From contig NZ_CP053562.1 of NCBI RefSeq assembly GCF_002085925.2, positions 2,522,001-2,586,000 on the forward strand: a DNA stretch of 64,000 nucleotides, in the 5' to 3' direction. The first letter of the stretch is position 1. Each line of letters starts with the position of its first letter. The notes under the pieces are model-generated. The model worked only from the letters and a program-made list of their open reading frames with translations. It did not search any database and was not told where the DNA came from. The stretch comes from Thioclava electrotropha (GTDB taxonomy: Bacteria; Pseudomonadota; Alphaproteobacteria; Rhodobacterales; Rhodobacteraceae). A program made the translations under genes and the position numbers. Positions 1-64,000 of the stretch are shown here, piece by piece.

Positions 1-2365
1 GATATTCGGCCTGCACGAATTCGCCGGTTGCGGAATCCGAGAGACGCTCGCCGGTATAGCGGTTGAACTTCGCCCAGGTGCCGCCCGGCGGAACCTTGAA
101 CTTCGAGCCGCCGAATTCCTTGATCGCCTCGCGCATGAATTCGTTGAACACGGGCACACAGAGCGTGCCGCCATAGGCGTGACGGCCCAGCGAGCGCGGG
201 TTGTCGTAGCCCATGTAGCACGAGGCCACGATGTTCGAGCTGAAGCCGGTGAACCACACGTCCTTCGCGTCGTTGGTGGTGCCGGTCTTGCCCGCGATCG
301 GAACCGGCAGATCGACGCCATAGCCGGAGCCGCGCTTCACCACGCCCTCCATCAGCGAGATCATCTGATAGGCGGTGATCGGGTCGATGATCTGGTCACG
401 GTGGCTGACGATCTTCGGCCCCTGCCCCTCGGGCAGGTTCGGATCTTCGCAATTGGCGCAGCTGCGCTGATCGTGGCGGTAGATCGTGCGGCCATAGCGG
501 TCCTGCACCCGGTCGACCAGCGTCGGCTCCACCCGCTCGCCGCCATTGGCGAACATCGCATAGGCCGAGATCAGGCGGAACATCGTCGTTTCCTGCGCGC
601 CAAGCGCATTGGCGAGGAACTGGCGCATATGGTCATAGACGCCGAATTTCTCGGCATAGGCAGCGACCGTCTCCATGCCGATTTCCTGTGCGATCCGGAT
701 CGTCATCAGGTTCCGCGAATGCTCGAGCCCGGTGCGCATCGGCGTCGGGCCGTAATATTTGTTCGAAGCGTTCTTCGGGCGCCACATGCCTTGGGGCGTG
801 TTGATCTCGATCGGCGCGTCGACCACGATCGTCTCGGGCGAGAAGCCGGAATCCAGCGCCGCCGCATAGACGAAGGGTTTGAAGTTCGAGCCCGGCTGGC
901 GCATCGCCTGCGTGGCGCGGTTATAGACCGAGGACTGATAGGAGAAACCGCCCTGCATCGCCAGCACGCGGCCGGTATTCACGTCCATTGCCATGAAGGC
1001 GCCTTCGACCTTCGGCACCTGGCGCAGGGTCCAGCGGATGAAGGAGCCGTCGCTATCCTTCGTCATCGCGCGGACCTCGACGACATCGCCACTCTCCAGC
1101 AGATCCTGCGCCTTTTTCGCGCGCGGACCGAGCTTGCCGTCATCCTTCAGTTTGCGCGCCCAGGTCACGTCCTCGGGCGGAATCCAGTGGCCGTCTTTGT
1201 CTTCCTCGATGCCTTCGATGCCGATGCGGGCCGAGCTGCCTTCGAAGCCCAGCACCACAGCCGGGTGCCAGCCGTCGATGTCGCGCGGGGCTTTCGCGGT
1301 CGAGACATCGGAGAGCGCGGCGCGCCAGTCGGCCTCGTTCTTCAGCTTGTCCTCGGCGATCTTAGCCCCGGTGCCGCGCCAGACGCCCTGCTCGCGGTCG
1401 TATTTCTCGAGCGCATGTTGCAGCGCCTTCGTCGCATGGGATTGCAGATCGGGGTTCACGGTCGCGCGGATCGTCAGGCCGCCGCCGAAGAATTCCTCTT
1501 CGCCGAAGCTTTTCGACAGCTGGCGGCGGATTTCGTCGGTGAAATAGTCGCGCGGCGGAAGCTGCGCGCGGAACGGCGCGTAATCGCCGTTCTGCACTGA
1601 TTTCAGCGGCTTGTTCTGCTCCGCGTCCATCGTCGCCTTGTCGATCCGGCCGTCCTCATACATCCGGCGCAGCACGTAGTTGCGGCGCTCCACGGCGGTC
1701 TTGTAGTCGCGCACCGGATGCAGATCGGCGGGTTTCTTCGGCAGCGCCGCGAGGTAAGCGGCCTCGCCCACCGTCAGATCGGCGAGCGGCTTGTTGAAAT
1801 AGGTCTGCGCGGCAGCAGCGACCCCGTAGGAGTTCTGGCCGAGATAGATCTCGTTGAGATAGAGCTCGAGAATGCGGTCCTTGCTCAGCACATGCTCGAT
1901 GCGCGAGGACAGGATCAGTTCCTTGATCTTGCGCTCCACCGAGCGGTCTGCAGAGAGAAGCAGGTTCTTCGTCACCTGCTGGGTGATCGTCGAAGCGCCG
2001 CGCACGTCGCGCCCGCCGGACTTCACGGCCGTGAACATCGCCGCTGCGATCCCGCGCGGGTCGAAACCGGGGTGGATGTAGAAATTCTTGTCCTCGGCCG
2101 AGACGAAGGCGCCCTTCACCCGGTCGGGGATGTCGCGGATCGGCACGAAGAGGCGGCGCTGCTCGGCGAATTCGTCGATCAGGCGACCGTCGCCGTTATA
2201 GATGCGCGAGATGGTCTTGGGGCGGTATTGCGCAAGCTGGTCATAGCTCGGCAGATCGCGCGAATAGATCCAGAAGATCGCCCCGATGGTGAGCGCGGCA
2301 AAGAACAGCCCGGTCACAACCCAGGAAAACACGCCGCCGATCGAGCCGAGAATGAAACGGATCAC
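1..2365 (-). CDS. mrcA: Penicillin-binding protein 1A (bifunctional transglycosylase/transpeptidase), 3' end cut by window edge
   Basis: Class A PBP that polymerises lipid II into glycan strands and cross-links peptide stems in the periplasm. The minus strand encodes a short cytoplasmic tail, one membrane anchor (about residues 5-27), a GT51 transglycosylase domain with EDKNF near residue 91, and a transpeptidase domain with SNFK at 493-496 and KTGT from 693. About 788 codons are visible and the C-terminus lies beyond base 1; family members usually have 800-860 residues. I chose the GTG at 2363-2365 because an AAGGGG-like ribosome-binding site precedes it and the membrane anchor begins directly after it. 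The neighbouring cell-wall gene amiC lies 167 bp upstream on the same strand, so both may be transcribed together. Identification is firm from the motifs; the exact start is less certain. Confidence 0.93.
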   Translation of the reverse strand, partial: MIRFILGSIGGVFSWVVTGLFFAALTIGAIFWIYSRDLPSYDQLAQYRPKTISRIYNGDGRLIDEFAEQRRLFVPIRDIPDRVKGAFVSAEDKNFYIHPGFDPRGIAAAMFTAVKSGGRDVRGASTITQQVTKNLLLSADRSVERKIKELILSSRIEHVLSKDRILELYLNEIYLGQNSYGVAAAAQTYFNKPLADLTVGEAAYLAALPKKPADLHPVRDYKTAVERRNYVLRRMYEDGRIDKATMDAEQNKPLKSVQNGDYAPFRAQLPPRDYFTDEIRRQLSKSFGEEEFFGGGLTIRATVNPDLQSHATKALQHALEKYDREQGVWRGTGAKIAEDKLKNEADWRAALSDVSTAKAPRDIDGWHPAVVLGFEGSSARIGIEGIEEDKDGHWIPPEDVTWARKLKDDGKLGPRAKKAQDLLESGDVVEVRAMTKDSDGSFIRWTLRQVPKVEGAFMAMDVNTGRVLAMQGGFSYQSSVYNRATQAMRQPGSNFKPFVYAAALDSGFSPETIVVDAPIEINTPQGMWRPKNASNKYYGPTPMRTGLEHSRNLMTIRIAQEIGMETVAAYAEKFGVYDHMRQFLANALGAQETTMFRLISAYAMFANGGERVEPTLVDRVQDRYGRTIYRHDQRSCANCEDPNLPEGQGPKIVSHRDQIIDPITAYQMISLMEGVVKRGSGYGVDLPVPIAGKTGTTNDAKDVWFTGFSSNIVASCYMGYDNPRSLGRHAYGGTLCVPVFNEFMREAIKEFGGSKFKVPPGGTWAKFNRYTGERLSDSATGEFVQAEY

Positions 2366-2484
2366 AGATACACCCCTTGCCTCGGGGCAGATCACCCCAT
2401 CGCGCCAGCCTATACATCGCGCCTTCGTGACGGTCAAAGTAATGTGCGCTCACGCTTCCGAGAAGACTCCGCATGGTCACAATC

Positions 2485-2499
2485 CCGCCCAATGGGCGG
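2485..2499. other. Short hairpin between amiC and the PBP1A gene
   Basis: CCGCCC and GGGCGG arms around AAT form a six-pair hairpin 34 bp downstream of the amiC stop. No T-tract follows on the minus strand, so it is at best a weak terminator or mRNA-processing site. The rest of the 167-bp gap shows nothing else I can name. Confidence 0.3.
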
Positions 2500-2532
2500 A
2501 TGACCGCGCGTCAGACCGGGAACAAAACGCGA

Positions 2533-3747
2533 TTATTGGCGCAAAAGCTTGGCCTCGGCCGCATCGCCCTGCGCCCACGTCTCGACGCCTTTCGTGAGCG
2601 CCGCGGCCATCCGCGCGCGCCAGTCGGGGTCCTTGAGCCGCGCGCGATCGGCGGGCGACGACAGAAAGCCCAGCTCCACGAGGACCGAAGGGATATCGGG
2701 CGATTTCAGCACCGAGAAATTCGCGCCCTGCACCGGGTGTTTGTGCATATGCAGCCCCGCCCCCTTGATCGCGCCCGCCAGCACCTGCGACAGCCGGACT
2801 GAGCGCGGCTGCGTATCGCGCCGCGCCAGATCGACGAGGATATGGGTGATCGCATCGCCCTGCCCGTTCAGATCGACACCTGCGAGGATATCGTCGCGGT
2901 CGTGGCGCTGCACCAGCTTGCGGGTCGCCTCGGTCTCGGCGTGATCGGCGAGCCGGTAGATCGTGGAGCCGGTCGCCCGACCTTCGGCGATGGAATCCGC
3001 GTGGAGCGAGATGAAGAGATCCGCCCCCGCCGCGCGCGCCACCGTCACGCGGGTTTCGAGCGGCACGAACACGTCCTGATCGCGGGTCATCACCACCTGC
3101 ATCCCCGCCCGGCGCATCGCGTCGCGCAGCTGGCGGGCAAAGCCCAGCACGATATCTGCCTCATGCGCGCCGCCATCCTCCGCCCCCGGATCGATGCCGC
3201 CATGGCCGGGATCGAGCACCACCTTCAGCGGCCGCGTCCCGTCCTGACGGCGATGCGGCGCGACGGTCGGCGCGGGTTGCGGCAGATCCCATAGGGCGGA
3301 ATCGGCGGCCCCCTTGCGCGGGGTGAACTTCGCTGCGGGCACCTGCGCCAGCGTCAGCGCGATCTCGGGGTCGCCCTTGGTGCGCTCTTCAGAGGTGACG
3401 AGGCGCATCGGATGGGCAAGCTCGGCCACCAGCCGCGACCAGCCGGGCCGGAACTTGCCCCAGCGCAGACCTTTGATCGCATCGCTGCCCTTGAGCAGGT
3501 TTTCAGGCGGGTTGGCCCCGAAATTCACCTCGCGGAAGTCGATGACGAGCCGGTAGGGATCGGCCAGCAGAAAGGCGCGATACGGCACGGGCTGACTGAT
3601 CCCGAGCGTGATCGCGACCTTATCGCCGCTTTGCGCGATCTGGCTGCGGTCGGGCGCATATTGCGCCAAGGCCGACAGGTCCTGCGCCCGCGCAGGCAGA
3701 GCCAGCGCGAGAGACATCGCGAGAAGAAGAATGAACCGCCCGATCAT
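2533..3747 (-). CDS. amiC: N-acetylmuramoyl-L-alanine amidase, AmiC type
   Basis: Zinc amidase that cleaves the bond between N-acetylmuramic acid and the peptide stem during cell separation. The 404-residue product has a signal peptide (about 1-21, hydrophobic and ending near LPARAQ), an AMIN domain (about 30-130) that targets it to the envelope, and an Amidase_3 catalytic domain (about 173-390). Zinc-ligand motifs are visible: DPGHGGIDPG, the glutamate in HEADIVLG and the histidine in ISLHADS. Length and domain order match Gram-negative AmiC proteins. It is followed on the same strand by the PBP1A gene, an arrangement consistent with coordinated peptidoglycan synthesis and splitting. In related genomes it often neighbours rne; that gene is not in this window. 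Confidence 0.93.
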   Translation of the reverse strand: MIGRFILLLAMSLALALPARAQDLSALAQYAPDRSQIAQSGDKVAITLGISQPVPYRAFLLADPYRLVIDFREVNFGANPPENLLKGSDAIKGLRWGKFRPGWSRLVAELAHPMRLVTSEERTKGDPEIALTLAQVPAAKFTPRKGAADSALWDLPQPAPTVAPHRRQDGTRPLKVVLDPGHGGIDPGAEDGGAHEADIVLGFARQLRDAMRRAGMQVVMTRDQDVFVPLETRVTVARAAGADLFISLHADSIAEGRATGSTIYRLADHAETEATRKLVQRHDRDDILAGVDLNGQGDAITHILVDLARRDTQPRSVRLSQVLAGAIKGAGLHMHKHPVQGANFSVLKSPDIPSVLVELGFLSSPADRARLKDPDWRARMAAALTKGVETWAQGDAAEAKLLRQ

Positions 3748-3958
3748 ACGCGCCCCGTTTTTATGCGCTTTCGTTTTGCGGGCACTATAGCGGCCGGGGT
3801 CGCGCGGAGCAAAGGGCGAATGGGGCTGACTTGGCGCGGGCGACCAGCCATCAACGATGCGACGCGCCCGTCCGGCCCTCCGCTTGCGCTACGGGCGTTC
3901 GCCGGACGTCCTTCCACAGGAAGGCCGTTTGATCCGGCTCACCCCTCACCGCAAATCT
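3748..3958. other. Intergenic region between amiC and aminotransferase gene
   Basis: This holds the amiC upstream region and the 3' flank of the aminotransferase gene. A small perfect hairpin (CCTTCC, ACA, GGAAGG) sits at 3910-3924, within a larger imperfect pairing of GTCCGGC and GCCGGAC. No T-tract follows on the minus strand. I see no gene here. Confidence 0.4.
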
Positions 3959-5098
3959 TCAGCGGTTCTCCATGAAGCTCCGCAGCCGCTTGATCCCCTC
4001 GGCGACCCGCTCGGGGCTTTGCGCATAGGAAAACCGGATCGTCTGCGCGCCGCGATGGGGGTCGAAATCCATCCCCGGCGTGACCGCCACCCCGACGCTC
4101 TCGAGGATTTCCGCGGCGAAAGCGGCGCTATCCTCGGTCAGCTCCGACACATCGGCATAGAGGTAGAACGCTCCATCCGGCGGCGCGATCCGGGTGAAGC
4201 CCATCTTCGGCAGCTCTTCGAGCAGCATCTGCCGGCTTTCGCCATAGCGCGCGACATTCTCGGCCATCTCGTCGAGGCTCTCCAGCGCGCCCAGAGCCGC
4301 CACCTGGCTCGCATGAGGGGCGCAGATGAACATGTGCTGCGCGAGACGCTCCACGGTGCGCAGATGGCTTTCCGGCACCACCATCCAGCCCACGCGCCAG
4401 CCGGTCATCGAGAAATATTTCGAGAAGGAATTGATCACGAAGACGTCGTTGGAAATCTCCAGCGCCGAGACCGCACGGCCCTCATATTGCAGCCCGTGAT
4501 AAATCTCGTCCGAGATGAAAGCGATGTCGCGGGCCTGACAATGCTCGATCAGCGCCTGCAGCTCCGGCTTGCCCAGCATCGTGCCCGACGGGTTGCCCGG
4601 CGAGGCCACGATCAGCCCGGCCAGATCGTCCGGAATTTCCTCGGGCGTCGGCTGGTAGCGGTTCTGCGCCTCGGTCGGAATGCCCACCGGCTCGATCGAG
4701 AGCGCCTTGAGGATCTGGCGGTAGCTCGGATAGCCCGGCTCGCCTAGGCCTACCTTGTCGCCCACATCGAACAGCGCCGTGAAGGCCAGCTGGAACGCCC
4801 CGGAAGAGCCCGAAGTGATGACCACGCGCGCGGGATCCAGATCGATGTCGTACCAGCGCTTGTAGAGCTTCGCGATCCCCTCGCGCAGATAGGGCAGCCC
4901 CAGCGCCACCGTGTAGCCCATCGGCTGGCTCTCGAGCGCCTCGGCCAGACGGCGCTTGGCGGCCTTCGGCGCGGAGGTGCCCGGCTGGCCCACTTCCATA
5001 TGCACGATGTCGCGGCCCGCAGCCTCCGCCTCTGCCGCCATGCGCAGCACATCCATCGCGATGAACGGTTCCACCTGCCCGCGTTTCGACTGCCGCAT
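3959..5098 (-). CDS. Class I/II PLP-dependent aminotransferase
   Basis: A 379-residue fold-type I aminotransferase of the aspartate/aromatic group, cytoplasmic, transferring an amino group between an amino acid and a 2-oxo acid through pyridoxal phosphate. Family landmarks in order are SGSSGAFQLAF (cofactor phosphate region), ASPGNPSG (substrate-binding Asn), ISDEIYHGLQY (Asp and Tyr contacting the cofactor) and SFSKYFSMTGWRVGW, which contains the Schiff-base lysine. AAGGAG lies just upstream of the ATG, supporting this start. It faces the divergent DsbA-like gene across a 203-bp gap that must hold both promoters. The natural substrate cannot be read from the sequence; these stand-alone enzymes are often annotated as aspartate or aromatic aminotransferases. 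Confidence 0.88.
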   Translation of the reverse strand: MRQSKRGQVEPFIAMDVLRMAAEAEAAGRDIVHMEVGQPGTSAPKAAKRRLAEALESQPMGYTVALGLPYLREGIAKLYKRWYDIDLDPARVVITSGSSGAFQLAFTALFDVGDKVGLGEPGYPSYRQILKALSIEPVGIPTEAQNRYQPTPEEIPDDLAGLIVASPGNPSGTMLGKPELQALIEHCQARDIAFISDEIYHGLQYEGRAVSALEISNDVFVINSFSKYFSMTGWRVGWMVVPESHLRTVERLAQHMFICAPHASQVAALGALESLDEMAENVARYGESRQMLLEELPKMGFTRIAPPDGAFYLYADVSELTEDSAAFAAEILESVGVAVTPGMDFDPHRGAQTIRFSYAQSPERVAEGIKRLRSFMENR

Positions 5099-5301
5099 CC
5101 GCCTTCTCCTTGCCGCTTGAGATTTCGCCCAAGGGGTTAGGCCGAAGCCGTCCGAGCGTCAATGCGGCGTCACTGCACACATGTGCCGCCGCGCGCCTCG
5201 CGATGAAGCCGCGCCCTGCGCGCTAACGCCCTCTTGATCCCGCGCGCCCGAGCGGTCAGGTTGCTTGCGAACCAACAGGACCCGATCCAAAGGATACGCC
5301 C

Positions 5302-6072
5302 ATGCTCCGCACGCTTCTGGCCGCGACCGCCTTCGCCGCGCTCGCCACGGCCGCCCCGCTCACCCCGGCAGCCGCGCAGGATTTCGACTTCGCCAACATG
5401 ACCGACAGCCAGAAAACCGCCTTCGGCGACGCCGTGCGCGAGTATCTGATGGCCAATCCGCAGGTTCTGGTCGAGGCGATCAACGAGCTGGAAGCCAAGC
5501 AGCAAGCCCAGCAAGCCGATAACGACAAGCAGCTGATCAAGACTAATGCGAAGGATATTTTCGAGGACGGCTACAGCTGGGTCGGCGGCAATCCCGATGG
5601 CGACATCACCGTCGTCGAGTTCATGGATTACAAATGCACCTACTGCAAAAAAGCCTATGACGAGGTCTCGGACCTGATCTCGAAAGACGGCAATATCCGC
5701 TTCATCGTCAAGGAGTTCCCGATCCTCGGCCAGCAGTCGGAACTGGCGGCGCGCTTCGCGGTCGCGACGAAGCAGATCGACGGCGACGACGCCTATGCGA
5801 AGATGCACGACACGCTGATGAAGGCGCGCGGCAATCTCACCGTCGAGAGCCTGAGCCAGATCGCCAAGGACCAGGGCCTCGATCCCGCTCCGATCCTCAA
5901 GCAGATGAACGACGAAAAGGTGACCGAGGTTCTGCGTCAAAACTACCAGCTGGCACAGCGCATGGCGATTTCGGGCACCCCGGCCTTCGTGATCGGCGGG
6001 CAGCTGCTGCGCGGCTACGCGCCGGAAGCGGCGATGGCGAAAATGGTCGCAGAAGAGCGCAACGCCGAGTGA
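5302..6072 (+). CDS. DsbA/ScsC-like thioredoxin-fold thiol:disulfide oxidoreductase
   Basis: A 256-residue secreted thiol oxidoreductase that would make or rearrange disulfide bonds in periplasmic proteins. An N-terminal signal peptide (about 1-24, ending APLTPAAAQ) precedes a charged, mostly helical stretch rich in Lys, Gln and Glu (about 28-85). The DsbA thioredoxin domain follows, with the active site Cys-Thr-Tyr-Cys at residues 112-115 and the cis-proline loop SGTPAF near 222. The helical N-terminal stalk resembles the oligomerisation segment of ScsC-type or DsbA2-type proteins, so isomerase activity as a trimer is possible; that is inference. AAAGGA stands 7-12 bases before the ATG. A strong terminator follows the gene, indicating a single-gene transcript. 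Confidence 0.87.
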   Translation: MLRTLLAATAFAALATAAPLTPAAAQDFDFANMTDSQKTAFGDAVREYLMANPQVLVEAINELEAKQQAQQADNDKQLIKTNAKDIFEDGYSWVGGNPDGDITVVEFMDYKCTYCKKAYDEVSDLISKDGNIRFIVKEFPILGQQSELAARFAVATKQIDGDDAYAKMHDTLMKARGNLTVESLSQIAKDQGLDPAPILKQMNDEKVTEVLRQNYQLAQRMAISGTPAFVIGGQLLRGYAPEAAMAKMVAEERNAE

Positions 6073-6130
6073 TCCGCATCTGAAGAACGCCGCGCAAGGC
6101 CTTCTTCGGATTGAGATTTTAAAGATAGCA

Positions 6131-6168
6131 AGCGCCGTCCGGGTCCATCGCGATCCGGGCGGCGTTTT
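6131..6168 (+). terminator. Intrinsic terminator after the DsbA-like gene
   Basis: Arms CGCCGTCCGG (6133-6142) and CCGGGCGGCG (6154-6163) pair with one G-T wobble around an 11-base loop and are followed by TTTTC. The position, 60 bp past the stop codon, fits a rho-independent terminator. Confidence 0.8.
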
Positions 6169-6256
6169 CATGTCGTTTACCGTGAGAGTCCGAAGTTTTC
6201 ACGTCTTAGGGGGCCGTTAATGGATCGGGCGTAGCCTGCCCTCGAAAAGGACTGTG

Positions 6257-6553
6257 ATGCGACTCGAATTGCTGCTTATGACCCTCTCGGTGCTCTGCGC
6301 GCCGATCGCCGCCCTCGGCATGCTGCCAGAGGACCGACCGGGGCTTTACCTCGTCGTCGTCCCACCCTGGCGCGCCGCCGATCAGGTGATCGCCGCCGCA
6401 GGAGCGCACCCCGTGGGACCGGTGCGCGCGCCCTTGGGGGAATTCGCGGCAGCAGATGCGCCGGGCGCGCTCGCCCGGCTGCGGGCAGCGGGTGCATGGG
6501 TCGTTCTCGACGCCAAGAAAATGGCCTGGCTCTGCGGGGCGGCCGAGATTTGA
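6257..6553 (+). CDS. Small hypothetical protein with N-terminal signal/anchor
   Basis: I do not recognise this 98-residue protein. It begins with a hydrophobic segment (about 3-21, a likely signal peptide or membrane anchor), followed by a segment containing YLVVVPPW and an alanine-rich helix, and ends with [14 protein letters not shown]. The ATG at 6257 has AAAAGG six bases upstream; a GTG directly before it is the alternative start. The stop is 10 bp before the chemoreceptor gene, so the two are probably co-transcribed, and the protein could be an envelope-located partner. That is only a guess from context. Confidence 0.62.
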
Positions 6554-6563
6554 GGGACCTCTG

Positions 6564-8309
6564 ATGATTGACGGGAACACCGCTGGGCCGACCACTGTGC
6601 AAGCGCCACAGAAAGACACGCATATGCGCCAGGTGCGGAAATTGCTGGCCTTCGGGACAGTCGCCATGGCCGCCATCGTCACGGCAACCGCCTATCTGGT
6701 GGGCACGGCCTTCCTCGTGGCCAGCGTGACCGCCTGGGTCTTCGCCTCTGCCGCTCTACTCGGTTGGCGGATGCGCGACCGGCGGCGCGGCAACACCATC
6801 CTCGCGCAAGGGGTGATTGGCCAGGCCGTGGCCCTCACCGCCGCGCTCTCCGGGCATCCGTGGCAAATCGATGCGCACCTTTCGTTTTTCGCGCTGATGG
6901 CCGTGCTGATCGTGATGGTCGACAACCGCGCGATCTTCTTCGCCGCCGCGACTGTGGTGGTGCATCACCTCGCGCTCTCGGTCCTGATGCCCAGCCTGAT
7001 CTATCCCAGCGCGGATATATGGGAAAATGTCTCGCGCTCGCTCTTCCACGGCGCGACCGTCGCCATCGAAACGGCGGTGCTCGTCTATGCCGTTCTCAGC
7101 CGCCGCCGCATGGAAAGTTCGATGGAAGAGCGTATGGCAGAGGCGATCGACGCCACCACCCAGGCCGACGAAGCCCGTCGCCGAGCGGAGGGAGAGACCA
7201 CGCGCGCCCAGCAGATGCAGGACGCCGCCAGCGAGGCCGCCCAAAAGGCAGAGGCGCTGCGCGTCGATGCGGAACGCAACGCGCGTGAGGTCGAAGAAGC
7301 GACCCGCCTCGCCCGCTTGGCCGAAGAGGATCTCGCCCAGGAACGCGCCGAAACCACAGCGCGCCAGACCCGCGTCGTCGAGGCGCTCGAAATCGCGCTG
7401 CAACAGCTCTCGCGCAAGGATCTCAAGGCCCGGCTCGGTGAGGTCGATGCGGATTACGCGGGGCTCGCCGTCAATTTCAATACGGCGATTGAACAACTCG
7501 AAGGCGCCATCGCCCTCGTCACCGGCCACAGCGTCGACATCCGCCAGCAGATCGGCGAGATCAGCGCCGCCTCCGCCTCCCTCTCGACCCGGGCCGAGAA
7601 GCAATCGGGCACCCTTGCCGACGCAGCCGCCTCGCTCAACGAGTTGACCTCCTCGGTGCAATCGGGCGCGAAAATGGCCGCCGAGGCCGCGAGTGCCGCC
7701 AGCAATGCGGAAACCGTCGCCAAGGAAAGCGCCGCGGTGGTCAGCGAGTCGATCCGCGCAATGAACGAAATCGAAACCAGTTCGAAACAGATCGAGCGCA
7801 TCACCTCGGTGATCGACGATATCGCTTTCCAGACCAACCTCCTTGCGCTCAACGCTGGTGTGGAAGCTGCCCGCGCAGGTGAGGCCGGTCGCGGCTTCGC
7901 CGTCGTCGCCTCTGAAGTGCGCGACCTCGCTCAGCGTTCCTCCGCCTCCGCAAAAGAGATCACCGCACTGATCGAAGCCTCGGGCCAACAGGTCAGCACC
8001 GGCGTCGAACTCGTCAGCAAGACCGTCGCCTCGCTCGAAGGCATCGTGAAATCGGTCGAAGAGATTTCACAGCGCGTCGCCCAGATGGCGCGCTCCTCCG
8101 AGGAACAGTCCCGCACGCTCGCGGCGATCAACGGCTCGGTCGAACAGCTCGACCACGCCACCCGCCAGAATGTCGCGATGTTCGAAGAAACCACCGCCGC
8201 GAGCAAAATGCTCGACGACCTCGCCGAGGCGCTCCGCGAAGCCGTGACGCAATTCTCGACATCTCCCGCTGTTCTGGAGGACCGAGACGCGCTTCCGCGA
8301 GCGAGTTGA
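6564..8309 (+). CDS. Methyl-accepting chemotaxis protein
   Basis: A 581-residue chemoreceptor that would relay a signal to CheA and CheW. The N-terminus has several closely packed membrane segments (about residues 27-170, probably five or six) and no large periplasmic sensing domain. Such receptors tend to sense from within the membrane or cytoplasm. A long charged coiled coil (about 180-280) and a HAMP-like stretch lead into the signalling domain. Its hairpin tip is recognisable from [20 protein letters not shown], with Gly where most receptors have Ala. No C-terminal CheR-tethering pentapeptide is evident. The ATG at 6564 has GAGGGA seven bases upstream; an in-frame ATG at 6624 is the alternative. 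A terminator follows. Confidence 0.92.
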
Positions 8310-8449
8310 CGATTGGCCCGGTTCAATAGCCGGAGCGCTCGACCGCGGCGAGGACCATGCCGCTCGCCGAGGCCCGCGACGCGGCAAGTCGATCGCGTTG
8401 GGCTGCGAACCGGATAGGACTGCGTGCAAAATGTTTGCCGCGATAAAAA

Positions 8450-8473
8450 AGCCGGCGCGGTGAGGCGCCGGCT
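8450..8473. terminator. Bidirectional terminator between chemoreceptor and DUF1236 gene
   Basis: AGCCGGCGC and GCGCCGGCT form a nine-pair stem with a six-base loop. It is followed by TTTCTT on the plus strand and TTTTTT on the minus strand, so it can serve both converging genes. Confidence 0.82.
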
Positions 8474-8499
8474 TTCTTGGTGGTATTTGTCATCGAGCC

Positions 8500-9198
8500 T
8501 TACGAGGCCGGCACGACGTAGACGATCGCACGGCTATCAGGGTTCACGAAGACCGTGTTGTCGTTGATGTTGCCATAGGCATAGGTGCTGTCCGGCACCG
8601 GCGTCAGCGTCACCATGTCCGGAATGACCTTGCCGGTCGCGACTTCCCCGTCGAGATAGACCGGCGCGACGGGGTGCTTCTCGACCCAGGTGATCGTGGT
8701 GGGCTCGGGCTTGGCCGCAGCGCCCACACCGGCCGAGCCGATCAGCGCGCCGACGACGGCGCCCACGGGACCACCCACGGCCGCACCGGCTGCGCCACCG
8801 GCAGCCGCACCGGTCAGCGCCGCGGCACCCTGGCCATCCTTGTTGGCGTTATCGCCCGGGACCTGGATCTGGTTCACGGTGACCGATTGCGGGCCGGTCG
8901 ACAAAAGCGCCATCTGGCCGTCGACCATCACGCCGAGCTGGCCTGCGGGCGCATAGCCATTCATGCCATCGAAAGTCACCTGACAGATCGTGCCATCGGG
9001 AAGACAGCCTTCCACCGGGACGATGGTGCCGTCGGAGACCGTCGCGATCGTTTTCGACGAGGCCTCGACCCCGGCGTGGATATCGAACTCGCCTTGGGCG
9101 GTGGCCATCAGCGGCGGGCTGGTCTCGGCAAAAGCGGTACCGGCGATCATCGTGGTGCTGGCGGCAGCAGCGAGAATAGTAGCGAACTTGCGGGTCAT
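8500..9198 (-). CDS. Secreted DUF1236 protein with SH3-like and glycine-zipper segments
   Basis: A 232-residue envelope protein of unknown function. A signal peptide (about 1-24, ending GTAFAE) is followed by a bacterial SH3-like domain (about 28-95, two Cys in CLPDGTICQVTF), a glycine/alanine-rich zipper segment (about 120-155) and a C-terminal DUF1236 domain with the family's VFVNPDSRAIVYVV ending. The ATG at 9198 follows GGAGGT with normal spacing; in-frame upstream codons lack such a site. SH3-like domains often bind peptidoglycan and glycine zippers pack in membranes, so an outer-envelope or stress role is plausible but unproven. It is transcribed alone, away from ispG, with a perfect inverted repeat about 100 bp upstream. 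Confidence 0.82.
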   Translation of the reverse strand: MTRKFATILAAAASTTMIAGTAFAETSPPLMATAQGEFDIHAGVEASSKTIATVSDGTIVPVEGCLPDGTICQVTFDGMNGYAPAGQLGVMVDGQMALLSTGPQSVTVNQIQVPGDNANKDGQGAAALTGAAAGGAAGAAVGGPVGAVVGALIGSAGVGAAAKPEPTTITWVEKHPVAPVYLDGEVATGKVIPDMVTLTPVPDSTYAYGNINDNTVFVNPDSRAIVYVVPAS

Positions 9199-9296
9199 TG
9201 GAATTACCTCCTTCATTACCCTGACCGCCACGAGGGACGGCCTCTCTCCGTTGTGGGGAGGGAAATGTGGAGGGGCGCCAATTCGTTCCCCCGGAA

Positions 9297-9320
9297 CCCT
9301 ATCACGGCAGCGTGATAGGG
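9297..9320. promoter_or_regulatory. Perfect 10-bp inverted repeat upstream of the DUF1236 gene
   Basis: CCCTATCACG, four bases, CGTGATAGGG. It lies 34 bp past the ispG stop and about 100 bp before the DUF1236 start. With no T-tract on the minus strand it could be either a weak ispG terminator or an operator for the next gene. Confidence 0.5.
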
Positions 9321-9353
9321 GCCGATTTCGGGGGCGCTGCGGCACTTTTCCGC

Positions 9354-10475
9354 TTATTCGGCGGCGGCTTTCTCCGCTTCGATCTCGGCCGATTTTTTCT
9401 CAACCAATTCAACAATATGGTCGATCATATCCGCGTTGGCCTGCTTGTGATCCTGCTTGCCAGCCATGTAAACCATGCCCGATCCGGCACCACCGCCGGT
9501 AAAGCCGATATCGGTCATCAGCGCCTCGCCGGGACCGTTCACGACGCAGCCGATGATCGACAGGGAGATCGGCGTTTTGATGTGTTCGAGCCTTTCTTCC
9601 AGCTCCGCCACGGTCGCGATCACGTCGAAGCCCTGACGCGCGCAGGATGGACAGGAGATGATCTGCACGCCGCGGGTCCGAAGCCCGAGCGATTTCAGGA
9701 TCTCGAAACCGACCTTCACCTCTTCGACCGGATCGGCCGAGAGCGAGACGCGCAGCGTGTCGCCAATGCCCATCCACAGGAGGTTGCCCAGACCGATCGC
9801 GGATTTCACCGTGCCGGAGGTCAGCCCCCCTGCCTCGGTGATACCAAGGTGGATCGGCGCGTCGGTCGCCTCGGCGATGCCCTGATAGGCAGCGGCGGCG
9901 AGGAACACGTCCGACGCCTTCACCGAAATCTTGTATTCGCGGAAATCGTGATCCTCGAGAATGCGGATATGGTCCATCGCGCTCTCGACCATCGCCTCGG
10001 GGCACGGCTCGCCGTATTTCTCCAGCAGGTGCCGCTCGAGCGAGCCCGCGTTCACGCCGATCCGGATCGAACAGCCGTGATCCTTGGCGGCGCGCACGAC
10101 CTCGGCCACGCGCTTCTCATCGCCGATATTGCCGGGGTTGATGCGCAGGCAAGCCGCCCCCGCCTCCGCCGCTTCGATCGCGCGTTTGTAGTGGAAATGG
10201 ATGTCGGCCACGATCGGCACCGGGCTTTCGCGGCAAATCTCGCGCAGGGCGCGGGTGCTGGACTCGTCCGGGGTCGAGACGCGCACGATATCCGCGCCGA
10301 CATCTGCCGCGCGGATCACCTGATCGAGCGTCGCGCGCACGTCCGAGCTGTCGGTATTGGTCATCGTCTGCACCGAGATCGGCGCATCGCCCCCGACGGG
10401 GACATTTCCGACCATGATCTGGCGAGACTTGCGGCGGTAGATATTGCGCCACGGGCGGACCGGGTTGAGAGACAT
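9354..10475 (-). CDS. ispG: 4-hydroxy-3-methylbut-2-en-1-yl diphosphate synthase
   Basis: IspG (GcpE) carries out the penultimate step of the MEP isoprenoid pathway: it reduces methylerythritol cyclodiphosphate to HMBPP using a 4Fe-4S cluster. The 373-residue product opens with a TIM-barrel part containing [19 protein letters not shown] and ADIHFHY. It ends with the cluster-binding module, where cysteines are visible in [11 protein letters not shown] and [10 protein letters not shown]. The ATG at 10475 has AAGGAG upstream. The RodZ-like gene lies 84 bp upstream on the same strand, a rodZ-ispG order seen in many alphaproteobacteria, so they are probably co-transcribed. Length and motifs match the short bacterial form. 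Confidence 0.95.
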
Positions 10476-10559
10476 GCAAACGCTCCTTCGAGACCTCGGC
10501 TCCTGATACGCCAAGGCCCGCTGCGGTGCAACGGGCCGGGGCGGATCGTGATCTGCGGT

Positions 10560-11831
10560 TTATTGCTGGTCGGTCTGCGCCGGCGCGGCGGCATCGCCCG
10601 CATCGGCCACGGCGATCATCTTCGCGAGGTCCTTGTCCTGCGCGAGATTGGCAACCGGATAGTCCTCGTCCAGCGCGGCCGACGACAGCTTGATGTTCTT
10701 CGTGACCTGACCGCGCTTGCCGACCGGGCCATGCGTCACGCCGTTGACCGCGAAATAAATCGCGCCGGATTCGCCCGTGCGCATCGTCGGCGCTTCTTCG
10801 AGCTTGGGCAGCACGTAGCGTTCGCCCGCATCCATGACCTTCTCGAACAGGGTCGCGCCATCGGCAGACTTGATCCGCACCCAGGACGGGCGCACGGCCA
10901 GCACGACGACATCGGGCTGATCCGCTCCCAGCGCCTTGGCAACGGCGGATTGGATATTGTTCTCGGGGCCAGCCGCCGAGGCGAGTTGCGTGCCCTGCGG
11001 CGTGTTCGGGGACGTGTTGGACTGCGCCAGACCGATGAGATTGGGCGTCAGACCCGGAGCGGCTGCGCCCACGCCCTGCCCGGCCAGCGCGCCGGTGGCA
11101 TTGGGGTCGATCGAAGCGATGGGCCCGTCGCGCGACACCAGAACCGGCGCGTCGAGCGCCGCCGGACGGTAGATGCGCGCGGAGCGCTCGGGTTGGGTGA
11201 CCTCGGGCAGCGTGTCGTCGGCCTGCGCCATCTCGGGCCCGTCCTTGACCGAGTCGAGCGGGTCGAGATCGGCCATCACGCCGGGGGCCTGATCCACGGG
11301 CGTCAGCTGCACGCGCTGCACTTCCTGCAGCACGGTCCAGCCGCCATAGCCGATACCGCCACCGATCAGCGCCAGAACGAAGAGCGCACCGACGGCGCGC
11401 GGCTCGATCTTGGTCCAGATCGATTCCTTGCGCGGGATGAAGGCGGGGTTGGCGAGCGCCTCGGCCATGTCCTTCGGGTCGCGCTGCGGCTTCGGACCGG
11501 AGGCGGCTTCGGACATGCCGTGGGCGGGCGAATAGCCAGCCTCGTTGCAGAAGCGCTGGAACGACCATTCGGGGTCGAGGCCGAGATAGCGCGCGTAGGA
11601 GCGCACATAGCCCGCGATGAAGGAGGGCGTGTCGAAAGCTTCCACATCGCAGGCTTCGATGGCCGCGATATAGGCTGCTTTGATCCGGAGTTCGCGCTGG
11701 ACATCAAGGAGCGATTTGGCGAGCGTCGCCCGCTCGCCGCGCATCACATCGCCAAGACGAAGTTCGAAATCGTCGAACCCTTTAGGTTTGACTTCGTCCC
11801 CCGTCGAAGGTTTAGCCCTTCGCCCGATCAT
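10560..11831 (-). CDS. RodZ-like helix-turn-helix membrane protein (DUF4115)
   Basis: A 423-residue protein with the RodZ layout. A cytoplasmic Xre/HTH_25 domain (about 22-95, with AYIAAIEACDVEAFDTP and GYVRSYARYLGLD) is followed by a linker, one transmembrane helix (about 147-165), a long proline-rich periplasmic spacer and a C-terminal DUF4115 domain (about 275-345, with VRIKSADGATLFEKV). RodZ proteins link the MreB cytoskeleton to the cell-wall elongation machinery. The spacer and an extra tail of about 60 residues are longer than in E. coli RodZ. It lies directly upstream of ispG on the same strand. No clear ribosome-binding site was found for the first ATG, so a start a few codons downstream cannot be excluded. 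Confidence 0.85.
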   Translation of the reverse strand: MIGRRAKPSTGDEVKPKGFDDFELRLGDVMRGERATLAKSLLDVQRELRIKAAYIAAIEACDVEAFDTPSFIAGYVRSYARYLGLDPEWSFQRFCNEAGYSPAHGMSEAASGPKPQRDPKDMAEALANPAFIPRKESIWTKIEPRAVGALFVLALIGGGIGYGGWTVLQEVQRVQLTPVDQAPGVMADLDPLDSVKDGPEMAQADDTLPEVTQPERSARIYRPAALDAPVLVSRDGPIASIDPNATGALAGQGVGAAAPGLTPNLIGLAQSNTSPNTPQGTQLASAAGPENNIQSAVAKALGADQPDVVVLAVRPSWVRIKSADGATLFEKVMDAGERYVLPKLEEAPTMRTGESGAIYFAVNGVTHGPVGKRGQVTKNIKLSSAALDEDYPVANLAQDKDLAKMIAVADAGDAAAPAQTDQQ

Positions 11832-11939
11832 GCTGCCTGTCCCTGCCGTTTTCCCGCCTGCGTCGATTCGGAGCCAATAGCCCCTTCGATTAACAAAGGC
11901 TTATCACAAGCAAGCGAGCCGCGCACGCGCCTATGTGGC

Positions 11940-13169
11940 TCACGCGCTGGCTTCGGCGCGATTCAGCTCACAGCGCGCCCAAAGCGCATCCATACCCTTG
12001 ACCAGACCGTCAATCATACCGGTGTCGTGCACCGGCGAGGGCGTGAAGCGCAGACGCTCGGTGCCGCGCGGCACGGTCGGGAAGTTGATCGGCTGGACAT
12101 AGACCCCGAACTCGTCGAGCAGCATGTCCGACAAGGCCTTGGTATGTTTGGGATCTCCGATGATCACGGGCACGATATGCGAGCCGTGATCGATGATCGG
12201 CATGCCCATGCCCTTCAGGCGCATCTTGAGAATCTTCGCGTGCAGCTGCTGCTTGTCGCGCAGTTCTTGACCGCCCTCGCCTTTCAGGAAGGCGATCGAC
12301 GCGGCAGCGCCAGCCGCCACCGCCGGCGGAATCGAGGTGGTGAAGATGAAGCCCGGCGCGTAGGAGCGCACGGCATCGACCATCTTGGCCGAAGCCGCGA
12401 TATAGCCGCCGAACACACCGAAAGCCTTGCCCAGCGTGCCGTTGAAGATGTCGATCCGGTCCATCTCTCCCAGCTTCTCGGCGATACCGGCGCCGCGCGG
12501 GCCATACATGCCGACTGCGTGCACCTCGTCGAGATAGGTCAGCGCACCGAATTCCTCGGCCAGATCGCACAGTTCGGAGATCGGGCCGAAATCGCCATCC
12601 ATCGAATAGACCGACTCGAACGCGATCAGCTTCGGCGCAGCCGGATCGTCGGCGGCCAGCAATTCGCGCAGATGAGCGACGTCATTGTGACGGAAGATGC
12701 GCTTGGCGCCGCCGTTACGGCGGATGCCTTCGATCATCGAGGCGTGGTTCAGCTCGTCGGAATAGATGATGAGGCCGGGGAACAGCTTGGGCAGCGTGCT
12801 CAGCGTCGCGTCATTGGCGATATAGGCCGAGGAGAAGACCAGCGCGGCCTCTTTGCCGTGCAGATCGGCGATCTCGTGCTCCAGCCGCTTGTGATAGACC
12901 GTCGTGCCCGAGATGTTGCGCGTGCCGCCCGAGCCTGCGCCGGTGGCGTCCAGAGCCTCGTGCATCGCCGCCAGCACGACCGGATGCTGGCCCATGCCCA
13001 GATAGTCGTTGCCGCACCAGATGGTGATGTCCTGCTTCGACCCGTCCGGCTTGGTCCAGACGGCGTGGGGGAAATTACCCTTCTCGCGCTCGATATCGAT
13101 GAAGACGCGATAGCGGCCTTCCTCGTGCAGCTTGTCAATCGCCTGATCGAGTGCGCGGTCGTAATCCAT
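11940..13169 (-). CDS. hemA: 5-aminolevulinate synthase
   Basis: HemA condenses glycine and succinyl-CoA to 5-aminolevulinate with pyridoxal phosphate, the first step of tetrapyrrole synthesis by the Shemin (C4) route used in alphaproteobacteria. The 409-residue protein has [10 protein letters not shown] near the substrate site, [12 protein letters not shown] (cofactor-binding Asp and His) and NGTLGKAFG with the Schiff-base lysine at residue 248, the position known in Rhodobacter capsulatus HemA. The ATG at 13169 has GGGAAG upstream; the in-frame ATG at 13187 has none. An FnrL-type box lies 64 bp before the start, implying oxygen control. The product feeds heme and possibly bacteriochlorophyll or cobalamin. 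Confidence 0.96.
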
Positions 13170-13232
13170 CTCGTGCTTCCCTTGCATGACTGTTCGCTGG
13201 GTCTGCCCTACCGGGCACCACAAAGCGCGACA

Positions 13233-13246
13233 TTGATAAATGTCAA
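13233..13246. promoter_or_regulatory. FnrL/FNR-type box upstream of hemA
   Basis: TTGAT, AAAT, GTCAA matches the FNR/FnrL consensus TTGAT-N4-RTCAA at every specified position. It lies 64 bp upstream of the hemA ATG in the divergent hemA/M20 interval. FnrL activation of hemA under low oxygen is established in Rhodobacter sphaeroides; the same role here is inference. Confidence 0.82.
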
Positions 13247-13391
13247 ATTCCTCTCCCTGAAGCGCAAAAATGTCGCAAATAGTCATGAAAAGCAAACATT
13301 CAGTTTTCGCAATTTGTCGCGCCCTTGCGTCACCCCCTCTGGACAGTCCCGCGCGCAGCCCTAGGCTGAGGCCAAAATAAAGGAGGCCTGC

Positions 13392-14768
13392 ATGGCACTG
13401 AACGAGGTTCTCACCGAAATCGATAGCGGCCTGGACGCCGCGATGGACCGTCTTTTCGAGCTGCTGAAAATCCGCTCGATCTCGACCGATCCGGCCTATC
13501 GCGAAGAGACCCACGAAGCTGCGGAATGGCTCGTCAAGGAATTGAAATCGCTGGGTTTCGACGCCGAACTGCGCCCGACCACGGGGCACCCGATGGTGGT
13601 TGCGCATTCCAAGGGCGACGGCCCGCGCCTGCTGTTCTACGGCCACTACGACGTGCAGCCGGTGGACCCGCTGGAGCTGTGGAACACGCCCCCCTTCGAG
13701 CCGCAGATCGAAGATACCGAGAATGGTCGCGTCATCCGTGGTCGCGGCGCGTCCGACGACAAGGGTCAGCTGATGACCTTCATCGAGGCCTGCCGCGCCT
13801 ATAAGGCCGTGAACGGCGAGCTTCCTGGCAATCTTGTGATCTTTCTTGAAGGCGAGGAAGAATCGGGCTCGCCCTCGCTGGTGCCCTTCCTCGAGAACAA
13901 CCGCGAAGAGCTGACCTCCGATCTGGCGCTGATCTGCGACACCTCGATGGTCTCGCCCGGCGTGCCCTCGATCGCGGGCTCCTTGCGCGGGATGCTGAAG
14001 GAGGAATTCACCCTGCACGGGCCGCGCATCGATCTGCATTCGGGCCATTACGGCGGCCCCGCGCTGAACCCGCTGCGCGAGATTTCCAAGATCATCGCGA
14101 GCTTCCATGACGATCAGGGCCGCGTCGCGGTCGAAGGCTTCTACGAGGGCGTCCACGAAGTCCCGGCCGAGCAGCTCGAAGCGTGGAAGACCTGCGGCTT
14201 CGACGAGAAGGAATACCTTCAGCACGCGGGCATGACCGTGCCGCATGGCGAAGAGGGCTATTCGGCGCTGGAGCAGCAATGGGCACGCCCGACGCTGGAG
14301 ATCAACGGTCTCTGGGGCGGCTATCAAGGCGCGGGCTCGAAGACCGTGATCCCGGCCGAGGCGCATTGCAAGATCACCTGCCGTCTCGTGGGCGACATGG
14401 ACCCGGCCCACGTCCGCAAGGCGCTGCGCGCCCATGTCGAGGCACGCTTGCCGGTCGATGCGCGCATCACCTGGGACGGTGATCTCGATGGCGCACCTGC
14501 CTCCGTGATGGACACGTCGCGCCCCGAATTCGAAGCCGCGCGTCAGGCGCTGAGCGACGAATGGAACCGCGAGGCGGTCATCGTCGGCATGGGCGGCTCG
14601 ATCCCGATCGGCTACTACTTCAAGTCGATCCTCGGCATGGACGCGATGCTGATCGGCTTCGCCAATGACGACGACGCGATCCACTCCCCGAACGAGAAAT
14701 ACGACGTGAAAAGCTTCCACAAGGGCATCCGCTCCTGGGCGCGCATCCTCGACCGGATCGCGAAATAA
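13392..14768 (+). CDS. M20-family metallopeptidase (dipeptidase-like)
   Basis: A 458-residue di-zinc exopeptidase, cytoplasmic as no signal is seen, that would cleave dipeptides or related amides. Metal-site motifs are in the family order: [12 protein letters not shown] (His and Asp), [10 protein letters not shown] (bridging Asp), EGEEESGS (catalytic Glu-Glu), LICDTS (Asp) and the C-terminal GGSIPI region with a late histidine in [10 protein letters not shown]. An inserted lid/dimerisation domain spans about residues 205-360. Length fits the CNDP-like dipeptidase subgroup. AGGAGG lies just upstream of the ATG. It is divergent from hemA and ends in a strong terminator, so it forms its own transcription unit. 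Confidence 0.9.
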
Positions 14769-14814
14769 GCACGCGGCCGGGGGCTTGGCGGCCCTCGGCA
14801 GACGCGATTATCGC

Positions 14815-14848
14815 AAAAGGCTGCCGGAGCTTGGCCCGGCAGCCTTTT
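14815..14848 (+). terminator. Intrinsic terminator after the M20 peptidase gene
   Basis: AAAAGGCTGCCGG and CCGGCAGCCTTTT form a 13-pair perfect stem with an eight-base loop, ending in T residues on both strands. It can also terminate readthrough from the converging OmpA-like gene. Confidence 0.88.
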
Positions 14849-14951
14849 CATTTGTCATTGGGGCGCGCTCATTTCGCAGCTTGCAGGGCAGTGCCGAGGG
14901 ACGGCTCGGCGCGTTCCTCGACTGGCTGACGGAGATCGTCTGACCGGCGCC

Positions 14952-16343
14952 TCAGCGCTCGGTCAGTTTCAGCTCGATTCGGCGGTTCTGGGCGCGCGCT
15001 TCGGGCGTGTCGGCGGTGTTCACCGGGTCGAACTGCGCGAACCCGGCGGCGGCGAGGCGTTGCGGCGGGAAGCCGAGGCTCTCGACCATATATTTCACCA
15101 CCGACAGCGCGCGGGCTTGGCTCAGCTCCCAGTTATCCTTGAACTCGCCCTGCCCCGACAGCGGCGTGTCGTCGGTATGGCCATCGACGCGGATGATCCA
15201 CGGAATGTCGCCCGGGATTTCCCCACGCAGCTGGTCGAGCAGCGAGGTCACCTGCTTGATCTGCGCGCGGCCCGCATCAGACAGCGTTGCGGAGGCCGGC
15301 GCGAAGAGCACCTCGGAGGAGAAGACGAAACGGTCGCCTTCGATCTTCACGCCCTGTTTGCCCTTCAGAAGCTGCGACAGCTTGCCGAAGAATTCCGAAC
15401 GGTAGTTCTCCAGATCTTTTGCCTTGGCCTCGGCCTCCTTGCGCATCTTCTCCTGCAGGTCCGCGCGTTTCTTTTCCTCGGAGGCCGCACGGGCCAGCGC
15501 CGCGTTCAGCTGCTGGCCGAGATTGTCGAGCTGCACCTTGGCCGCGGCATCCTTCTGCTGCGCCTCGTCGAGCACGTTCTGCAGCTGCGCGAGCTGGCTG
15601 CGCAACGCCGCAACCTGTTGATTGAGCAGAGCGACTTTCTTCTGCGCGCCTTCCGAGATCGCCTGCTGATCGGCCAGCGCCTTCTGCGCGGTGGCTTTCA
15701 GCGCGGCCTGCTTCTCGGCCTCGGACAGCTGCTTGCCGAGCTGCTTTTCCAGATCGTCTTTCGCGGTCTGCGCGGCGGCGAGCTTGGTCAGCGTGTCCTC
15801 GGCCTTTTTGCGCGCTTCTTCGAGCTGCAGCGTCATCGCCGCGACCTCATCACCCGATTTCGTCAGCTTGTCGCGCAGATCGGCGATGGTTTCCTTGCTT
15901 AGCCGGATTTCGTCGGCCTTGGCGCTCGCATCCTGCTGCGCGGCGTTGCGCTCGCCCACCAATTGCGCGACGCGGGCCTCGAATTCGGTGATCTTCTGCT
16001 TGGCATCGGCCAGCGCGGCCCTGCGGTCATCGAGCTGCGAGGTGAGCGTCGCGATCAGCGAGTCCTGCTGGTCGGCCTTGTCCTTCGCATTCTCCAACTC
16101 GCCGGTCAGCTGCTGCGTCTTCGTCTGTTGCAGCGACAGCGCCTTGGCGAGGTTCGACACCTGTTCGTTGAGCTGGATCAGCTCGCCTTCCTTGGTGCTC
16201 AGCGTATCGCGCAGCACCGATTGCACGATCATGAAGATCGACAGGACGAACATCAGGACCAGAAGAAGCGCCGTCATCGCATCGACGAAACCCGGCCAGA
16301 TATTGGTCGAGAACCGATTGCCGCCGCGCCGTGCCAGAGCCAT
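14952..16343 (-). CDS. MotB/OmpA-like protein with long coiled coil
   Basis: A 463-residue inner-membrane protein with one N-terminal transmembrane helix (about 23-44, preceded by the MotB-like FSTNIWPGFVDAMTA). A very long alanine/glutamine-rich coiled coil (about 50-320) follows, then a C-terminal OmpA/MotB peptidoglycan-binding domain (about 335-460) with DGHTDDTPL and NRRIELKLTER. The Asp in GFVDAMTA occupies the position of the proton-binding Asp of MotB. The gene follows the MotA/ExbB-like gene by 3 bp, so the pair should form a proton-driven complex spanning membrane and cell wall. No flagellar, Tol or TonB genes lie nearby. The pair is common in Rhodobacteraceae but its function is not established to my knowledge. 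Confidence 0.82.
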   Translation of the reverse strand: MALARRGGNRFSTNIWPGFVDAMTALLLVLMFVLSIFMIVQSVLRDTLSTKEGELIQLNEQVSNLAKALSLQQTKTQQLTGELENAKDKADQQDSLIATLTSQLDDRRAALADAKQKITEFEARVAQLVGERNAAQQDASAKADEIRLSKETIADLRDKLTKSGDEVAAMTLQLEEARKKAEDTLTKLAAAQTAKDDLEKQLGKQLSEAEKQAALKATAQKALADQQAISEGAQKKVALLNQQVAALRSQLAQLQNVLDEAQQKDAAAKVQLDNLGQQLNAALARAASEEKKRADLQEKMRKEAEAKAKDLENYRSEFFGKLSQLLKGKQGVKIEGDRFVFSSEVLFAPASATLSDAGRAQIKQVTSLLDQLRGEIPGDIPWIIRVDGHTDDTPLSGQGEFKDNWELSQARALSVVKYMVESLGFPPQRLAAAGFAQFDPVNTADTPEARAQNRRIELKLTER

Positions 16344-16346
16344 GAA

Positions 16347-17543
16347 TTAATCCTCGCGATGCGGTTTGTAGCCGAGGATCGCCCGGGTGAGACCTGCGAA
16401 ATCGTGGCGCAGCTCGGCCATGCTTTCCTGCCGTCCGGCGCTGACTTCCTCGAGCATCCGCATCATCTGCTGGTCGATCGAGCGCAGCCGCATCCGGGTC
16501 TCCATCAGCGCCTCCGCCTCGGGTGCGCCTTCGGCCGTGCGTTGCGCGAGGTGATCGAGCGCGCCGATCAGCCGCTCCTGCCCCTCGGCCATCTGTTGCA
16601 GCGCGCCTTGCTGGCGGTGGCGCGCATCCATCTCTGCCGAGAGCCGTTCCGACAGGTCGTGAATGGCGTTTGACAGATGCGCGATCCGCGCCTCGGTCTG
16701 CACGCGACCGGCATCGGAGCGCACGAACAGTGTCTGGATCTGGTCCATCTGTTCGGACATGTGATCGAGGACGCCCGCCACCATCGAGCCTTCGCCATCG
16801 CCCCCTTCGAGCGCGGTGAAGGACAGCCGCGTGATCGAGGAAATCCATTCCTCCAGCTCGCGGTAGAACCGGTTCTGACCGTGGCTTGCGAACAGTTCCA
16901 ACAAGCCCACCACCAGCGAGCCCGCAAGACCCAAGAGCGAGGAGGAGAACGCCGTGCCCATGCCGCCCAGCTGCGCCTCCAGACCCGTCATCAGGTTGTC
17001 GAACACGCCGATCGCGCTCTCGCCTTCCTTGGGCGCCAGTGCGCGAATGGTCTCGACCACCGCAGGCACGGTGGTAGCGAGGCCGTAAAACGTCCCGAGC
17101 AGGCCGAGGAAGATCAGCAGCCCAGCGATATAGCGGGTGATGTCGCGCGCCTCGTCGATCCGGGTCGCGACGGATTCGAGGATCGAGCGCCCCGAGGACG
17201 ACGACACCGCGCGGCGCGCCTCGCGCGAGCCCAGAAGGGACGCAAGCGGCGCCAGCATCGACGGCGGGCGCACCTGCGGACGACCGGGGCGGTCCGCGGC
17301 GAAGCTCTCGATCCAGTTCACCGCCTTCACCAGCTGCACCACCTGCCAGAAACAGGCGAGGATGCCGAAGACGAAGACCGCGAGGATCACCCCGTTCAGC
17401 CAGGGATTGGCGAGGAAAATCGGGAAGATGCGCGAATAGGCGAAATAGCCACCCGTAGCGACCAAGCCGAGCACCAGAAGCATCAGGATCACCTGACGCA
17501 CGGGTTGTGAGAATTGCGGCTCCAGCCGGATCGGCTCTTCCAT
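16347..17543 (-). CDS. MotA/TolQ/ExbB-like proton-channel protein
   Basis: A 398-residue integral membrane protein with a MotA_ExbB core. Hydrophobic helices lie at about 15-35, 47-68, 133-155 and 185-207. The conserved channel region is LIFLGLLGTFYGLATTVPAV followed by an AFSSSLLGLAGSLVVGLLE helix. A long helical cytoplasmic C-terminal tail (about 240-398) contains several 'RxL/QMxxM' heptad-like stretches and extends past usual ExbB lengths. It is the first gene of a pair with the MotB/OmpA-like gene. Together they should use the proton gradient to move or tension a peptidoglycan-anchored rod. The same two-component architecture occurs in ZorAB of Zorya defence, but no Zorya effector genes lie here. 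Confidence 0.82.
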   Translation of the reverse strand: MEEPIRLEPQFSQPVRQVILMLLVLGLVATGGYFAYSRIFPIFLANPWLNGVILAVFVFGILACFWQVVQLVKAVNWIESFAADRPGRPQVRPPSMLAPLASLLGSREARRAVSSSSGRSILESVATRIDEARDITRYIAGLLIFLGLLGTFYGLATTVPAVVETIRALAPKEGESAIGVFDNLMTGLEAQLGGMGTAFSSSLLGLAGSLVVGLLELFASHGQNRFYRELEEWISSITRLSFTALEGGDGEGSMVAGVLDHMSEQMDQIQTLFVRSDAGRVQTEARIAHLSNAIHDLSERLSAEMDARHRQQGALQQMAEGQERLIGALDHLAQRTAEGAPEAEALMETRMRLRSIDQQMMRMLEEVSAGRQESMAELRHDFAGLTRAILGYKPHRED

Positions 17544-17605
17544 TATTGCCCCTCTTGCCTGTTTGCGCAGAGCCTAGCGAGGGTGCAGCCCTTCGCCAAG
17601 GGCTA

Positions 17606-18151
17606 TCACGACAAGTCGTGCAGCCGTGCCACCAATGCATCAAGATGGGGATCCGGGATGCCCAATTCGTGCAGATGCTGGGCAGTATTGAACAGATAAT
17701 CGCGGTTCGGACCGCGCCCGCCGGTGGCGCTGGCGATGATCCGCGCCTGCTCGTCATCGGAAAGCCCGCCGCAATACTGATCGTGATGGCGGTCGATCAC
17801 ATAGGTGACCGCGCGCACGCGCCGCCCGTCATCCAGATCGACGTCGATCTCTCGTTCCAGATAGGCCGAGGTCACCAACTCGCGCTCGCGCAGATAGGCC
17901 ATTACCTCGTCTTCCTGTCCGGGCCGGATCGCGAAGGCGAGCCCCGCGCAGCCGCCCTGCCCCTCGTCGAGCGCCAGCACCAGCCCCGGCGCTTCGGGCG
18001 TGCCCCGATGCACCAGCGAGCGCAGGCAGAAGCTGCGCTCCCAACCCGGCGCACGGGCGAGCATCCGCTCGTCAAAATCGAAGCCGGGGTTCCAGATCAG
18101 CGAGCCGTAGCCGAAGACCCAGATCCTGTTGTCGTCGCACTGGTCCTGCAT
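17606..18151 (-). CDS. chaC: ChaC-like gamma-glutamylcyclotransferase
   Basis: A 181-residue cytoplasmic enzyme of the ChaC group that would split glutathione into 5-oxoproline and Cys-Gly. The nucleotide-like loop motif WVFGYGSLIWNPGF is at residues 10-23, the catalytic glutamate is probably in LEREIDVDL near 98-106, and YLFNTAQHLHELGIPD marks the C-terminal conserved helix. Length agrees with bacterial ChaC. The start chosen is the only ATG ahead of the first motif. No obvious ribosome-binding site precedes it, so a weakly translated or leaderless message is possible. It is divergent from the DUF2125 gene 47 bp away. Confidence 0.86.
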   Translation of the reverse strand: MQDQCDDNRIWVFGYGSLIWNPGFDFDERMLARAPGWERSFCLRSLVHRGTPEAPGLVLALDEGQGGCAGLAFAIRPGQEDEVMAYLRERELVTSAYLEREIDVDLDDGRRVRAVTYVIDRHHDQYCGGLSDDEQARIIASATGGRGPNRDYLFNTAQHLHELGIPDPHLDALVARLHDLS

Positions 18152-18198
18152 GAGAACACGGCTTACATGGGGTTCACCCGATTTGCAAAGAGGCGAAG

Positions 18199-19254
18199 AT
18201 GCGCAAACTGATCATTCTGGTGCTGGTCGCGACGCTGGCCTATTGCGGCTACTGGTTTTACGGCGCGCATAAGATCGAAAACGGCGCGCGCGACATGCTC
18301 GCGCAGGCCCGGCAGGAAGGCTGGGGCGATGCGCAATCGGTGTCGCTGGCGGGCTTCCCCTCGCGCTTCGATCTGACCTTCGACAAGCCCGAACTGAAGG
18401 ATCAGGGCGGCCTGTGGCACTGGAGCGCGCCCTTTGCGCAGCTCTTCGCTCTGGGATACGAACCCAATAAAGTGATCGCCTACCTGCCCTCGGGCCAGTC
18501 GCTGCAACTGGGCGATCAAAGCTACAAGCTGACGCAAGAGGACATGCGCGCCTCGCTGACGGTGGGCTATTCGACCGCGCTGCCGCTGGAGCGGGCGATT
18601 GCCGTGATCTCCGCGCCGGTGCTGACGCCCGCGGGCGAGACGGCCCCCGCGCTTTCGGCCGATCAGCTGCGCCTCGCCATCGAGCGCAAGGACAAGGCGC
18701 AGGGCGCGCTCGGCGGCTCGGCGCAAGCCGCCGATCTGGTGATGCCCGCCGCCGCCTATCGTCTGGGCGCGGAGGCGAAGTCGCTGAAACTCCCGGCCGA
18801 TCTCCTGGAGCGGGTCGACCCGAAGGGCAAGCTGCCCGACACCATCGCACGCATCCATTTCGACGCGCTGATCGGCACGCGCGAACCGATCGACCAGACC
18901 GCGCTGGAAGCGGGCATCCCGGGGCTGATGACGTTCTCGGTTTCGGACCTTTCGCTGAGCTGGGGCGGCAACGATGTTTCGGTCGAGGGCAACCTGACGG
19001 TCGATCCCTCGGGCTATCCCGACGGCACGCTGACGATCCGCTCTGCCTCGTGGCGCAACTGGGTCGGCATCGCGCAGAGCATGGGTCTGATCGGCAAGGA
19101 CCAGATGAAGCTCGTAACCGGGATCGGCGCGATGCTGGCCGCGAAGAACCCCGATGGCGCGCTGGAAGTGCCGCTTGTCTTCAAGGACGGGCAGATGAGC
19201 CTCGGCCCGGTGCCGCTCGGCCCCGCGCCGCAGCTGGTCGCGCAGCGGCAGTAA
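18199..19254 (+). CDS. DUF2125 family protein, secreted or membrane-anchored
   Basis: A 351-residue protein that opens with a hydrophobic signal or anchor (about 3-20), then GAHKIENGARDMLAQARQEGW and SVSLAGFPSRFDLTFD, the hallmark of alphaproteobacterial DUF2125 proteins. These have a repetitive beta-rich, AsmA-like character and are thought to lie in the periplasm; their function is unknown. GAGGCGAAG directly precedes the ATG. The stop is 3 bp from the convergent extensin-like gene's stop with no terminator hairpin between them, so transcripts may overlap there. Confidence 0.83.
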   Translation: MRKLIILVLVATLAYCGYWFYGAHKIENGARDMLAQARQEGWGDAQSVSLAGFPSRFDLTFDKPELKDQGGLWHWSAPFAQLFALGYEPNKVIAYLPSGQSLQLGDQSYKLTQEDMRASLTVGYSTALPLERAIAVISAPVLTPAGETAPALSADQLRLAIERKDKAQGALGGSAQAADLVMPAAAYRLGAEAKSLKLPADLLERVDPKGKLPDTIARIHFDALIGTREPIDQTALEAGIPGLMTFSVSDLSLSWGGNDVSVEGNLTVDPSGYPDGTLTIRSASWRNWVGIAQSMGLIGKDQMKLVTGIGAMLAAKNPDGALEVPLVFKDGQMSLGPVPLGPAPQLVAQRQ

Positions 19255-19257
19255 AGG

Positions 19258-19863
19258 TTAACGGCAGTAAGCCCCGCCGCGGTAGCTGGCCACGTCCACG
19301 TGGATGTGGTCCTGATGGAAGCGATCCGATTTCGGCCCCAGCACGGTGCCGAACGGGCCGCAGGCCGATTTGTGCATCCGCTTGATCACCCGGCCCCGGC
19401 GCCAATCCTCCAGCACGCTCAGCGTCTTGCCGTTGCGCAGGACCACGCCCGAGACGTCGATTGCGTTGCCCTTGGCATGTTCGGACAGCTTCGCGCCGGG
19501 CTGCGAATTGCGGCTCCGGCAGGAATAGGAGGCTGCGATGCGGATCGCCTCGATCCCGCCGCCGCGCCGCCCCACCGCCGGTTTGATCCCACGATCCACC
19601 CAGCGCTTGAAGGACTTCGCCGCCGAGCAATTCACCCGAACCGGCGAGGTCAGGCGGATACCGGAGACGGAGGTGATCTGAACCGGATCGGCGATGCCGC
19701 AGCGCCCCGGCCCGTCGATCGGCGCGATATGCGCGCCTTCCAGCCCCGCAATGCCGCAAAGCTCGCCCGACGAGGAATAGCGCGCCGAGCGCCGATCTTC
19801 ACCGCGCCCGCAAGAGCCAAGCGCCACCACTGCCGCAAGTGCGATCAGCGCCGCTACTCTCAT
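19258..19863 (-). CDS. Extensin-like C-terminal domain protein (lipoprotein or secreted)
   Basis: A 201-residue protein with a signal sequence ending in a possible lipobox (ALGSC, Cys near residue 18) and an extensin-like domain (about 35-201). This domain belongs to the DD-peptidase fold: SEHAKGNAIDVSG and DHIHVDV supply a His-Asp and a His-x-His pair typical of M15-like zinc enzymes. Bacterial members are therefore suspected peptidoglycan hydrolases. The ATG at 19863 overlaps the tyrC stop as ATGA, indicating translational coupling as the last gene of hisC-tyrC. Enzyme activity has not been shown for this family as far as I know. Confidence 0.84.
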   Translation of the reverse strand: MRVAALIALAAVVALGSCGRGEDRRSARYSSSGELCGIAGLEGAHIAPIDGPGRCGIADPVQITSVSGIRLTSPVRVNCSAAKSFKRWVDRGIKPAVGRRGGGIEAIRIAASYSCRSRNSQPGAKLSEHAKGNAIDVSGVVLRNGKTLSVLEDWRRGRVIKRMHKSACGPFGTVLGPKSDRFHQDHIHVDVASYRGGAYCR

Positions 19864-20786
19864 GCGTCTTTCTTCGGCGCACCGCGCCCGAAATCGGGCG
19901 CATCCGTATCCTGCCCGGCCTCGATGATGCCGCGGCGGATCGCGCGGGTGCGCGTGAAATAGTCGTGCAGCATGTCGCCATCGCCCATGCGGATCGCGCG
20001 TTGCAGCATGAACAGCTCCTCGGTGAAGCGGCCAAGGATATCGAGCGTGGCTTCCTTGTTGGTCAGGAACACGTCGCGCCACATCGTCGGGTCCGAGGCC
20101 GCGATCCGGGTAAAATCGCGGAAACCCGTAGCGGAATATTTGATGACTTCCTCGTGGGTTACACGACGAAGATGATCCGCCACGCCAACCATCGTATAGG
20201 CGATCAGGTGCGGCGTGTGCGACACGACCGAGAGCACGAGATCGTGGTGATCGGGCGCCATCTCGTCGGTATTCGCGCCCATCGCCTCGACCAGAGATTT
20301 CAGCCGGGTCAGCGCCTCGGGGTCCGTGCCCTCGATCGGCGTGAACAGCCACCAGCGATTGGCGAAGAGCGTCGCAAAGCCCGAGCGCGGGCCGGACTGT
20401 TCCGTCCCCGCCAGCGGGTGGCCGGGAATGAAATGCACCCCCTCGGGCACATGCGGACCGACCGCGTCGATCACCGCGCGCTTGACCGAGCCGACATCGG
20501 TGATCGTAGCCCCGCGGGCCAGATGCGGAGCGATCTCTTCGGCGATCTTCGCCATCGCGCCGACCGGCACACAGAGCACAACCAGATCCGCGCCCGCGAC
20601 GGCCTCGGCGGCGGTCTCATAGACGGCATCGACCAGCCCGATCTCCAGCGCGGTGTCGCGCGTCTCGGCGGAGCGCGCATGACCGACGATCTCGCCCGCC
20701 AGGCCCTTCTCGCGCATCGCATGGGCCATCGACGAGGCGATCAGGCCGAGCCCGATCAGCGCGACCCGCTGGTAGAGTTGGCTCAT
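19860..20786 (-). CDS. tyrC: Prephenate/arogenate dehydrogenase
   Basis: A 308-residue NAD(P)-dependent dehydrogenase of tyrosine synthesis, converting prephenate to 4-hydroxyphenylpyruvate or arogenate to tyrosine. The N-terminal Rossmann motif is [16 protein letters not shown] (second position Gly, third Ala). [11 protein letters not shown] and [15 protein letters not shown] mark the catalytic region with its essential histidine. No chorismate-mutase or ACT domain is attached, as in monofunctional TyrC. Both ends overlap their neighbours by ATGA (hisC upstream, extensin-like downstream), so the three genes form one tightly coupled operon. Confidence 0.92.
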
Positions 20787-21883
20787 CTGGGCACCTCAAT
20801 CCCGCCTGCCTTGAAGACGCCGATCAGATGCGCCACGCGGCGGCAGGACGGTTCGTCGCCCACGGTGATGCGCAGGCAGTTAGGCAGGTTATAGCCCGCG
20901 ACCCGGCGCACGATGATGCCTTCGGATTTCAGGTAGGTATCGCAATCGGCAGCCTCCTGCTCGGAGGCGAGACGCGCGAGGATGAAGTTCGCCGTGGAAG
21001 TATCTGACGGAACGCCCTTTTCCGCCAGCGCTTCGGCCAGCCACGCGCGCAAACGGGTGTTGTCATCGCGGCATTTGTTGACCCAGTCCTGATCGCGCAC
21101 GGCGGCCTCTGCAGTCTCCTGCTGCGCGGTCGAAAGGTTGAACGGCCCACGGATGCGGTTGAGCACGTCGATCACCTCGCGCGAGCCATAGCCCCAACCG
21201 ACGCGCAGCCCGCCGAGACCGTAGATCTTCGAGAAGGTCCGCGTCATGAAGACATTGGGCAGGCGCGTCGCCAGCTCCGCCCCGCCGTCATAGCCTTCGA
21301 CATATTCCGCATAGGCCGCATCGATCACCAGCAGCGCGCCTTTCGGCAGCCCCGCCGCCAGCCGCTCCAGCTCCGCCAGCTGGATCATCGTGCCAGTCGG
21401 GTTGTTCGGATTGGCGAGGAAGACGAGCTTGGTCTTCTTGGTGCAGGCGCTCAGGATCGCATCGACATCGGTCGTGCGGTCGCGCTCCTTGACCTCGATC
21501 GGGGTGCCGCCCGCGGCCATGGTCGAGATGCGATACATCAGGAAGCCGTGCTCGGTGAACACGACCTCGTCGCGCGCGCCGACATAGGCCTGGCACAGGA
21601 AGTGGATGATCTCGTCCGAGCCCACGCCGCAGATGATCCGGTCGGGGTCGAGCTTATGCACCTCGCCGATCGCCGTGCGCAGCTTGGCATGGTCGGTCGG
21701 GGGGTAGCGATGCATCGAATGGGCGCATTTCGCGAACGCGTCCTTGGCCTTGTCAGAGGGGCCGAACGGGTTCTCGTTCGAGCTGAGTTTGACGGCATCG
21801 GTGCGCCCCGCCACATGGGAGGCGCCGCCCTGATAGAGCTCGATGTCCATAATACCGGGCTGGGGGCGAATATGCGTGGTCAT
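20783..21883 (-). CDS. hisC: Histidinol-phosphate aminotransferase
   Basis: A 366-residue fold-type I aminotransferase that converts imidazole-acetol phosphate to histidinol phosphate. Motifs in order are [11 protein letters not shown] at the N-terminus, [16 protein letters not shown] (cofactor phosphate), [10 protein letters not shown] (substrate Asn), [10 protein letters not shown] (Asp and Tyr) and [17 protein letters not shown] with the Schiff-base lysine. The ATG at 21883 follows AGGAG; a more upstream in-frame ATG lacks such a site. Its overlap with tyrC suggests it also serves as an aromatic-amino-acid or prephenate aminotransferase, a known side activity of HisC proteins beside tyrC; that is inference. 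Confidence 0.93.
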
Positions 21884-22189
21884 TGTGCACTCCTGAATCG
21901 TGGCCCGAGTTCTATCCGCCATGGCGCGACAGGGCTAGTGAGAAGATCACCCGCATAGCAGACGCGGCAGGGATGCAACGGGTGAGTGGCGAACCCCGCC
22001 CGGATCAGCGGCGCAGCGGCCCGGGCAGCGCCCGACCGCCCCCTCGGGCGGGCGCTTTGGTGGCGTCAGCGCGCGGATCGAGGTTGTCCGGATTTCGCGA
22101 GATTAAGCGAAGACCACGAAACGGGGCGCGCCCACCCGGCGGCCGGGCCCTGCCCTCGGCTCGTATCGCGCCACCCCACTGCCCAAAAG
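21884..22189. other. Intergenic region between hisC and rpsD
   Basis: This holds the hisC promoter side (left) and the rpsD 3' flank (right). Apart from very high GC content and the rpsD terminator just to the right, I see no gene or repeat. Confidence 0.4.
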
Positions 22190-22222
22190 AAAAAGGCCGC
22201 GCCCCGGGGGCACGGCCTTTTC
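22190..22222 (-). terminator. Intrinsic terminator after rpsD
   Basis: On the minus strand AAAAGGCCG pairs with CGGCCTTTT, extended inward by further GC pairs with one C-A mismatch, and continues into a T-tract. It lies 25 bp past the rpsD stop. Confidence 0.82.
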
Positions 22223-22247
22223 CGAATGATCGGCGAAGACTGAGAGA

Positions 22248-22868
22248 TCAGTTCTTCGCGTAGAATTCGACCACGAGGTTCGGTTCCATCTGAACCGCGA
22301 AGGGCACGTCGGACAGAGCCGGGGTGCGCACGAATTTCGCGGTCAGTTTGTTGTGGTCGACTTCGAGGTAATCCGGAACGTCGCGCTCGGGCGACTGAAC
22401 GGCTTCGAGAACCAGAGCCATCTGCTTGGACTTCTCGCGGACTTCCACCACGTCGCCTTCTTTCAGGCGGTAGGAGGGGATGTTCACTTTCTTGCCGTTC
22501 ACGAGCACGTGGCCGTGGTTCACGAACTGGCGCGCAGCGAAGACGGTCGGGACGAACTTGGCGCGGTAGACCAGCGCGTCGAGGCGGCGCTCGAGCAGAC
22601 CGATCAGGTTTTCACCGGTGTCGCCCTTCACACGCTCGGCTTCGGCGTAGATGCGGCGGAACTGCTTCTCGGTCAGGTCGCCGTAATGGCCCTTCAGCTT
22701 CTGCTTGGCGCGGAGCTGGATACCGAAGTCGGACAGTTTGCCCTTGCGGCGCTGACCGTGCTGGCCGGGGCCATATTCACGACGGTTGACGGGCGACTTG
22801 GCGCGGCCCCAGATGTTCTCGCCCATGCGGCGGTCGATTTTGTACTTGGCAGACGTGCGTTTGGTCAC
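22248..22868 (-). CDS. rpsD: 30S ribosomal protein S4
   Basis: Primary 16S-rRNA-binding protein that nucleates small-subunit assembly. The 206-residue translation has the family N-terminus ([15 protein letters not shown]), the central [18 protein letters not shown] segment and an S4 RNA-binding domain with [20 protein letters not shown]. The N-terminal zinc-type cysteine motif is absent, as in many alphaproteobacterial S4 proteins. The start codon is GTG at 22868 with GGAG upstream. It is monocistronic, with a strong terminator. Confidence 0.97.
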
Positions 22869-23310
22869 GGCTGATCTCCTTCATTATTGTTTCGAAGGGC
22901 GTTGTCCTCCTCCGGGCCTCGCGGCGACCGGCGACAGGTTTCCTCTTGCGAGGTCCACCAACACCAATGAATAATCCCGGCAACTCGCGTTACCGGAATG
23001 GCGGGCTTATACAGCGGCGCGCGCAGGTGTCAACCACTCCGGGTGCCACATCGGTGCCGCGCGAAGTCAGCCGCTCGTCTCCCCTACTCTTCTTACTTGC
23101 CCCGGAATACCACGGCCTCGCAGTTTCGTGAGTGTTTTGTGTTCGCCACCCCCCTGTTCAGAGCAACATTTCAAGCCATGATTGCGCTAACGGGACGCGT
23201 ACCGGATGCGCGCCCCGGCGCTGCCCTGTCCGCAACCGGCACAGGCGGCGCGCTGGGGCAAGGCGATGCCACCCCACGGGAGGAACCCATCCGGCCTTAG
23301 GAGGATTATA
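22869..23310. other. Divergent intergenic region rpsD / sugar transporter
   Basis: This 442-bp gap must contain the rpsD promoter and the promoter of the CUT2 operon. TAGGAGG at 23298-23304 is the ribosome-binding site of the binding-protein gene. I could not single out a convincing operator. Confidence 0.4.
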
Positions 23311-24492
23311 ATGAAAGACATTCGTCGCTCGACGTGCGGAACCGCCGCGCGTCTCGCCGGAACCAGCGTTCTCGCGCTTGGCCTGATTGCAGGTGCCGCG
23401 CAGGCTCAAGGCGTCACCGCCGACAGCTTCGGCGCTGATTTCGCCGCCATGGGCCAGCTCAAGGACGTCGCCGCCAAAGGCAAAGGCAAAGTGGGCGTGC
23501 TGCTGCCCGACACAGCAAGCTCCGCCCGCTACACCTCGTTCGACGAGCCCTACCTGAAGAAAGCCTTCAAGGAGGCGGGCCTGTCCGCGGACGATCTGAT
23601 CATCACCAACGCGCAGGGCTCGGAAGCCGACCAGCTCACGCAGGCGCAGACCGATATCAGCCAGGGCGCGACCGTTCTGCTGATCGACCCGATCTCCTCG
23701 GGCGGCGGTGCGGCTGTCGAGAAATACGCGAAAGAGCACGGCGTCGCGGTCATCGACTATGACCGGATCACGCTTGGCGGCTCGCGCGACTACTATATCA
23801 GCTTCGACAACGAATATGTCGGCGAGCTGATCGGCAAGGGCATGGAACAGTGCCTCAGCGACTGGAACATCGAGAAGCCGAATATCCTCGTGATGGCGGG
23901 CTCGCCCGATGACAACAACGCCACCCTGTTCAAGCAGGGCTACATGAGCGTGCTGAAGCCGAAATTCGACGATGGCAGCTACACCAATGCGGGCGAGCCC
24001 GCAGGCACCTGGGACCCGTCGGTCGCACGGACCACCTTCGAGCAGCAGTTCACCGCGCATCAGGACATGAACGCCGTCGTCACCCCGAATGACGACAACG
24101 CAAACGCGGTCATCTCCTATCTCAAGACGCTGAAAGTGCCGCCGAAAGCCTTCCCGACCACCGGTCAGGACGCGACGGTCACCGGCCTGCAGAACGTGCT
24201 CACCGGCTACCAGTGCGGTACCGTCTACAAGCCGATCTACCTCGAAGCTCAGGCGGCAGCCGCGCTCGCGCTCTACATGCGTGCTGGCGACACTCCGCCC
24301 GACGGCCTCGTCAACGGCAAGGTCAATGACAGCCAGGGCGGCATGGACGTGCCCTCGATCCTGCTCAAGCCGATCTGGGTCACCCCGGAGAACATGGCCG
24401 ACACCGTCGTGAAAGACGGCTTCGTCGACACCTCCAAGCTCTGTGCGGGCGGCGCGGCTGACGCGTGCAAGGCCGCAGGCATCGGGAACTGA
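23311..24492 (+). CDS. CUT2-type sugar ABC transporter substrate-binding protein
   Basis: A 393-residue periplasmic binding protein of the ribose/xylose class, delivering sugar to the transporter encoded next. A signal peptide (about 1-32, ending AGAAQAQ) is followed by two Rossmann-like lobes. VGVLLPDTASSARYTSFD resembles the XylF N-lobe, and ALMVTP-like elements occur as VVTPNDDNANAVI. Cys pairs near the C-terminus (LCAGGAADACK) may form a disulfide. TAGGAGG lies six bases before the ATG. The stop is 6 bp before the fused ATPase-permease gene. The closest named type is xylose or a related pentose, but the sugar is not settled by sequence. Confidence 0.87.
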   Translation: MKDIRRSTCGTAARLAGTSVLALGLIAGAAQAQGVTADSFGADFAAMGQLKDVAAKGKGKVGVLLPDTASSARYTSFDEPYLKKAFKEAGLSADDLIITNAQGSEADQLTQAQTDISQGATVLLIDPISSGGGAAVEKYAKEHGVAVIDYDRITLGGSRDYYISFDNEYVGELIGKGMEQCLSDWNIEKPNILVMAGSPDDNNATLFKQGYMSVLKPKFDDGSYTNAGEPAGTWDPSVARTTFEQQFTAHQDMNAVVTPNDDNANAVISYLKTLKVPPKAFPTTGQDATVTGLQNVLTGYQCGTVYKPIYLEAQAAAALALYMRAGDTPPDGLVNGKVNDSQGGMDVPSILLKPIWVTPENMADTVVKDGFVDTSKLCAGGAADACKAAGIGN

Positions 24493-24498
24493 TAGCCA

Positions 24499-26604
24499 AT
24501 GATGGACACGGGTAACGGTACCGGGTCCCTGACGGAGGATCGCGACGCGATCCTCCGTATTCGGGGTCTGGAAAAGAGCTTCGGTGCAGTTCAGGCGCTC
24601 AGCGGGGTCGATTTCGACGTCCGCCCCGGCGAGGTGACGGCACTGGTCGGTGACAATGGCGCGGGCAAATCCGTGCTGACGAAAACCATCGCTGGCATCC
24701 ATGAAGCCGATGGCGGCGTAATCGAATGGGAAGGCAATGAGGTCCGCGTCCGCTCGCCCCGCGACAGTGCGGAGCTGGGCATCGAGGTCGTCTATCAGGA
24801 CCTCGCGCTGTGCGACAATCTCGACGTCTTGCAGAACATGTTCCTCGGTCGCGAAATCCTGACGAACGGGATGCTCGACGAGGACGCGATGGAGCGCGCC
24901 GCGGCAGAGACGCTGCAAGGGCTGCGCGTGACCACGCTGCGCTCGATCCGCGCGCCGGTCTCGGCGCTCTCGGGCGGTCAGCGGCAATCGATTGCGGTCG
25001 CCAAGGCCGTGATGTGGAATTCCAAACTGGTGATCCTCGACGAGCCCACCGCGGCGCTCGGCGTGGCCCAGACCGGTCAGGTGCTGCAACTGGTGCGCCG
25101 CCTCGCCGATCAGGGCCTTGCAGTGGTGATGATCTCGCACAACCTCAACGACGTCTTCGCGGTCTCCGACCGGCTCGCGATCCTGCGTCTGGGCGAGATG
25201 GTCAGCCAGGGCCCGATCGAGGAATACGACACCCAGCGCGTGGTCGAACTGATGACCACGGGCAAATCCGATCACGTGGTCGAAGCCGGTGCGATGCGCG
25301 CCGCCGCCTCGATCGCGGCAGAAAACGCCAAGGATGTCGCGGCGCAACGCGAGGCGTCGGGCGACAGCGGCCCCTCCGCCGTGGTGGGCGCCACGACCGA
25401 GGATCAGAGCTTTGCAAGCTACCTCTCGCGCACATGGGCGAAGATCAAGGCAGGCGAAAGCGGCGTGCTGCCGGTTCTTCTGGGCTTCGTGCTGATCTCG
25501 CTGATCTTCCAGTTGCAGAACCCGAAATTCCTCTCGCCGGGGAACGTCGTGAACCTGCTCGTTCAGGGCTCGGTCTTCATGATGATCGGGATGGGACAGG
25601 TCTTTGTCCTCTTGCTGGGCGAGATCGATCTGTCGCTCGGCTTCGTGGCCGGGATCGGGGCGACGGTTGCGACGTTGCTGGTCGCGCCGGGTACCGACTG
25701 GCCCTGGTGGGCGGCTGTCGTAGCGGGCCTGGCCGTGCCTGCGGTACTGGGTATCTTCCAGGGCTCGCTGATCACGCGGCTCAAACTGCCCTCTTTCGTG
25801 GTGACGCTGGCGGGCCTTCTGGGCTTCAACGGGCTGATGATCCAGCTGCTGGGCGCCGGGGGAACGATCCCTGTCGCGAGTGACACGATCAACAACTTCG
25901 CCAATGGCACGCTGAGCCCGCTGATGGGCTGGCTGATGACCGGAGCGGTGGTTCTGGTCTTCGCGATCATGACCTTCCGCAAGGATGCAAAACGCCGCCA
26001 GAGCGGCCTCGTCGCGCCGCCGGTGGGCCTCACCATCGCGAAGATCGCGGCCGCCGTGATCGCGGGTATCGTGCTGGTGACGATCTCCAACATGAACCGC
26101 GGCGTCGCACGCTTCCCGCTCTCGGGCATGCCGTGGGTGATCCCGATCGTCTTCGCGGTGCTGCTGGCATGGTCCTTCCTGCTGGGACGGCTGAAATTCG
26201 GCCGCTATGTCCTCGCGATCGGCGGCAATGCCGAGGCTGCGCGCCGGGCGGGCATCAACCTGCGCCTGATCCGGACCGCAGCCTTCACGCTGGCGGCGAC
26301 GACGGCGGGTCTGGGCGGCATCATCTACGCCTCGCGCCTGCGCTCGATCTCCACCAGCTTCGACGGCGGCACGATCGTGCTCTATGTCGTCGCGACGGCG
26401 GTGATCGGCGGCACGTCCCTCTTCGGCGGGCGCGGTCATCCGATCCACGCGATCCTCGGCGGCGTCGTGATCGCCGCGATCGTCAACGGCATGGCGCTTC
26501 TGGGCCTGCCGGCGGCGGTGCAGCTGATGGCGACGGCGGCGGTGCTGCTTGCGTCGATCACGGTCGACGTGGTGGTGCGCCGGCGCGGCGAGACGACCCG
26601 CTAA
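24499..26604 (+). CDS. Fused CUT2 ABC transporter ATPase-permease
   Basis: A 701-residue fusion of two subunits that are normally separate. Residues 17-255 form one ABC ATPase domain: Walker A GDNGAGKS, signature ALSGGQRQS, Walker B LVILDEPTAAL and the switch histidine in MISHNLNDV. A linker (about 260-310) then joins a permease of the RbsC/XylH family (about 320-695) with eight to ten hydrophobic helices and GEIDLSLGFVAG plus GINLRLIRTAAF as landmarks. Most CUT2 ATPases carry two ABC modules in about 500 residues; this one has a single module. The reading frame runs cleanly through the joint. With the upstream binding protein it makes a complete two-gene importer. Confidence 0.87.
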   Translation: MMDTGNGTGSLTEDRDAILRIRGLEKSFGAVQALSGVDFDVRPGEVTALVGDNGAGKSVLTKTIAGIHEADGGVIEWEGNEVRVRSPRDSAELGIEVVYQDLALCDNLDVLQNMFLGREILTNGMLDEDAMERAAAETLQGLRVTTLRSIRAPVSALSGGQRQSIAVAKAVMWNSKLVILDEPTAALGVAQTGQVLQLVRRLADQGLAVVMISHNLNDVFAVSDRLAILRLGEMVSQGPIEEYDTQRVVELMTTGKSDHVVEAGAMRAAASIAAENAKDVAAQREASGDSGPSAVVGATTEDQSFASYLSRTWAKIKAGESGVLPVLLGFVLISLIFQLQNPKFLSPGNVVNLLVQGSVFMMIGMGQVFVLLLGEIDLSLGFVAGIGATVATLLVAPGTDWPWWAAVVAGLAVPAVLGIFQGSLITRLKLPSFVVTLAGLLGFNGLMIQLLGAGGTIPVASDTINNFANGTLSPLMGWLMTGAVVLVFAIMTFRKDAKRRQSGLVAPPVGLTIAKIAAAVIAGIVLVTISNMNRGVARFPLSGMPWVIPIVFAVLLAWSFLLGRLKFGRYVLAIGGNAEAARRAGINLRLIRTAAFTLAATTAGLGGIIYASRLRSISTSFDGGTIVLYVVATAVIGGTSLFGGRGHPIHAILGGVVIAAIVNGMALLGLPAAVQLMATAAVLLASITVDVVVRRRGETTR

Positions 26605-26630
26605 GCCAAGCGAAACCCCTTGAAAACGGA

Positions 26631-26656
26631 ACGCGCGCGAGTCATCTCGCGCGCGT
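26631..26656 (+). terminator. Intrinsic terminator after the sugar importer operon
   Basis: ACGCGCGCGAG and CTCGCGCGCGT form an 11-pair perfect stem with a TCAT loop and run straight into TTTTT, 27 bp past the stop codon. Confidence 0.9.
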
Positions 26657-26766
26657 TTTTCATGGCGACCGGCGCCCCTGCCCCGTGCCGACCCGCGCCC
26701 CCGCCTGCGCCATCTCCGCCCCACGCGAGAAATCGCAAACCACCCGAATTTCCGCCGAAAAACCGC

Positions 26767-26794
26767 TTGTCTCCCCCCGAGACGATCCCTATAC
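26767..26794 (+). promoter_or_regulatory. Original tRNA-Ser promoter, now driving only a tRNA stub
   Basis: TTGTCT (26767-26772) and CTATAC (26789-26794) are spaced by 16 bp and lie 8 bp before the truncated tRNA start. The same layout appears in front of the intact tRNA at the other end of the element. Confidence 0.65.
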
Positions 26795-26800
26795 GGGTCC

Positions 26801-26842
26801 GCGGAGACGTGGCCGAGTGGTCGAAGGCGCTCCCCTGCTAAG
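26801..26842 (+). repeat. Left attachment repeat (attL), 42 bp
   Basis: Identical to 41436-41477 over 42 bases, from two bases before the tRNA-Ser 5' end to just past the anticodon. Identity stops at 26843. It marks the left boundary of the integrated element. Confidence 0.88.
26803..26842 (+). pseudogene. Truncated tRNA-Ser(GCU), 5' half only
   Basis: This has acceptor 5' strand, D arm and anticodon loop identical to the intact tRNA-Ser at 41438. The sequence then diverges, with no variable arm, T arm or acceptor 3' strand. It is the left-behind 5' half of the chromosomal gene after integration and should not give a functional tRNA. Confidence 0.88.
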
Positions 26843-27088
26843 AGGGCGGGCACCTTCAATAAAACAAGGTGTTTCACTCATAATTTCTTCGAAAATTCGA
26901 CGAATTGACAAATGCTTGTCATCTCTGCCTGCGGTTCACCATCGGTTGCTGCCGTTTAACGAAGCTCAAACCAACAAACTTTGAAGCGCGTTGGCAGCGA
27001 GGCCCCCATCGGAGGGCGCCCCACTCCGATCTCTGCAGTCTTCGGCCTGGGAAAATGCCCGGAGGGCATACCCTCCGAGCGAATTGGC

Positions 27089-28213
27089 TTACCTGCGAAT
27101 AGTTACCAGTTCACCGTATTTGACTGGTCCACCGATGTCCTCGCGAAAGTCCCACCCGTGCTGAAGCAGGCGATTTCCGAGATCCTTCGGCGCGACCTTA
27201 CAATACCGGTTTGCAGTGTCCGATTTATTCCACCCTCCGAGGTCGACGAGGCGCCTAAAATCTTTCGTCTGCGCGTAAAACCAAGTCGCCCAAGTATGGC
27301 GCAGCGTGTATGGAACCACGTCCTTTCCCAGACCTGCCGCCTCCCGGATCTTGTTGAATGCTCCAGCCATCTGTCCACCACCATTTTCGCGGGGCACGTA
27401 GGGCTGCCCGTCGGGCGCGAGGAACGCCGAACCTCTTTCTGGCACGTCTCCGATTAGGTCAATCGAGCGGGCCGGAAGCAGGACGAAACGCGCACGATAG
27501 GTAGTCTTCGTGCCATCCAACCACCACTCAGACGTGGCGGAATTCCAGTTTTCCGCCTGCGCTGCGAAGGTCTCGCCCGGTCCCGCCCCTCCACCGAGCA
27601 TGAACGCTATCTTTTGAAGCGTTCTCAGATGTGGATCATGAAGCCCAGCCTTATGCGGGTTGCACGCGAAGTATAACACCCTTTCCACCTCTTCTGGCGT
27701 GAGCCACCGGGTCCTTTTTGTGTCGTGACTTTTCTCACGCCCCGTTCCCTGCGCGAAGTTGATGATCGCCTTGATCGGCGTTTTCAACTGGCGCTTGACC
27801 GTCTCAGGTTTCGCATGCGGGTAGAGCGCGGCTGCGGCCGCCGCGATCGTCAACGTGTCAATATCTTCGATCATAGTGTCTTCACCGAAATACTCGATGA
27901 TGCGGGGCAGGAAGCGTTTCTCTTTGCCCTGTTGCATGTAGCGAAGAGCCGCCAAATAGAACGGCGTCTTCGTTGGCCGCTCTACTGGAGCTGGGGCCTT
28001 CATTTCATCCCAGGCCTCCGAATAAAAGCGTTTCGCCTCCTCGTTCGCCCGGCTCTTCATATCGAAAGTGCGTACGCCAAGGCGGCGTCGAAATCGTCGT
28101 CCGTCGATGACGAAGTCGACGGCCCAGTCGCCAGCTTTCTCGACCCAGTAAGGGTCCCACGGATTGCGTTTTTCGCGGTTCTTCCCGCGTGCCTTTTTGG
28201 AGATGTCTTGCAT
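27089..28213 (-). CDS. Tyrosine-type site-specific integrase
   Basis: A 374-residue recombinase next to attL, expected to insert and excise the element at tRNA-Ser. There is an N-terminal arm-binding part with WAVDFVIDGRRFRRRLG, a core-binding helical domain (about 75-160) and a catalytic domain (about 168-350). The second catalytic arginine is in YTLRHTWAT (Arg305), the later histidine/tryptophan position is LGGWNKS (Trp328) and the nucleophile is Tyr337 in NRYCKV. At the first-arginine position the protein reads GAGPGE, with Gly211 where the usual motif is GxRxGE, and the first His of HxxR is Tyr302. AAGGA precedes the ATG. The start lies inside the upstream excisionase-like gene by 157 bases. 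Confidence 0.88.
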   Translation of the reverse strand: MQDISKKARGKNREKRNPWDPYWVEKAGDWAVDFVIDGRRFRRRLGVRTFDMKSRANEEAKRFYSEAWDEMKAPAPVERPTKTPFYLAALRYMQQGKEKRFLPRIIEYFGEDTMIEDIDTLTIAAAAAALYPHAKPETVKRQLKTPIKAIINFAQGTGREKSHDTKRTRWLTPEEVERVLYFACNPHKAGLHDPHLRTLQKIAFMLGGGAGPGETFAAQAENWNSATSEWWLDGTKTTYRARFVLLPARSIDLIGDVPERGSAFLAPDGQPYVPRENGGGQMAGAFNKIREAAGLGKDVVPYTLRHTWATWFYAQTKDFRRLVDLGGWNKSDTANRYCKVAPKDLGNRLLQHGWDFREDIGGPVKYGELVTIRR

Positions 28214-28404
28214 TCCAGTGCGTCCTTAATGTTCTGGATGTGCTGCGGATAGAAGACCCGCCGAGTTCCACGGTAGGCACAGATGTTGACCCCACTTTTC
28301 TCCAGCTTCTGCAGAACCGTGGAAAAGCGACCGTAGCTGTGCCCGATGACGGCGGCGGCTTCCTTTTGCCTTAACGGAATGACGGTCCAATCCTGCATGG
28401 TCAT
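28057..28404 (-). CDS. Excisionase-like small DNA-binding protein
   Basis: A 115-residue protein whose first 65 residues look like a MerR/Xis-type winged helix: PLRQKEAAAVIGHSYGRFST for the helix-turn-helix and CAYRGTRRVFYPQHI for the wing. GAGGAG lies seven bases before the ATG. The C-terminal 50 residues are low in recognisable features and are encoded in a different frame of the integrase 5' end. The overlap would couple its translation to that of the integrase. It likely sets the direction of recombination or represses the integrase; that role is inferred from position and size. Confidence 0.65.
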   Translation of the reverse strand: MTMQDWTVIPLRQKEAAAVIGHSYGRFSTVLQKLEKSGVNICAYRGTRRVFYPQHIQNIKDALECKTSPKRHAGRTAKNAIRGTLTGSRKLATGPSTSSSTDDDFDAALAYALSI

Positions 28405-28590
28405 ATTGCGCTCCTCGAGAAGTCTTCGGTGACGGGCACACCGGATCGTTTTCCGGGTCCCGAGGAGGAGGTCGGCTCGCCGAAAAGCGGATAGCCGAAA
28501 CTGTGATTAGGGTTTGATATCTCCCAAAATCACGGCACGGAGCGGAAGGGATGACCCGCGTCGGAGTACTCCCGACGCGGTTAGAGGGGA
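28405..28590. other. Intergenic region upstream of the excisionase-like gene
   Basis: A 186-bp gap that must carry the promoter of the xis-int pair and probably recombinase arm sites. No obvious repeat was picked out by eye. Confidence 0.35.
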
Positions 28591-28953
28591 TCACATGCGC
28601 TGTGCTGCCTGTGCGAGATCGGCGAAGCGGGCGGCATACCAACGAAGACCGGCGTCTACGTGGAGGCGTTTGCCAGTGTCGACGGGGAGCGGGTGGAATT
28701 CCTCCGCTCGCAGCGACAACAATGTGTCGCAGGCCTCTTCGAGTGCGAGCCGTAACTCCATAGTCGTCACGCCCGGCTTGAGGCACTGCTCAATTGCAAA
28801 CCGAAACGCGGGACCGGTTACGCTTGGAAAGCGGCGCAGGAGGTCGTCCAAACCTGTGCCATGACGGGCGAGGAAGCTGCGGACCAACCGCTCGGCCGTC
28901 GAGCGCGGAATGCCGGTCTTTGGATCAATAGTGACGAGTTCTTGCTTACCCAT
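28591..28953 (-). CDS. Hypothetical protein, element-borne
   Basis: I do not recognise this 120-residue protein. It is mostly helical and charged, with RSTAERLVRSFLARHGTGLD and LRLALEEACDTLLSLRAEEF; no membrane segment or signal is visible. The ATG at 28953 follows GAGGAG with normal spacing, which supports real translation, and an 8-bp inverted repeat lies 24 bp further upstream. It reads towards the xis-int genes and may be co-transcribed with them. Confidence 0.58.
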   Translation of the reverse strand: MGKQELVTIDPKTGIPRSTAERLVRSFLARHGTGLDDLLRRFPSVTGPAFRFAIEQCLKPGVTTMELRLALEEACDTLLSLRAEEFHPLPVDTGKRLHVDAGLRWYAARFADLAQAAQRM

Positions 28954-28976
28954 TCGGGGTCTCCTCAGCAGCCGCT

Positions 28977-29191
28977 GGACAGCACCATGCTGTCCGAAAC
29001 TTCGGTGCCGTTCTTTCAAGACCGGCGCGCAGGAGGACGCGCCGGGTGGACCAGAGGCGAAAGAGTGCGCCTCCGTTCCGCGAGGACACCCGCGGGTGTT
29101 CCGGTCCGCAGTGTTGCTTGCCCTCGTTCAAATGAGACCTTCATCAAGCCGCGGCTTGCGAAGCCGGTTTCTCGAGGAAAAACCGGCTTCG
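28977..29191. other. Cluster of six perfect inverted repeats in noncoding DNA
   Basis: The perfect arms are: GGACAGCA/TGCTGTCC (28977-28995), CCGGCGCG/CGCGCCGG (29022-29045, loop CAGGAGGA), GAGGCG/CGCCTC (29054-29073), the 14-bp palindrome ACACCCGCGGGTGT (29086-29099), the 14-bp palindrome CAAGCCGCGGCTTG (29145-29158), and CGAAGCCGGTTT/AAACCGGCTTCG (29159-29191, nine-base loop). The last two abut. No T-tracts follow, so these are not a string of terminators. It could be a structured RNA, an origin or recombinase/relaxase site, or protein-binding sites. The rest of 28954-29310 shows no gene. Confidence 0.62.
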
Positions 29192-29310
29192 GAAACCGCG
29201 GCGCTGTCGCGTGTCGGGAAAGCTATGTGTAGAGCCCCATACGATGAAAGTATCATGATGTGAGATCATTTCATGAACAGTCAGCTCGCCGGCAAAAGCG
29301 ACCGTGCAGG

Positions 29311-29493
29311 CTAATGTCCAACGCGCAACTGCGGTGGTTGTGAAGTAGCCACGGCGCTTAGTGTCCTGATGGCGAGCATTATCATGTTTGTGTCGACAGC
29401 TCCGCGCGCATAAGCGTTAGTCATAAATCTTATATTTTCGTATGCTTCCTCTTCGCCGCGTCTCAACGAAAGGACACGGCGACGAGGAGGCAT
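29311..29493 (-). CDS. Possible small protein, element-borne
   Basis: A 60-residue reading frame beginning MPPRRRVLSLRRGEEEAYEN, with a basic N-terminus and a helical C-terminal part. AAAGGA lies eight to thirteen bases before the ATG at 29493. I cannot assign a family. The frame is open further upstream, but that part is GC-rich, low-complexity and overlaps the hairpin region, so I used the inner start. It may be spurious. Confidence 0.4.
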   Translation of the reverse strand: MPPRRRVLSLRRGEEEAYENIRFMTNAYARGAVDTNMIMLAIRTLSAVATSQPPQLRVGH

Positions 29494-29872
29494 AGGGAGA
29501 TCCTTTATTCTGCTATGCCTGTTCTTCCGGTCGTGTTGTTCACGATCGCGCAATGGGAGAGGTCCAGGAGAGGGCTCACTCTCCTTGGCTGGCGCGGGGA
29601 GCGCGAACAGGAGGGATGCCAGCCGGCGGGAGGAGTGTGGAACGACCTCCCGAGAGGCCGCCCGCCATGCGGGTGCCCCGCTGGAAGCGCGGGGTCTCGG
29701 GGCAGCGCCCCGTGCGAACGAAAGAGCTGAGAGCAAGGAGCCGAAGGCGGTGCGCTCAGCTCAATAGTGAGTAAAGAGCTGAGCGCATCCGAAGGATGAA
29801 CAGCTTCGACGGCTCAAGCACATAATCCTGGAGAGATTTCAGAAAGCCCGCTCAGGGGCGTAATTCACCTTC
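29494..29872. other. Hairpin-rich noncoding region, candidate oriT
   Basis: The region directly upstream of the relaxase gene is where MobV-type transfer origins usually lie. It holds AGGAGAG/CTCTCCT (29566-29585), a CCCCGC/GCGGGG hairpin followed by CGGGGC/GCCCCG, and a perfect 12-bp inverted repeat TGCGCTCAGCTC/GAGCTGAGCGCA (29751-29762 and 29776-29787, 13-base loop). A direct copy of AGAGCTGAG sits at 29723. No nick-site consensus from known plasmids was recognised. Confidence 0.5.
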
Positions 29873-31546
29873 ATGGAAAAGGCGAAAAACCTCATCGTGC
29901 TGCGCTTTAAGAGGGTCAGCACAAACGGTCTTGGCGGGATCGAGGCGCATGGCAAGCGGCAGGGTGAGACGCCACATGTTGACCCATCACGGACCGGCCT
30001 GAACTACTTTCCGGTTGGCCACGCCGATCTCCGGAAGATCGCAGATGCGCGGATCGTCAACATTCAGAAGCGCAACATCGCTCTCAAACGCGAGTCGTTT
30101 AAGCGTCGACGCAGGAAGTCCGAAAGCGAAGAACTTGATGCGGCGGAGGAATCCGCGGGCAGAAACCCCAAAGCGCTGGCAAAGGTCATTGGCGAGGCAT
30201 GGGATCCGAAGAACGAGAAGCCATGGGTCGAGTGTATTCTTTCGGCGTCCCACGACTGGTTTCTTGATGAGAACGGCAATCAGGATCCGGCAAAAGTCGC
30301 TGAGTTCGACGCCTTCGCAGTCGGTTATCTTCAAAAGGAATTTGGCACTGAACTGATCTACGCGCGGATCGACGCTGACGAAAGGACGCGCCATTTGTCC
30401 GCCGTGATTGCGCCGGAGGCACGTGAGAAGCGGACGAAGCGATACATACTCAGCCATGCGCAGCATCACCTATTCGGTCAAGTTGAAGAGATCACGGTTG
30501 CCGGTGAAAATGGGCAGGAAGAGCAATGGGAGCGCCGAAGCTATGAGCTCTTTCAAGATCGAGTCGCTGATTACGCAAAATCACAAGGTCTTGGTCTGAA
30601 GCGCGGCCAGCAAAGGGCCGCCCGAGAGCGCAAGAAGCGGATGGCTGGCAAGCAAGTCATCAAGGTTCGCAATGTCTCCCCCTCCCGCGGCCGTGAGCTC
30701 GCGGAGGTTCTCGTTGGCGAGGGAGAAGCTCACCGAAAAAAGAGCCTCGACGAACTCGATGCGGCGCGCAAGCGCATACGCCGAGCTGAGGCGAGGGAGC
30801 AGGCAAAGCTGGAAGCCAAATTGGCTGCCGTCGAGCTTGGCCTCGATATGCTGGAGACAGGAGAAATCAGCTATCGCCCGGCGAGGGAGGGTAAACATGA
30901 GGGCATCACTATGGTCGGCGGAAAGATTAACGAGGCCAAGGCGGATGGTATCCGGACGCTCCTTGAACCTGGCCAAAAGTGGCTACTCGGCATTGCTCGT
31001 CGCTTCTTCACCTTCCAGCAGACCATGAATACGAAGACTGCGGAATTTCAGCGGGAGGCAGCCGAACAGCGGCGCCGATCGCGGGTTCTTACCGACGAAG
31101 AGGCGCGCAGTGCCGTGCGTCTCCCATCGACAATCCGCGAGATCATTCATGGGATCGCCCGAGGGGCTCTGCGATCCCGTGCTGCAAATTATTCAGAAGA
31201 CGATTTTCTCGGTGCGATCCCTGTCGCGTCAGACGATCCAAAGGACGTCGAACCGCACTTGGCTGCGTGTGACGGAATGAATAATTCAGAGATCCGCGCT
31301 GCCTGGCTCGCGACGGCCGACGCGCGCATACTTTGCGACGAGAGCCCAAAGCTGCAGCATGCATACATGAACGGCTGCGGGCTGCTGCTTGCAGTGGCAG
31401 AGGCTCGGGGCCTTGACCTGAATTCGGGTGTGCATTCTCCCGGTCAGGCGACCGACCCTACGAAGGCCCATCTGCATACCGACTCCGTCCCGAAACCGAT
31501 CCGTGTAAAGTGGAAAACCCGGATCCGCGAGCGGGTCCGGGGATGA
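29873..31546 (+). CDS. MobV/Pre-type relaxase-like mobilization protein
   Basis: A 557-residue protein resembling Mob/Pre relaxases, which nick oriT and pilot single-stranded DNA in conjugation. The N-terminus has the family pattern: IVLRFKRV, then GGIEAHGKRQ (counterpart of the HNxR motif), then DPSRTGLNYFPVG. The metal-site motif expected as HxDExTPHxH reads RIDADERTRHLSAVIAPE near residues 164-180, with the outer histidines replaced, so catalysis may differ or be lost. A long charged coiled coil (about 240-330) follows, as in other Mob_Pre proteins, then an uncharacterised C-terminal part. No good ribosome-binding site precedes the ATG. Its hairpin-rich upstream region is a candidate oriT. 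Confidence 0.62.
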   Translation: MEKAKNLIVLRFKRVSTNGLGGIEAHGKRQGETPHVDPSRTGLNYFPVGHADLRKIADARIVNIQKRNIALKRESFKRRRRKSESEELDAAEESAGRNPKALAKVIGEAWDPKNEKPWVECILSASHDWFLDENGNQDPAKVAEFDAFAVGYLQKEFGTELIYARIDADERTRHLSAVIAPEAREKRTKRYILSHAQHHLFGQVEEITVAGENGQEEQWERRSYELFQDRVADYAKSQGLGLKRGQQRAARERKKRMAGKQVIKVRNVSPSRGRELAEVLVGEGEAHRKKSLDELDAARKRIRRAEAREQAKLEAKLAAVELGLDMLETGEISYRPAREGKHEGITMVGGKINEAKADGIRTLLEPGQKWLLGIARRFFTFQQTMNTKTAEFQREAAEQRRRSRVLTDEEARSAVRLPSTIREIIHGIARGALRSRAANYSEDDFLGAIPVASDDPKDVEPHLAACDGMNNSEIRAAWLATADARILCDESPKLQHAYMNGCGLLLAVAEARGLDLNSGVHSPGQATDPTKAHLHTDSVPKPIRVKWKTRIRERVRG

Positions 31547-31617
31547 TGGCGTTGGCTGAGAAAAATCATCAAAGTTTGCGCGACAGCGTTCGCGGTCAAG
31601 GAACTCGCAGAAATCAC

Positions 31618-32310
31618 CTACTCGGCAGCGACGTCATTCGCTCCAGCGTTGCGTGACGTGTCAACGGGGCCACCGCCGAACATGTCGAGTTGTTCCGTAT
31701 CTTCACACCTAAGGGCCACTTCCGCTAACGCAGCATCATCTTGGTTCTCCCCCTTGCGAAGACCATCAGATACTTCCCCGTTGAGCTCATTAGGTGAAAT
31801 AAATTTGAAGGAAAGCCGCTCGGCCAGACGGCCCTCGAGCCGTGCGATCTCCATCCTCGCATTCACTAAGCTCTCCTTCACTTCAGCGAGCGCCGCTTCG
31901 GCCTTCTCGGCACGGTCGGTCGCGGCGTCGAGGTCAGCTTCCACAATCAGCATGTCGCTTTCGCGTTCCGCGTCGAATAGGTTTCGCTTCTCCAATTCGG
32001 CGGCATAGTAAGCTTTGATGGCCGCGACGGGCTCATCAGCTTTCTTCCAAATCAAGCTCCACATCTTCATATTCATCTCGACCACTTCATCGGGCATGGG
32101 CGGAACAGCGGACATAGTTGCTGCATGCGCCTCGGCCTCCTCCCGATATTCTTTCACGATGGTCTGGACGTCTGACATCGACGCGCCCTGTTTGTTGTCT
32201 TGAAGATATTTTAGCACACTCTGATTCGTAACCGTTCCCGTCTTTTCGACTTCTCGGACGGCCGCCAAGATACGTTTACGGACAGCGGCGCTGGGTGTTC
32301 GTTTGGCCAT
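31618..32310 (-). CDS. KfrA-like plasmid DNA-binding protein
   Basis: A 230-residue protein with an N-terminal KfrA-type DNA-binding domain (about 1-75: RTPSAAVRKRILAAVREVEK, then TNQSVLKYLQDN and MSDVQTIVKEYR) and a coiled coil (about 110-180, rich in Ala, Glu and Lys). KfrA proteins of broad-host-range plasmids bind their own promoter and help partition or organise the plasmid. The ATG at 32310 follows GAGGAG seven bases upstream; the longer in-frame extension has no such site. A cluster of GGTA/TACC half-sites lies upstream and fits autoregulation. Its presence in a chromosomal element points to plasmid ancestry. Confidence 0.75.
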   Translation of the reverse strand: MAKRTPSAAVRKRILAAVREVEKTGTVTNQSVLKYLQDNKQGASMSDVQTIVKEYREEAEAHAATMSAVPPMPDEVVEMNMKMWSLIWKKADEPVAAIKAYYAAELEKRNLFDAERESDMLIVEADLDAATDRAEKAEAALAEVKESLVNARMEIARLEGRLAERLSFKFISPNELNGEVSDGLRKGENQDDAALAEVALRCEDTEQLDMFGGGPVDTSRNAGANDVAAE

Positions 32311-32324
32311 TTTTGGCTCCTCTT

Positions 32325-32366
32325 GGTATTGGTAAACGCCGGTAATACCCATACCGAGCGTTACCA
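32325..32366. promoter_or_regulatory. GGTA/TACC half-site cluster, candidate KfrA operator
   Basis: GGTATT (32325-32330) with AATACC (32344-32349), and TGGTAAACGC (32330-32339) with GCGTTACCA (32358-32366), form interlocked inverted repeats just upstream of the kfrA-like ribosome-binding site. KfrA-type proteins autoregulate through such repeats; binding here is inferred. Confidence 0.5.
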
Positions 32367-32746
32367 CCCGACGGGGTGGTGCAGAGGAAATGGTTCTTTT
32401 CCATATAAGCAAAAAACTTCGAAACGAAAAAAGCGAGCTGGCAACCGCCCTTTGCAGCAAATGAAAAACTGCGAAGCTGAAAGCCGTTCAGTAAGTACGA
32501 TGACAAGGCATCAGCATCCGATGAATTCATCGGGGGCTGATTGCGATGTTTGTAAGCTGTGTTGACTTTAGCCCCTCACCGCAAAGATGGGCCGCGGAGG
32601 AATATGTTTTCAGCACCTGCCGTGAATGGCGGGTCCGGTGAACGCCTTGCTTCGTTCCGACCGCTCAAACAAGTCATACTTCTCATCAAGCGCTGCCTGC
32701 GGGACCTTTTTCAAGCGGACCGCGTTTGCACCATTCGACGTTCGTC
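32367..32746. other. AT-rich intergenic region
   Basis: A 380-bp region between the kfrA-like gene and the replication-like gene, markedly AT-richer than the surrounding chromosome (for example 32400-32460). It carries the promoter for the kfrA-like gene. I see no gene or clear iterons. Confidence 0.35.
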
Positions 32747-33562
32747 TTACTCTGCAAGGTTCTTCCTCAAGTTTGCTTCCACCTGCCCCGGACTCTCACC
32801 CGGGAGAGCGTATTGTCGAAGGTTCCTCCCATCGATCTCCGCGATCTCATTTGACGAAACTCGGAATACACGGGCATTCATGGACCAGTACCTAATCTTG
32901 TCTGGATACCAAGTGGTCCCTTTGTGGCGCAGGCGCACGAGGAGCCGTTGGCGCCCCTCGGCCCGCCGGACCCACTCCAGCCCCACGAACGCTATCGTGT
33001 TCTCCATGGTGACGACTTGCTGCAAGCTTCCAAGAAACTTTTGTCGATAGTCGCGCCACCTTACTTCGAGCGGCAATTCGAACTCTGGAACACGTTTCTT
33101 TCTGAGGTTGCGTACTCGGCAATACAGATCGAGGGTTATTATCGAGCCGCAAGCTCGGACTTTATCCAGATCCAGCAGCGCGAAATCCGGACCCAGCCAC
33201 CGGCACGCCATCATCTCATGAACGTCTCTGCTAAACTGCCAGTGAATCTGCGTGTTTCTATCAGTCAGAGAAACGGCGTCGAACAGACCTCGGCCGTCCA
33301 CTTCTTCTATCAATTTTTTTAGTGATTTAGCGTTGTTGGACCCGGTTGGCCCAACGAGAGCTCGAAGCTCGGCGCCAAATGCCCACATTTTGGCATCTTG
33401 CGGCTTATGGATGAAATATTCGTCAGACCTCCACAGATTCTCGCGATCCTGCATGTAAATCATTGAGATGAGTAGCCGTGTGGTCGTGGTACTGAGCCCG
33501 GCAGCGAGTATTTGCTCAAGGAGTTCGAAAGTCACGCTAATTTGTTTGTTCTGGTCGCTCAT
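32747..33562 (-). CDS. Unknown protein, possibly plasmid replication initiator-like
   Basis: A 271-residue protein without a family I can name firmly. Its layout hints at two winged-helix units: LSTTTTRLLISMIYMQD with KSLKKLIEEVDGRGLF in the first, and RACGSIITLDLYCRVRNLRK with EVRWRDYRQKFLGSLQQVV in the second. That pattern is reminiscent of Rep_3-type plasmid initiators, but conservation is weak. GGAG lies eight bases before the ATG. Its neighbours on the element are a KfrA-like gene and a relaxase, which fits a plasmid-derived module. Structure prediction would settle the assignment. Confidence 0.5.
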   Translation of the reverse strand: MSDQNKQISVTFELLEQILAAGLSTTTTRLLISMIYMQDRENLWRSDEYFIHKPQDAKMWAFGAELRALVGPTGSNNAKSLKKLIEEVDGRGLFDAVSLTDRNTQIHWQFSRDVHEMMACRWLGPDFALLDLDKVRACGSIITLDLYCRVRNLRKKRVPEFELPLEVRWRDYRQKFLGSLQQVVTMENTIAFVGLEWVRRAEGRQRLLVRLRHKGTTWYPDKIRYWSMNARVFRVSSNEIAEIDGRNLRQYALPGESPGQVEANLRKNLAE

Positions 33563-33981
33563 GGCGTTTCTCCGATTAAGTGTGACCAGAAGATGGGATC
33601 AAGTCTCGGGACGCCGGAATAGATTCCGTAAGTTTTCCTGCACTGTCCGTCACGACAAGCGCACTGGCCTGCATTTTTCTCCTGAGGGCCTTCTTTCCCG
33701 CAACCGTGTGCGGAGTGATGAGAGCTTTGTCCTGCAAGGATAATGCGCTGAACGCGCCAAACTCATGAAATGAAAATATATTTTGGAAGCAGGCAATTAG
33801 GCCCATAGGCTGGAATTCAGTACAATCATCCTCAGCCATTGCATTGGGCTTGCTGCGGCAAGACCTACGATGTCGTGAATGATCTGCGGACTTCCCGTTC
33901 GTGGATCAGCTGCGGTAGACACATCCCCAATGGACGATCACTCCCATTCTCGTCAGAGTAGTCAAAAAGGACGGCGGATAG
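33563..33981. other. Intergenic region upstream of the restriction operon
   Basis: A 419-bp region between divergent genes, carrying the hsd promoter and AAGGA at 33967-33971 before the hsdM start. A minus-strand frame of 87 codons (33576-33839) exists, but it lacks a ribosome-binding site and recognisable motifs, so I do not call it. Confidence 0.4.
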
Positions 33982-35577
33982 ATGATAACCGGTGAACTGA
34001 AGTCCAAGGTCGACGCGATCTGGAACGCGATGTGGACGGGCGGGCTGTCGAACCCGCAGACAGTCATGGAGCAGCTGACCCTGCTGCTCTTCCTCAAGGG
34101 CCTCGACGACGCGCAGACCCTTGCGGAACGGCAGGCCCGGGCACGTGGCACGGAGATCAAGCGAAACCTGTTCCCGGACGAACTGGACGGCATACCGGTC
34201 GTCGATGATGCCGGTAATAAGATCGCCGACGGGCGGTCGCTGGCCGATCTGCGATGGCCGCGGTTTGCGAACCTGCCGCCTACAGAGATGCAAGAGGCGG
34301 CCGAGAACCACCTGATCCCCTTCCTGCGTCGCCTCGGCTCAGATGGCGCCCCCCTCCGCAAGCACATGGCGAGTGCCCGCTATGAGATCCCCACCGGCCG
34401 TCTCTTGGCGAAGGTCGTAGATCTCGTCTCGGAATTGCCGATGAAGAGCCGCGACACCAAGGGCGATCTCTACGAATACATGCTGTCGAAGGTGGCCGCA
34501 GCGGGCCAGAACGGCCAGTTCCGGACGCCCCGCCACATCATCGAGCTCATGGTCGCCATGACCGCACCTCGGCGAGATGATGTGATATGCGATCCGGCCT
34601 GCGGTACGGCTGGCTTTCTCGTGGGCGCGGCCGAATACCTTCGCCGCAACGACGCGGATGCCTGGACCGATCCGGAGTCACGCCTGCACATCGAAACCAG
34701 CATGTTCCACGGCCACGACTTCGACGGCACCATGCTGCGGCTTGGGGCGATGAACATGGCGCTCCACGGGTTCGAGGATGCCTCTATCGTCTACCGCGAC
34801 AGCCTCACTCAGGAGCACGGCGACGAGGCCGAGGCATATTCCCTGATCCTCGCCAACCCGCCATTTGCCGGCTCCCTGGACGCCGAGGTGGTGGCCAAGG
34901 ACCTCACCCGGATCGTCAACACTCGGAAAACCGAGCTACTTTTCCTGGCCCTCTTCCTGCGCCTCTTGAAGCTTGGAGGCCGGGCGGCGGTCGTCGTCCC
35001 GGACGGCGTCCTCTTTGGATCGAACAGGGCCCACAAGGAGGTGCGGCGCATGCTGGTCGAAGACCAGCAGCTTCAGGGCGTGGTCAAGCTCCCGGCCGGC
35101 GTCTTCCGCCCTTATGCCGGGGTTTCCACGGCCATCCTACTCTTCCAGCGCACCGATTCCGGCGGTACGGACAGAGTGTGGTTCTACGACATGCACACGG
35201 ACGGCCTCAGCCTCGACGACAAGCGCAATCTTCTGGTGCCCGAGGACAAGATCGGCCCGTGGGCCGAGCTGACCGAAGACGAGGCGAAGCTCAACGACCT
35301 CCCCGACGCGCTCGCGCGCTGGCAGGAGCGCGAGGGGACGGAGAAGAACAATCCCCGCACGGCCCGCAGCTTCGTCGTTTCCAAGGCCGAAATCGCCTCC
35401 GCAGGCTACGACCTCAACCTCAATCGGTATCGCGAGATCGAGAACGACGCGGTCGATCACGAGCCCTCGGCTGTGATCCTGTCGCGCCTGCGCGAGATGG
35501 AGCAGGAGATATTCGACGGCCTCGAGAAGCTCGAGAAGATGCTCGGCGTCGACGCCGTGAAAGAGGCCGCCGAATGA
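33982..35577 (+). CDS. hsdM: Type I restriction-modification system, DNA methyltransferase subunit
   Basis: HsdM methylates adenine (N6) in the recognition site chosen by HsdS, protecting host DNA. The 531-residue protein has the HsdM N-terminal helical domain (about 1-140), the AdoMet motif DPACGTAGF at 204-212 and the catalytic NPPF at 292-295, followed by the conserved GGRAAVVVPDGVLFG region. A C-terminal helical tail (about 480-531) fits contact with HsdS. AAGGA is ten bases before the ATG. It is the first gene of a four-gene operon and overlaps the GIY-YIG gene by ATGA. All motifs are intact. Confidence 0.95.
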   Translation: MITGELKSKVDAIWNAMWTGGLSNPQTVMEQLTLLLFLKGLDDAQTLAERQARARGTEIKRNLFPDELDGIPVVDDAGNKIADGRSLADLRWPRFANLPPTEMQEAAENHLIPFLRRLGSDGAPLRKHMASARYEIPTGRLLAKVVDLVSELPMKSRDTKGDLYEYMLSKVAAAGQNGQFRTPRHIIELMVAMTAPRRDDVICDPACGTAGFLVGAAEYLRRNDADAWTDPESRLHIETSMFHGHDFDGTMLRLGAMNMALHGFEDASIVYRDSLTQEHGDEAEAYSLILANPPFAGSLDAEVVAKDLTRIVNTRKTELLFLALFLRLLKLGGRAAVVVPDGVLFGSNRAHKEVRRMLVEDQQLQGVVKLPAGVFRPYAGVSTAILLFQRTDSGGTDRVWFYDMHTDGLSLDDKRNLLVPEDKIGPWAELTEDEAKLNDLPDALARWQEREGTEKNNPRTARSFVVSKAEIASAGYDLNLNRYREIENDAVDHEPSAVILSRLREMEQEIFDGLEKLEKMLGVDAVKEAAE

Positions 35578-36500
35578 CCAATGGTGAGACCTACGGCCGC
35601 ACGATCCAGCTCTTCCTGGTCGACGGCAAACCCACCGGCCTGCGCAAGGCGACCATCCACGGTTGGACGGGGCTCCTCTTCGTCTCCGGAGCCTCCGCTT
35701 TCGGCGATCTTACCACGCGGGACGAGGTGGATCGCACCGGCGTCTACATCCTGGCAGGCCCCGATCCCCTCACGGCCGGAACTACGCGCGTCTACATCGG
35801 GTCGGGCAATTCCGTTGCCGAGCGCATCAAGCAGAGCGCGGTGAAGCGCGATTTCTGGGAGACGGCGATCACCGTCACGACCAGCGACGATGACATGTCG
35901 AAGGGCCACGTCGAATATCTCGAGGCGCGGCTGATCGAACAGACGGCCAAGGCCGGGCGCGTGTCGCTCGACAATGGCACGAACCCGGACATTGGCCGCC
36001 GGCGCCTGCCCGAGGCAGACATCGCCAACATGGAGCAGTTCCTGGCGAACCTCAGGATCATCCTGCCGGTGATCGGGCTCGACATGCTAAAGCCGCAGCC
36101 GAAGGCCGTTAGCGCCAAGGCCAGCCCGACCTCGCCCTCCGTCTCGGACGAAGTGCAATTCGAGATCCGGCATAAGAGCGGGGTCGAGGCCACGGCTGTC
36201 GAGGAGGATGGCGAGTTCATCGTGCTGGAGGGCTCCGAGGCCCGCATCGGCACTAACTACTCCCAGAACAGTTACGGCCGGATGAAAGAGAAACTGATCG
36301 AGGAAGGTGTGCTGAGACCCTACAGCGCTGTCCTATTCAAATTCACTAAACCTTGGTCCTTCTCCAGCCCCTCGGCGGCGGCCGCGGTCGTGCTGGACCG
36401 CAACAGCAACGGGCGGTTGGAGTGGAAGGTGAAAGGCGCGACCGAGACCTACCATGACTGGCAGCAGGCACAGGCGGCGAAGCAGGAGGCGGCGGGATGA
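35574..36500 (+). CDS. GIY-YIG nuclease family protein with DUF4357, restriction-operon accessory
   Basis: A 308-residue protein inside the hsd operon. Residues about 55-145 form a GIY-YIG-type domain: GVYILAGPD for GIY, RVYIGSGNSVAERIKQ for YIG plus the Arg, and the Glu in EYLEARLIEQ. The C-terminal third (about 200-300) matches the DUF4357 pattern, with GTNYSQNSYGRMKEKLIEEG and LRPYSAVLFKF. The start overlaps the hsdM stop and the stop overlaps the hsdS start, both as ATGA, so stoichiometric co-expression with the restriction complex is likely. It could nick DNA, or bind it as an accessory or alternative effector; its role is not established. Confidence 0.83.
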   Translation: MTNGETYGRTIQLFLVDGKPTGLRKATIHGWTGLLFVSGASAFGDLTTRDEVDRTGVYILAGPDPLTAGTTRVYIGSGNSVAERIKQSAVKRDFWETAITVTTSDDDMSKGHVEYLEARLIEQTAKAGRVSLDNGTNPDIGRRRLPEADIANMEQFLANLRIILPVIGLDMLKPQPKAVSAKASPTSPSVSDEVQFEIRHKSGVEATAVEEDGEFIVLEGSEARIGTNYSQNSYGRMKEKLIEEGVLRPYSAVLFKFTKPWSFSSPSAAAAVVLDRNSNGRLEWKVKGATETYHDWQQAQAAKQEAAG

Positions 36501-37687
36501 CCACGACCATGGTGCCCCTCGGCGAGGTCTTGACCCCTATCCAGACGTGGAACCCGAGGCGGGCAGCAAAATCGGATGTCTTTGACTACATCGACCTCAG
36601 CTCGGTCGACCGTTATGAAAAGGCGATCATGGCGGCAACGCCAACAATCCCTTCCAAGGCCCCATCTCGGGCGCGCCAATTGGTTAAATCAGGGGACATC
36701 CTTGTCTCCACGGTACGACCCAACCTGAATGCCGTTGCCATTGTGGAGGAAGATCTTGACGGGGCGACTGCCTCGACCGGGTTTTCGGTGCTTCGTGCAG
36801 ACGCGAAAAAGGCTGCATCTCGATACATCTATCACTGGGTCCGGACACCGTCCTTCGTAGCCGACATGGTGCGAAAGGCCACCGGCGCAAGCTACCCGGC
36901 AGTTTCTGACAAGATCGTGACCGAGTCGCTCTTCCCCCTCCCGCCCCTTGAGGAGCAGCGGCGGATTGCAGAGATACTGGACGCGGCCGACGCCCTGCGC
37001 CGCCGCCGCCGCGAGGCCCTCGCCCTGCTCGATGCCCTCCCGGGCGCGATCTTCGCGGAGATGTTCGGGGCTCTGACGACTTCGGATCGTTTCCCGCGGG
37101 GTCCGATGAGCAATCTCATTACAGGGTTCGACACGGGAAAGAACCTCGCTCCGGCTTCGGACGAGGAAGGAACTCGGCACCGGGTGCTCAAGGTAAGCGC
37201 GGTCACCAAGGGAGAATTCATCGAGGCAGAGTCGAAACCACTTCCTGCCGAGTATTCGCCGCCAGAATCTCATTTCGTGAAGCCTGGTGATCTCCTGTTC
37301 AGTAGAGCGAATACCTCGGCGTTAATCGGCGCAACCGCCATGGTGGAAACGGTCTCCGATAATATCGTTCTGCCAGATAAGATCTGGAGATTTTGCCTCG
37401 ACGAAGAAAAAGCCGATCCGATTTTCTTGCATTATCTATTTGGCACGCGGAAATTCCGTGATGAAGTGTCCAGACGCGCAACCGGTTCGAGTGGTTCAAT
37501 GAAAAATATCTCCAAGGGCAAGGTTCTATCCATTGAAGTGGGTCAGCCATCCCTGGAAATCCAGCGGGTTTTTTCTCGCCGGGTGCGGATTGCCAGAAGT
37601 ATGCGGGCGCAGGTCTCAGAGCACCTTGCCGAACTCGATACCCTTTTCGCCTCCCTCCAATCCCGCGCCTTCGCCGGAAAGCTCTGA
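36497..37687 (+). CDS. hsdS: Type I restriction-modification system, specificity subunit
   Basis: HsdS supplies DNA sequence recognition for both methylation and restriction. The 396-residue protein has two target-recognition domains (about 1-155 and 200-365). Each is followed by a conserved helical spacer; the first ends PPLEEQRRIAEILDAADALR and the second ISLQIQRVFSRR-like at the C-terminus. This is the full two-TRD length. The second domain (around 37100-37600) is locally AT-richer and lower in typical codon use than the rest, consistent with TRD exchange. It overlaps the upstream gene by ATGA and lies 14 bp before hsdR. Confidence 0.93.
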   Translation: MTTTMVPLGEVLTPIQTWNPRRAAKSDVFDYIDLSSVDRYEKAIMAATPTIPSKAPSRARQLVKSGDILVSTVRPNLNAVAIVEEDLDGATASTGFSVLRADAKKAASRYIYHWVRTPSFVADMVRKATGASYPAVSDKIVTESLFPLPPLEEQRRIAEILDAADALRRRRREALALLDALPGAIFAEMFGALTTSDRFPRGPMSNLITGFDTGKNLAPASDEEGTRHRVLKVSAVTKGEFIEAESKPLPAEYSPPESHFVKPGDLLFSRANTSALIGATAMVETVSDNIVLPDKIWRFCLDEEKADPIFLHYLFGTRKFRDEVSRRATGSSGSMKNISKGKVLSIEVGQPSLEIQRVFSRRVRIARSMRAQVSEHLAELDTLFASLQSRAFAGKL

Positions 37688-37701
37688 CACCGGGAGCCAC
37701 C

Positions 37702-40700
37702 ATGACCGCCAGCAACTTCGCCCATCTCGAACGCGATTTCCCCACTATCCACGCGGCGGCGATCTCGGCCGAGCGGTTGGCGATGTCGGAGCCCGAAGCG
37801 GCGGCGATCTTGGCGGGCAAGGCGCTGGAGCTGGCGCTTGGCTGGGCCTTCGCCCATGACGCGGGCCTGACGCCCCCCGCGCAGATCGGCGCGAGCCAGA
37901 TGATCAACGATCCGGACTTGCGCGGCATCATGGGTCAGAAGGTCCACGCCAAGGCGCGGTTCATCAACCTCGTCCGCAACAAGTCCGCGCACGAGGGCGC
38001 AAACCTGAAGCCGGCGGGCGCCCGTCAGGTCGTCGAAGAGTTGCACCACTTCCTGCACTGGTTCGGGCGCACCTACGCGCCCCGCCAAAAGCCGCCCGAG
38101 CCGAACACTTTCGACCCGGCTCCGCTAACCGCCCGGCTCGACTTGATCCGCGAGGCCCGCGGGCGCATTCAGAGCACCGAGAAGGCCTTGGAGGCGCGCA
38201 CGGAGGAGCTTGCGGACCTCCGCACACGCTACGCCAGCCTCGACGACGAGCTGAAGGCGAAACGTGCTGAAGTCGCCAAGGCCCGGGCCGATCAATCCGC
38301 CGACCCCCACGACTACAACGAGGCCACCACCCGCCTGCGCTTGATCGACCTGCTGCTGGCCGAGTCCGGATGGACCGACCTCAAGGAAGGCCGGGATCTG
38401 GAATACCGGGTGGAGCCGATGCCCAACGAGCAAGGCCACGGCTTCGCCGATTACGTGCTCTGGGGCGCGGACGGCCTCCCCCTGGCCGTGGTCGAGGCCA
38501 AGCGCACCCGCCGCTCCCCCTCAGAGGGACAACAGCAGGCGAAGCTCTATGCCGACGCGCTGGAGCAAATGCACGGGCGCCGGCCGGTGATCTTCTACAC
38601 CAACGGCTACGAGCACTGGATCTGGGACGATGCGCGCAACGTCCCACCACGCCGCCTGGGCGGTTTCAAGACTGCGCAGGAGCTGGGCGAGATGATCGCC
38701 AGACGTAGTGAAGCGAAAGCTCTGGCCGACCAAAAACCCAAAGCGACTATCGCCGGGCGCCCTTATCAAACTCGCGCCCTGACGCGGATCGCTGAGCATT
38801 TCGATGCCGGCTCCCGCAAGGCGCTTCTGGTCATGGCGACGGGAACGGGCAAAACCCGGACGGTGATCGCTCTCGTGGATATGATGGTGCGCGCTGGGCT
38901 GGTAAAGCGGGCTCTCTTCCTCTGCGACCGCATTAGTCTTGTCCGGCAAGCACGCAACGCCTTCGCAGCGCATATGCCCGACAGCTCACCGGTAAACCTT
39001 GTTACGGACCCGTCTGGCACCGGCCGCGTCTACGTCTCGACCTATCCGACGATGATGAACCTTATTGACCGAGCAGATCATTCCGGTCGCCGGTTCGGGC
39101 CTGGACACTTCGACCTCGTCATCATCGATGAGGCGCACCGGTCCATCTACAAGCGCTACCGGGCGATCTTCGAGTGGTTCGACAGCTACCTCGTAGGCCT
39201 CACGGCCACGCCGCGCGAAGAGGTGGACCGGGATACCTACCGGCTGTTTGACCTCGACCCCGGGCATCCCACGGACTTCTACGGCCTCGAGGAGGCGATC
39301 GAGGACGGGTTCTTGGTACCATTCGAGCCGATCTCGCTCCCAACCAGGTTCATGCGCGAGGGCATCCGCTACGACGACCTGTCGGAGGAGGAGAAGGACC
39401 AGTGGGACGAACTCGACTGGGGCGAGACCGGGCGGCGCGAGGAAGTTACGGCCGGGGAGATTAACAAGTATCTGTTCAACGCAGATACTGTCGACAAGGT
39501 GCTCGCCCATGTCATGGAGCACGGCATTCGCGTCGCGGGCGGCGATAAGATCGGCAAGACGATCATCTTCGCCGCGAACAAGCCCCATGCGAAATTCATC
39601 GAGGAGAGGTTTAACGCCGGGTGGCCGAAATACGGGGGGACCTTCGCCCGGCGGATTGTTCACGGCGAGAGCTATGCCCAGAACCTGATTGAGGCCTTCG
39701 AGATCCCCGTTAGAGAGCCGCAGATCGCCATCTCCGTCGACATGATGGACACGGGCGTTGACGTGCCCGAGGTGGTGAACCTCGTCTTCTTCAAGCTCTT
39801 GCGCTCCAAGACGAAATTCTGGCAGATGGTCGGCCGAGGGACTCGCCTGCGGCCGGACCTGTTCGGCCCAGGCCAGGACAAGAGTGCATTCCGGATATTC
39901 GACGTCTGCGGCAACCTGGAATTTTTCGGATCGAACCCGGAACTCAAGGATCCGTCGGTCCCGAAGTCGCTGACCGAGCGACTAATCGAGGCAAGATTGA
40001 AGGTGACGCAGGGAATCGACAACGTGCTGTCCTCGACGCGCCAAGAGCAGCGCGATAACGAGGCGGAAGAGCTTCGGGGTGTCCGCGGAGAGATAGTCGC
40101 AGACTTACGTCGGTTCGTTATGGGACTGGACATCTCGTCCTTTGTCGTCCGCGGCCACCTGCGCTCTGTCGAGAAGTGGCAGGCTGACGATGCGCCGTGG
40201 TCTACGTTGTCGCAGGAGGCCACCGACGAACTGAAGGATCTGGCGGCCCTGCCCAGCAATGCCGATCTCGGTGGGGAAGAGGCGAAGAGATTCGACCTCG
40301 TGATGTTCGAGCTCCAACTTGGCCTGATTGGCAGGTCGATGAAGATGGAGGCCTGCCGCCGGAAAGTGCTGGAGATCGCCACGGCACTCTCCACGAAGCT
40401 GGAGATTCCCGCAGTTGCCCGGCGAGCGGAGCTCATCGAGGAGATTCTGACTGAGGCCTGGTGGGAGCACCTAACGATGCCCATCGCCGAGCGTGCCCGC
40501 CTGAGACTGCGCGAAATAGTGCATCTCATAGACCAGTCGTCGCGCAGTATCCTCTACACAGATTTCGAAGATGATCTCGGCACCGCGACGCCTGTGCGTG
40601 TTAATCCGGCCGCGGATTTCGCCGCATTCAAAAAGAAGGCACGCGAGTTTCTCGCGAGACACGGCGATCACGTCGCGCTTCGCCGCCTGCGTTCGGGAAG

Positions 40701-41118
40701 GCCACTAACAAAGCTCGACATTACAGAGCTTGAACGCATGTTGCTGGAAGCGGGTATCGGTTCAGACGCAGACATCGAGATGGCGAGGAAAACCGAGAGT
40801 GCCCAGGTCGGTGGCTTTGGCGTGTTCCTGAGAACGATCGTTGGGCTGGATCGCGTGGCGGTACAGGAGCATTTCGCCGAGTTTATCGCTGAGGGCGCGT
40901 CGGCCGATCAGATCGAGTTCGTCGGTATGGTCATCGAGTACCTGACACGGAACGGCGTGATCGACCCTGGTCTGCTCTATGATAGTCCGTTTTCCGACCT
41001 CACGCCTGACGGTCCCGATAGTGTTTTCGACAAGAAGGAGGTCGATCGGTTTCTGGCGCGCCTACGTCGTGTAAATCAGAGTGCCGACACTGCTTTCTCG
41101 GCCGCAGATGTCAGTTGA
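37702..41118 (+). CDS. hsdR: Type I restriction-modification system, endonuclease/translocase subunit
   Basis: HsdR pumps and cleaves unmethylated DNA. The 1138-residue protein opens with a DUF4145-like helical domain (about 1-130) and a coiled coil (about 145-195). The PD-(D/E)xK nuclease follows (Asp in GFADYVLWG, VVEAKR near residues 250-272). Next comes an SF2 motor with Walker A MATGTGKT near 378-385, DEAH near 475, GLTATPRE, and motif VI GRGTRLRPDLFG. A long C-terminal helical region (about 760-1138) docks to HsdM/HsdS. The nuclease and motor motifs I checked are intact, so the enzyme is probably active. The gene ends only about 320 bp before attR. Confidence 0.95.
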   Translation: MTASNFAHLERDFPTIHAAAISAERLAMSEPEAAAILAGKALELALGWAFAHDAGLTPPAQIGASQMINDPDLRGIMGQKVHAKARFINLVRNKSAHEGANLKPAGARQVVEELHHFLHWFGRTYAPRQKPPEPNTFDPAPLTARLDLIREARGRIQSTEKALEARTEELADLRTRYASLDDELKAKRAEVAKARADQSADPHDYNEATTRLRLIDLLLAESGWTDLKEGRDLEYRVEPMPNEQGHGFADYVLWGADGLPLAVVEAKRTRRSPSEGQQQAKLYADALEQMHGRRPVIFYTNGYEHWIWDDARNVPPRRLGGFKTAQELGEMIARRSEAKALADQKPKATIAGRPYQTRALTRIAEHFDAGSRKALLVMATGTGKTRTVIALVDMMVRAGLVKRALFLCDRISLVRQARNAFAAHMPDSSPVNLVTDPSGTGRVYVSTYPTMMNLIDRADHSGRRFGPGHFDLVIIDEAHRSIYKRYRAIFEWFDSYLVGLTATPREEVDRDTYRLFDLDPGHPTDFYGLEEAIEDGFLVPFEPISLPTRFMREGIRYDDLSEEEKDQWDELDWGETGRREEVTAGEINKYLFNADTVDKVLAHVMEHGIRVAGGDKIGKTIIFAANKPHAKFIEERFNAGWPKYGGTFARRIVHGESYAQNLIEAFEIPVREPQIAISVDMMDTGVDVPEVVNLVFFKLLRSKTKFWQMVGRGTRLRPDLFGPGQDKSAFRIFDVCGNLEFFGSNPELKDPSVPKSLTERLIEARLKVTQGIDNVLSSTRQEQRDNEAEELRGVRGEIVADLRRFVMGLDISSFVVRGHLRSVEKWQADDAPWSTLSQEATDELKDLAALPSNADLGGEEAKRFDLVMFELQLGLIGRSMKMEACRRKVLEIATALSTKLEIPAVARRAELIEEILTEAWWEHLTMPIAERARLRLREIVHLIDQSSRSILYTDFEDDLGTATPVRVNPAADFAAFKKKAREFLARHGDHVALRRLRSGRPLTKLDITELERMLLEAGIGSDADIEMARKTESAQVGGFGVFLRTIVGLDRVAVQEHFAEFIAEGASADQIEFVGMVIEYLTRNGVIDPGLLYDSPFSDLTPDGPDSVFDKKEVDRFLARLRRVNQSADTAFSAADVS

Positions 41119-41401
41119 TGTTTTTTTAGGTAGCCGGATACGTCTTGGGCGCGACGCCGATACTGGATCAACTTATACTCGACGCTGGTTTCTCAGCAGA
41201 GCTATGCCCAATAAAATTTTCGCATCGGATGTCCGCCGCGCCCACGATCGTTAATGTATTCGAGACCGCAAAGGCCTTGCGATCGGGCGAACTCTCGTTG
41301 ACAAATCGTCGCCAAACGCTTCGGAAATTCTCGTTAACTCTGGTGAACATATTCGAGTTTCCGAATGTGACGTACGAGGGCAAAAAAGCTAAATTTTCGC
41401 C
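41119..41401. other. Right end of the element, noncoding
   Basis: The DNA between the hsdR stop and the tRNA promoter is AT-richer than the flanking chromosome. It would contain the element-side recombination arm. No convincing gene or repeat was found. Confidence 0.4.
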
Positions 41402-41429
41402 TTGTTTCTCAGACGCTCCATCTCTAAAC
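41402..41429 (+). promoter_or_regulatory. Element-borne promoter of the intact tRNA-Ser
   Basis: TTGTTT (41402-41407) and CTAAAC (41424-41429) are spaced by 16 bp and stand 8 bp before the tRNA. The layout is identical to the stranded promoter at 26767-26794, but the intervening bases differ. This is the promoter now serving the only complete tRNA-Ser(GCU) in the window. Confidence 0.65.
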
Positions 41430-41435
41430 GGGTCA

Positions 41436-41477
41436 GCGGAGACGTGGCCGAGTGGTCGAAGGCGCTCCCCTGCTAAG
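41436..41477 (+). repeat. Right attachment repeat (attR), 42 bp
   Basis: Identical to 26801-26842; it spans the 5' half of the intact tRNA through the anticodon loop. Chromosomal sequence resumes within the anticodon stem. Confidence 0.88.
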
Positions 41478-41527
41478 GGAGTAGGCCCGGAAGGGTCTCG
41501 AGGGTTCGAATCCCTTCGTCTCCGCCA
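41438..41527 (+). tRNA. tRNA-Ser(GCU)
   Basis: A 90-base class II tRNA including encoded CCA. Acceptor strands are GGAGACG (41438-41444) and CGTCTCC (41517-41523), with discriminator G at 41524. The anticodon GCT is at 41472-41474 in loop CTGCTAA, closed by CTCCC/GGGAG. A long variable arm and the T-loop GGTTCGAATCC follow. It reads AGC/AGU codons. Its 5' half and promoter are supplied by the integrated element and its 3' half by the chromosome. Confidence 0.96.
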
Positions 41528-41645
41528 TCACCCAGTGCGGAAAATCTAATCTGTTCCTGCCAATCGGTTATCGGAACAGAGCAAAAGCCCTTCGCCACGC
41601 GTGAACACCCCACATCATCCTCTGCCACACCGTATTGAACGATGA

Positions 41646-41768
41646 GCCCGGCGCATCTTCTATTGCTCGATCGGCCACACGCTCGACGATCTGCGGATCG
41701 ATCAGATGACCGAGATCATCCGGCGCGGGATGCGATGGGCGGCGCGCGGGTCTGCACAACCGATCTGA
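41646..41768 (+). pseudogene. C-terminal remnant of a ThuA-like protein
   Basis: Forty codons read through RRIFYCSIGHTLDDLRIDQM and GMRWAARG before a stop. This matches the C-terminal signature of ThuA (trehalose-utilisation, glutamine-amidotransferase-like fold) domains. An in-frame TGA directly precedes it and no upstream part of the gene is present. A second short open tail ends at 41886 in another frame (ALREYALIDVASGHWSDVC) and I cannot assign it. Both suggest gene decay or deletion next to the tRNA; the remaining bases to 41967 show nothing else. Confidence 0.5.
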
Positions 41769-41967
41769 CCCCGAGCGAGCCGGGCCCGAGTCGTGCTATG
41801 CGCTGCGGGAATACGCGCTCATCGATGTCGCATCGGGGCATTGGAGCGACGTATGTGCTCGATTGGAGGATGAAAAATCGTCGTAGGCGCGGGGCTCGTT
41901 CAATCCGGGTTTGCGCCCGGTCGCCACGCGGTTCATTCTCCGCCTCGAATTTCCCCCGGAGGCCATC

Positions 41968-42384
41968 ATGGCACGCCAGACAAAGCTCATCCTCTGCCCG
42001 ATCAACCTGCGCCACGCACAGGTCGAGCATCATGCCTATATGGAAGCCGTCGAGATGGCGCGGCGGCGCCGTGCGAAGCTGATCGTGGCGACGATCGCGC
42101 CCGAGATCGAGCGTAACCTCAACATCTACAACTCGGATACCTACTGGGGCCAGCAGCTGCGCAAATTCCTCAACGACAATCCCGCCAGCGGGGTGACCGA
42201 GGTCGAGATGGTCGTGCGCAAGGGCGCGGTGCATCGCCAGATCGTCAAGCTGGCGGATGAGCGCAAGGTGGACCTGATCGTGATGGAAGCGGCCAACCCG
42301 AAGGTGCAGGACTACCTTCTGGGCACCACGGCGTCTCATGTCGTGACCCATGCGGAGTGCTCGGTCTACGTCGTGCGCAGCTAA
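41968..42384 (+). CDS. Universal stress protein family protein
   Basis: A 138-residue single-domain Usp. It begins LILCPINLRHAQVEHHAY, where classical Usp has a VPID-type strand. VDLIVMEAANPKVQDYLLG stands at the place of the usual GTRG/G-x9-GS ATP loop, and it ends with the standard AECSVYVVRS strand. The usual nucleotide-binding GxxGxxxxxxxxxG(S/T) is only partly kept (LLGTTASHVV), so ATP binding is uncertain. CGGAGG lies six bases before the ATG at 41968. It appears to be a single-gene unit; such proteins modulate stress survival. Confidence 0.85.
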   Translation: MARQTKLILCPINLRHAQVEHHAYMEAVEMARRRRAKLIVATIAPEIERNLNIYNSDTYWGQQLRKFLNDNPASGVTEVEMVVRKGAVHRQIVKLADERKVDLIVMEAANPKVQDYLLGTTASHVVTHAECSVYVVRS

Positions 42385-42657
42385 GGGCTGGCCCGGGGTA
42401 CAGCTATTCCGGTCTGGCCTCTGCAGCGGCGCCCGGTACGCGGCGAAGCCGCAGGGCGCGCGCCGGCCCGTCCCGGCGGGCTGGCGCATTGGCCAACCGC
42501 GCAAGACGTTCATTCGGGAGAGGGGTTTGGCGACCATAAAGCGCTACCGCTCGCAGGTCATTATGCGCCATCCCACGGACCGGCGCGCGCCCTGCTACCA
42601 CGGCAACCCAAGCTGATATTCGGGAAAAGCCCGCGCCTGTCGCGCGGCGGATCGGAC
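42385..42657. other. Noncoding region after the universal stress gene
   Basis: GC-rich sequence with several short self-complementary stretches (for example around 42440-42490). I see no gene here. Confidence 0.35.
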
Positions 42658-42690
42658 CCGCCCCAATGCAGGGGCGGATCCCTTTCTTCT
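42658..42690 (+). terminator. Terminator-like hairpin between converging genes
   Basis: CCGCCCC and GGGGCGG with a six-base loop, followed by the pyrimidine-rich CCCTTTCTTCTT. It lies between the usp gene and the end of the betaine-type ATPase gene. Confidence 0.5.
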
Positions 42691-43739
42691 TATCTCTTGG
42701 CGGTCTCGCCCGAGGACTGCGCGGGCACCAGTGCGCGCATGATCGAAGGCATGGTGAGGCTGCCCACCGGCTCGCCCCTCATCATCACGCGGTAGCGGCG
42801 ATCGAGCGCGCCTTCGGCCTTGGCGATGACGCTCTCGAGGTTGTCGTTGCCGTCGATATCGCCCGACATCTCGCCTTCCGGCGCGCCGCGCTCCATCACC
42901 GAGCGCACGCGCAGCACGCGGGCGCGGTTGATGTCGGCCACGAAGTCCTCGATGTAGGGATCCGCCGGGTTGAGCAGGATCTCCTGCGGCTCGCCCTGCT
43001 GGACCACCCGACCGTCATTCAGGATCACCAGGTGATCGGCGAGCTTGAGCGCTTCGTCCAGATCGTGGGTGATGAAGATGATGGTCTTGTGCAGCTCGGC
43101 CTGAAGCTCGAGCAGCAGGTCCTGCATGTCGGTCCGGATCAGCGGATCGAGCGCCGAGAAGGCTTCGTCCATCAGCATGATGTCCGAGTTCGACGCCAGC
43201 GCCCGGGCGATGCCCACACGCTGCTGCATCCCGCCCGAGAGCTGGTGCGGGTGGTGATCGCCGTAGCCCCCAAGCCCGACGCGGTCGAGCCATTTCTCGG
43301 CCTCGGAGACATAGTCGGAAGCCGGGAAGCCGCGGGTGGCCAGCGCCATCGCCGTGTTCTCCGCCACCGTGCGGTGCGGCAGAAGGGCGAATTTCTGGAA
43401 CACCATCGACATCCGCTCGCGCCGCAGTTTGCGCAGCTGCGCCTCGTTATAGTCGAGGATGTTCTCGCCATTGACGATCACTTCGCCAGCGGTGGGCTCG
43501 ATAAGCCGGTTGAGGTGCCGGATCAGCGTGGATTTACCCGAGCCCGAAAGCCCCATGATGACGGTGATCTCACCCTCTTTCATGTCCACGTTGATGTCGT
43601 TGAGCCCGAGCACGTGATTGCGCTTCTCGAGCAGTTCCGGCTTGCCCATGCCCGCTTTGACGTCTTCGAGCGCCGCTTGCGGATCCGACCCGAAGATCTT
43701 GTAGAGGTGTCGGATCGAGACTTTGATTTCTTTCGTCAT
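42690..43739 (-). CDS. proV: Glycine betaine/proline-type ABC transporter ATP-binding protein
   Basis: A 349-residue ATPase powering uptake of a quaternary-amine osmolyte. ABC motifs are intact: Walker A GLSGSGKST, Q-loop FQKFALLPHRTV (the FALLPH variant is typical of ProV/OpuA), signature LSGGMQQRVG, Walker B IMLMDEAFSALDP and H-loop ITHDLDEAL. The N-terminus has the ProV-style IRHLYKIFG. The C-terminal extension (about 275-349) is short for tandem CBS domains, although RYRVMMRGEPVGSL may be a reduced regulatory unit. It is the last gene of proX-proW-proV on the minus strand, 10 bp after proW. Confidence 0.9.
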   Translation of the reverse strand: MTKEIKVSIRHLYKIFGSDPQAALEDVKAGMGKPELLEKRNHVLGLNDINVDMKEGEITVIMGLSGSGKSTLIRHLNRLIEPTAGEVIVNGENILDYNEAQLRKLRRERMSMVFQKFALLPHRTVAENTAMALATRGFPASDYVSEAEKWLDRVGLGGYGDHHPHQLSGGMQQRVGIARALASNSDIMLMDEAFSALDPLIRTDMQDLLLELQAELHKTIIFITHDLDEALKLADHLVILNDGRVVQQGEPQEILLNPADPYIEDFVADINRARVLRVRSVMERGAPEGEMSGDIDGNDNLESVIAKAEGALDRRYRVMMRGEPVGSLTMPSIMRALVPAQSSGETAKR

Positions 43740-43749
43740 GTCTGTCTCC

Positions 43750-44793
43750 TCACTTCCGGCTCTTGCTGGTGTCGATCCGGGCGAGCGAGGCTTTCGTCAC
43801 GCGGTCGAGCAGGATCGCGATGATCACGATCCCGAAGCCAGCCACGAGACCCGTGCCCAGTTCGAGCGACCGGATGCCGCGCAGCACGAGCACGCCCAGA
43901 CCCGGGGCCGAGACGAGCGAAGCGATCACCACCATGGCGAGGCTCATCATGATCGTCTGGTTCACGCCAGCCATGATGTTGGGCAGCGCGAGCGGGATCT
44001 GCACGCCGAACAGCTTCTGGCGCTTGGTCATGCCGAAGGCGTCGGCCGCCTCGATCACGTCGGGATCGACCAGACGGATGCCGAGGTCGGTCAGGCGCAC
44101 CACGGGCACGATCGCATAGAGGATGATCGCGATGCCGTAGAGCTTCGGCTCGGTGACCGAGAACAGGAAGATCAGCGGGATCAGGTAAACGAAGGGCGGC
44201 AGCGTCTGCAGCATGTCGAGGATCGGGATCACGGTGCGCTGGAGCCGGTCGCTCCGCGACATCGCAATGCCTATGGGCACCCCGAAGAGGACGCATATGA
44301 AGGCACAGACGAAGATGATCGCCAGCGTCTGCATGGCCGCCTCATAGTGATTGATGAAGGCGAGGAAGGCGATCGAGACCAGCACGAAGACCACCAGTCT
44401 CCAGGACCGCGTCACCAGCCAGGTGATCAGCATCAGGATCGGCACCATCAGCCACCACGGCGTGTTGGTCATGATCCAGAGCATGTCGCGCAGGGCCCAG
44501 CTCAGCGGCTGGGTCAGCGGGTCCACGACGGCGCGCAGCCCGCCACGGATCGCGAGGAACCCGTCCTCGAGGCCCTGCGTCACGTCGCGCGAGGGCGGGA
44601 TCGCCCCGCAGGCCTTGTTGAGTGCGTCGAGCGAGGGGAAGGGCCAGTTCCAGAGGCTGGGGCCCTGCGTCGTGGTGCCGTCGGTCTGCGCGATCAGGTC
44701 GGCCATCGACGTCATGCCGCCGCCACCGTCGCCGCCGGCCGAACACCAGTCCTTCAGCCCCACCGCGTTGAAGAAATTCTCGTAAGCTGCCAT
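43750..44793 (-). CDS. proW: Glycine betaine/proline-type ABC transporter permease
   Basis: A 347-residue inner-membrane permease of the ProW/OpuAB group. A soluble N-terminal part (about 1-95) precedes six or seven membrane helices (about 100-335). The conserved cytoplasmic loop that docks on the ATPase reads DVIEAADAFGMTKRQKLFGVQIPLA. I take the ATG at 44793 (MAAYENFFNAV) because the upstream extension lies in the intergenic hairpin; the ribosome-binding site is only a weak GGAAAA. Translation therefore appears weaker than for proX, in keeping with the lower need for permease. Confidence 0.88.
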   Translation of the reverse strand: MAAYENFFNAVGLKDWCSAGGDGGGGMTSMADLIAQTDGTTTQGPSLWNWPFPSLDALNKACGAIPPSRDVTQGLEDGFLAIRGGLRAVVDPLTQPLSWALRDMLWIMTNTPWWLMVPILMLITWLVTRSWRLVVFVLVSIAFLAFINHYEAAMQTLAIIFVCAFICVLFGVPIGIAMSRSDRLQRTVIPILDMLQTLPPFVYLIPLIFLFSVTEPKLYGIAIILYAIVPVVRLTDLGIRLVDPDVIEAADAFGMTKRQKLFGVQIPLALPNIMAGVNQTIMMSLAMVVIASLVSAPGLGVLVLRGIRSLELGTGLVAGFGIVIIAILLDRVTKASLARIDTSKSRK

Positions 44794-44846
44794 TGGTTTT
44801 CCGGGTCGCCGAAGGAGACCCGTCCCATGTTGTTGCGTGATTGATC

Positions 44847-44880
44847 GAAAAAGGACGGGGCCTGTCCCGGCCCCGTCCAT
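44847..44880 (-). terminator. Terminator/attenuator between proX and proW
   Basis: GGACGGGGCC and GGCCCCGTCC form a perfect ten-pair stem with a six-base loop. On the minus strand the stem is followed by TTTTT. It lies inside the operon and should reduce transcription of the permease and ATPase genes relative to the binding-protein gene. Confidence 0.75.
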
Positions 44881-44907
44881 GTGTTGCGCGTCAGGCGCGC
44901 GTCACGA

Positions 44908-45903
44908 TCATCCGCCGATCAGCTTCGAAAGCTTCTTCTGGGCATCGGCATCGAGCCAGTTTTTCCAGGTGTCCTGGTAGTTCTTGATGAAGTAGACCGC
45001 CGTCTCTTCACCCGAGGCTTTGTTCTCGTCCTGCCAGGCGAGCAGCTTCGACATGGTGTCGGTCTTGAAGCTCATCTTCGAGAAGAACTCGGTCTCGGCC
45101 GGGTGGGTCTTCGCGAAGTCGCTCGTCACCGAGGTCAGCACCGGAGCTGCCGGGAAGTCCGAAACCTGCGGGTTCGACGCGTCCTTGTTCTGGAGGTTGT
45201 CGAACTTGGCCTTGTCGTAATCGCCAAGCTTCACGCGGGTCATGTCGTAGTTGCCCATGACCACGGTCGGACCCCAGTAGTAGCCGAACCACGGCTTTTT
45301 GTCGGCAAAGGCCGAGCCGATCGACGAGGCGAGCGTCTGGCCGGAGCCGTGGTTGAACACCTCGATGCCCGAGCTCTTGAGGTCGAGCGCCTTGATCAGG
45401 TTGTCGCTCACGACGCGGCAGCCCCAGCCGTCGGGGCAGTTGTTGAACGTGCCGCCGACCCAGTCGGGGTGCGCCATCACGCCCTCGATGGTCTTCAGCT
45501 CGGGGTGCTCCTTGGCGAGGTAGGTGGGGATCCACCAGCCTTCGACGCCACCCGGCTGGAGCGTCTTGGCGACGCGCTTGATCTTGCCTTCGCTCTCGAG
45601 CTTCTTGTAGGCGTCGCCGGCCGAGTTCAGCCACAGGTTGGTGACGACGTCGGGGCGGCCGTTTTCGGCGATCGAGGTGATCGCGGGAATCGTGTCGGAT
45701 TTGACCAGGCTGGTGTTACAGCCGTAGCCTTGGTCCAGCATGAACTTCGCGATGTTGGTGGTGACCTCGGCAGCGGCCCAGTTCATCTGGGCGATCGAGA
45801 TGTCACCGCATTGCTCGGCGGCACGGGCGGTTCCGGTCTGGGCTGCAAAGCCGGTGACCATAGCGGTCGCACCGGCGACCGCGAGAAGTGTCGTCTTCCG
45901 CAT
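44908..45903 (-). CDS. proX: Glycine betaine/choline-type ABC transporter substrate-binding protein
   Basis: A 331-residue periplasmic binding protein of the OpuAC family. A signal peptide (about 1-28, ending GTARAAEQ) is followed by a mature protein with many tryptophans (MNWAAAEV, EGWWIPTYL, YYWGPTVV). These build the aromatic cage that holds a quaternary amine. Cysteine pairs Cys near QCGDI/YGCNT and NNCPDGWGCR probably form disulfides. The start at 45903 is preceded by GAGAGGA; an in-frame ATG 15 bases upstream overlaps that site. The ligand could be glycine betaine, choline, TMAO or another methylated amine; sequence alone does not decide. Confidence 0.86.
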   Translation of the reverse strand: MRKTTLLAVAGATAMVTGFAAQTGTARAAEQCGDISIAQMNWAAAEVTTNIAKFMLDQGYGCNTSLVKSDTIPAITSIAENGRPDVVTNLWLNSAGDAYKKLESEGKIKRVAKTLQPGGVEGWWIPTYLAKEHPELKTIEGVMAHPDWVGGTFNNCPDGWGCRVVSDNLIKALDLKSSGIEVFNHGSGQTLASSIGSAFADKKPWFGYYWGPTVVMGNYDMTRVKLGDYDKAKFDNLQNKDASNPQVSDFPAAPVLTSVTSDFAKTHPAETEFFSKMSFKTDTMSKLLAWQDENKASGEETAVYFIKNYQDTWKNWLDADAQKKLSKLIGG

Positions 45904-46397
45904 ATGTTTTCCTCTCATCCGTTGGATTGTTCACGATCGTTTTCGGATCGCATTCGCCTTGCGCGTGATGAGACCGTCCGACCTCCCCGCGCGGGCGTGC
46001 TTCCACCCGGGGGAGCGTCTCGGCCCATCGTCGATCTTCAGGTTGCGCAGTGCACGCGAATGCGCCCGTTCGACGATTGCCGCGAACGGTAGCGCCGGTG
46101 CTCCCGATCAGCAATCGTCCGCCGGTCACATTAATTTGAGAAAAGCGTCAGGGAACCCAATGATAACTGAAGGAAATTTTGTAAAAGGAGGCACTTGAGC
46201 GGCGACAGAACGGCAAAGAGATCCGGCACCCGGGGGATGCCGGACCGACTATTTTTGAGCATGTGCGCGCGAAGTCGCTAGGCGCGCCTCCGTTGCGTGA
46301 ATTGACGCACTGACGCCCCTGTACGAGACGACGTCGCCTCGCCCCCTGCCCGCGCAATTTTCCGCGTTGCCCGGGCCGCACGCCCGGGCGCTCGGGA
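45904..46397. other. Intergenic region upstream of proX
   Basis: This holds the proX promoter and the end of the glycoside importer operon. Hairpins are present at 46221-46243 (TCCGGCA/TGCCGGA, then TATTTTT within 13 bases on the plus strand) and at 46369-46389, where two copies of GCCCGGGC flank five bases and may end the minus-strand operon. No gene is seen. Confidence 0.45.
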
Positions 46398-47441
46398 TCA
46401 GACCGCCATGCCGTCCGCGTCGAAGAATACCGTGCGATCCGGCTCGAAGCTTAGCCCCGAGACATCGCCCGGACGCAGATCGGTATCGCCCGCGACGCGC
46501 ACGTTCACCGCGCCCAAGGGGCCGCAATCGAACAGGATGAACGTGTCCGCGCCGAGGAATTCCACCACGTCGACGCGACCGTCGCATTGCCCCTCGCCCT
46601 CGGCTACCAGCGAGATATGTTCGGGCCGGATGCCAAGCTGCGTGGCTTGCGGCGCGGGACAGGCCCCGCCGCGCCCGCCTTCGAGGCTGTAGCTGCCGCC
46701 CGAGACCGCGCAGGGCATCACGTTCATCTTCGGGCTGCCGATGAATTGCGCGACGAACAGGTTCGCGGGTTTCTCGTAGAGCTCGCGCGGCGTGCCGACC
46801 TGCGCGATCTTGCCGTATTCCAGCACCACGATCCGATCCGCCAGCGTCATCGCCTCGACCTGATCGTGGGTGACGTAGATCATCGTGCGCTGGAGATTGC
46901 GGTGCAGCCGGGCGATCTCCAGCCGCATCTCCACGCGCAGCGCCGCGTCGAGGTTCGACAGCGGCTCGTCGAACAGAAACGCCGTCGGGTCGCGCACGAT
47001 CGACCGCCCGATCGCCACACGCTGACGCTGGCCGCCCGACAGGTCCTTGGGCCGCCGGTCGAGGAAGCTCTGCAGCTTCAGGATATCGGCCGCCTCGTCG
47101 ACCTTGGCACGCCAGTCTTCCTGCGGGGCCCCCGCCATCTTGAGCGAGAAGCCCATATTCTCGGCCACCGACATATGCGGGTAGAGCGCGTAGGACTGGA
47201 ACACCATCGCGAGGCCGCGCTTGGAGGGCGGCTGGTCGGTCACATTCGCGCCGTCGATCTCGATCGCCCCGCGCGAGGTATCCTCAAGCCCGCCGATCAT
47301 CCGCAGAAGCGTGGACTTGCCGCAGCCCGAGGGCCCCACGAAGACGACGAATTCGCCGTCCTTGATCTCGAGGTCGATGCCCTTGATGACTTGGACGTCG
47401 CCGAACCACTTCTCGACACCGTTTAGCGTGATCGAACCCAT
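46398..47441 (-). CDS. ugpC: UgpC/MsmK-type carbohydrate ABC transporter ATP-binding protein
   Basis: A 347-residue ATPase of the CUT1 class. Motifs are complete: Walker [12 protein letters not shown]-loop [13 protein letters not shown], signature [11 protein letters not shown], Walker [13 protein letters not shown] and H-loop [15 protein letters not shown]-terminal OB-type regulatory domain (about 240-347, [10 protein letters not shown]) is present, as in MalK/UgpC. It is the final gene of the LacI-controlled operon and starts 1 bp after the hydrolase gene's stop. It should energise the two permeases encoded upstream. The symbol denotes the family rather than glycerol-phosphate specificity. 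Confidence 0.9.
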
Positions 47442-47442
47442 T

Positions 47443-48714
47443 TCACCCCTCCTTGCCGGCCCAGGCGAGCCAGACGGCCGCCGTCCAGGTAAATGCCTTG
47501 CCGCCAGCTGCCGCGCCCGTCATCGGGTCGAAATACTCGACGAAGCCGTAGCGCCCGATCACCTCGCGGGTGCGCTTGCGGACCTCTTCGCCAAGCGCCA
47601 CGCCGCGTTCGGAGGCGCCCTCGCCGATCATCATGTTCATCATCCCCCAGGTCGGGCCGCGCCAGTAGCGCTTGGCGTCGAACCGCGGATCGAAGGGCGC
47701 GAGCGACGGCACGCCATAGGGGGCCGCATCGAGCACGCGGACCAGATGCTGCTCCATATGCGGCGCGTCGAGCCCACCGAACCAGCACAGGAAGGAGGCG
47801 TTGCTCAGCGCGTTCGACCAGATGCCGTTGTTGCAGTTGTAGCTGTCGTAATAGCCCATGCCGGGGTTCCACAGCGCGTCCGCACCGGCCTCCAGCTCGG
47901 CCAGTTGCGTGGCCATGTCGCCGGTGTCGAGATCCTGCGCCTCGCCAGCCGCCAGCAGGTCGCGCAGGCCGCGCATCAGGATGAAATGCATCGTCGGGTC
48001 GGCGACCCTGAACGGGTTGCCCTCGGTGACTTTCGCGTCGTCCCAATCGAGCGCCTTGGCGCGCTGCACCAGCCAGATATAGCGGTCGTAATCGTATTTC
48101 GTCGGGCGCATCGAGGCGTCGACATGCTGGGTGTCGCGGCGCTCGTAATAGCCCACGTCCTGCGGGTCGATCCCGCTCATCGCGTCATCCCAGTCGGGCG
48201 CGTTGTCACGGCCCGATTCCCACGGATGGATCACGAAGATCGCGCCCTTCTCGTCGCGGCGCCATTTCAGGAACCACTCCGCCCATTTGCGCATCTTCGG
48301 ATAGAGCGCCGCGAAGCGGGCCGCGCCTGCTTCCGGATCGGCCGCCAGAAGCCGCGTCGCGAAGCTGAGTGCGACCGGCGGCTGGGTGATGCCCGAGGAC
48401 GCGATCGGCCCTTTGCAGCCCCAGACGTCGGGGCCCGGGAAGTAGCCCGGATCGGGCTTGTGGAAGATGATATGCGGGACCATGCCGTTGTCCCACTGCC
48501 CCGAGAACAGCGTCTCGATCTCCTGCCAGGCCCGGTTCAGGTCGAACTCGGCAAAACCAAGGCTCGCGAAGGCGCTATCCCAGTTCCACTGGTAGGGATA
48601 GAGGCCGTCGGTCGGCACCGTATAGCCGCCCCGGTCGTTCTGGGTGAGGATGTCGCGCGCCGCGGCATCCCGGTCGGAGAAGTCGTCTGCGGCAGCCAGA
48701 GTTTCGGTCATCAT
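47443..48714 (-). CDS. GH63-like glycoside hydrolase (mannosyl/glucosylglycerate hydrolase type)
   Basis: A 423-residue enzyme with an (alpha/alpha)6-barrel pattern and no signal peptide, so it acts on imported sugar in the cytoplasm. [11 protein letters not shown] near residues 39-49 holds the probable general acid Asp. A conserved middle section ([17 protein letters not shown]) and the late [13 protein letters not shown] are shared by trehalase-like and GH63 enzymes, including bacterial mannosylglycerate/glucosylglycerate hydrolases, whose length also fits. It lies between the permease and ATPase genes of an importer, so its substrate is probably the transported glycoside. Specificity is inferred, not shown. 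Confidence 0.75.
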
Positions 48715-48717
48715 ATC

Positions 48718-49932
48718 TTATCCTTTCACCGCGCCGGCCGTCAGGCCGCGGGTCATGAAACGTTCGAGCCCGAGGAACAGCGCCATGATCGGCACCGTCG
48801 CGATGACGGCGCCCGCCATCAGGTGCTGGCGCGGGATCTCGGAGGAGTTGAGCGAGGCGATGCCCCGCGTGAGGGTGAATTTGCTGGGATCGTCGAGCAG
48901 CATGAAGGCGAGCAGGAACTCGTTCCATGCGATCATGAAGACATAGAGCCCGACCGAAGCCATCGCGGGCAGCGCCAACGGCAGCGTGATCTTCCAGATC
49001 ACCTTGAGCCGCGAGAGCCCGTCCATTAGGCCCGCCTCCTCGACCTCCACAGGTAGGCCGCGGAAATAGCCCTGCAGCATGTACAGCGCGACCGGGATCG
49101 TGGTGACCGGGTAGATCATGACGATCCCGAGGATCGAGTTGCGCAGACCGACCATCGAGTAGGCGATGTAGATCGGCAGCGCGAGCACGATCATCGGCAC
49201 CATGTAGATCAGCAGGATGCCGCGCGAGAACACTTTCTGCCCGCGGAAGCGCAGCCGCGCCACCGCATAGGCGCCGGGCACCGAGAACAGCAGCGTCAGC
49301 AGCACGGTCAGCACCGAGACATAGAAACTCGTCCAGAGGTAGCGCCCGAAATGGAACTGGGTCATCAACTCGTAATAGCTGTCGAACAGGTGCCAGCCCC
49401 GGCTCAGGTCGATCGAGAAATCGAGCGGGTTGAGCATCAGCTGCTGCTGCGACTTCATCGAGGTCATGACCATCACGTAGAACGGGATGACCACGATTGC
49501 GGTGAAGAAGATGTAGCCGAAGCCGGTGAGGAAGCGGATCACCGCATCCTCGAACTGGTGGCGCGTGAGCGCACCGAACCGCAGCTCGCGCAGGATCGAG
49601 TTGAGCGGGATCGAAACCGCTCCCGCCAGCACCACGCTGAGTGCGACGCGCCAGACAAAGTTGAAGCTGTCGTCGAATTGTAGCGCGCCGAGGCCCACCG
49701 CCATCAGCGCCAGCGCCACGATCACCGCCACCGCATCCGCGGCCCAGCGATTGGTGATGCGCACGCGGGCAAACCCGGTTGCGAGCCCGAGGATCAGCGA
49801 CCCGATCAGAGCGGGCTTGGCCGCAGCGCCGGTGGCAAAGGAGATCGCGACCCCAAGCGTGACCGACATGACCAGCGCCCAGAGCGCCCCGATGATCGGC
49901 CCGGTGAGATAGCCTTTATGCAGGATTTTCAT
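48718..49932 (-). CDS. CUT1-type carbohydrate ABC permease (MalG/AglG-like) with extended N-terminus
   Basis: A 404-residue inner-membrane permease. The C-terminal 270 residues have the standard six helices and the EAA loop EEAGLMDGLSRLKVIWKITLPLA that contacts the ATPase. The first 130 residues add about four extra hydrophobic helices not found in MalG (usually 275-300 residues). It overlaps the upstream permease by ATGA and stops 3 bp before the hydrolase gene. The extra helices may support the unusual partner permease encoded just upstream. Confidence 0.87.
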   Translation of the reverse strand: MKILHKGYLTGPIIGALWALVMSVTLGVAISFATGAAAKPALIGSLILGLATGFARVRITNRWAADAVAVIVALALMAVGLGALQFDDSFNFVWRVALSVVLAGAVSIPLNSILRELRFGALTRHQFEDAVIRFLTGFGYIFFTAIVVIPFYVMVMTSMKSQQQLMLNPLDFSIDLSRGWHLFDSYYELMTQFHFGRYLWTSFYVSVLTVLLTLLFSVPGAYAVARLRFRGQKVFSRGILLIYMVPMIVLALPIYIAYSMVGLRNSILGIVMIYPVTTIPVALYMLQGYFRGLPVEVEEAGLMDGLSRLKVIWKITLPLALPAMASVGLYVFMIAWNEFLLAFMLLDDPSKFTLTRGIASLNSSEIPRQHLMAGAVIATVPIMALFLGLERFMTRGLTAGAVKG

Positions 49933-51164
49933 AGCCCTTCCTCCCGACTCATGGTGCGGAAGAACAGCCCCGAGAAGACCAGAAGGCAGGCGAAGATCAC
50001 CACGGCGACCGCGGCACCCGCACCGATATTCGACACCGCGAAAGCCTGTTCGTAGACATTGACCGTCAGGACCCGCGTGCCGGCATTACCGCCGGTGAGC
50101 AGGAAGATGTCGTCGAACTTGTTGAAGGTCCAGATGAAGCGCAGCAGGAACAGGACCGAGAGTATCCCAAGCAGCTGCGGCATCGAGAGATACCAGAATT
50201 TCTGGAACGGCGAGGCCCCGTCCATATCCGCCGCCTCATACATATCCGTGTCGATGCTCTGCATCCGCGCGAGGATGAAGAGGAACGAGAGCGGGAAATA
50301 GCGCCAGATCTCGAACACCGTCACCATGATCAGTGCGAGCGGTTTGGCCCCGAAGAAGTTGATCGCGCCTTCGCTCACGCCCATCTGCACCAGAAGCGCG
50401 TTGGCGGAGCCCGAATAGGGATCGAACAGCGTGATCCATGTGAAGGCCACCGCGATCACCGGGGCCACATAGGGAAAGAGGTAAAGCCCGCGCAGGATAC
50501 CCTGCCCGCGGAAACTTTTGTTGAGCAGCAGCGCCGCGAACAGCCCCACGACCAGCGCGCCCAGCGTGCCGAAGACCGTGTAGAACAGCGTGATACCCAG
50601 CACGCTCCAGAACTCGCTGCCCGAGAAGAGCTGGCGGAAGTTGTCGAGCGTGAAGGTGGAATTCGTCAGGACGTTCGAGACGTGACCGGTTGCCGTAACC
50701 TTGGCGTCACGCATCGCGCGCTCTGCCTCGCGGGTGTCCCCGTTCACCTGCGCATCGACGCGGAAGCGTTCGTTCGCGCCGGCCTCAAGCGTGCCGAAAT
50801 CGCAAGACAGGTCCTGCCCGTCCATCGCGCAGCCCTGAGGCAGATCGCCGGTCAGCGCAACGCCCTCGGGCAGGGTCACGTTCAGCGCCGCATTGCGCAT
50901 CTCCTGCTCGCGCGAGGGGTTGATGACGCGCAGTTCCAGAAGCGCCTGATCGCCGCGGTCGCGCAGCGCCACCCGCGTGCGGATCTCGGCGGGACGCAGA
51001 TCGCCCAGCGTCACCGGCTTGAAGGAGATCCAGAAGATCGCCAGCAGCGGCACGATCACGACAAGCGCCACGATCGCGATGGTCGGGAACAGCAGGCCCC
51101 AGGCTAGGCGCGCCTCGCGACGAGCAAGCGCGCCGCGCCCCTTGGGCGGCGATATGTCAGTCAT
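49929..51164 (-). CDS. CUT1-type carbohydrate ABC permease (MalF/AglF-like) with inserted extracytoplasmic domain
   Basis: A 411-residue permease. A first helix (about 25-48) is followed by about 110 residues of beta-rich, soluble sequence (VALRDRGDQALLELRVINPS, LPEGVALTGDLPQGCAMDG and a second Cys in LSCDFGTLEAGAN). That insert resembles an Ig-like/DUF11 sandwich and should face the periplasm. The normal permease core follows, with the EAA-type loop YEAADMDGASPFQKFWYLSMPQL. MalF has its periplasmic P2 loop at a different place. The ATG at 51164 has GGAG eight bases upstream; an earlier in-frame ATG does not. Confidence 0.86.
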   Translation of the reverse strand: MTDISPPKGRGALARREARLAWGLLFPTIAIVALVVIVPLLAIFWISFKPVTLGDLRPAEIRTRVALRDRGDQALLELRVINPSREQEMRNAALNVTLPEGVALTGDLPQGCAMDGQDLSCDFGTLEAGANERFRVDAQVNGDTREAERAMRDAKVTATGHVSNVLTNSTFTLDNFRQLFSGSEFWSVLGITLFYTVFGTLGALVVGLFAALLLNKSFRGQGILRGLYLFPYVAPVIAVAFTWITLFDPYSGSANALLVQMGVSEGAINFFGAKPLALIMVTVFEIWRYFPLSFLFILARMQSIDTDMYEAADMDGASPFQKFWYLSMPQLLGILSVLFLLRFIWTFNKFDDIFLLTGGNAGTRVLTVNVYEQAFAVSNIGAGAAVAVVIFACLLVFSGLFFRTMSREEGL

Positions 51165-51189
51165 GACAGTCTCCAATCCATGCAGTCAG

Positions 51190-51240
51190 AGCGGGCTTTG
51201 GTCCCGGGGCAAGGCGCAACCGCCCTGCCCCGGCCAAAGG
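51190..51240 (-). other. Stem-loop after the binding-protein gene
   Basis: On the minus strand CTTTGG and CGGGGCA pair with TGCCCCG and CCAAAG around a 14-base loop, without a T-tract. Such elements after binding-protein genes often stabilise the upstream message or partly terminate it. Confidence 0.55.
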
Positions 51241-51245
51241 TCAGA

Positions 51246-52607
51246 TCAGTTGATCTTGCCCAGCTCGTCGTTCATCTTCGCGACCGCATCCTCGGCCGAG
51301 ATGTTGCCGTCGATGAAGTCGCGCACAACCCGGTTGATGACCTGGCTGTTGAGCATCTTCGAGGCCAGCGCGAGCTGCCCATCCTTCACGCCCCAGCGCT
51401 GCGCGGTGTCGAGACCCTTGGTGATCTCGTCGACCACGGCCGGCGCGTAGAGATCCTTGAGCGGCGCCTTGCGATCCACGCCCACGGGCAGGGTCGCCCA
51501 GAGCTTGGTGAACTTCTCCGGATCCGCATCGGTGCCGCGACGGGTCGGGAACTTGCCCTCCGGCGCGATCGACAGCGTCTGCTCGTAGCCGTCATTCATC
51601 GAGTAATCGACGAATTGCTCGGCCGCTTCGGTGTCGGCATCGGCGGTGATGGTGAAGTAACGCAGGTCCGCCCAGCTCGCACCGTCGGGGTTCGACGGGC
51701 CCGCGAGGTTGGTCACGACGCCGGTATCCTTGGACAGCTCGGTCGAGGTCGGATCGTCGTTGATCATCGGCGGGGCGCTGTCACGCAGACCGGCCAGCTC
51801 GTCGAGGATGAAGGGCGACCACATGATCATCGCCGCCTTGCCCGCGAAATACAGCTCGCGCGACTGCTTCCAGTAGTTCTCGCCGGGCGGCGAGGCGTCG
51901 GCCAGCTTCTTGTAGAAGTTCAGCACCTCGACCGTCTTCTTCTCGTCGAGAGGCTTGAAGCCCTCCGGCCCCACCGGCGAGACGCCGTTGGCGAGGAAGA
52001 TCTGCTCGAGGATCTGGCTCATGTAGTTCTCGTCGACCTTGGTCGCGGCTACGAAACCGTACATGCTCGGCGGATTGTTGAGCTTGTCGAGCGCGGCTTC
52101 GATCGACTTGAAATCAGTCGGCGGCGCGAGACCCGCCTTGTCGAACAGGTCCTTGCGGTAAAGGATCATCTGGGTCCAGCCGTCGACCGGCACGGCGGCG
52201 TAATCGCCATCCGTCTCGACCATTTTCAGCGCACCGGGCGCGAAGGTCGCCGGATCGAGCTTGTCGACCACATCGGTGCTTGCCAGCGTATCGACGATGC
52301 CCGCATCGGTCCAGGGCAGCACGTTTTGCAGCGGCGTGTAGATCACGTCGGGCAGATCACCCGCCGCGAAAGCCGCAGTGGCGCGCTGGTTCAGGTCGCT
52401 TTCCGTCACCGGGATCACGTCGACGCTGATGCCGGTCTTTGCCTTGAAGTCGTCGGCCATTTGCTGCTGCTTGGCCAGACGCTCGGGCTGTTCCTCGGTG
52501 GTCCAGAACTTGATCGTCTGCGCCTGCACCGCGACAGCACCCGCCATCAGCGCCAGAACGGTCGAGCCCATCAGCATCGCCGTTTTATGTCCTCGAATTA
52601 GATTCAT
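51246..52607 (-). CDS. CUT1-type extracellular solute-binding protein
   Basis: A 453-residue periplasmic binding protein for the importer encoded downstream. A signal peptide (about 1-29, ending AGAVAVQAQ) leads into the family start TIKFWTTEEQPERLAK. GDLPDVIYTPLQNVLPW, the hinge VPVDGWTQMILYRKDLFDKAGL and late YSMNDGYEQTLSIAPEGKFP are typical of MalE/AglE-like proteins. It follows lacI by 30 bp in the same direction and a stem-loop separates it from the permease genes. The GH63-like enzyme suggests a glucosyl- or mannosyl-containing compatible solute as ligand. Confidence 0.89.
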   Translation of the reverse strand: MNLIRGHKTAMLMGSTVLALMAGAVAVQAQTIKFWTTEEQPERLAKQQQMADDFKAKTGISVDVIPVTESDLNQRATAAFAAGDLPDVIYTPLQNVLPWTDAGIVDTLASTDVVDKLDPATFAPGALKMVETDGDYAAVPVDGWTQMILYRKDLFDKAGLAPPTDFKSIEAALDKLNNPPSMYGFVAATKVDENYMSQILEQIFLANGVSPVGPEGFKPLDEKKTVEVLNFYKKLADASPPGENYWKQSRELYFAGKAAMIMWSPFILDELAGLRDSAPPMINDDPTSTELSKDTGVVTNLAGPSNPDGASWADLRYFTITADADTEAAEQFVDYSMNDGYEQTLSIAPEGKFPTRRGTDADPEKFTKLWATLPVGVDRKAPLKDLYAPAVVDEITKGLDTAQRWGVKDGQLALASKMLNSQVINRVVRDFIDGNISAEDAVAKMNDELGKIN

Positions 52608-52637
52608 TTACTTTCCTCCCGGTAGATTGCGTTTCTC

Positions 52638-53717
52638 TTATGGGTCGACGGGCGGCCCGTCGGAGCCTCCCGGTTCCAGTTGCGCCGCCACCAATTCCGT
52701 CAGCTCTCCGGGCGGCGCACCGCGGAGCTGCGCGATCAACAGTGACGCGAGACGCGCGCCCGCGTGCTGGCTGTCGACTGCGAATGTCGTGAGGGGCGGA
52801 TCGACCATCCGGCCCTCGGGAATACCGTCATAGGAGATGATCGACAGTTCGCGCCCGATCGTCAGCCCCCGCTCGCGCGCCACGTCATAGGCCCCGAGCG
52901 CGGTCGCGTCGGTGGAATAGACGATCGCGGTCGGCGGATCGGGCAGATCGAGCAGTTGGCGCGCGGCCTGCGCCCCTTCCGAACGGTCGGAGATTTCCAT
53001 CAGCTCGAGCGCAGGATCGAAGGGCAGTCCGGCCTCTTCCAGCCCCGCGCGGTAGCCGTCGCGGCGCAGCAGCGCGAAATTGTAGCTCGCATGCGAGCCG
53101 GCAAAGGCGATGCGGCGATGACCGAAACCCGCCAGCCGCGCGACCGCGGCACGCATCGCGCCCTCGCCATCCACGTCGTACCACGACAGACCCGGATCGG
53201 GCTGACCGTGACCGGTGCGGCCGAACAGCACGAAGGGCACGTGTTTCGCCTGCAGGAAGCTCACCCGCGGGTCCACGACCTGCGTTCGCGGCAAGATGAA
53301 GCCGTCGACCTTGTGCTCCTGCAAGAGCCGCGTGACCGTGTCCTCCATCTCCTCGCGCGAATTCGACGAGGCGATCGTCAGGGTCCAGCCTTCGAGCGAG
53401 GCTTCCTGCGTGATCCCGCCAAGGAAATCCGTGAGGAACGGCCCGTAGCGGTCCGGCGCGTCGAGCTCGAGCACCAGACCCAGTGCCCGCACCCGCCCCG
53501 TGCGCACGGCCTGCGCATAGGGCATCGGCGCATAGCCCATCTCGGCGGCGACGCGCGCCACGCGCTCGCGGGTCTCGGGAGAGATGTCGGAATAATTGTT
53601 GAGCGCCCGCGACACGGTGCTCTTGGTCAGGCCCAGCGCCTGCGCAAGATCAGAAATCCGCACCCGGCGCGGCGCCGGTTCGGACGGTTTCTTGTCTGTG
53701 TCGCGAATCTCCTCCAT
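52638..53717 (-). CDS. LacI-family transcriptional regulator
   Basis: A 359-residue repressor. Its helix-turn-helix (about 20-70) reads VRISDLAQALGLTKSTVSRA followed by the hinge helix. A periplasmic-binding-protein-like sensor domain (about 75-345) follows, with FILPRTQVVDPRV and LSIISYDGIPEG. It is the first gene of the importer operon and has two LacI-type palindromes 19-52 bp before its start, so it should control itself and the whole operon. No ribosome-binding site precedes the ATG, which suggests a very short or leaderless transcript. The inducer is probably the imported glycoside or its hydrolysis product. Confidence 0.91.
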   Translation of the reverse strand: MEEIRDTDKKPSEPAPRRVRISDLAQALGLTKSTVSRALNNYSDISPETRERVARVAAEMGYAPMPYAQAVRTGRVRALGLVLELDAPDRYGPFLTDFLGGITQEASLEGWTLTIASSNSREEMEDTVTRLLQEHKVDGFILPRTQVVDPRVSFLQAKHVPFVLFGRTGHGQPDPGLSWYDVDGEGAMRAAVARLAGFGHRRIAFAGSHASYNFALLRRDGYRAGLEEAGLPFDPALELMEISDRSEGAQAARQLLDLPDPPTAIVYSTDATALGAYDVARERGLTIGRELSIISYDGIPEGRMVDPPLTTFAVDSQHAGARLASLLIAQLRGAPPGELTELVAAQLEPGGSDGPPVDP

Positions 53718-53735
53718 GGCGAGAGACTAGGTTAA

Positions 53736-53769
53736 CGAAACCGATTTCGTAAAGCCGAAACCGGTTTCG
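53736..53769. promoter_or_regulatory. Two tandem LacI-type operators
   Basis: CGAAACCGATTTCG (53736-53749, one mismatch) and the perfect palindrome CGAAACCGGTTTCG (53756-53769) have centres 20 bp apart, two helical turns, immediately upstream of the lacI-family gene. Spacing allows two dimers on the same DNA face. Confidence 0.85.
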
Positions 53770-54232
53770 AAACACGAATTCGGCCTCAAGTCGCCGTGTG
53801 CCGCGCCGCGGCAAAGTGGCTATGAACGGCCCGTGGTGAGGCCCGGGAATTTCTGGAAAAGTTCGTGAAATCAGATTATTAAAGGACGACTTTGACACAG
53901 CGGGGGACCGTGCGTTTGTCGTCCTCTTTCGCTGCACCGGTAGTCCGCTAGCGTCCGGCCCGGGAAAGCTTCGCGCCAACGCGATCACAGCTTGGTGTTG
54001 AAGACAAAACCGCCGCGCGTCCCTATCGGAAAAAATACCTTATTCACAAGTTGTTACGCGCCATTGTTAAACGACTCGGCTTCGCCGCCCGGCGTCAGTT
54101 CCCTTTCCTTGCGGCTGAACCAAAGGCCGATCCAGTCCGTTGACTTACAGGGCAATCCAAACGCGCCCCCGAGTTTTTCAAAAGTTTCCTCAAGGACTGA
54201 CCAGCATCAGCCTTCAGCGGAAAGGAATTGCC
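53770..54232. other. Divergent intergenic region lacI / polyketide synthase
   Basis: This holds the promoters of both directions. An inverted repeat AGGACGAC/GTCGTCCT (53884-53922) encloses 23 bases. AAAGGA at 54221-54226 is the ribosome-binding site of the polyketide synthase gene. Part of 54000-54070 is AT-rich and could hold that promoter. No gene is seen. Confidence 0.4.
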
Positions 54233-55312
54233 ATGTCAGTTTATCTCCACGGCCTCTCGACTGCGCTGCCGCCGCATTGTCTCGCGCAGTCCGAGGTGCG
54301 TAAGCGCGCCGAAATCATATTTGGCGAGACCTACCCGCAATTCGAGCGGCTCTCGAAGACCTTCGACACGGCCGGGATCGATCGGCGCTATTCGGTCGTG
54401 CCGATCGATTGGTTCTCGGAAGAGCACGGCTGGGCTGATCGCAACGCGGCTTTCATGGAAGGCGCGAAGGCGCTATTCATCGACGCGGCGCAGGCGGCCC
54501 TCGACACCGCAGGCTGGCAGGGCTCGGAGGTCGATTGCGTGGTCACGGTCTGCTCGACCGGGCTCGCGACGCCCTCGCTCGAGGCGCAGGTGCTGGGCGA
54601 GATGAGCTTTCGCGACGACATCATGCGGGTGCCGATTTTCGGTCTGGGCTGCGCGGGCGGCGTCTCGGGACTGTCGACGGCGCAATCCATCGCGGCGGGG
54701 CGGCCCGGCGCAAAGGTGCTGCTCGTCGTGGTCGAGACCTGCTCGCTGTCCTTCCGCGCAGACCGGATGCAGAAGGCCGATATCGTGGCGGCCGTGCTGT
54801 TTGCGGACGGCGCGGCTGCGGCCTGTATCAGCACCGACACGCCCGGCGCGGGTCAGGTGATCTCGCTCGGTCAGGGGCACCAGAAGACATGGCCCAACAC
54901 GCTCGACATCATGGGCTGGGATGTCGACGAGATCGGCTTCGGTGTGATCTTCGACCGCTCGATCCCGGGCTTCGTCACGTCTGAGTTCGCGGAGGCAGCC
55001 GATGGCGCGCTCAGGGCCGCGAACCTCGACCACGACGATATCGACCGCTACGTCTGCCACCCCGGCGGCGCGAAGGTCGTGGAGGCGATCGAAGGCGCGC
55101 TGCATCTGGAACAGGGCGTCCTGGATGCCGAACGCGCGGTGCTGCGCGAGGCTGGTAACATGTCGGCGCCGACGATGCTGTTCGTGATGCGCGCGGTGTT
55201 GGACGCGGGCAAGACCGGGCAGATGATGGGCTGCGCGCTGGGGCCGGGCTTTACCGCCTCCTTCCTGCCCTTCCATGTCGGCCCGTCCCAAAGCGAGCGG
55301 GAGGCCGCCTGA
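54233..55312 (+). CDS. Type III polyketide synthase (chalcone synthase-like)
   Basis: A 359-residue homodimeric ketosynthase that extends an acyl-CoA starter with malonyl-CoA and cyclises the product. The catalytic triad is visible: Cys in FGLGCAGGVSG (about residue 142), His in YVCHPGGAK (about 278) and Asn in EAGNMSAPT (about 308). The C-terminal GCALGPGFTASF is the conserved GFGPG-type loop. AAAGGA precedes the ATG at 54233; the longer in-frame extension has no such site. The next gene starts at the stop (TGATG) and encodes an ICMT-like methyltransferase. This matches alkylresorcinol/alkylpyrone gene pairs that make phenolic membrane lipids; the product is inferred. Confidence 0.92.
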   Translation: MSVYLHGLSTALPPHCLAQSEVRKRAEIIFGETYPQFERLSKTFDTAGIDRRYSVVPIDWFSEEHGWADRNAAFMEGAKALFIDAAQAALDTAGWQGSEVDCVVTVCSTGLATPSLEAQVLGEMSFRDDIMRVPIFGLGCAGGVSGLSTAQSIAAGRPGAKVLLVVVETCSLSFRADRMQKADIVAAVLFADGAAAACISTDTPGAGQVISLGQGHQKTWPNTLDIMGWDVDEIGFGVIFDRSIPGFVTSEFAEAADGALRAANLDHDDIDRYVCHPGGAKVVEAIEGALHLEQGVLDAERAVLREAGNMSAPTMLFVMRAVLDAGKTGQMMGCALGPGFTASFLPFHVGPSQSEREAA

Positions 55313-55809
55313 TGGTCCTCCCGAGCCTCCTGTTCCTGGCTTTCATCGTCGTGCAGCGGCTCAGCGAACTTGTCATCGCCAAGCGCAACACCGCCCGGCT
55401 TCTGGCGCGCGGGGCCTATGAAGTTGGCGCGTCGCATTACCCCGTGATGGTTGCGATGCACAGCGCCTGGGTTCTTTGCCTGATCGTCTTCGGGCTCGGC
55501 CAGTCGGTCCATCTCGGTTGGCTCGCGATCTTCGCGGTCCTGCAGGTTCTGCGCGTCTGGATCCTCACCAGCCTCGGCGGACGTTGGACGACGCGGATCA
55601 TCATCCTCGACGAGCCACTGGTCGCGCGCGGCCCGTTCAAATACGTCTCGCATCCCAATTACATGCTGGTCGTGGCCGAGATCTTCGTGGCCCCGATGGT
55701 GCTGGGGCTGTTCTGGGTCGCGGTGTTGTTCACCGTTCTCAACGCGGCGATGCTCTGGGTGCGGATCGGGGTCGAACACAAGGCCCTCGCCCCGATGCGC
55801 GCGGGCTGA
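55312..55809 (+). CDS. Isoprenylcysteine carboxyl methyltransferase-family membrane methyltransferase
   Basis: A 165-residue integral membrane enzyme with four or five helices. The ICMT signature region is at the C-terminal half: VARGPFKYVSHPNYMLVVAE followed by a hydrophobic helix and the ending RIGVEHKAL, which bind S-adenosylmethionine. Because it overlaps the polyketide synthase gene (TGATG), it probably methylates a hydroxyl of the polyketide product, as SrsB does for alkylresorcinols in Streptomyces. True isoprenylcysteine substrates are not expected in bacteria. A strong terminator follows, so the pair forms a complete two-gene unit. Confidence 0.87.
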   Translation: MVLPSLLFLAFIVVQRLSELVIAKRNTARLLARGAYEVGASHYPVMVAMHSAWVLCLIVFGLGQSVHLGWLAIFAVLQVLRVWILTSLGGRWTTRIIILDEPLVARGPFKYVSHPNYMLVVAEIFVAPMVLGLFWVAVLFTVLNAAMLWVRIGVEHKALAPMRAG

Positions 55810-55815
55810 ATGCGA

Positions 55816-55841
55816 AACGGGGGGCGAACTCGCCCCCCGTT
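55816..55841. terminator. Intrinsic terminator after the polyketide pair
   Basis: AACGGGGGGCG and CGCCCCCCGTT form an 11-pair perfect stem with an AACT loop, followed by TCTATTTT. It can also stop the converging TRAP operon. Confidence 0.87.
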
Positions 55842-55868
55842 CTATTTTATCCGTTCATCTCGGGCGGC

Positions 55869-57224
55869 TCAGCCGCCCAACACCCGTGGCAGCCACAGCG
55901 TCAGCGCCGGGAAGCCCAGCAGGAGCGCGACGCGCACCAGCTCGGACAGGAAGAACGGGAAGACACCGCGGAAAGTGGTGCCCATCGGCACGTTCTTCGC
56001 CAGCGCCGAGATCACGAAGACATTCATCCCCACCGGTGGCGTGATCAGCCCTAACTCCACCACGACAAGCGCGAGAATGCCGAACCAGACTTTCAGCTCG
56101 TCGGTCGAGAGGCCGAAGCCTGAGCCGTCCGCCATCTGATAGAGCCCGCCATTGATCTCGACCAGCACCGGCCAGAAGAAAGGCAGCACCAGCAGGATCA
56201 TCGACATCGAGTCCATCAGACAGCCCAGCACGATCAGCGCGATCAGCAGGATCGCCATCACCATCATCGGCGGCAGGCCGGAATTCACCGCCATATCGGC
56301 AGCCGCCTGCGGCACCCCTGCCCGCGACATGAAGATCTTCAGAAGCTCGGCCCCCAGCAGGATCAGGTAGATCATGCCCGTGGTGCCCGCCGTCTCGAGG
56401 ATCGACGAGCGCATCGCCTCGCGCGACATCAGCCCGCGGAAAAGCCCGTAGACGAAGACCGCGAAGACACCGATCGCGGCGGCGGGCGTCGGGTTGTAGA
56501 AGCCCGCATAGATGCCGCCGATCACGACGCCGAAGATGCCCAGCACCGGCAGCACGCCGCGCGTGGCCGCCCAGAACTCCGCCTTGTCCGACACGCCCTG
56601 CGCGGGGCCCGCGCTCGGTACGAGGCGGACATAGATCGCGATGGTCATCAGGAACAGCACGACGGCGATCAGACCGGGGATCAGCGCGGCCATGAACATG
56701 GTGACGATATTGGCCTCCACGATCACCGCGTAGATCACGAGGATCACCGAGGGCGGGATCAGGATGCCCAGCACACCGCCTGCCGCGACCGAACCGGTCG
56801 CAAGTGCGGGCGAGTAGTTGTAGCGCTCCAGCTCCGGCAGGGCGACCTTGCCCATCGTCGAGGCGGTGGCGAGCGAAGAGCCGCAGACCGCGCCGAAGCC
56901 CGCACAGGCGGCGATCGAAGCCATCGCGGTGCCGCCGCGCATCCACCCGAACCACGCGTTCGCGGCGCGGAACATATCGCGCGACAGGCCCGTTTTGGTG
57001 GCCAGCGCCCCCATCAGGACGAACATCGGCACGACCGAGAGGTCATAGATCGAGAACTGGCCGTAAGCGAGCGTCTTGAGCTGGCTCAGCAAGATCGCCG
57101 GGCCGTTGATGATCGCGGTGCCGCCAGCGCCCACGACGATCATCGCATAGGCGATGGGCACACGCATCACGATGAGCCCCACGAGAATGGCGAGGCCCAG
57201 CAGGCCGAGAGTAATCGGGTCCAT
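55869..57224 (-). CDS. dctM: TRAP transporter large permease (DctM)
   Basis: A 451-residue membrane protein with about twelve helices that carries the ion-coupled transport step of a TRAP uptake system. MRVPIAYAMIVVGAGG near the N-terminus, AACAGFGAVCGSSLATASTM (ion/substrate site) and VAAGGVLGILIPPSVILVIY are family motifs, mirrored by LGLITPPVGMNVFVIS in the second repeat. The ATG at 57224 shares a base with the small-subunit stop (TGATG), which fixes the start. It is the last gene of the aromatic-acid operon. Confidence 0.92.
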   Translation of the reverse strand: MDPITLGLLGLAILVGLIVMRVPIAYAMIVVGAGGTAIINGPAILLSQLKTLAYGQFSIYDLSVVPMFVLMGALATKTGLSRDMFRAANAWFGWMRGGTAMASIAACAGFGAVCGSSLATASTMGKVALPELERYNYSPALATGSVAAGGVLGILIPPSVILVIYAVIVEANIVTMFMAALIPGLIAVVLFLMTIAIYVRLVPSAGPAQGVSDKAEFWAATRGVLPVLGIFGVVIGGIYAGFYNPTPAAAIGVFAVFVYGLFRGLMSREAMRSSILETAGTTGMIYLILLGAELLKIFMSRAGVPQAAADMAVNSGLPPMMVMAILLIALIVLGCLMDSMSMILLVLPFFWPVLVEINGGLYQMADGSGFGLSTDELKVWFGILALVVVELGLITPPVGMNVFVISALAKNVPMGTTFRGVFPFFLSELVRVALLLGFPALTLWLPRVLGG

Positions 57225-57706
57225 CAGGCACGCCCCGTCCAGTTGTCCCGCAGGCTCAGCGCTGCGGCGATGAAAAGTAGCGCCAGCGAAGCAAGCGCGG
57301 GAAGGTAGGCCCACCAGACCGGGATCTGCAGGATCGTGGTGGCGAGCGAATAGGATTTCTGGTCGAGCATCCCGAAATACATCCGCCACAGCAGAAGCGC
57401 CGCGAAGCCCAGCGCCAGCACCGAGCCGATGGCAGAGAAGCGGCGCTGCACGGCGGCGCTCAGTTTCGAGGTGAAGATATCCGCCGTCACGTTCTGATCG
57501 GCGAGTTGGCAATAAGGCAGGAACATGAAGGCCGCGATGGCGACCCCCATCTCCGTCAGCTCGAAGTCTCCCGCGAAGGGCAGCCCGATAAAGCCGCCCA
57601 CCACGGTCCAGACGTTTACGGCGACGATCGCTGCAAGCACCCCGCCTCCGGCGAGGGCCCAGGCATAGATCGCCTTGCGCAAGAAAGTCTCGGTTGCAGA
57701 ATGCAT
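57224..57706 (-). CDS. dctQ: TRAP transporter small permease (DctQ)
   Basis: A 160-residue protein with four membrane helices (about 12-35, 50-70, 88-110 and 130-152), the required partner of the large permease. Between helices it has FAGDFELTEMGVAIAAFMFL and PYCQLADQNVTADIFTSKL, typical of DctQ (the latter usually reads 'R.GHI.VD'). It starts 20 bp after the binding-protein gene and overlaps dctM by one base. Confidence 0.88.
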   Translation of the reverse strand: MHSATETFLRKAIYAWALAGGGVLAAIVAVNVWTVVGGFIGLPFAGDFELTEMGVAIAAFMFLPYCQLADQNVTADIFTSKLSAAVQRRFSAIGSVLALGFAALLLWRMYFGMLDQKSYSLATTILQIPVWWAYLPALASLALLFIAAALSLRDNWTGRA

Positions 57707-57726
57707 GATCGTCGCCGCTCCGTTGG

Positions 57727-58776
57727 TTACTGGCTCGCCAGGTTCTTTTCTTCTTCAGCGGTCAGCTCGCGGGCTTCTTTCACCAGCGCCGGACCGTCGA
57801 TGCCTTGGCCTTTCACCTCGTCTTCCCAACGGGTGACGACCGGCTGCATCGCATCCTTGAAGGCTTGGGTCTCATCGGCCGAGAGCGTGATCAGCTCGTT
57901 GCCATCCGCTTCGGCAGCCTTGATCCCGTTATTGTCGCTGGTGCGCCAGATATCACCGACCTGCTTCAGCCACGCCTCGTCGGAGGCCTTGCGGAACGCC
58001 GCCTTGACGTCGTCAGGCAGGCTGTCCCATTTCGCCTTGTTCATCGACACCTGGAAGATCGAGGTGCCCAGACGCCAATGGTCCTGACCTTCAATCTGGT
58101 ACTGAGTCTGCTGCTGCAGCTTCAGCGCGGGGATGATTTCCCACGGGATCAGCGCGCCGTCCACGACCTTCTTCGACAGCGCCTGCGGCAGTTCCGGCAC
58201 CGGCATCGCGACCGGCTGCGCGTTCAGCGCCTCGATCACCCAGGCCCCCGTGCGCGACGGCGTGCGCAGTTTCATGCCCTTCACGTCGGCGGGGCTGTGA
58301 ACCGGGGTATCCACGGTGTGGATGCCGTTGCCCGCATGGGCATGCAGGAACATCACTTCGAGGCCCTTGTCCTCGTATTCCTGCTTCAGCTCCTTATCGA
58401 ACATGTCGCGCATCGCGAGGTTGGTCGCAGCCGGGTCGTTGTTGAAGACGGTCGGCAGTTCGAACACCTCGGTGCGCGGGAAGAGACCGGGCGTGTAGCC
58501 GTTGAGCGTCCAGATCAGATCGACCACGCCGTCGCGTGCCTGCTGCACGAGTTCCGGCGGGCGACCACCCAGCGTCATCGCGGGGTAGATATCGATCTTG
58601 ACCTTGCCGTTCGACAGCTCTTCGACGCGCTTCGCCCAGGGCTCCAGCATCTGCGTCTGCACCGGCGCTTTGGCGCCAAGGAAATGGTGCAACTTGAGGG
58701 TGATCTCCTGTGCGAAGCTCCCGCTTGCCCAAAGCATCGCCGCGGCGCTCAGCCCCAGAAGTTTCGTAAATTTCAT
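57727..58776 (-). CDS. dctP: TRAP transporter substrate-binding protein (DctP)
   Basis: A 349-residue periplasmic receptor. A signal peptide (about 1-22, ending ASGSFAQ) is followed by LKLHHFLGAKAPVQTQMLEP and the DctP core, with DLIWTLNGYTPGLFPRTEVF and GMKLRTPSRTGAWVIEALNA. The Arg in LRTPS is the conserved residue that binds a substrate carboxylate. It lies 47 bp after pobA on the same strand, so the likely ligand is 4-hydroxybenzoate, protocatechuate or a similar aromatic acid; this is inference from context. AGGGAGGAAA precedes the start. Confidence 0.9.
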   Translation of the reverse strand: MKFTKLLGLSAAAMLWASGSFAQEITLKLHHFLGAKAPVQTQMLEPWAKRVEELSNGKVKIDIYPAMTLGGRPPELVQQARDGVVDLIWTLNGYTPGLFPRTEVFELPTVFNNDPAATNLAMRDMFDKELKQEYEDKGLEVMFLHAHAGNGIHTVDTPVHSPADVKGMKLRTPSRTGAWVIEALNAQPVAMPVPELPQALSKKVVDGALIPWEIIPALKLQQQTQYQIEGQDHWRLGTSIFQVSMNKAKWDSLPDDVKAAFRKASDEAWLKQVGDIWRTSDNNGIKAAEADGNELITLSADETQAFKDAMQPVVTRWEDEVKGQGIDGPALVKEARELTAEEEKNLASQ

Positions 58777-58823
58777 CGTTATTTCCTCCCTTTATGCCCC
58801 TCGCGCGGGGGCGGTTCGGCCTG

Positions 58824-61305
<2,482 letters not shown>

Positions 61306-61309
<4 letters not shown>

Positions 61310-62148
61310 GCGGCCCCCTTCATCGGCAGCGCGAGGATCTCGCGCGCCTGCTGCCATGTGGCAACCGGACGGCCCGCCTTCTCACAAAGATCGACCGTGC
61401 GCTGGACCAGCGCCGCATTCGAGGGCGCGAGCGTGTCGCGGTCCAGCCGGATATTGTCCTCCAGACCGGTGCGGCAATGCCCGCCGGTCTCGATGCACCA
61501 TTGGTTGACGATCGCCTGCCCCGGCCCGACGCCCGCCGCGCACCATGTCGCCTCGGGCAGCACCCGCGCACGGGTCTCGCGCATGAAATCGAACGCCGCA
61601 CGGTCGACCGGCATCGCGTTCTTCACGCCCATCACGAATTGCACATGGACATTCGCGGGCAGCCGCCCGTCGCCGACCAGTTTCGCGGCCTGAAAAATGT
61701 GGCTGAGGTCGAAACACTCGATCTCGGGGCGCACGTCGTAGGTCTTCATCTCGGAAGCCAGCCAATCGACCAGATCCGGCGGGTTCTCATAGACCCGCGT
61801 CGGGAAGTTGTTCGACCCGACCGAGAGCGAGGCCATGTCAGGCCGCAAGGGCAGCATCCCGCCGCGCGTCTTGCCTGCGCCGGAGCGCCCACCGGTGGAG
61901 AGCTGCACGATCATGCCGGGGCAATGTTGATGCAGCCCCTCCATCAGCCGCGCGAAGCGGTCAGAGTCGGAACTGGGCGAGCCGTCCTCATTGCGCACGT
62001 GGCAATGCGCGATGGTCGCGCCCACCTCGAACGCGGCCTGCGTCGACTCGATCTGCTCGGAGATCGTGATCGGCACAGCGGGGTTGTCGGATTGCTGCGG
62101 CACGGAGCCGGTGATCGCGACACAGATGATGCAAGGGTCCTGGGTCAT
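61306..62148 (-). CDS. Beta-keto acid cleavage enzyme (BKACE, COG3246 family)
   Basis: A 280-residue zinc-dependent TIM-barrel enzyme. BKACE enzymes react a beta-keto acid with acetyl-CoA to give acetoacetate and a new CoA ester. Family motifs are ICVAITGSVPQQSDNPAVP at the start, the zinc-binding HCHVRNEDG (about 48-56), QLSTGGRSG and the late ETGGHCRTGLEDN. It lies between pcaG and pcaB with 3-4 bp junctions. The obvious substrate is therefore beta-ketoadipate, which would give succinyl-CoA and acetoacetate without PcaIJ and PcaF. That route is inference, based on family chemistry and position. Confidence 0.9.
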
Positions 62149-62151
62149 GAC

Positions 62152-62751
62152 TCAGATATCGAAGAAGACTGTTTCGCCTGCACCTTGCAGACGGATTTCG
62201 AAGCGGTATTCGCCCGGGCCGGTCGCTTCAGCGACCATCGTGGCGATCCGGTCGCGATGCTCGATCCGCGCCAGAAGCGGGTCGCCCGACAGATCGTCCT
62301 CGGGGAAATACATCCGGGTGTGCAGCCCGTGATTGATCCCGCGCGCGAAGATCCAGAAGGAGATATGCGGCGGCGTCTTGCGGTCGCCCGAAAGCGCAAT
62401 CGCGCCGGGCTTGATCGTCTCGAAGGTGATCTCGCCGGTGGTGAAATCGGCGGGCATACGGCCGAAACCGGAGACAGCCGGGTCGGCCCCCTCCTGCCCC
62501 GGATAGATCCCGGCGGCGTCAGCCTGCCAGGTCTCGACCAGACAGTCGCGCAGCGGCAGATCGCCCCCGTCGACGACGCGGCAGGTGATCTTGATCCGGT
62601 CGCCCTTCGCCTCCGGCCCGGCGATCTCGCGGCCCAGCGTCTCGAAGGGCACATCCTCGATGCCGCAGGCCTCGGGGGCGAGCCCGATATGGACGTAAGG
62701 CCCTGCCGTTTGCGAGGGCGTCAGGATCGGCTTGTCGAATTTCTGCACCAT
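62152..62751 (-). CDS. pcaG: Protocatechuate 3,4-dioxygenase, alpha subunit
   Basis: The 199-residue alpha chain of the intradiol ring-cleaving dioxygenase that opens protocatechuate to 3-carboxy-cis,cis-muconate. It begins with TPSQTAGPYVHIGL, the standard alpha-chain start, and has VETWQADAAGIYPGQE, PHISFWIFARGINHGLHTRM and the ending GETVFFDI. As expected for the alpha chain it lacks the full set of iron ligands, which are on PcaH. The ATG at 62751 shares a base with the pcaH stop (TAATG). The gene stops 3 bp before the BKACE gene. Confidence 0.95.
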   Translation of the reverse strand: MVQKFDKPILTPSQTAGPYVHIGLAPEACGIEDVPFETLGREIAGPEAKGDRIKITCRVVDGGDLPLRDCLVETWQADAAGIYPGQEGADPAVSGFGRMPADFTTGEITFETIKPGAIALSGDRKTPPHISFWIFARGINHGLHTRMYFPEDDLSGDPLLARIEHRDRIATMVAEATGPGEYRFEIRLQGAGETVFFDI

Positions 62752-63473
62752 TACATGCCCTCCGGACGGTTTTCGAAATGGGTCTGGCGGTGGCCGCGCA
62801 GCACGATGTCGAAGCGGTAGGCAATCGCGTCCATCGGTTTCGTCTCGCTCATGTCGAGCGCCGCCACGAGCCGGTCGAGTGCGGCCTTGTCGGGGATCGT
62901 CTGTGCGATCGGGCAGCGCGCGATCAGCGGATCGCCCTCGAAATACATCTGGGAGATCAGGCGCTGGCCGAAGCTGTGCCCGAAGATCGAGAAGTGGATA
63001 TGCGCGGGACGCCATTCGTTCGGGCCGTTGGGCCACGGATAGGCGCCGGGCTTCACGGTGCGGAACGCATAGGAGCCGTCCGCGCCGGTGATCGTGCGCC
63101 CGCAACCGCCGAAATCGGGATCGAGCGCCGCCAGATAGCCGTCTTTCTTGTGGCGGTAACGCCCGCCCGCATTGGCTTGCCAGATCTCGATCAGCGCGTT
63201 CGGGATCGGACGGTTGTTCTCGTCCAGAAGCCGACCGTGCACGATGATCCGCTCGCCGATGGCGCTGGTGCCGGGGCGGGCATAGTTCAGCAGCAGGTCG
63301 TTATCGAGCGCGCCGAGCTTCACATGTCCGAAGGTCGGGCCGGTCTCCTCGCTGGGCGAGCTGTCGAAGGCGATCAGCGCGCGCTCTGGGCTGCGCAGCA
63401 CCGAGGTCTTGTAGGTCGGCGTGAAGAGAGGCGGATGGATACCGGCCTCGCGGGGGATCAAACGACCGGTCAT
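62751..63473 (-). CDS. pcaH: Protocatechuate 3,4-dioxygenase, beta subunit
   Basis: The 240-residue iron-bearing chain of protocatechuate dioxygenase. Expected Fe(III) ligands are present: Tyr in [10 protein letters not shown], Tyr in [10 protein letters not shown] and the two histidines of [29 protein letters not shown] and [11 protein letters not shown] are family landmarks. It overlaps pcaC at its start (ATGA) and pcaG at its stop. Together the chains form the (alpha-beta) repeating unit of the large soluble enzyme. Confidence 0.96.
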
Positions 63474-63850
63474 TGGCCCATCTCCTTCAGCGTTTCCTTG
63501 ATGATCTTGATCGCGTGATTGGCGCGCGGTACGCCCGCATAGACCGCGACATGCAGCATCGCTTCGCGCAGGTCTTCCGGCGTGGCGCCCGTGTTGGCGG
63601 TGGCGCGGGTATGCATCGCGATCTCCTCGTGATTGCCCTGCGCCGCCAGAAGCGCGATCGTCACGATGGAACGTTCGCGCGGCGTCAGGTCGGGCCGCGA
63701 CCAGACCGAGCCCCAGGCGCCCTCGGTGATGAATTCCTGAAACGGCGCGTCGAACTCGGTCTTGCTCGCATCGGCGCGGTCGACATGGGCGTCGCCCAAG
63801 ACGCGGCGGCGCGTTTCCATCCCTGCTTCATATCGCTCAGACACGCTCAT
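63470..63850 (-). CDS. pcaC: 4-carboxymuconolactone decarboxylase
   Basis: A 126-residue AhpD-like helical protein that decarboxylates 4-carboxymuconolactone to the beta-ketoadipate enol-lactone. [21 protein letters not shown] start ([14 protein letters not shown]), [20 protein letters not shown] and the catalytic-region [20 protein letters not shown] match PcaC. AAGGAG lies five bases before the ATG, inside the end of pcaD, which it overlaps by 14 bases. It also overlaps pcaH. It is the stand-alone form, not fused to PcaD. Confidence 0.95.
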
Positions 63851-64000
63851 GCTCCTTCAGAAATTCAGTGATGAGGCGCGCCACCTGCTCGGGCGCCTCG
63901 ATTGCGGGAATATGCCCCGCGCCTTTAATCAATTCGGCCCGCGCGCCCGGAATGGCGGCGGCCATCTCCATGACCTGCTCGGGCGGCGTCGCGCCGTCAT
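63837..64000 (-). CDS. pcaD: 3-oxoadipate enol-lactonase, C-terminal part
   Basis: The last 53 codons of an alpha/beta-hydrolase are seen at the window edge, running off the right side. The stretch DGATPPEQVMEMAAAIPGAR followed by GAGHIPAIEAPEQV contains the catalytic histidine, and the protein ends [12 protein letters not shown]. Directly upstream of pcaC in a pca operon this is PcaD, which hydrolyses beta-ketoadipate enol-lactone to beta-ketoadipate. The stop at 63837 overlaps the pcaC start region by 14 bases. Confidence 0.88.
   Translation of the reverse strand, partial: DGATPPEQVMEMAAAIPGARAELIKGAGHIPAIEAPEQVARLITEFLKEHERV

Follow-up and report, generated by a model that had tools for sequence, protein, structure and literature searches.

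The locus described here raises the question of which of two tRNA 5' halves, each preceded by a promoter, belongs to the host and which to the element between them. The window, a stretch of 64,000 nucleotides from Thioclava electrotropha, contains an integrative element of 14.6 kb with a 5' half of tRNA-Ser(GCU) at either end, of which only the right-hand copy continues into a complete gene. Most tRNA-targeting elements restore the 3' half of their target, and the native promoter stays in place. Here, it is highly probable that the element integrated in reversed polarity at the host's single tRNA-Ser(GCU) gene, rebuilding it from its own promoter and 5' half. At the level of sequence, this reading draws on how the site is built and oriented, on both flanks of the empty site as seen in relatives, on the one GCU gene found and on the family-wide conservation of promoter and arm-like motifs.

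Structure of the Integration Site

The two direct repeats are identical at 42 of 42 positions, both correspond to the 5' half of tRNA-Ser(GCU), and the pair is embedded in a longer match of 67 nt (90% identity). These assignments and the spacings of the two promoters had been claimed in the preliminary description and were borne out on direct reading (Table 1). The crossover would lie within the anticodon loop (CTGCTAA, 41470-41476). The complete tRNA-Ser(gct) is the sole ARAGORN call in the window, and tRNA-Ser(GCU) is the only Rfam match above the gathering score in positions 26000-42500. At the left end, the stub together with adjoining element sequence (26803-26885) folds slightly better than shuffled sequences (z -2.29; 4 of 200 at least as good). 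A consensus scan of 26600-27400 found neither a terminator nor a sigma-70-type promoter; because it reported no such promoter there, the scan is blind to the chromosomal tRNA promoter too.

Table 1. Features of the element and of its integration site
Feature	Position	Strand	Details
Chromosomal tRNA-Ser(GCU) promoter before 40-nt stub	26767..26802	+	TTGTCT (26767-26772), 16 bp, CTATAC (26789-26794), 8 bp, tRNA from 26803
Stub-side repeat copy, displaced tRNA-Ser(GCU) 5' half	26801..26842	+	stub 26803-26842, 40 nt
Putative integrase arm-type site, integrase side	26905..26922	+	TTGACAAATGCTTGTCAT; 62 bases after tRNA base 41; 2 mismatches to two-unit motif
Tyrosine integrase, transcribed toward stub	27089..28213	-	PF00589 E 2.7e-9; phrog_1 integrase E 4.2e-31
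115-aa protein overlapping integrase start	28057..28404	-	probable excisionase/recombination directionality factor
Relaxase-like protein, Mob_Pre/MobV kind	29873..31546	+	PF01076 E 6.7e-11, over cut-off; MobV NF041497 E 7.4e-12, under cut-off
KfrA-like DNA-binding protein	31618..32460	-	PF11740 E 1.7e-5, 25.9 bits vs cut-off 26.1
271-aa protein	32747..33562	-	no Pfam, PHROG, NCBIfam, PADLOC or plasmid match
hsdM, type I methyltransferase	33982..35577	+	PF02384 E 9.9e-60; PADLOC MTase_I E 4.2e-170
DUF4357 protein between hsdM and hsdS	35574..36500	+	start picked by eye inside ORF 34587-36500
hsdS, type I specificity subunit	36497..37687	+	PF01420 E 2.8e-10; PADLOC E 1.9e-70
hsdR, type I restriction subunit	37702..41118	+	ResIII + EcoEI_R_C; PADLOC REase_I E 6e-164
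Putative integrase arm-type site, far side	41298..41315	+	TTGACAAATCGTCGCCAA; -140 from tRNA; 1 mismatch
Element-borne tRNA promoter	41402..41437	+	TTGTTT (41402-41407), 16 bp, CTAAAC (41424-41429), 8 bp, tRNA from 41438; 36.5 bits
tRNA-side repeat copy, 5' half of working tRNA	41436..41477	+	element-derived as far as the presumed crossover
Complete tRNA-Ser(GCU)	41438..41527	+	element promoter + 5' half, chromosomal 3' half

The right-hand copy appears to be the bacterium's only tRNA-Ser(GCU) gene. A 92-nt search of the 4.4-Mb, two-contig genome recovered one full-length GCU gene, the next full-length match (85%) being tRNA-Ser(GGA). An Rfam search gave 44 tRNAs, all typed, with one each of Ser GCU, GGA, CGA and UGA, in a list that is not exhaustive, as it lacks Tyr, Ile-GAU and Ala-UGC. 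With a divergent GCU query no further full-length GCU gene was found in the genome at E 10, and a second such gene elsewhere was rejected on these searches.

Genes of the Element

Judged by its genes, the 14.6-kb stretch is an integrative element with an integrase, a probable excisionase, a relaxase-like gene and a type I restriction-modification operon. The 115-aa protein matches no family in Pfam, PHROG or NCBIfam and is probably an excisionase or recombination directionality factor; it is 57 and 34% identical to ORFs situated just before the integrase in a Yoonia element and in a phage-like contig (L255), respectively. The ORF at 34587-36500 matches PF14267 (E 4.3e-13) and, over residues 326-633, PADLOC PDC-S14 (E 1.2e-112), with no match in NCBIfam. 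An integrative mobilizable element would have a relaxase gene but lack conjugation machinery of its own; Pfam revealed no conjugation genes among the 10 proteins scanned. Plasmid searches were uninformative, with one 2% match for the element DNA, none for the 271-aa protein and one weak partial match for the relaxase; distant integrases occur in two plasmid and four phage records. The element itself was not found in any other genome.

Relatives of the integrase lie near the same stub in other genera. Among 15 integrase loci in all, 9 of the 10 from Rhodobacteraceae carry a 5'-half stub, and this site is shared by related integrases from several genera. Across 394 genomes of the family, two 5'-half copies are present in four of the six integrase carriers as compared with 2 of the 388 others; in 126 of the 394 nothing matches the 5'-half pattern, so that a second copy could not have shown up there. 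For three related integrases the target is again this anticodon loop, but in the ordinary 3'-half orientation, so polarity has flipped within the integrase family. One genome (G365) holds a 2.2-kb remnant in which the integrase has decayed.

The Element-borne Promoter

A promoter matrix was built from 38 other loci and used to score 45-mers. On both strands of the window only 2 of 127,910 equal or exceed the score of the element promoter, a count given without positions, which the scores of the window's two promoters (36.5 and 44.2 bits) fit; the best 45-mer elsewhere in the element reaches 1.7 bits (28,986 45-mers). All 13 element-side promoters score as tRNA-Ser(GCU) promoters (19.8-36.5 bits), where promoters of the comparison set go down to -7.4 bits in leave-one-out scoring. 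Eight of these 13 ends belong to contiguous same-strand pairs, four have their copies on different contigs (uncultured Sulfitobacter, uncultured Roseovarius, S. delicatus and Aliiruegeria) and one (F11138) has them on opposite strands, the pairings of the last five being presumptive.

Within the clade of the window's integrase, element-side promoters are 58-78% identical to one another and share 45-50% identity with the stub promoter in their own genome, a comparison with a host promoter only for the window, as four of the five compared stubs are themselves element ends. When all 13 pairs are considered, identity between element and stub promoters spans 40-68%, and at its upper end (60-68%, in Roseivivax, Aliiruegeria and G270) a separate origin of the two is not clear. 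The window's element promoter shares 47% identity with the promoter of its own host and, over 60 nt, 78% with one from another genus of the family (G296) that appears to be native and is the nearest among only 38 loci compared; no integrase relative was detected at E 1e-15 within 19 kb around the G296 promoter. The earlier proposal that the element carries its own tRNA promoter stands, and the capture from another host that it offered as a possibility is plausible, not proven.

An alternative is that this promoter is weak or silent and that the tRNA is made by read-through from element genes such as hsdR, which points to the tRNA and stops 319 bp upstream. We consider this improbable, given the promoter-like sequence at the right spacing in 13 of 13 element ends and the pattern of conservation. 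Between the window's element and those of Yoonia and Sulfitobacter, the 20 nt before the tRNA are 85% identical, falling to 50-55% over the next 40 nt and to 25-35% from -60 to -100. Because only the integrase, of the ten window proteins, matches the Yoonia element, the promoter has been kept despite differing cargo. The element promoter, rather than read-through, would drive transcription of the tRNA.

Arm-like Sites and the attP

In attP sites of the lambda type, arm-type integrase sites lie on both sides of a 7-bp core. Here, a conserved motif, recognized from sequence alone, lies at fixed places on both sides. Among 13 right ends of elements, 12 have it between -140 and -142 relative to the tRNA and one at -129, and it is found near +60 in most left ends, 11 of 14 having it at no more than 2 mismatches and 3 of 14 poorly, with 4-5. 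The motif and its variants were defined after the ends had been viewed, so the mismatch counts are not blind and the fixed position is the stronger argument. No match at up to 3 mismatches was found at the intact gene of an integrase carrier (G408). In a phage-like contig both arms, the promoter and the 5' half occur together, in what is probably an uninterrupted attP. The arm-like sites presumably bind integrase and, because they lie at about -140 and near +60, the tRNA promoter is placed inside the attP.

An arm-like site at -140 to -142 is also present in 4 of the 15 stubs (three at no more than 2 mismatches, one at 3), which suggests that elements stack and replace each other's promoter. 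The S. delicatus stub has no arm-like site, and its promoter is of the same type.

Polarity and the Empty Site in Relatives

Five genomes of the same genus (G006, G013, G015, G001 and G003) have an intact tRNA gene, and in each its promoter and 5' half are those of the left copy, not the right. The left flank is 95% identical over 1.54 kb in G006 and G013 and 81-84% in the other three; the left promoter is 98% identical over 60 nt to that of the intact gene in G006 and G013. In G006 the tRNA is followed by an unrelated element; at the far end of that element a 3' tRNA fragment has been displaced and abuts the counterpart of the window's right flank (96% over 871 bp), and both flanks of the empty site are thus seen. 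A genome in which the two flanks directly adjoin was not found. As the relatives join the left promoter to the intact tRNA, the element is the source of the right-hand promoter and 5' half, in agreement with the preliminary description, which had derived these parts of the working tRNA from the element. Of the two findings that would have contradicted that description, an empty site resembling the right copy and a second GCU gene, neither was made in these comparisons. A further genome (G010) has an insertion downstream.

The G006 element entered the same tRNA gene by ordinary 3'-end integration, leaving the native promoter in place; its 430-aa integrase, by its look, may be of the P4-like kind. 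That such integration occurs at this gene, and that some relatives (G442, G444 and G011) have inverted copies, would be compatible with ordinary 3'-half integration in the window followed by a rearrangement that gave it a reversed look. This is very unlikely, as the repeat stops in the anticodon loop and stretches upstream from there, and the same layout recurs in eight contiguous same-strand pairs. A search with the tRNA 3' end in 41001-64000 matched only the gene itself, and with no displaced 3' half there, ordinary 3' integration at this site was rejected. The opposite polarity, with the right promoter and 5' half original and the left copy brought by the element, is equally improbable and was rejected: the promoters share their geometry and the window alone decides nothing, but the five genomes refute it, the left flank of G013 is colinear for 12.5 kb at 96%, and an arm-like site lies upstream of the right copy only (best match upstream of the chromosomal promoter, 7 mismatches).

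Proposed Mechanism and Implications

In the favored explanation, the element attP would recombine with the anticodon stem-loop of the host's one tRNA-Ser(GCU) gene, reversing the polarity that is usual for such integrations. A crossover within the 7 bp of the anticodon loop would cut off the chromosomal promoter together with its 5' half, leaving them beside the integrase as a stub, and the rebuilt tRNA gene would combine the element promoter and 5' half with a 3' half from the chromosome. This gene may in turn be entered by further elements of the family, which would replace the promoter again. The element may still be mobile. While it is integrated, decoding of AGC/AGU would depend on its promoter; the preliminary description's suggestion of such dependence holds only for as long as the element stays, since precise excision would restore the chromosomal promoter.

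The cost of this exception to 3'-half integration is visible, in that the element must bring a host-like promoter inside its recombination site. The occurrence of both polarities at one anticodon loop in one integrase family makes the 3' preference and the polarity flip directly testable, and the locus illustrates a route for horizontal replacement of the promoter of an essential tRNA gene.

A more speculative reading, which we hold to be possible but rather doubtful, is that the tRNA promoter is a working part of the attP and that excision and AGC/AGU decoding are mutually exclusive. Because the promoter lies at a fixed distance between the far arm site and the core, an integrase complex assembled there would occlude this promoter of an essential tRNA, and tRNA transcription would traverse the crossover site. 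With excision and decoding in consequence excluding each other, fast growth would retain the element and halted tRNA-Ser(GCU) synthesis would license excision. Across the family, element promoters would replace one another and, after integrase decay as in the G365 remnant, become the host's permanent promoter.

Comparison with Known Systems

Zhao and Williams are said to have reported, in 2002, islands with a displaced 5' tDNA fragment. In the Islander collection, 159 of 3919 islands have such a fragment, and anticodon-centred sites are listed as a class (PMC4383910). These islands resemble the present element in their tyrosine integrase and in a displaced 5' fragment that lies upstream of the intact tRNA and is oriented like it; a promoter inside the attP between arm sites, stacking and a polarity flip are not described in the accessible part of that paper (PMC4383910). 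In the window, likewise, the integrase gene lies between the tRNA and a same-orientation upstream fragment, and relatives have the uninterrupted gene. A literature search largely lacking subscription journals found no paper on a promoter inside the attP of such elements.

For pTN3-like archaeal integrases, the available text describes an attB in the tRNA 5' half and a rebuilt tRNA expressed from an element promoter, but there a split integrase gene provides the promoter, which is its own, whereas here the integrase is whole and at the other end, and the promoter looks tRNA-like (PMC8371274). In the window, the integrase sits beside the stub, is encoded on the opposite strand and is directed away from the intact tRNA. 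SXT at prfC is another analogue. In dusA/dusB islands the 5' end of a host gene is replaced by the element, with -10/-35 sequences before and after integration; in the sections consulted, the target is protein-coding and the site different (PMC4482086). In tRNA-dependent lysogeny, as far as the source text at hand goes, a phage occupies a non-redundant tRNA gene and the host depends on the prophage for the tRNA, but the target is not rebuilt and a whole phage tRNA gene complements the loss, whereas here the tRNA is rebuilt with promoter and 5' half swapped (PMC10865867); the window has no other tRNA. The G006 element shares the target gene and, unlike the window's element, uses the 3' end and keeps the native promoter. 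Elements that integrate into tRNA 5' halves have been recorded before, though rarely, and the present element is a new, well-resolved member of this group.

The tRNA gene and its empty site

The 42-bp repeats that bound the element are the 5' half of tRNA-Ser(GCU), as the preliminary description had it; they are identical and include two leader bases, and ARAGORN detects a single tRNA in the window, Ser(gct). The promoter geometry reported for both copies was likewise correct, with 16 bp between the hexamers and 8 bp to the tRNA. Over 60 nt each, the two upstream regions are 47% identical, which equals the mean of the comparison loci (0.47, sd 0.10; 38 loci). Dependence of AGC/AGU decoding on the integrated element had been proposed, and no second complete tRNA-Ser(GCU) was found in the host genome (4.4 Mb, two contigs). 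The hits of a 92-nt query were a single complete GCU gene at 100%, the stub over 42 nt, Ser-GGA at 85% and a short fragment of Ser-CGA; an Rfam model gave 44 tRNAs, all typed, with one each of Ser GCU, GGA, CGA and UGA, in a list that is incomplete (without tRNA-Tyr, Ile(GAU) and Ala(UGC)); and a divergent GCU query from another family gave no further full-length GCU gene at E 10. Genus-wide, 16/16 genomes have one match each of 95-100% over at least 91 of the 92 bases, with other full-length matches at 74-87%.

The left-hand promoter had been taken as chromosomal, and relatives with an uninterrupted gene agree: it is of the left-hand type in all five genus genomes on which the comparison rests (G006, G013, G015, G001 and G003), the remaining eight without the element having different upstream sequence or lying outside the comparison. 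The 1.54 kb upstream of the intact gene matches the window's left flank at 95% identity in G006 and G013 and at 81-84% in the other three; G013 is colinear with that flank over 12.5 kb at 96%, with a contig break right of the tRNA gene. In G006 a 6.6-kb insertion follows the tRNA gene, and the window's right flank does not adjoin the tRNA there. At its far end, a displaced 3' tRNA end, CTTCGTCTCCGCCA, is fused to TCACCCAGTGCGG..., which is the window's right flank, and identity is 96% for a further 871 bp. The sequence on either side of the empty site is therefore known. Genomes G007 and G010 have stubs of their own, with the same chromosomal promoter as the window and an adjoining integrase ~40% identical to the window's, and their intact genes carry a promoter unlike that of their stubs.

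Right of the tRNA in G006 lies an ordinary 3'-end element (L128:199-6830) with a 430-aa integrase, different from the window element; two kinds of element therefore enter one tRNA gene from opposite ends.

The element and its cargo

The element is ~14.6 kb long, with a G+C content per 2-kb step of 52-64% inside versus 63-65% outside. The integrase of the Yoonia maritima element (L208; 16.4 kb) shares 80% identity with the window's; judged by eye from its ORFs, this element likewise carries a relaxase-like gene and a restriction operon of type I. The integrase alone of 10 window proteins compared matches the Yoonia element at E 1e-15; therefore the cargo is, as far as seen, not common by descent.

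Separately, hsdM (55%) and hsdR-like (37%) genes lie right of the tRNA in comparison genome G296 (locus L351), where no relative of the window integrase was found in the genome. With the window, restriction operons thus occur either side of the tRNA-Ser(GCU) gene.

Features of the element and of its target gene in the window
Feature	Position	Remarks
Left 42-bp repeat	26801-26842	chromosomal promoter precedes it
Stub	26803-26842	40 nt
Arm-like site, integrase side	26905-26922	
Integrase	27089..28213 (-)	stub end of element, directed towards stub
115-aa protein		overlaps integrase start; probable excisionase; relatives directly before integrase in Yoonia element (57%) and phage-like contig (34%)
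Mob_Pre/MobV-like relaxase		
KfrA-like protein		
271-aa protein		without assigned family
Type I operon		hsdM, DUF4357 protein, hsdS, hsdR
DUF4357 protein (PADLOC PDC-S14)	35574-36500	encoded between hsdM and hsdS
Arm-like site, far side	41298-41315	
Right 42-bp repeat	41436-41477	element promoter precedes it
Complete tRNA-Ser(GCU)	41438-41527	

Promoters carried by the elements

A promoter matrix was built from the 45 bases before the tRNA at 38 other loci (30 family, 8 genus), whose leave-one-out scores run from -7.4 to 45.6 bits with the median at 34.8 bits. Element-side promoters (13) fall at 19.8-36.5 bits and stubs (14) at 21.3-44.2 bits, and the best of 28,986 45-mers inside the window's element reaches 1.7 bits. 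Element and stub promoters are 40-68% identical across all 13 pairs; in four of these the two copies are on different contigs and in one they are inverted relative to each other, the other eight being simple contiguous pairs. The window's integrase clade comprises the window, Yoonia, uncultured Sulfitobacter, uncultured Roseovarius and Rhodobacteraceae F11138, which is assigned on a 67-aa integrase piece of 94% identity. Within it, pairwise identity among element promoters over 60 nt is 58-78%, and that between an element promoter and its own genome's stub promoter is 45-50%, where four of the five stubs are probably element ends themselves. Further upstream (-60 to -100), the sequences diverge, the window being 25-35% identical to Yoonia or Sulfitobacter and sharing 40-65% with Roseovarius and F11138. 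Among the 38 comparison loci, G296 has the promoter closest to the element promoter of the window (78%) and, by eye, ordinary chromosomal genes upstream; no relative of the window integrase was found in 19 kb around it.

Arm-like sites and attP

A two-unit motif, TTGAC(C)ARAT-n2/3-TTGCC(C)AA, recurs at both element ends; its second unit has a TTCCCAAA variant. The motif was defined after inspection of these same ends. All 13 right ends match it with 2 mismatches or fewer; 12 place it between -140 and -142 relative to the tRNA, and uncultured Sulfitobacter at -129, 11 bp (about one helical turn) closer. Among left ends, 11/14 match with at most 2 mismatches and 3/14 with 4-5. Counted from tRNA base 41, the left-end position is +60 to +62 in 11 of the 14, with two ends at +49 and one at +83. 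Of 54 chunks of 250 bp inside the window's element, the closest match has 3 mismatches. Of 52 upstream regions, three have the motif with at most 2 mismatches (window, G007, G010), all element-bearing, and no locus regarded as free of elements matches that well. The integrase carrier G086 has it at -141 with 3 mismatches, and the carrier G408 gave no match with 3 or fewer in its upstream region. We infer that the tRNA promoter sits inside attP, between the predicted arm sites. Relative to the anticodon loop, the two sites in the window are at about -167 and +75, a spacing that we take to resemble lambda's long and short arms.

A single IMG/VR contig, present in two overlapping versions, L255 and L313 (99.8% identity across 7.9 kb), may represent an uninterrupted attP. 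Its promoter and 5' half are flanked by the motif, with 2 mismatches at -141 and 3 at +66, and on either side lie genes for an integrase, an excisionase-like protein and, judged by eye, phage-like proteins. A stub within a stack of elements would look alike, and no circular end of the contig was found.

In comparison genome G004 (locus L054), an arm-like site with 4 mismatches lies at -140 with an element-type promoter, and no integrase or stub was found; the site is perhaps a fossil and the promoter a candidate domesticated element promoter.

Probable stacking of elements

The arm motif was looked for at 15 stubs. It is present with 2 mismatches or fewer at -140/-141 in Yoonia, uncultured Sulfitobacter and F11138, and with 3 at -142 in uncultured Roseovarius. 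These four stubs are therefore probably element ends themselves, a second element having entered the first's rebuilt gene and replaced its promoter. In uncultured Sulfitobacter the tRNA itself differs between stub and rebuilt gene (GGAGATG versus GGAGACG), the copies being on different contigs. The window's stub has no arm motif (7 mismatches), as expected of a promoter that is chromosomal.

Distribution and polarity of the integrase family

A related-locus search with the window integrase gave 15 loci. Nine of the 10 in Rhodobacteraceae have a 5'-half tRNA-Ser(GCU) stub (the exception is L104); in the Aureimonas/Aurantimonas group, a 3'-half stub occurs at three of five loci, and at the other two the integrase adjoins an intact gene. 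Among 394 family genomes drawn evenly (integrase E <= 1e-30; 5' half with at most 1 mismatch), 6/394 carry the integrase and 268/394 the 5' half, with two copies in six. The latter are four of the six carriers (G000, G270, G365 and G282, counted as one genome with the Nioella genome G437, identical in coordinates), G115, whose second copy is inverted 187 bp away, and G170, whose copy is cut by a contig end. Carriers G086 and G408 have a single 5' half and the integrase on a separate contig. G045 belongs to a different family within the class; its integrase is 32% identical, and its stub and intact gene lie 56 kb apart. A search of IMG/VR for the 33-base 5' half gave 116 stretches, of which 80 were classed as 41 intact genes, 36 5' stubs and 3 cut at an edge. 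Reversed use of tRNA-Ser(GCU) thus seems to extend beyond the window's integrase clade.

Several loci are arranged differently. Two integrases of the window family occur per element in L100, L101, L103 and L091-L094, that near the stub 39-42% and that farther in 54-57% identical to the window's, in opposite direction; they may be elements in tandem or a system with two integrases. Just past the stub of L101 and L103, an inverted repeat followed by a T run, seen by eye, resembles an intrinsic terminator between stub and integrase. In L107, L109 and L134, stub and intact tRNA are oppositely oriented, 1-6 kb apart, suggesting inversion between att sites.

Ordinary polarity also occurs in the family. 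L106, L108 and L111 have integrases with 31-32% identity to that of the window, and their integrase-side stub consists of the anticodon stem-loop and the 3' half. In a tree of 40 integrases these three form one clade with L105 (100/100), which joins the clade holding L230 (100/98 for both together), whose stub is a 5' half; the other labelled rows are reversed. At one tRNA, this integrase family has thus switched polarity at least once, in one direction or the other. The duplicated tRNA half lies across the core from the integrase in L106, L108, L111, the window, Yoonia and L230. Exceptions to this layout are the IMG/VR loci L238, L277, L283 and L252, the last with an intact gene, where the integrase runs towards the 5' half on the same strand. 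The anticodon stem arms, CTCCC...GGGAG, are identical from either strand and only the 7-base loop is inverted. By simple inference, such a palindromic stem would let one integrase family enter both ways, the 5' way being viable only if attP supplies a promoter.

Proposed mechanism and known systems

Crossover would take place in CTGCTAA, with integrase bound at the arm sites, and the element promoter would be active after integration; excision would give back the chromosomal promoter. Decoding of AGC/AGU would depend on the element while it is integrated, and permanently once the integrase decays. A remnant in G365 shows what may be that state, with 2.2 kb from stub to gene, a 123-aa integrase piece, a promoter of 31.1 bits and an arm motif at -141.

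The literature searched contained no account of a fixed-spacing promoter within attP, of promoter replacement by stacking or of both polarities within one integrase family, each of which may in part be published. Integration on the 5' side of tRNA genes is already known and rare, and the window element belongs to that kind: Islander counts 159 islands with a 5' fragment among 3919 (PMC4383910). Archaeal pTN3-like integrases use the integrase promoter (PMC8371274). The dusA islands undergo a comparable event, but their target is a protein gene (PMC4482086).
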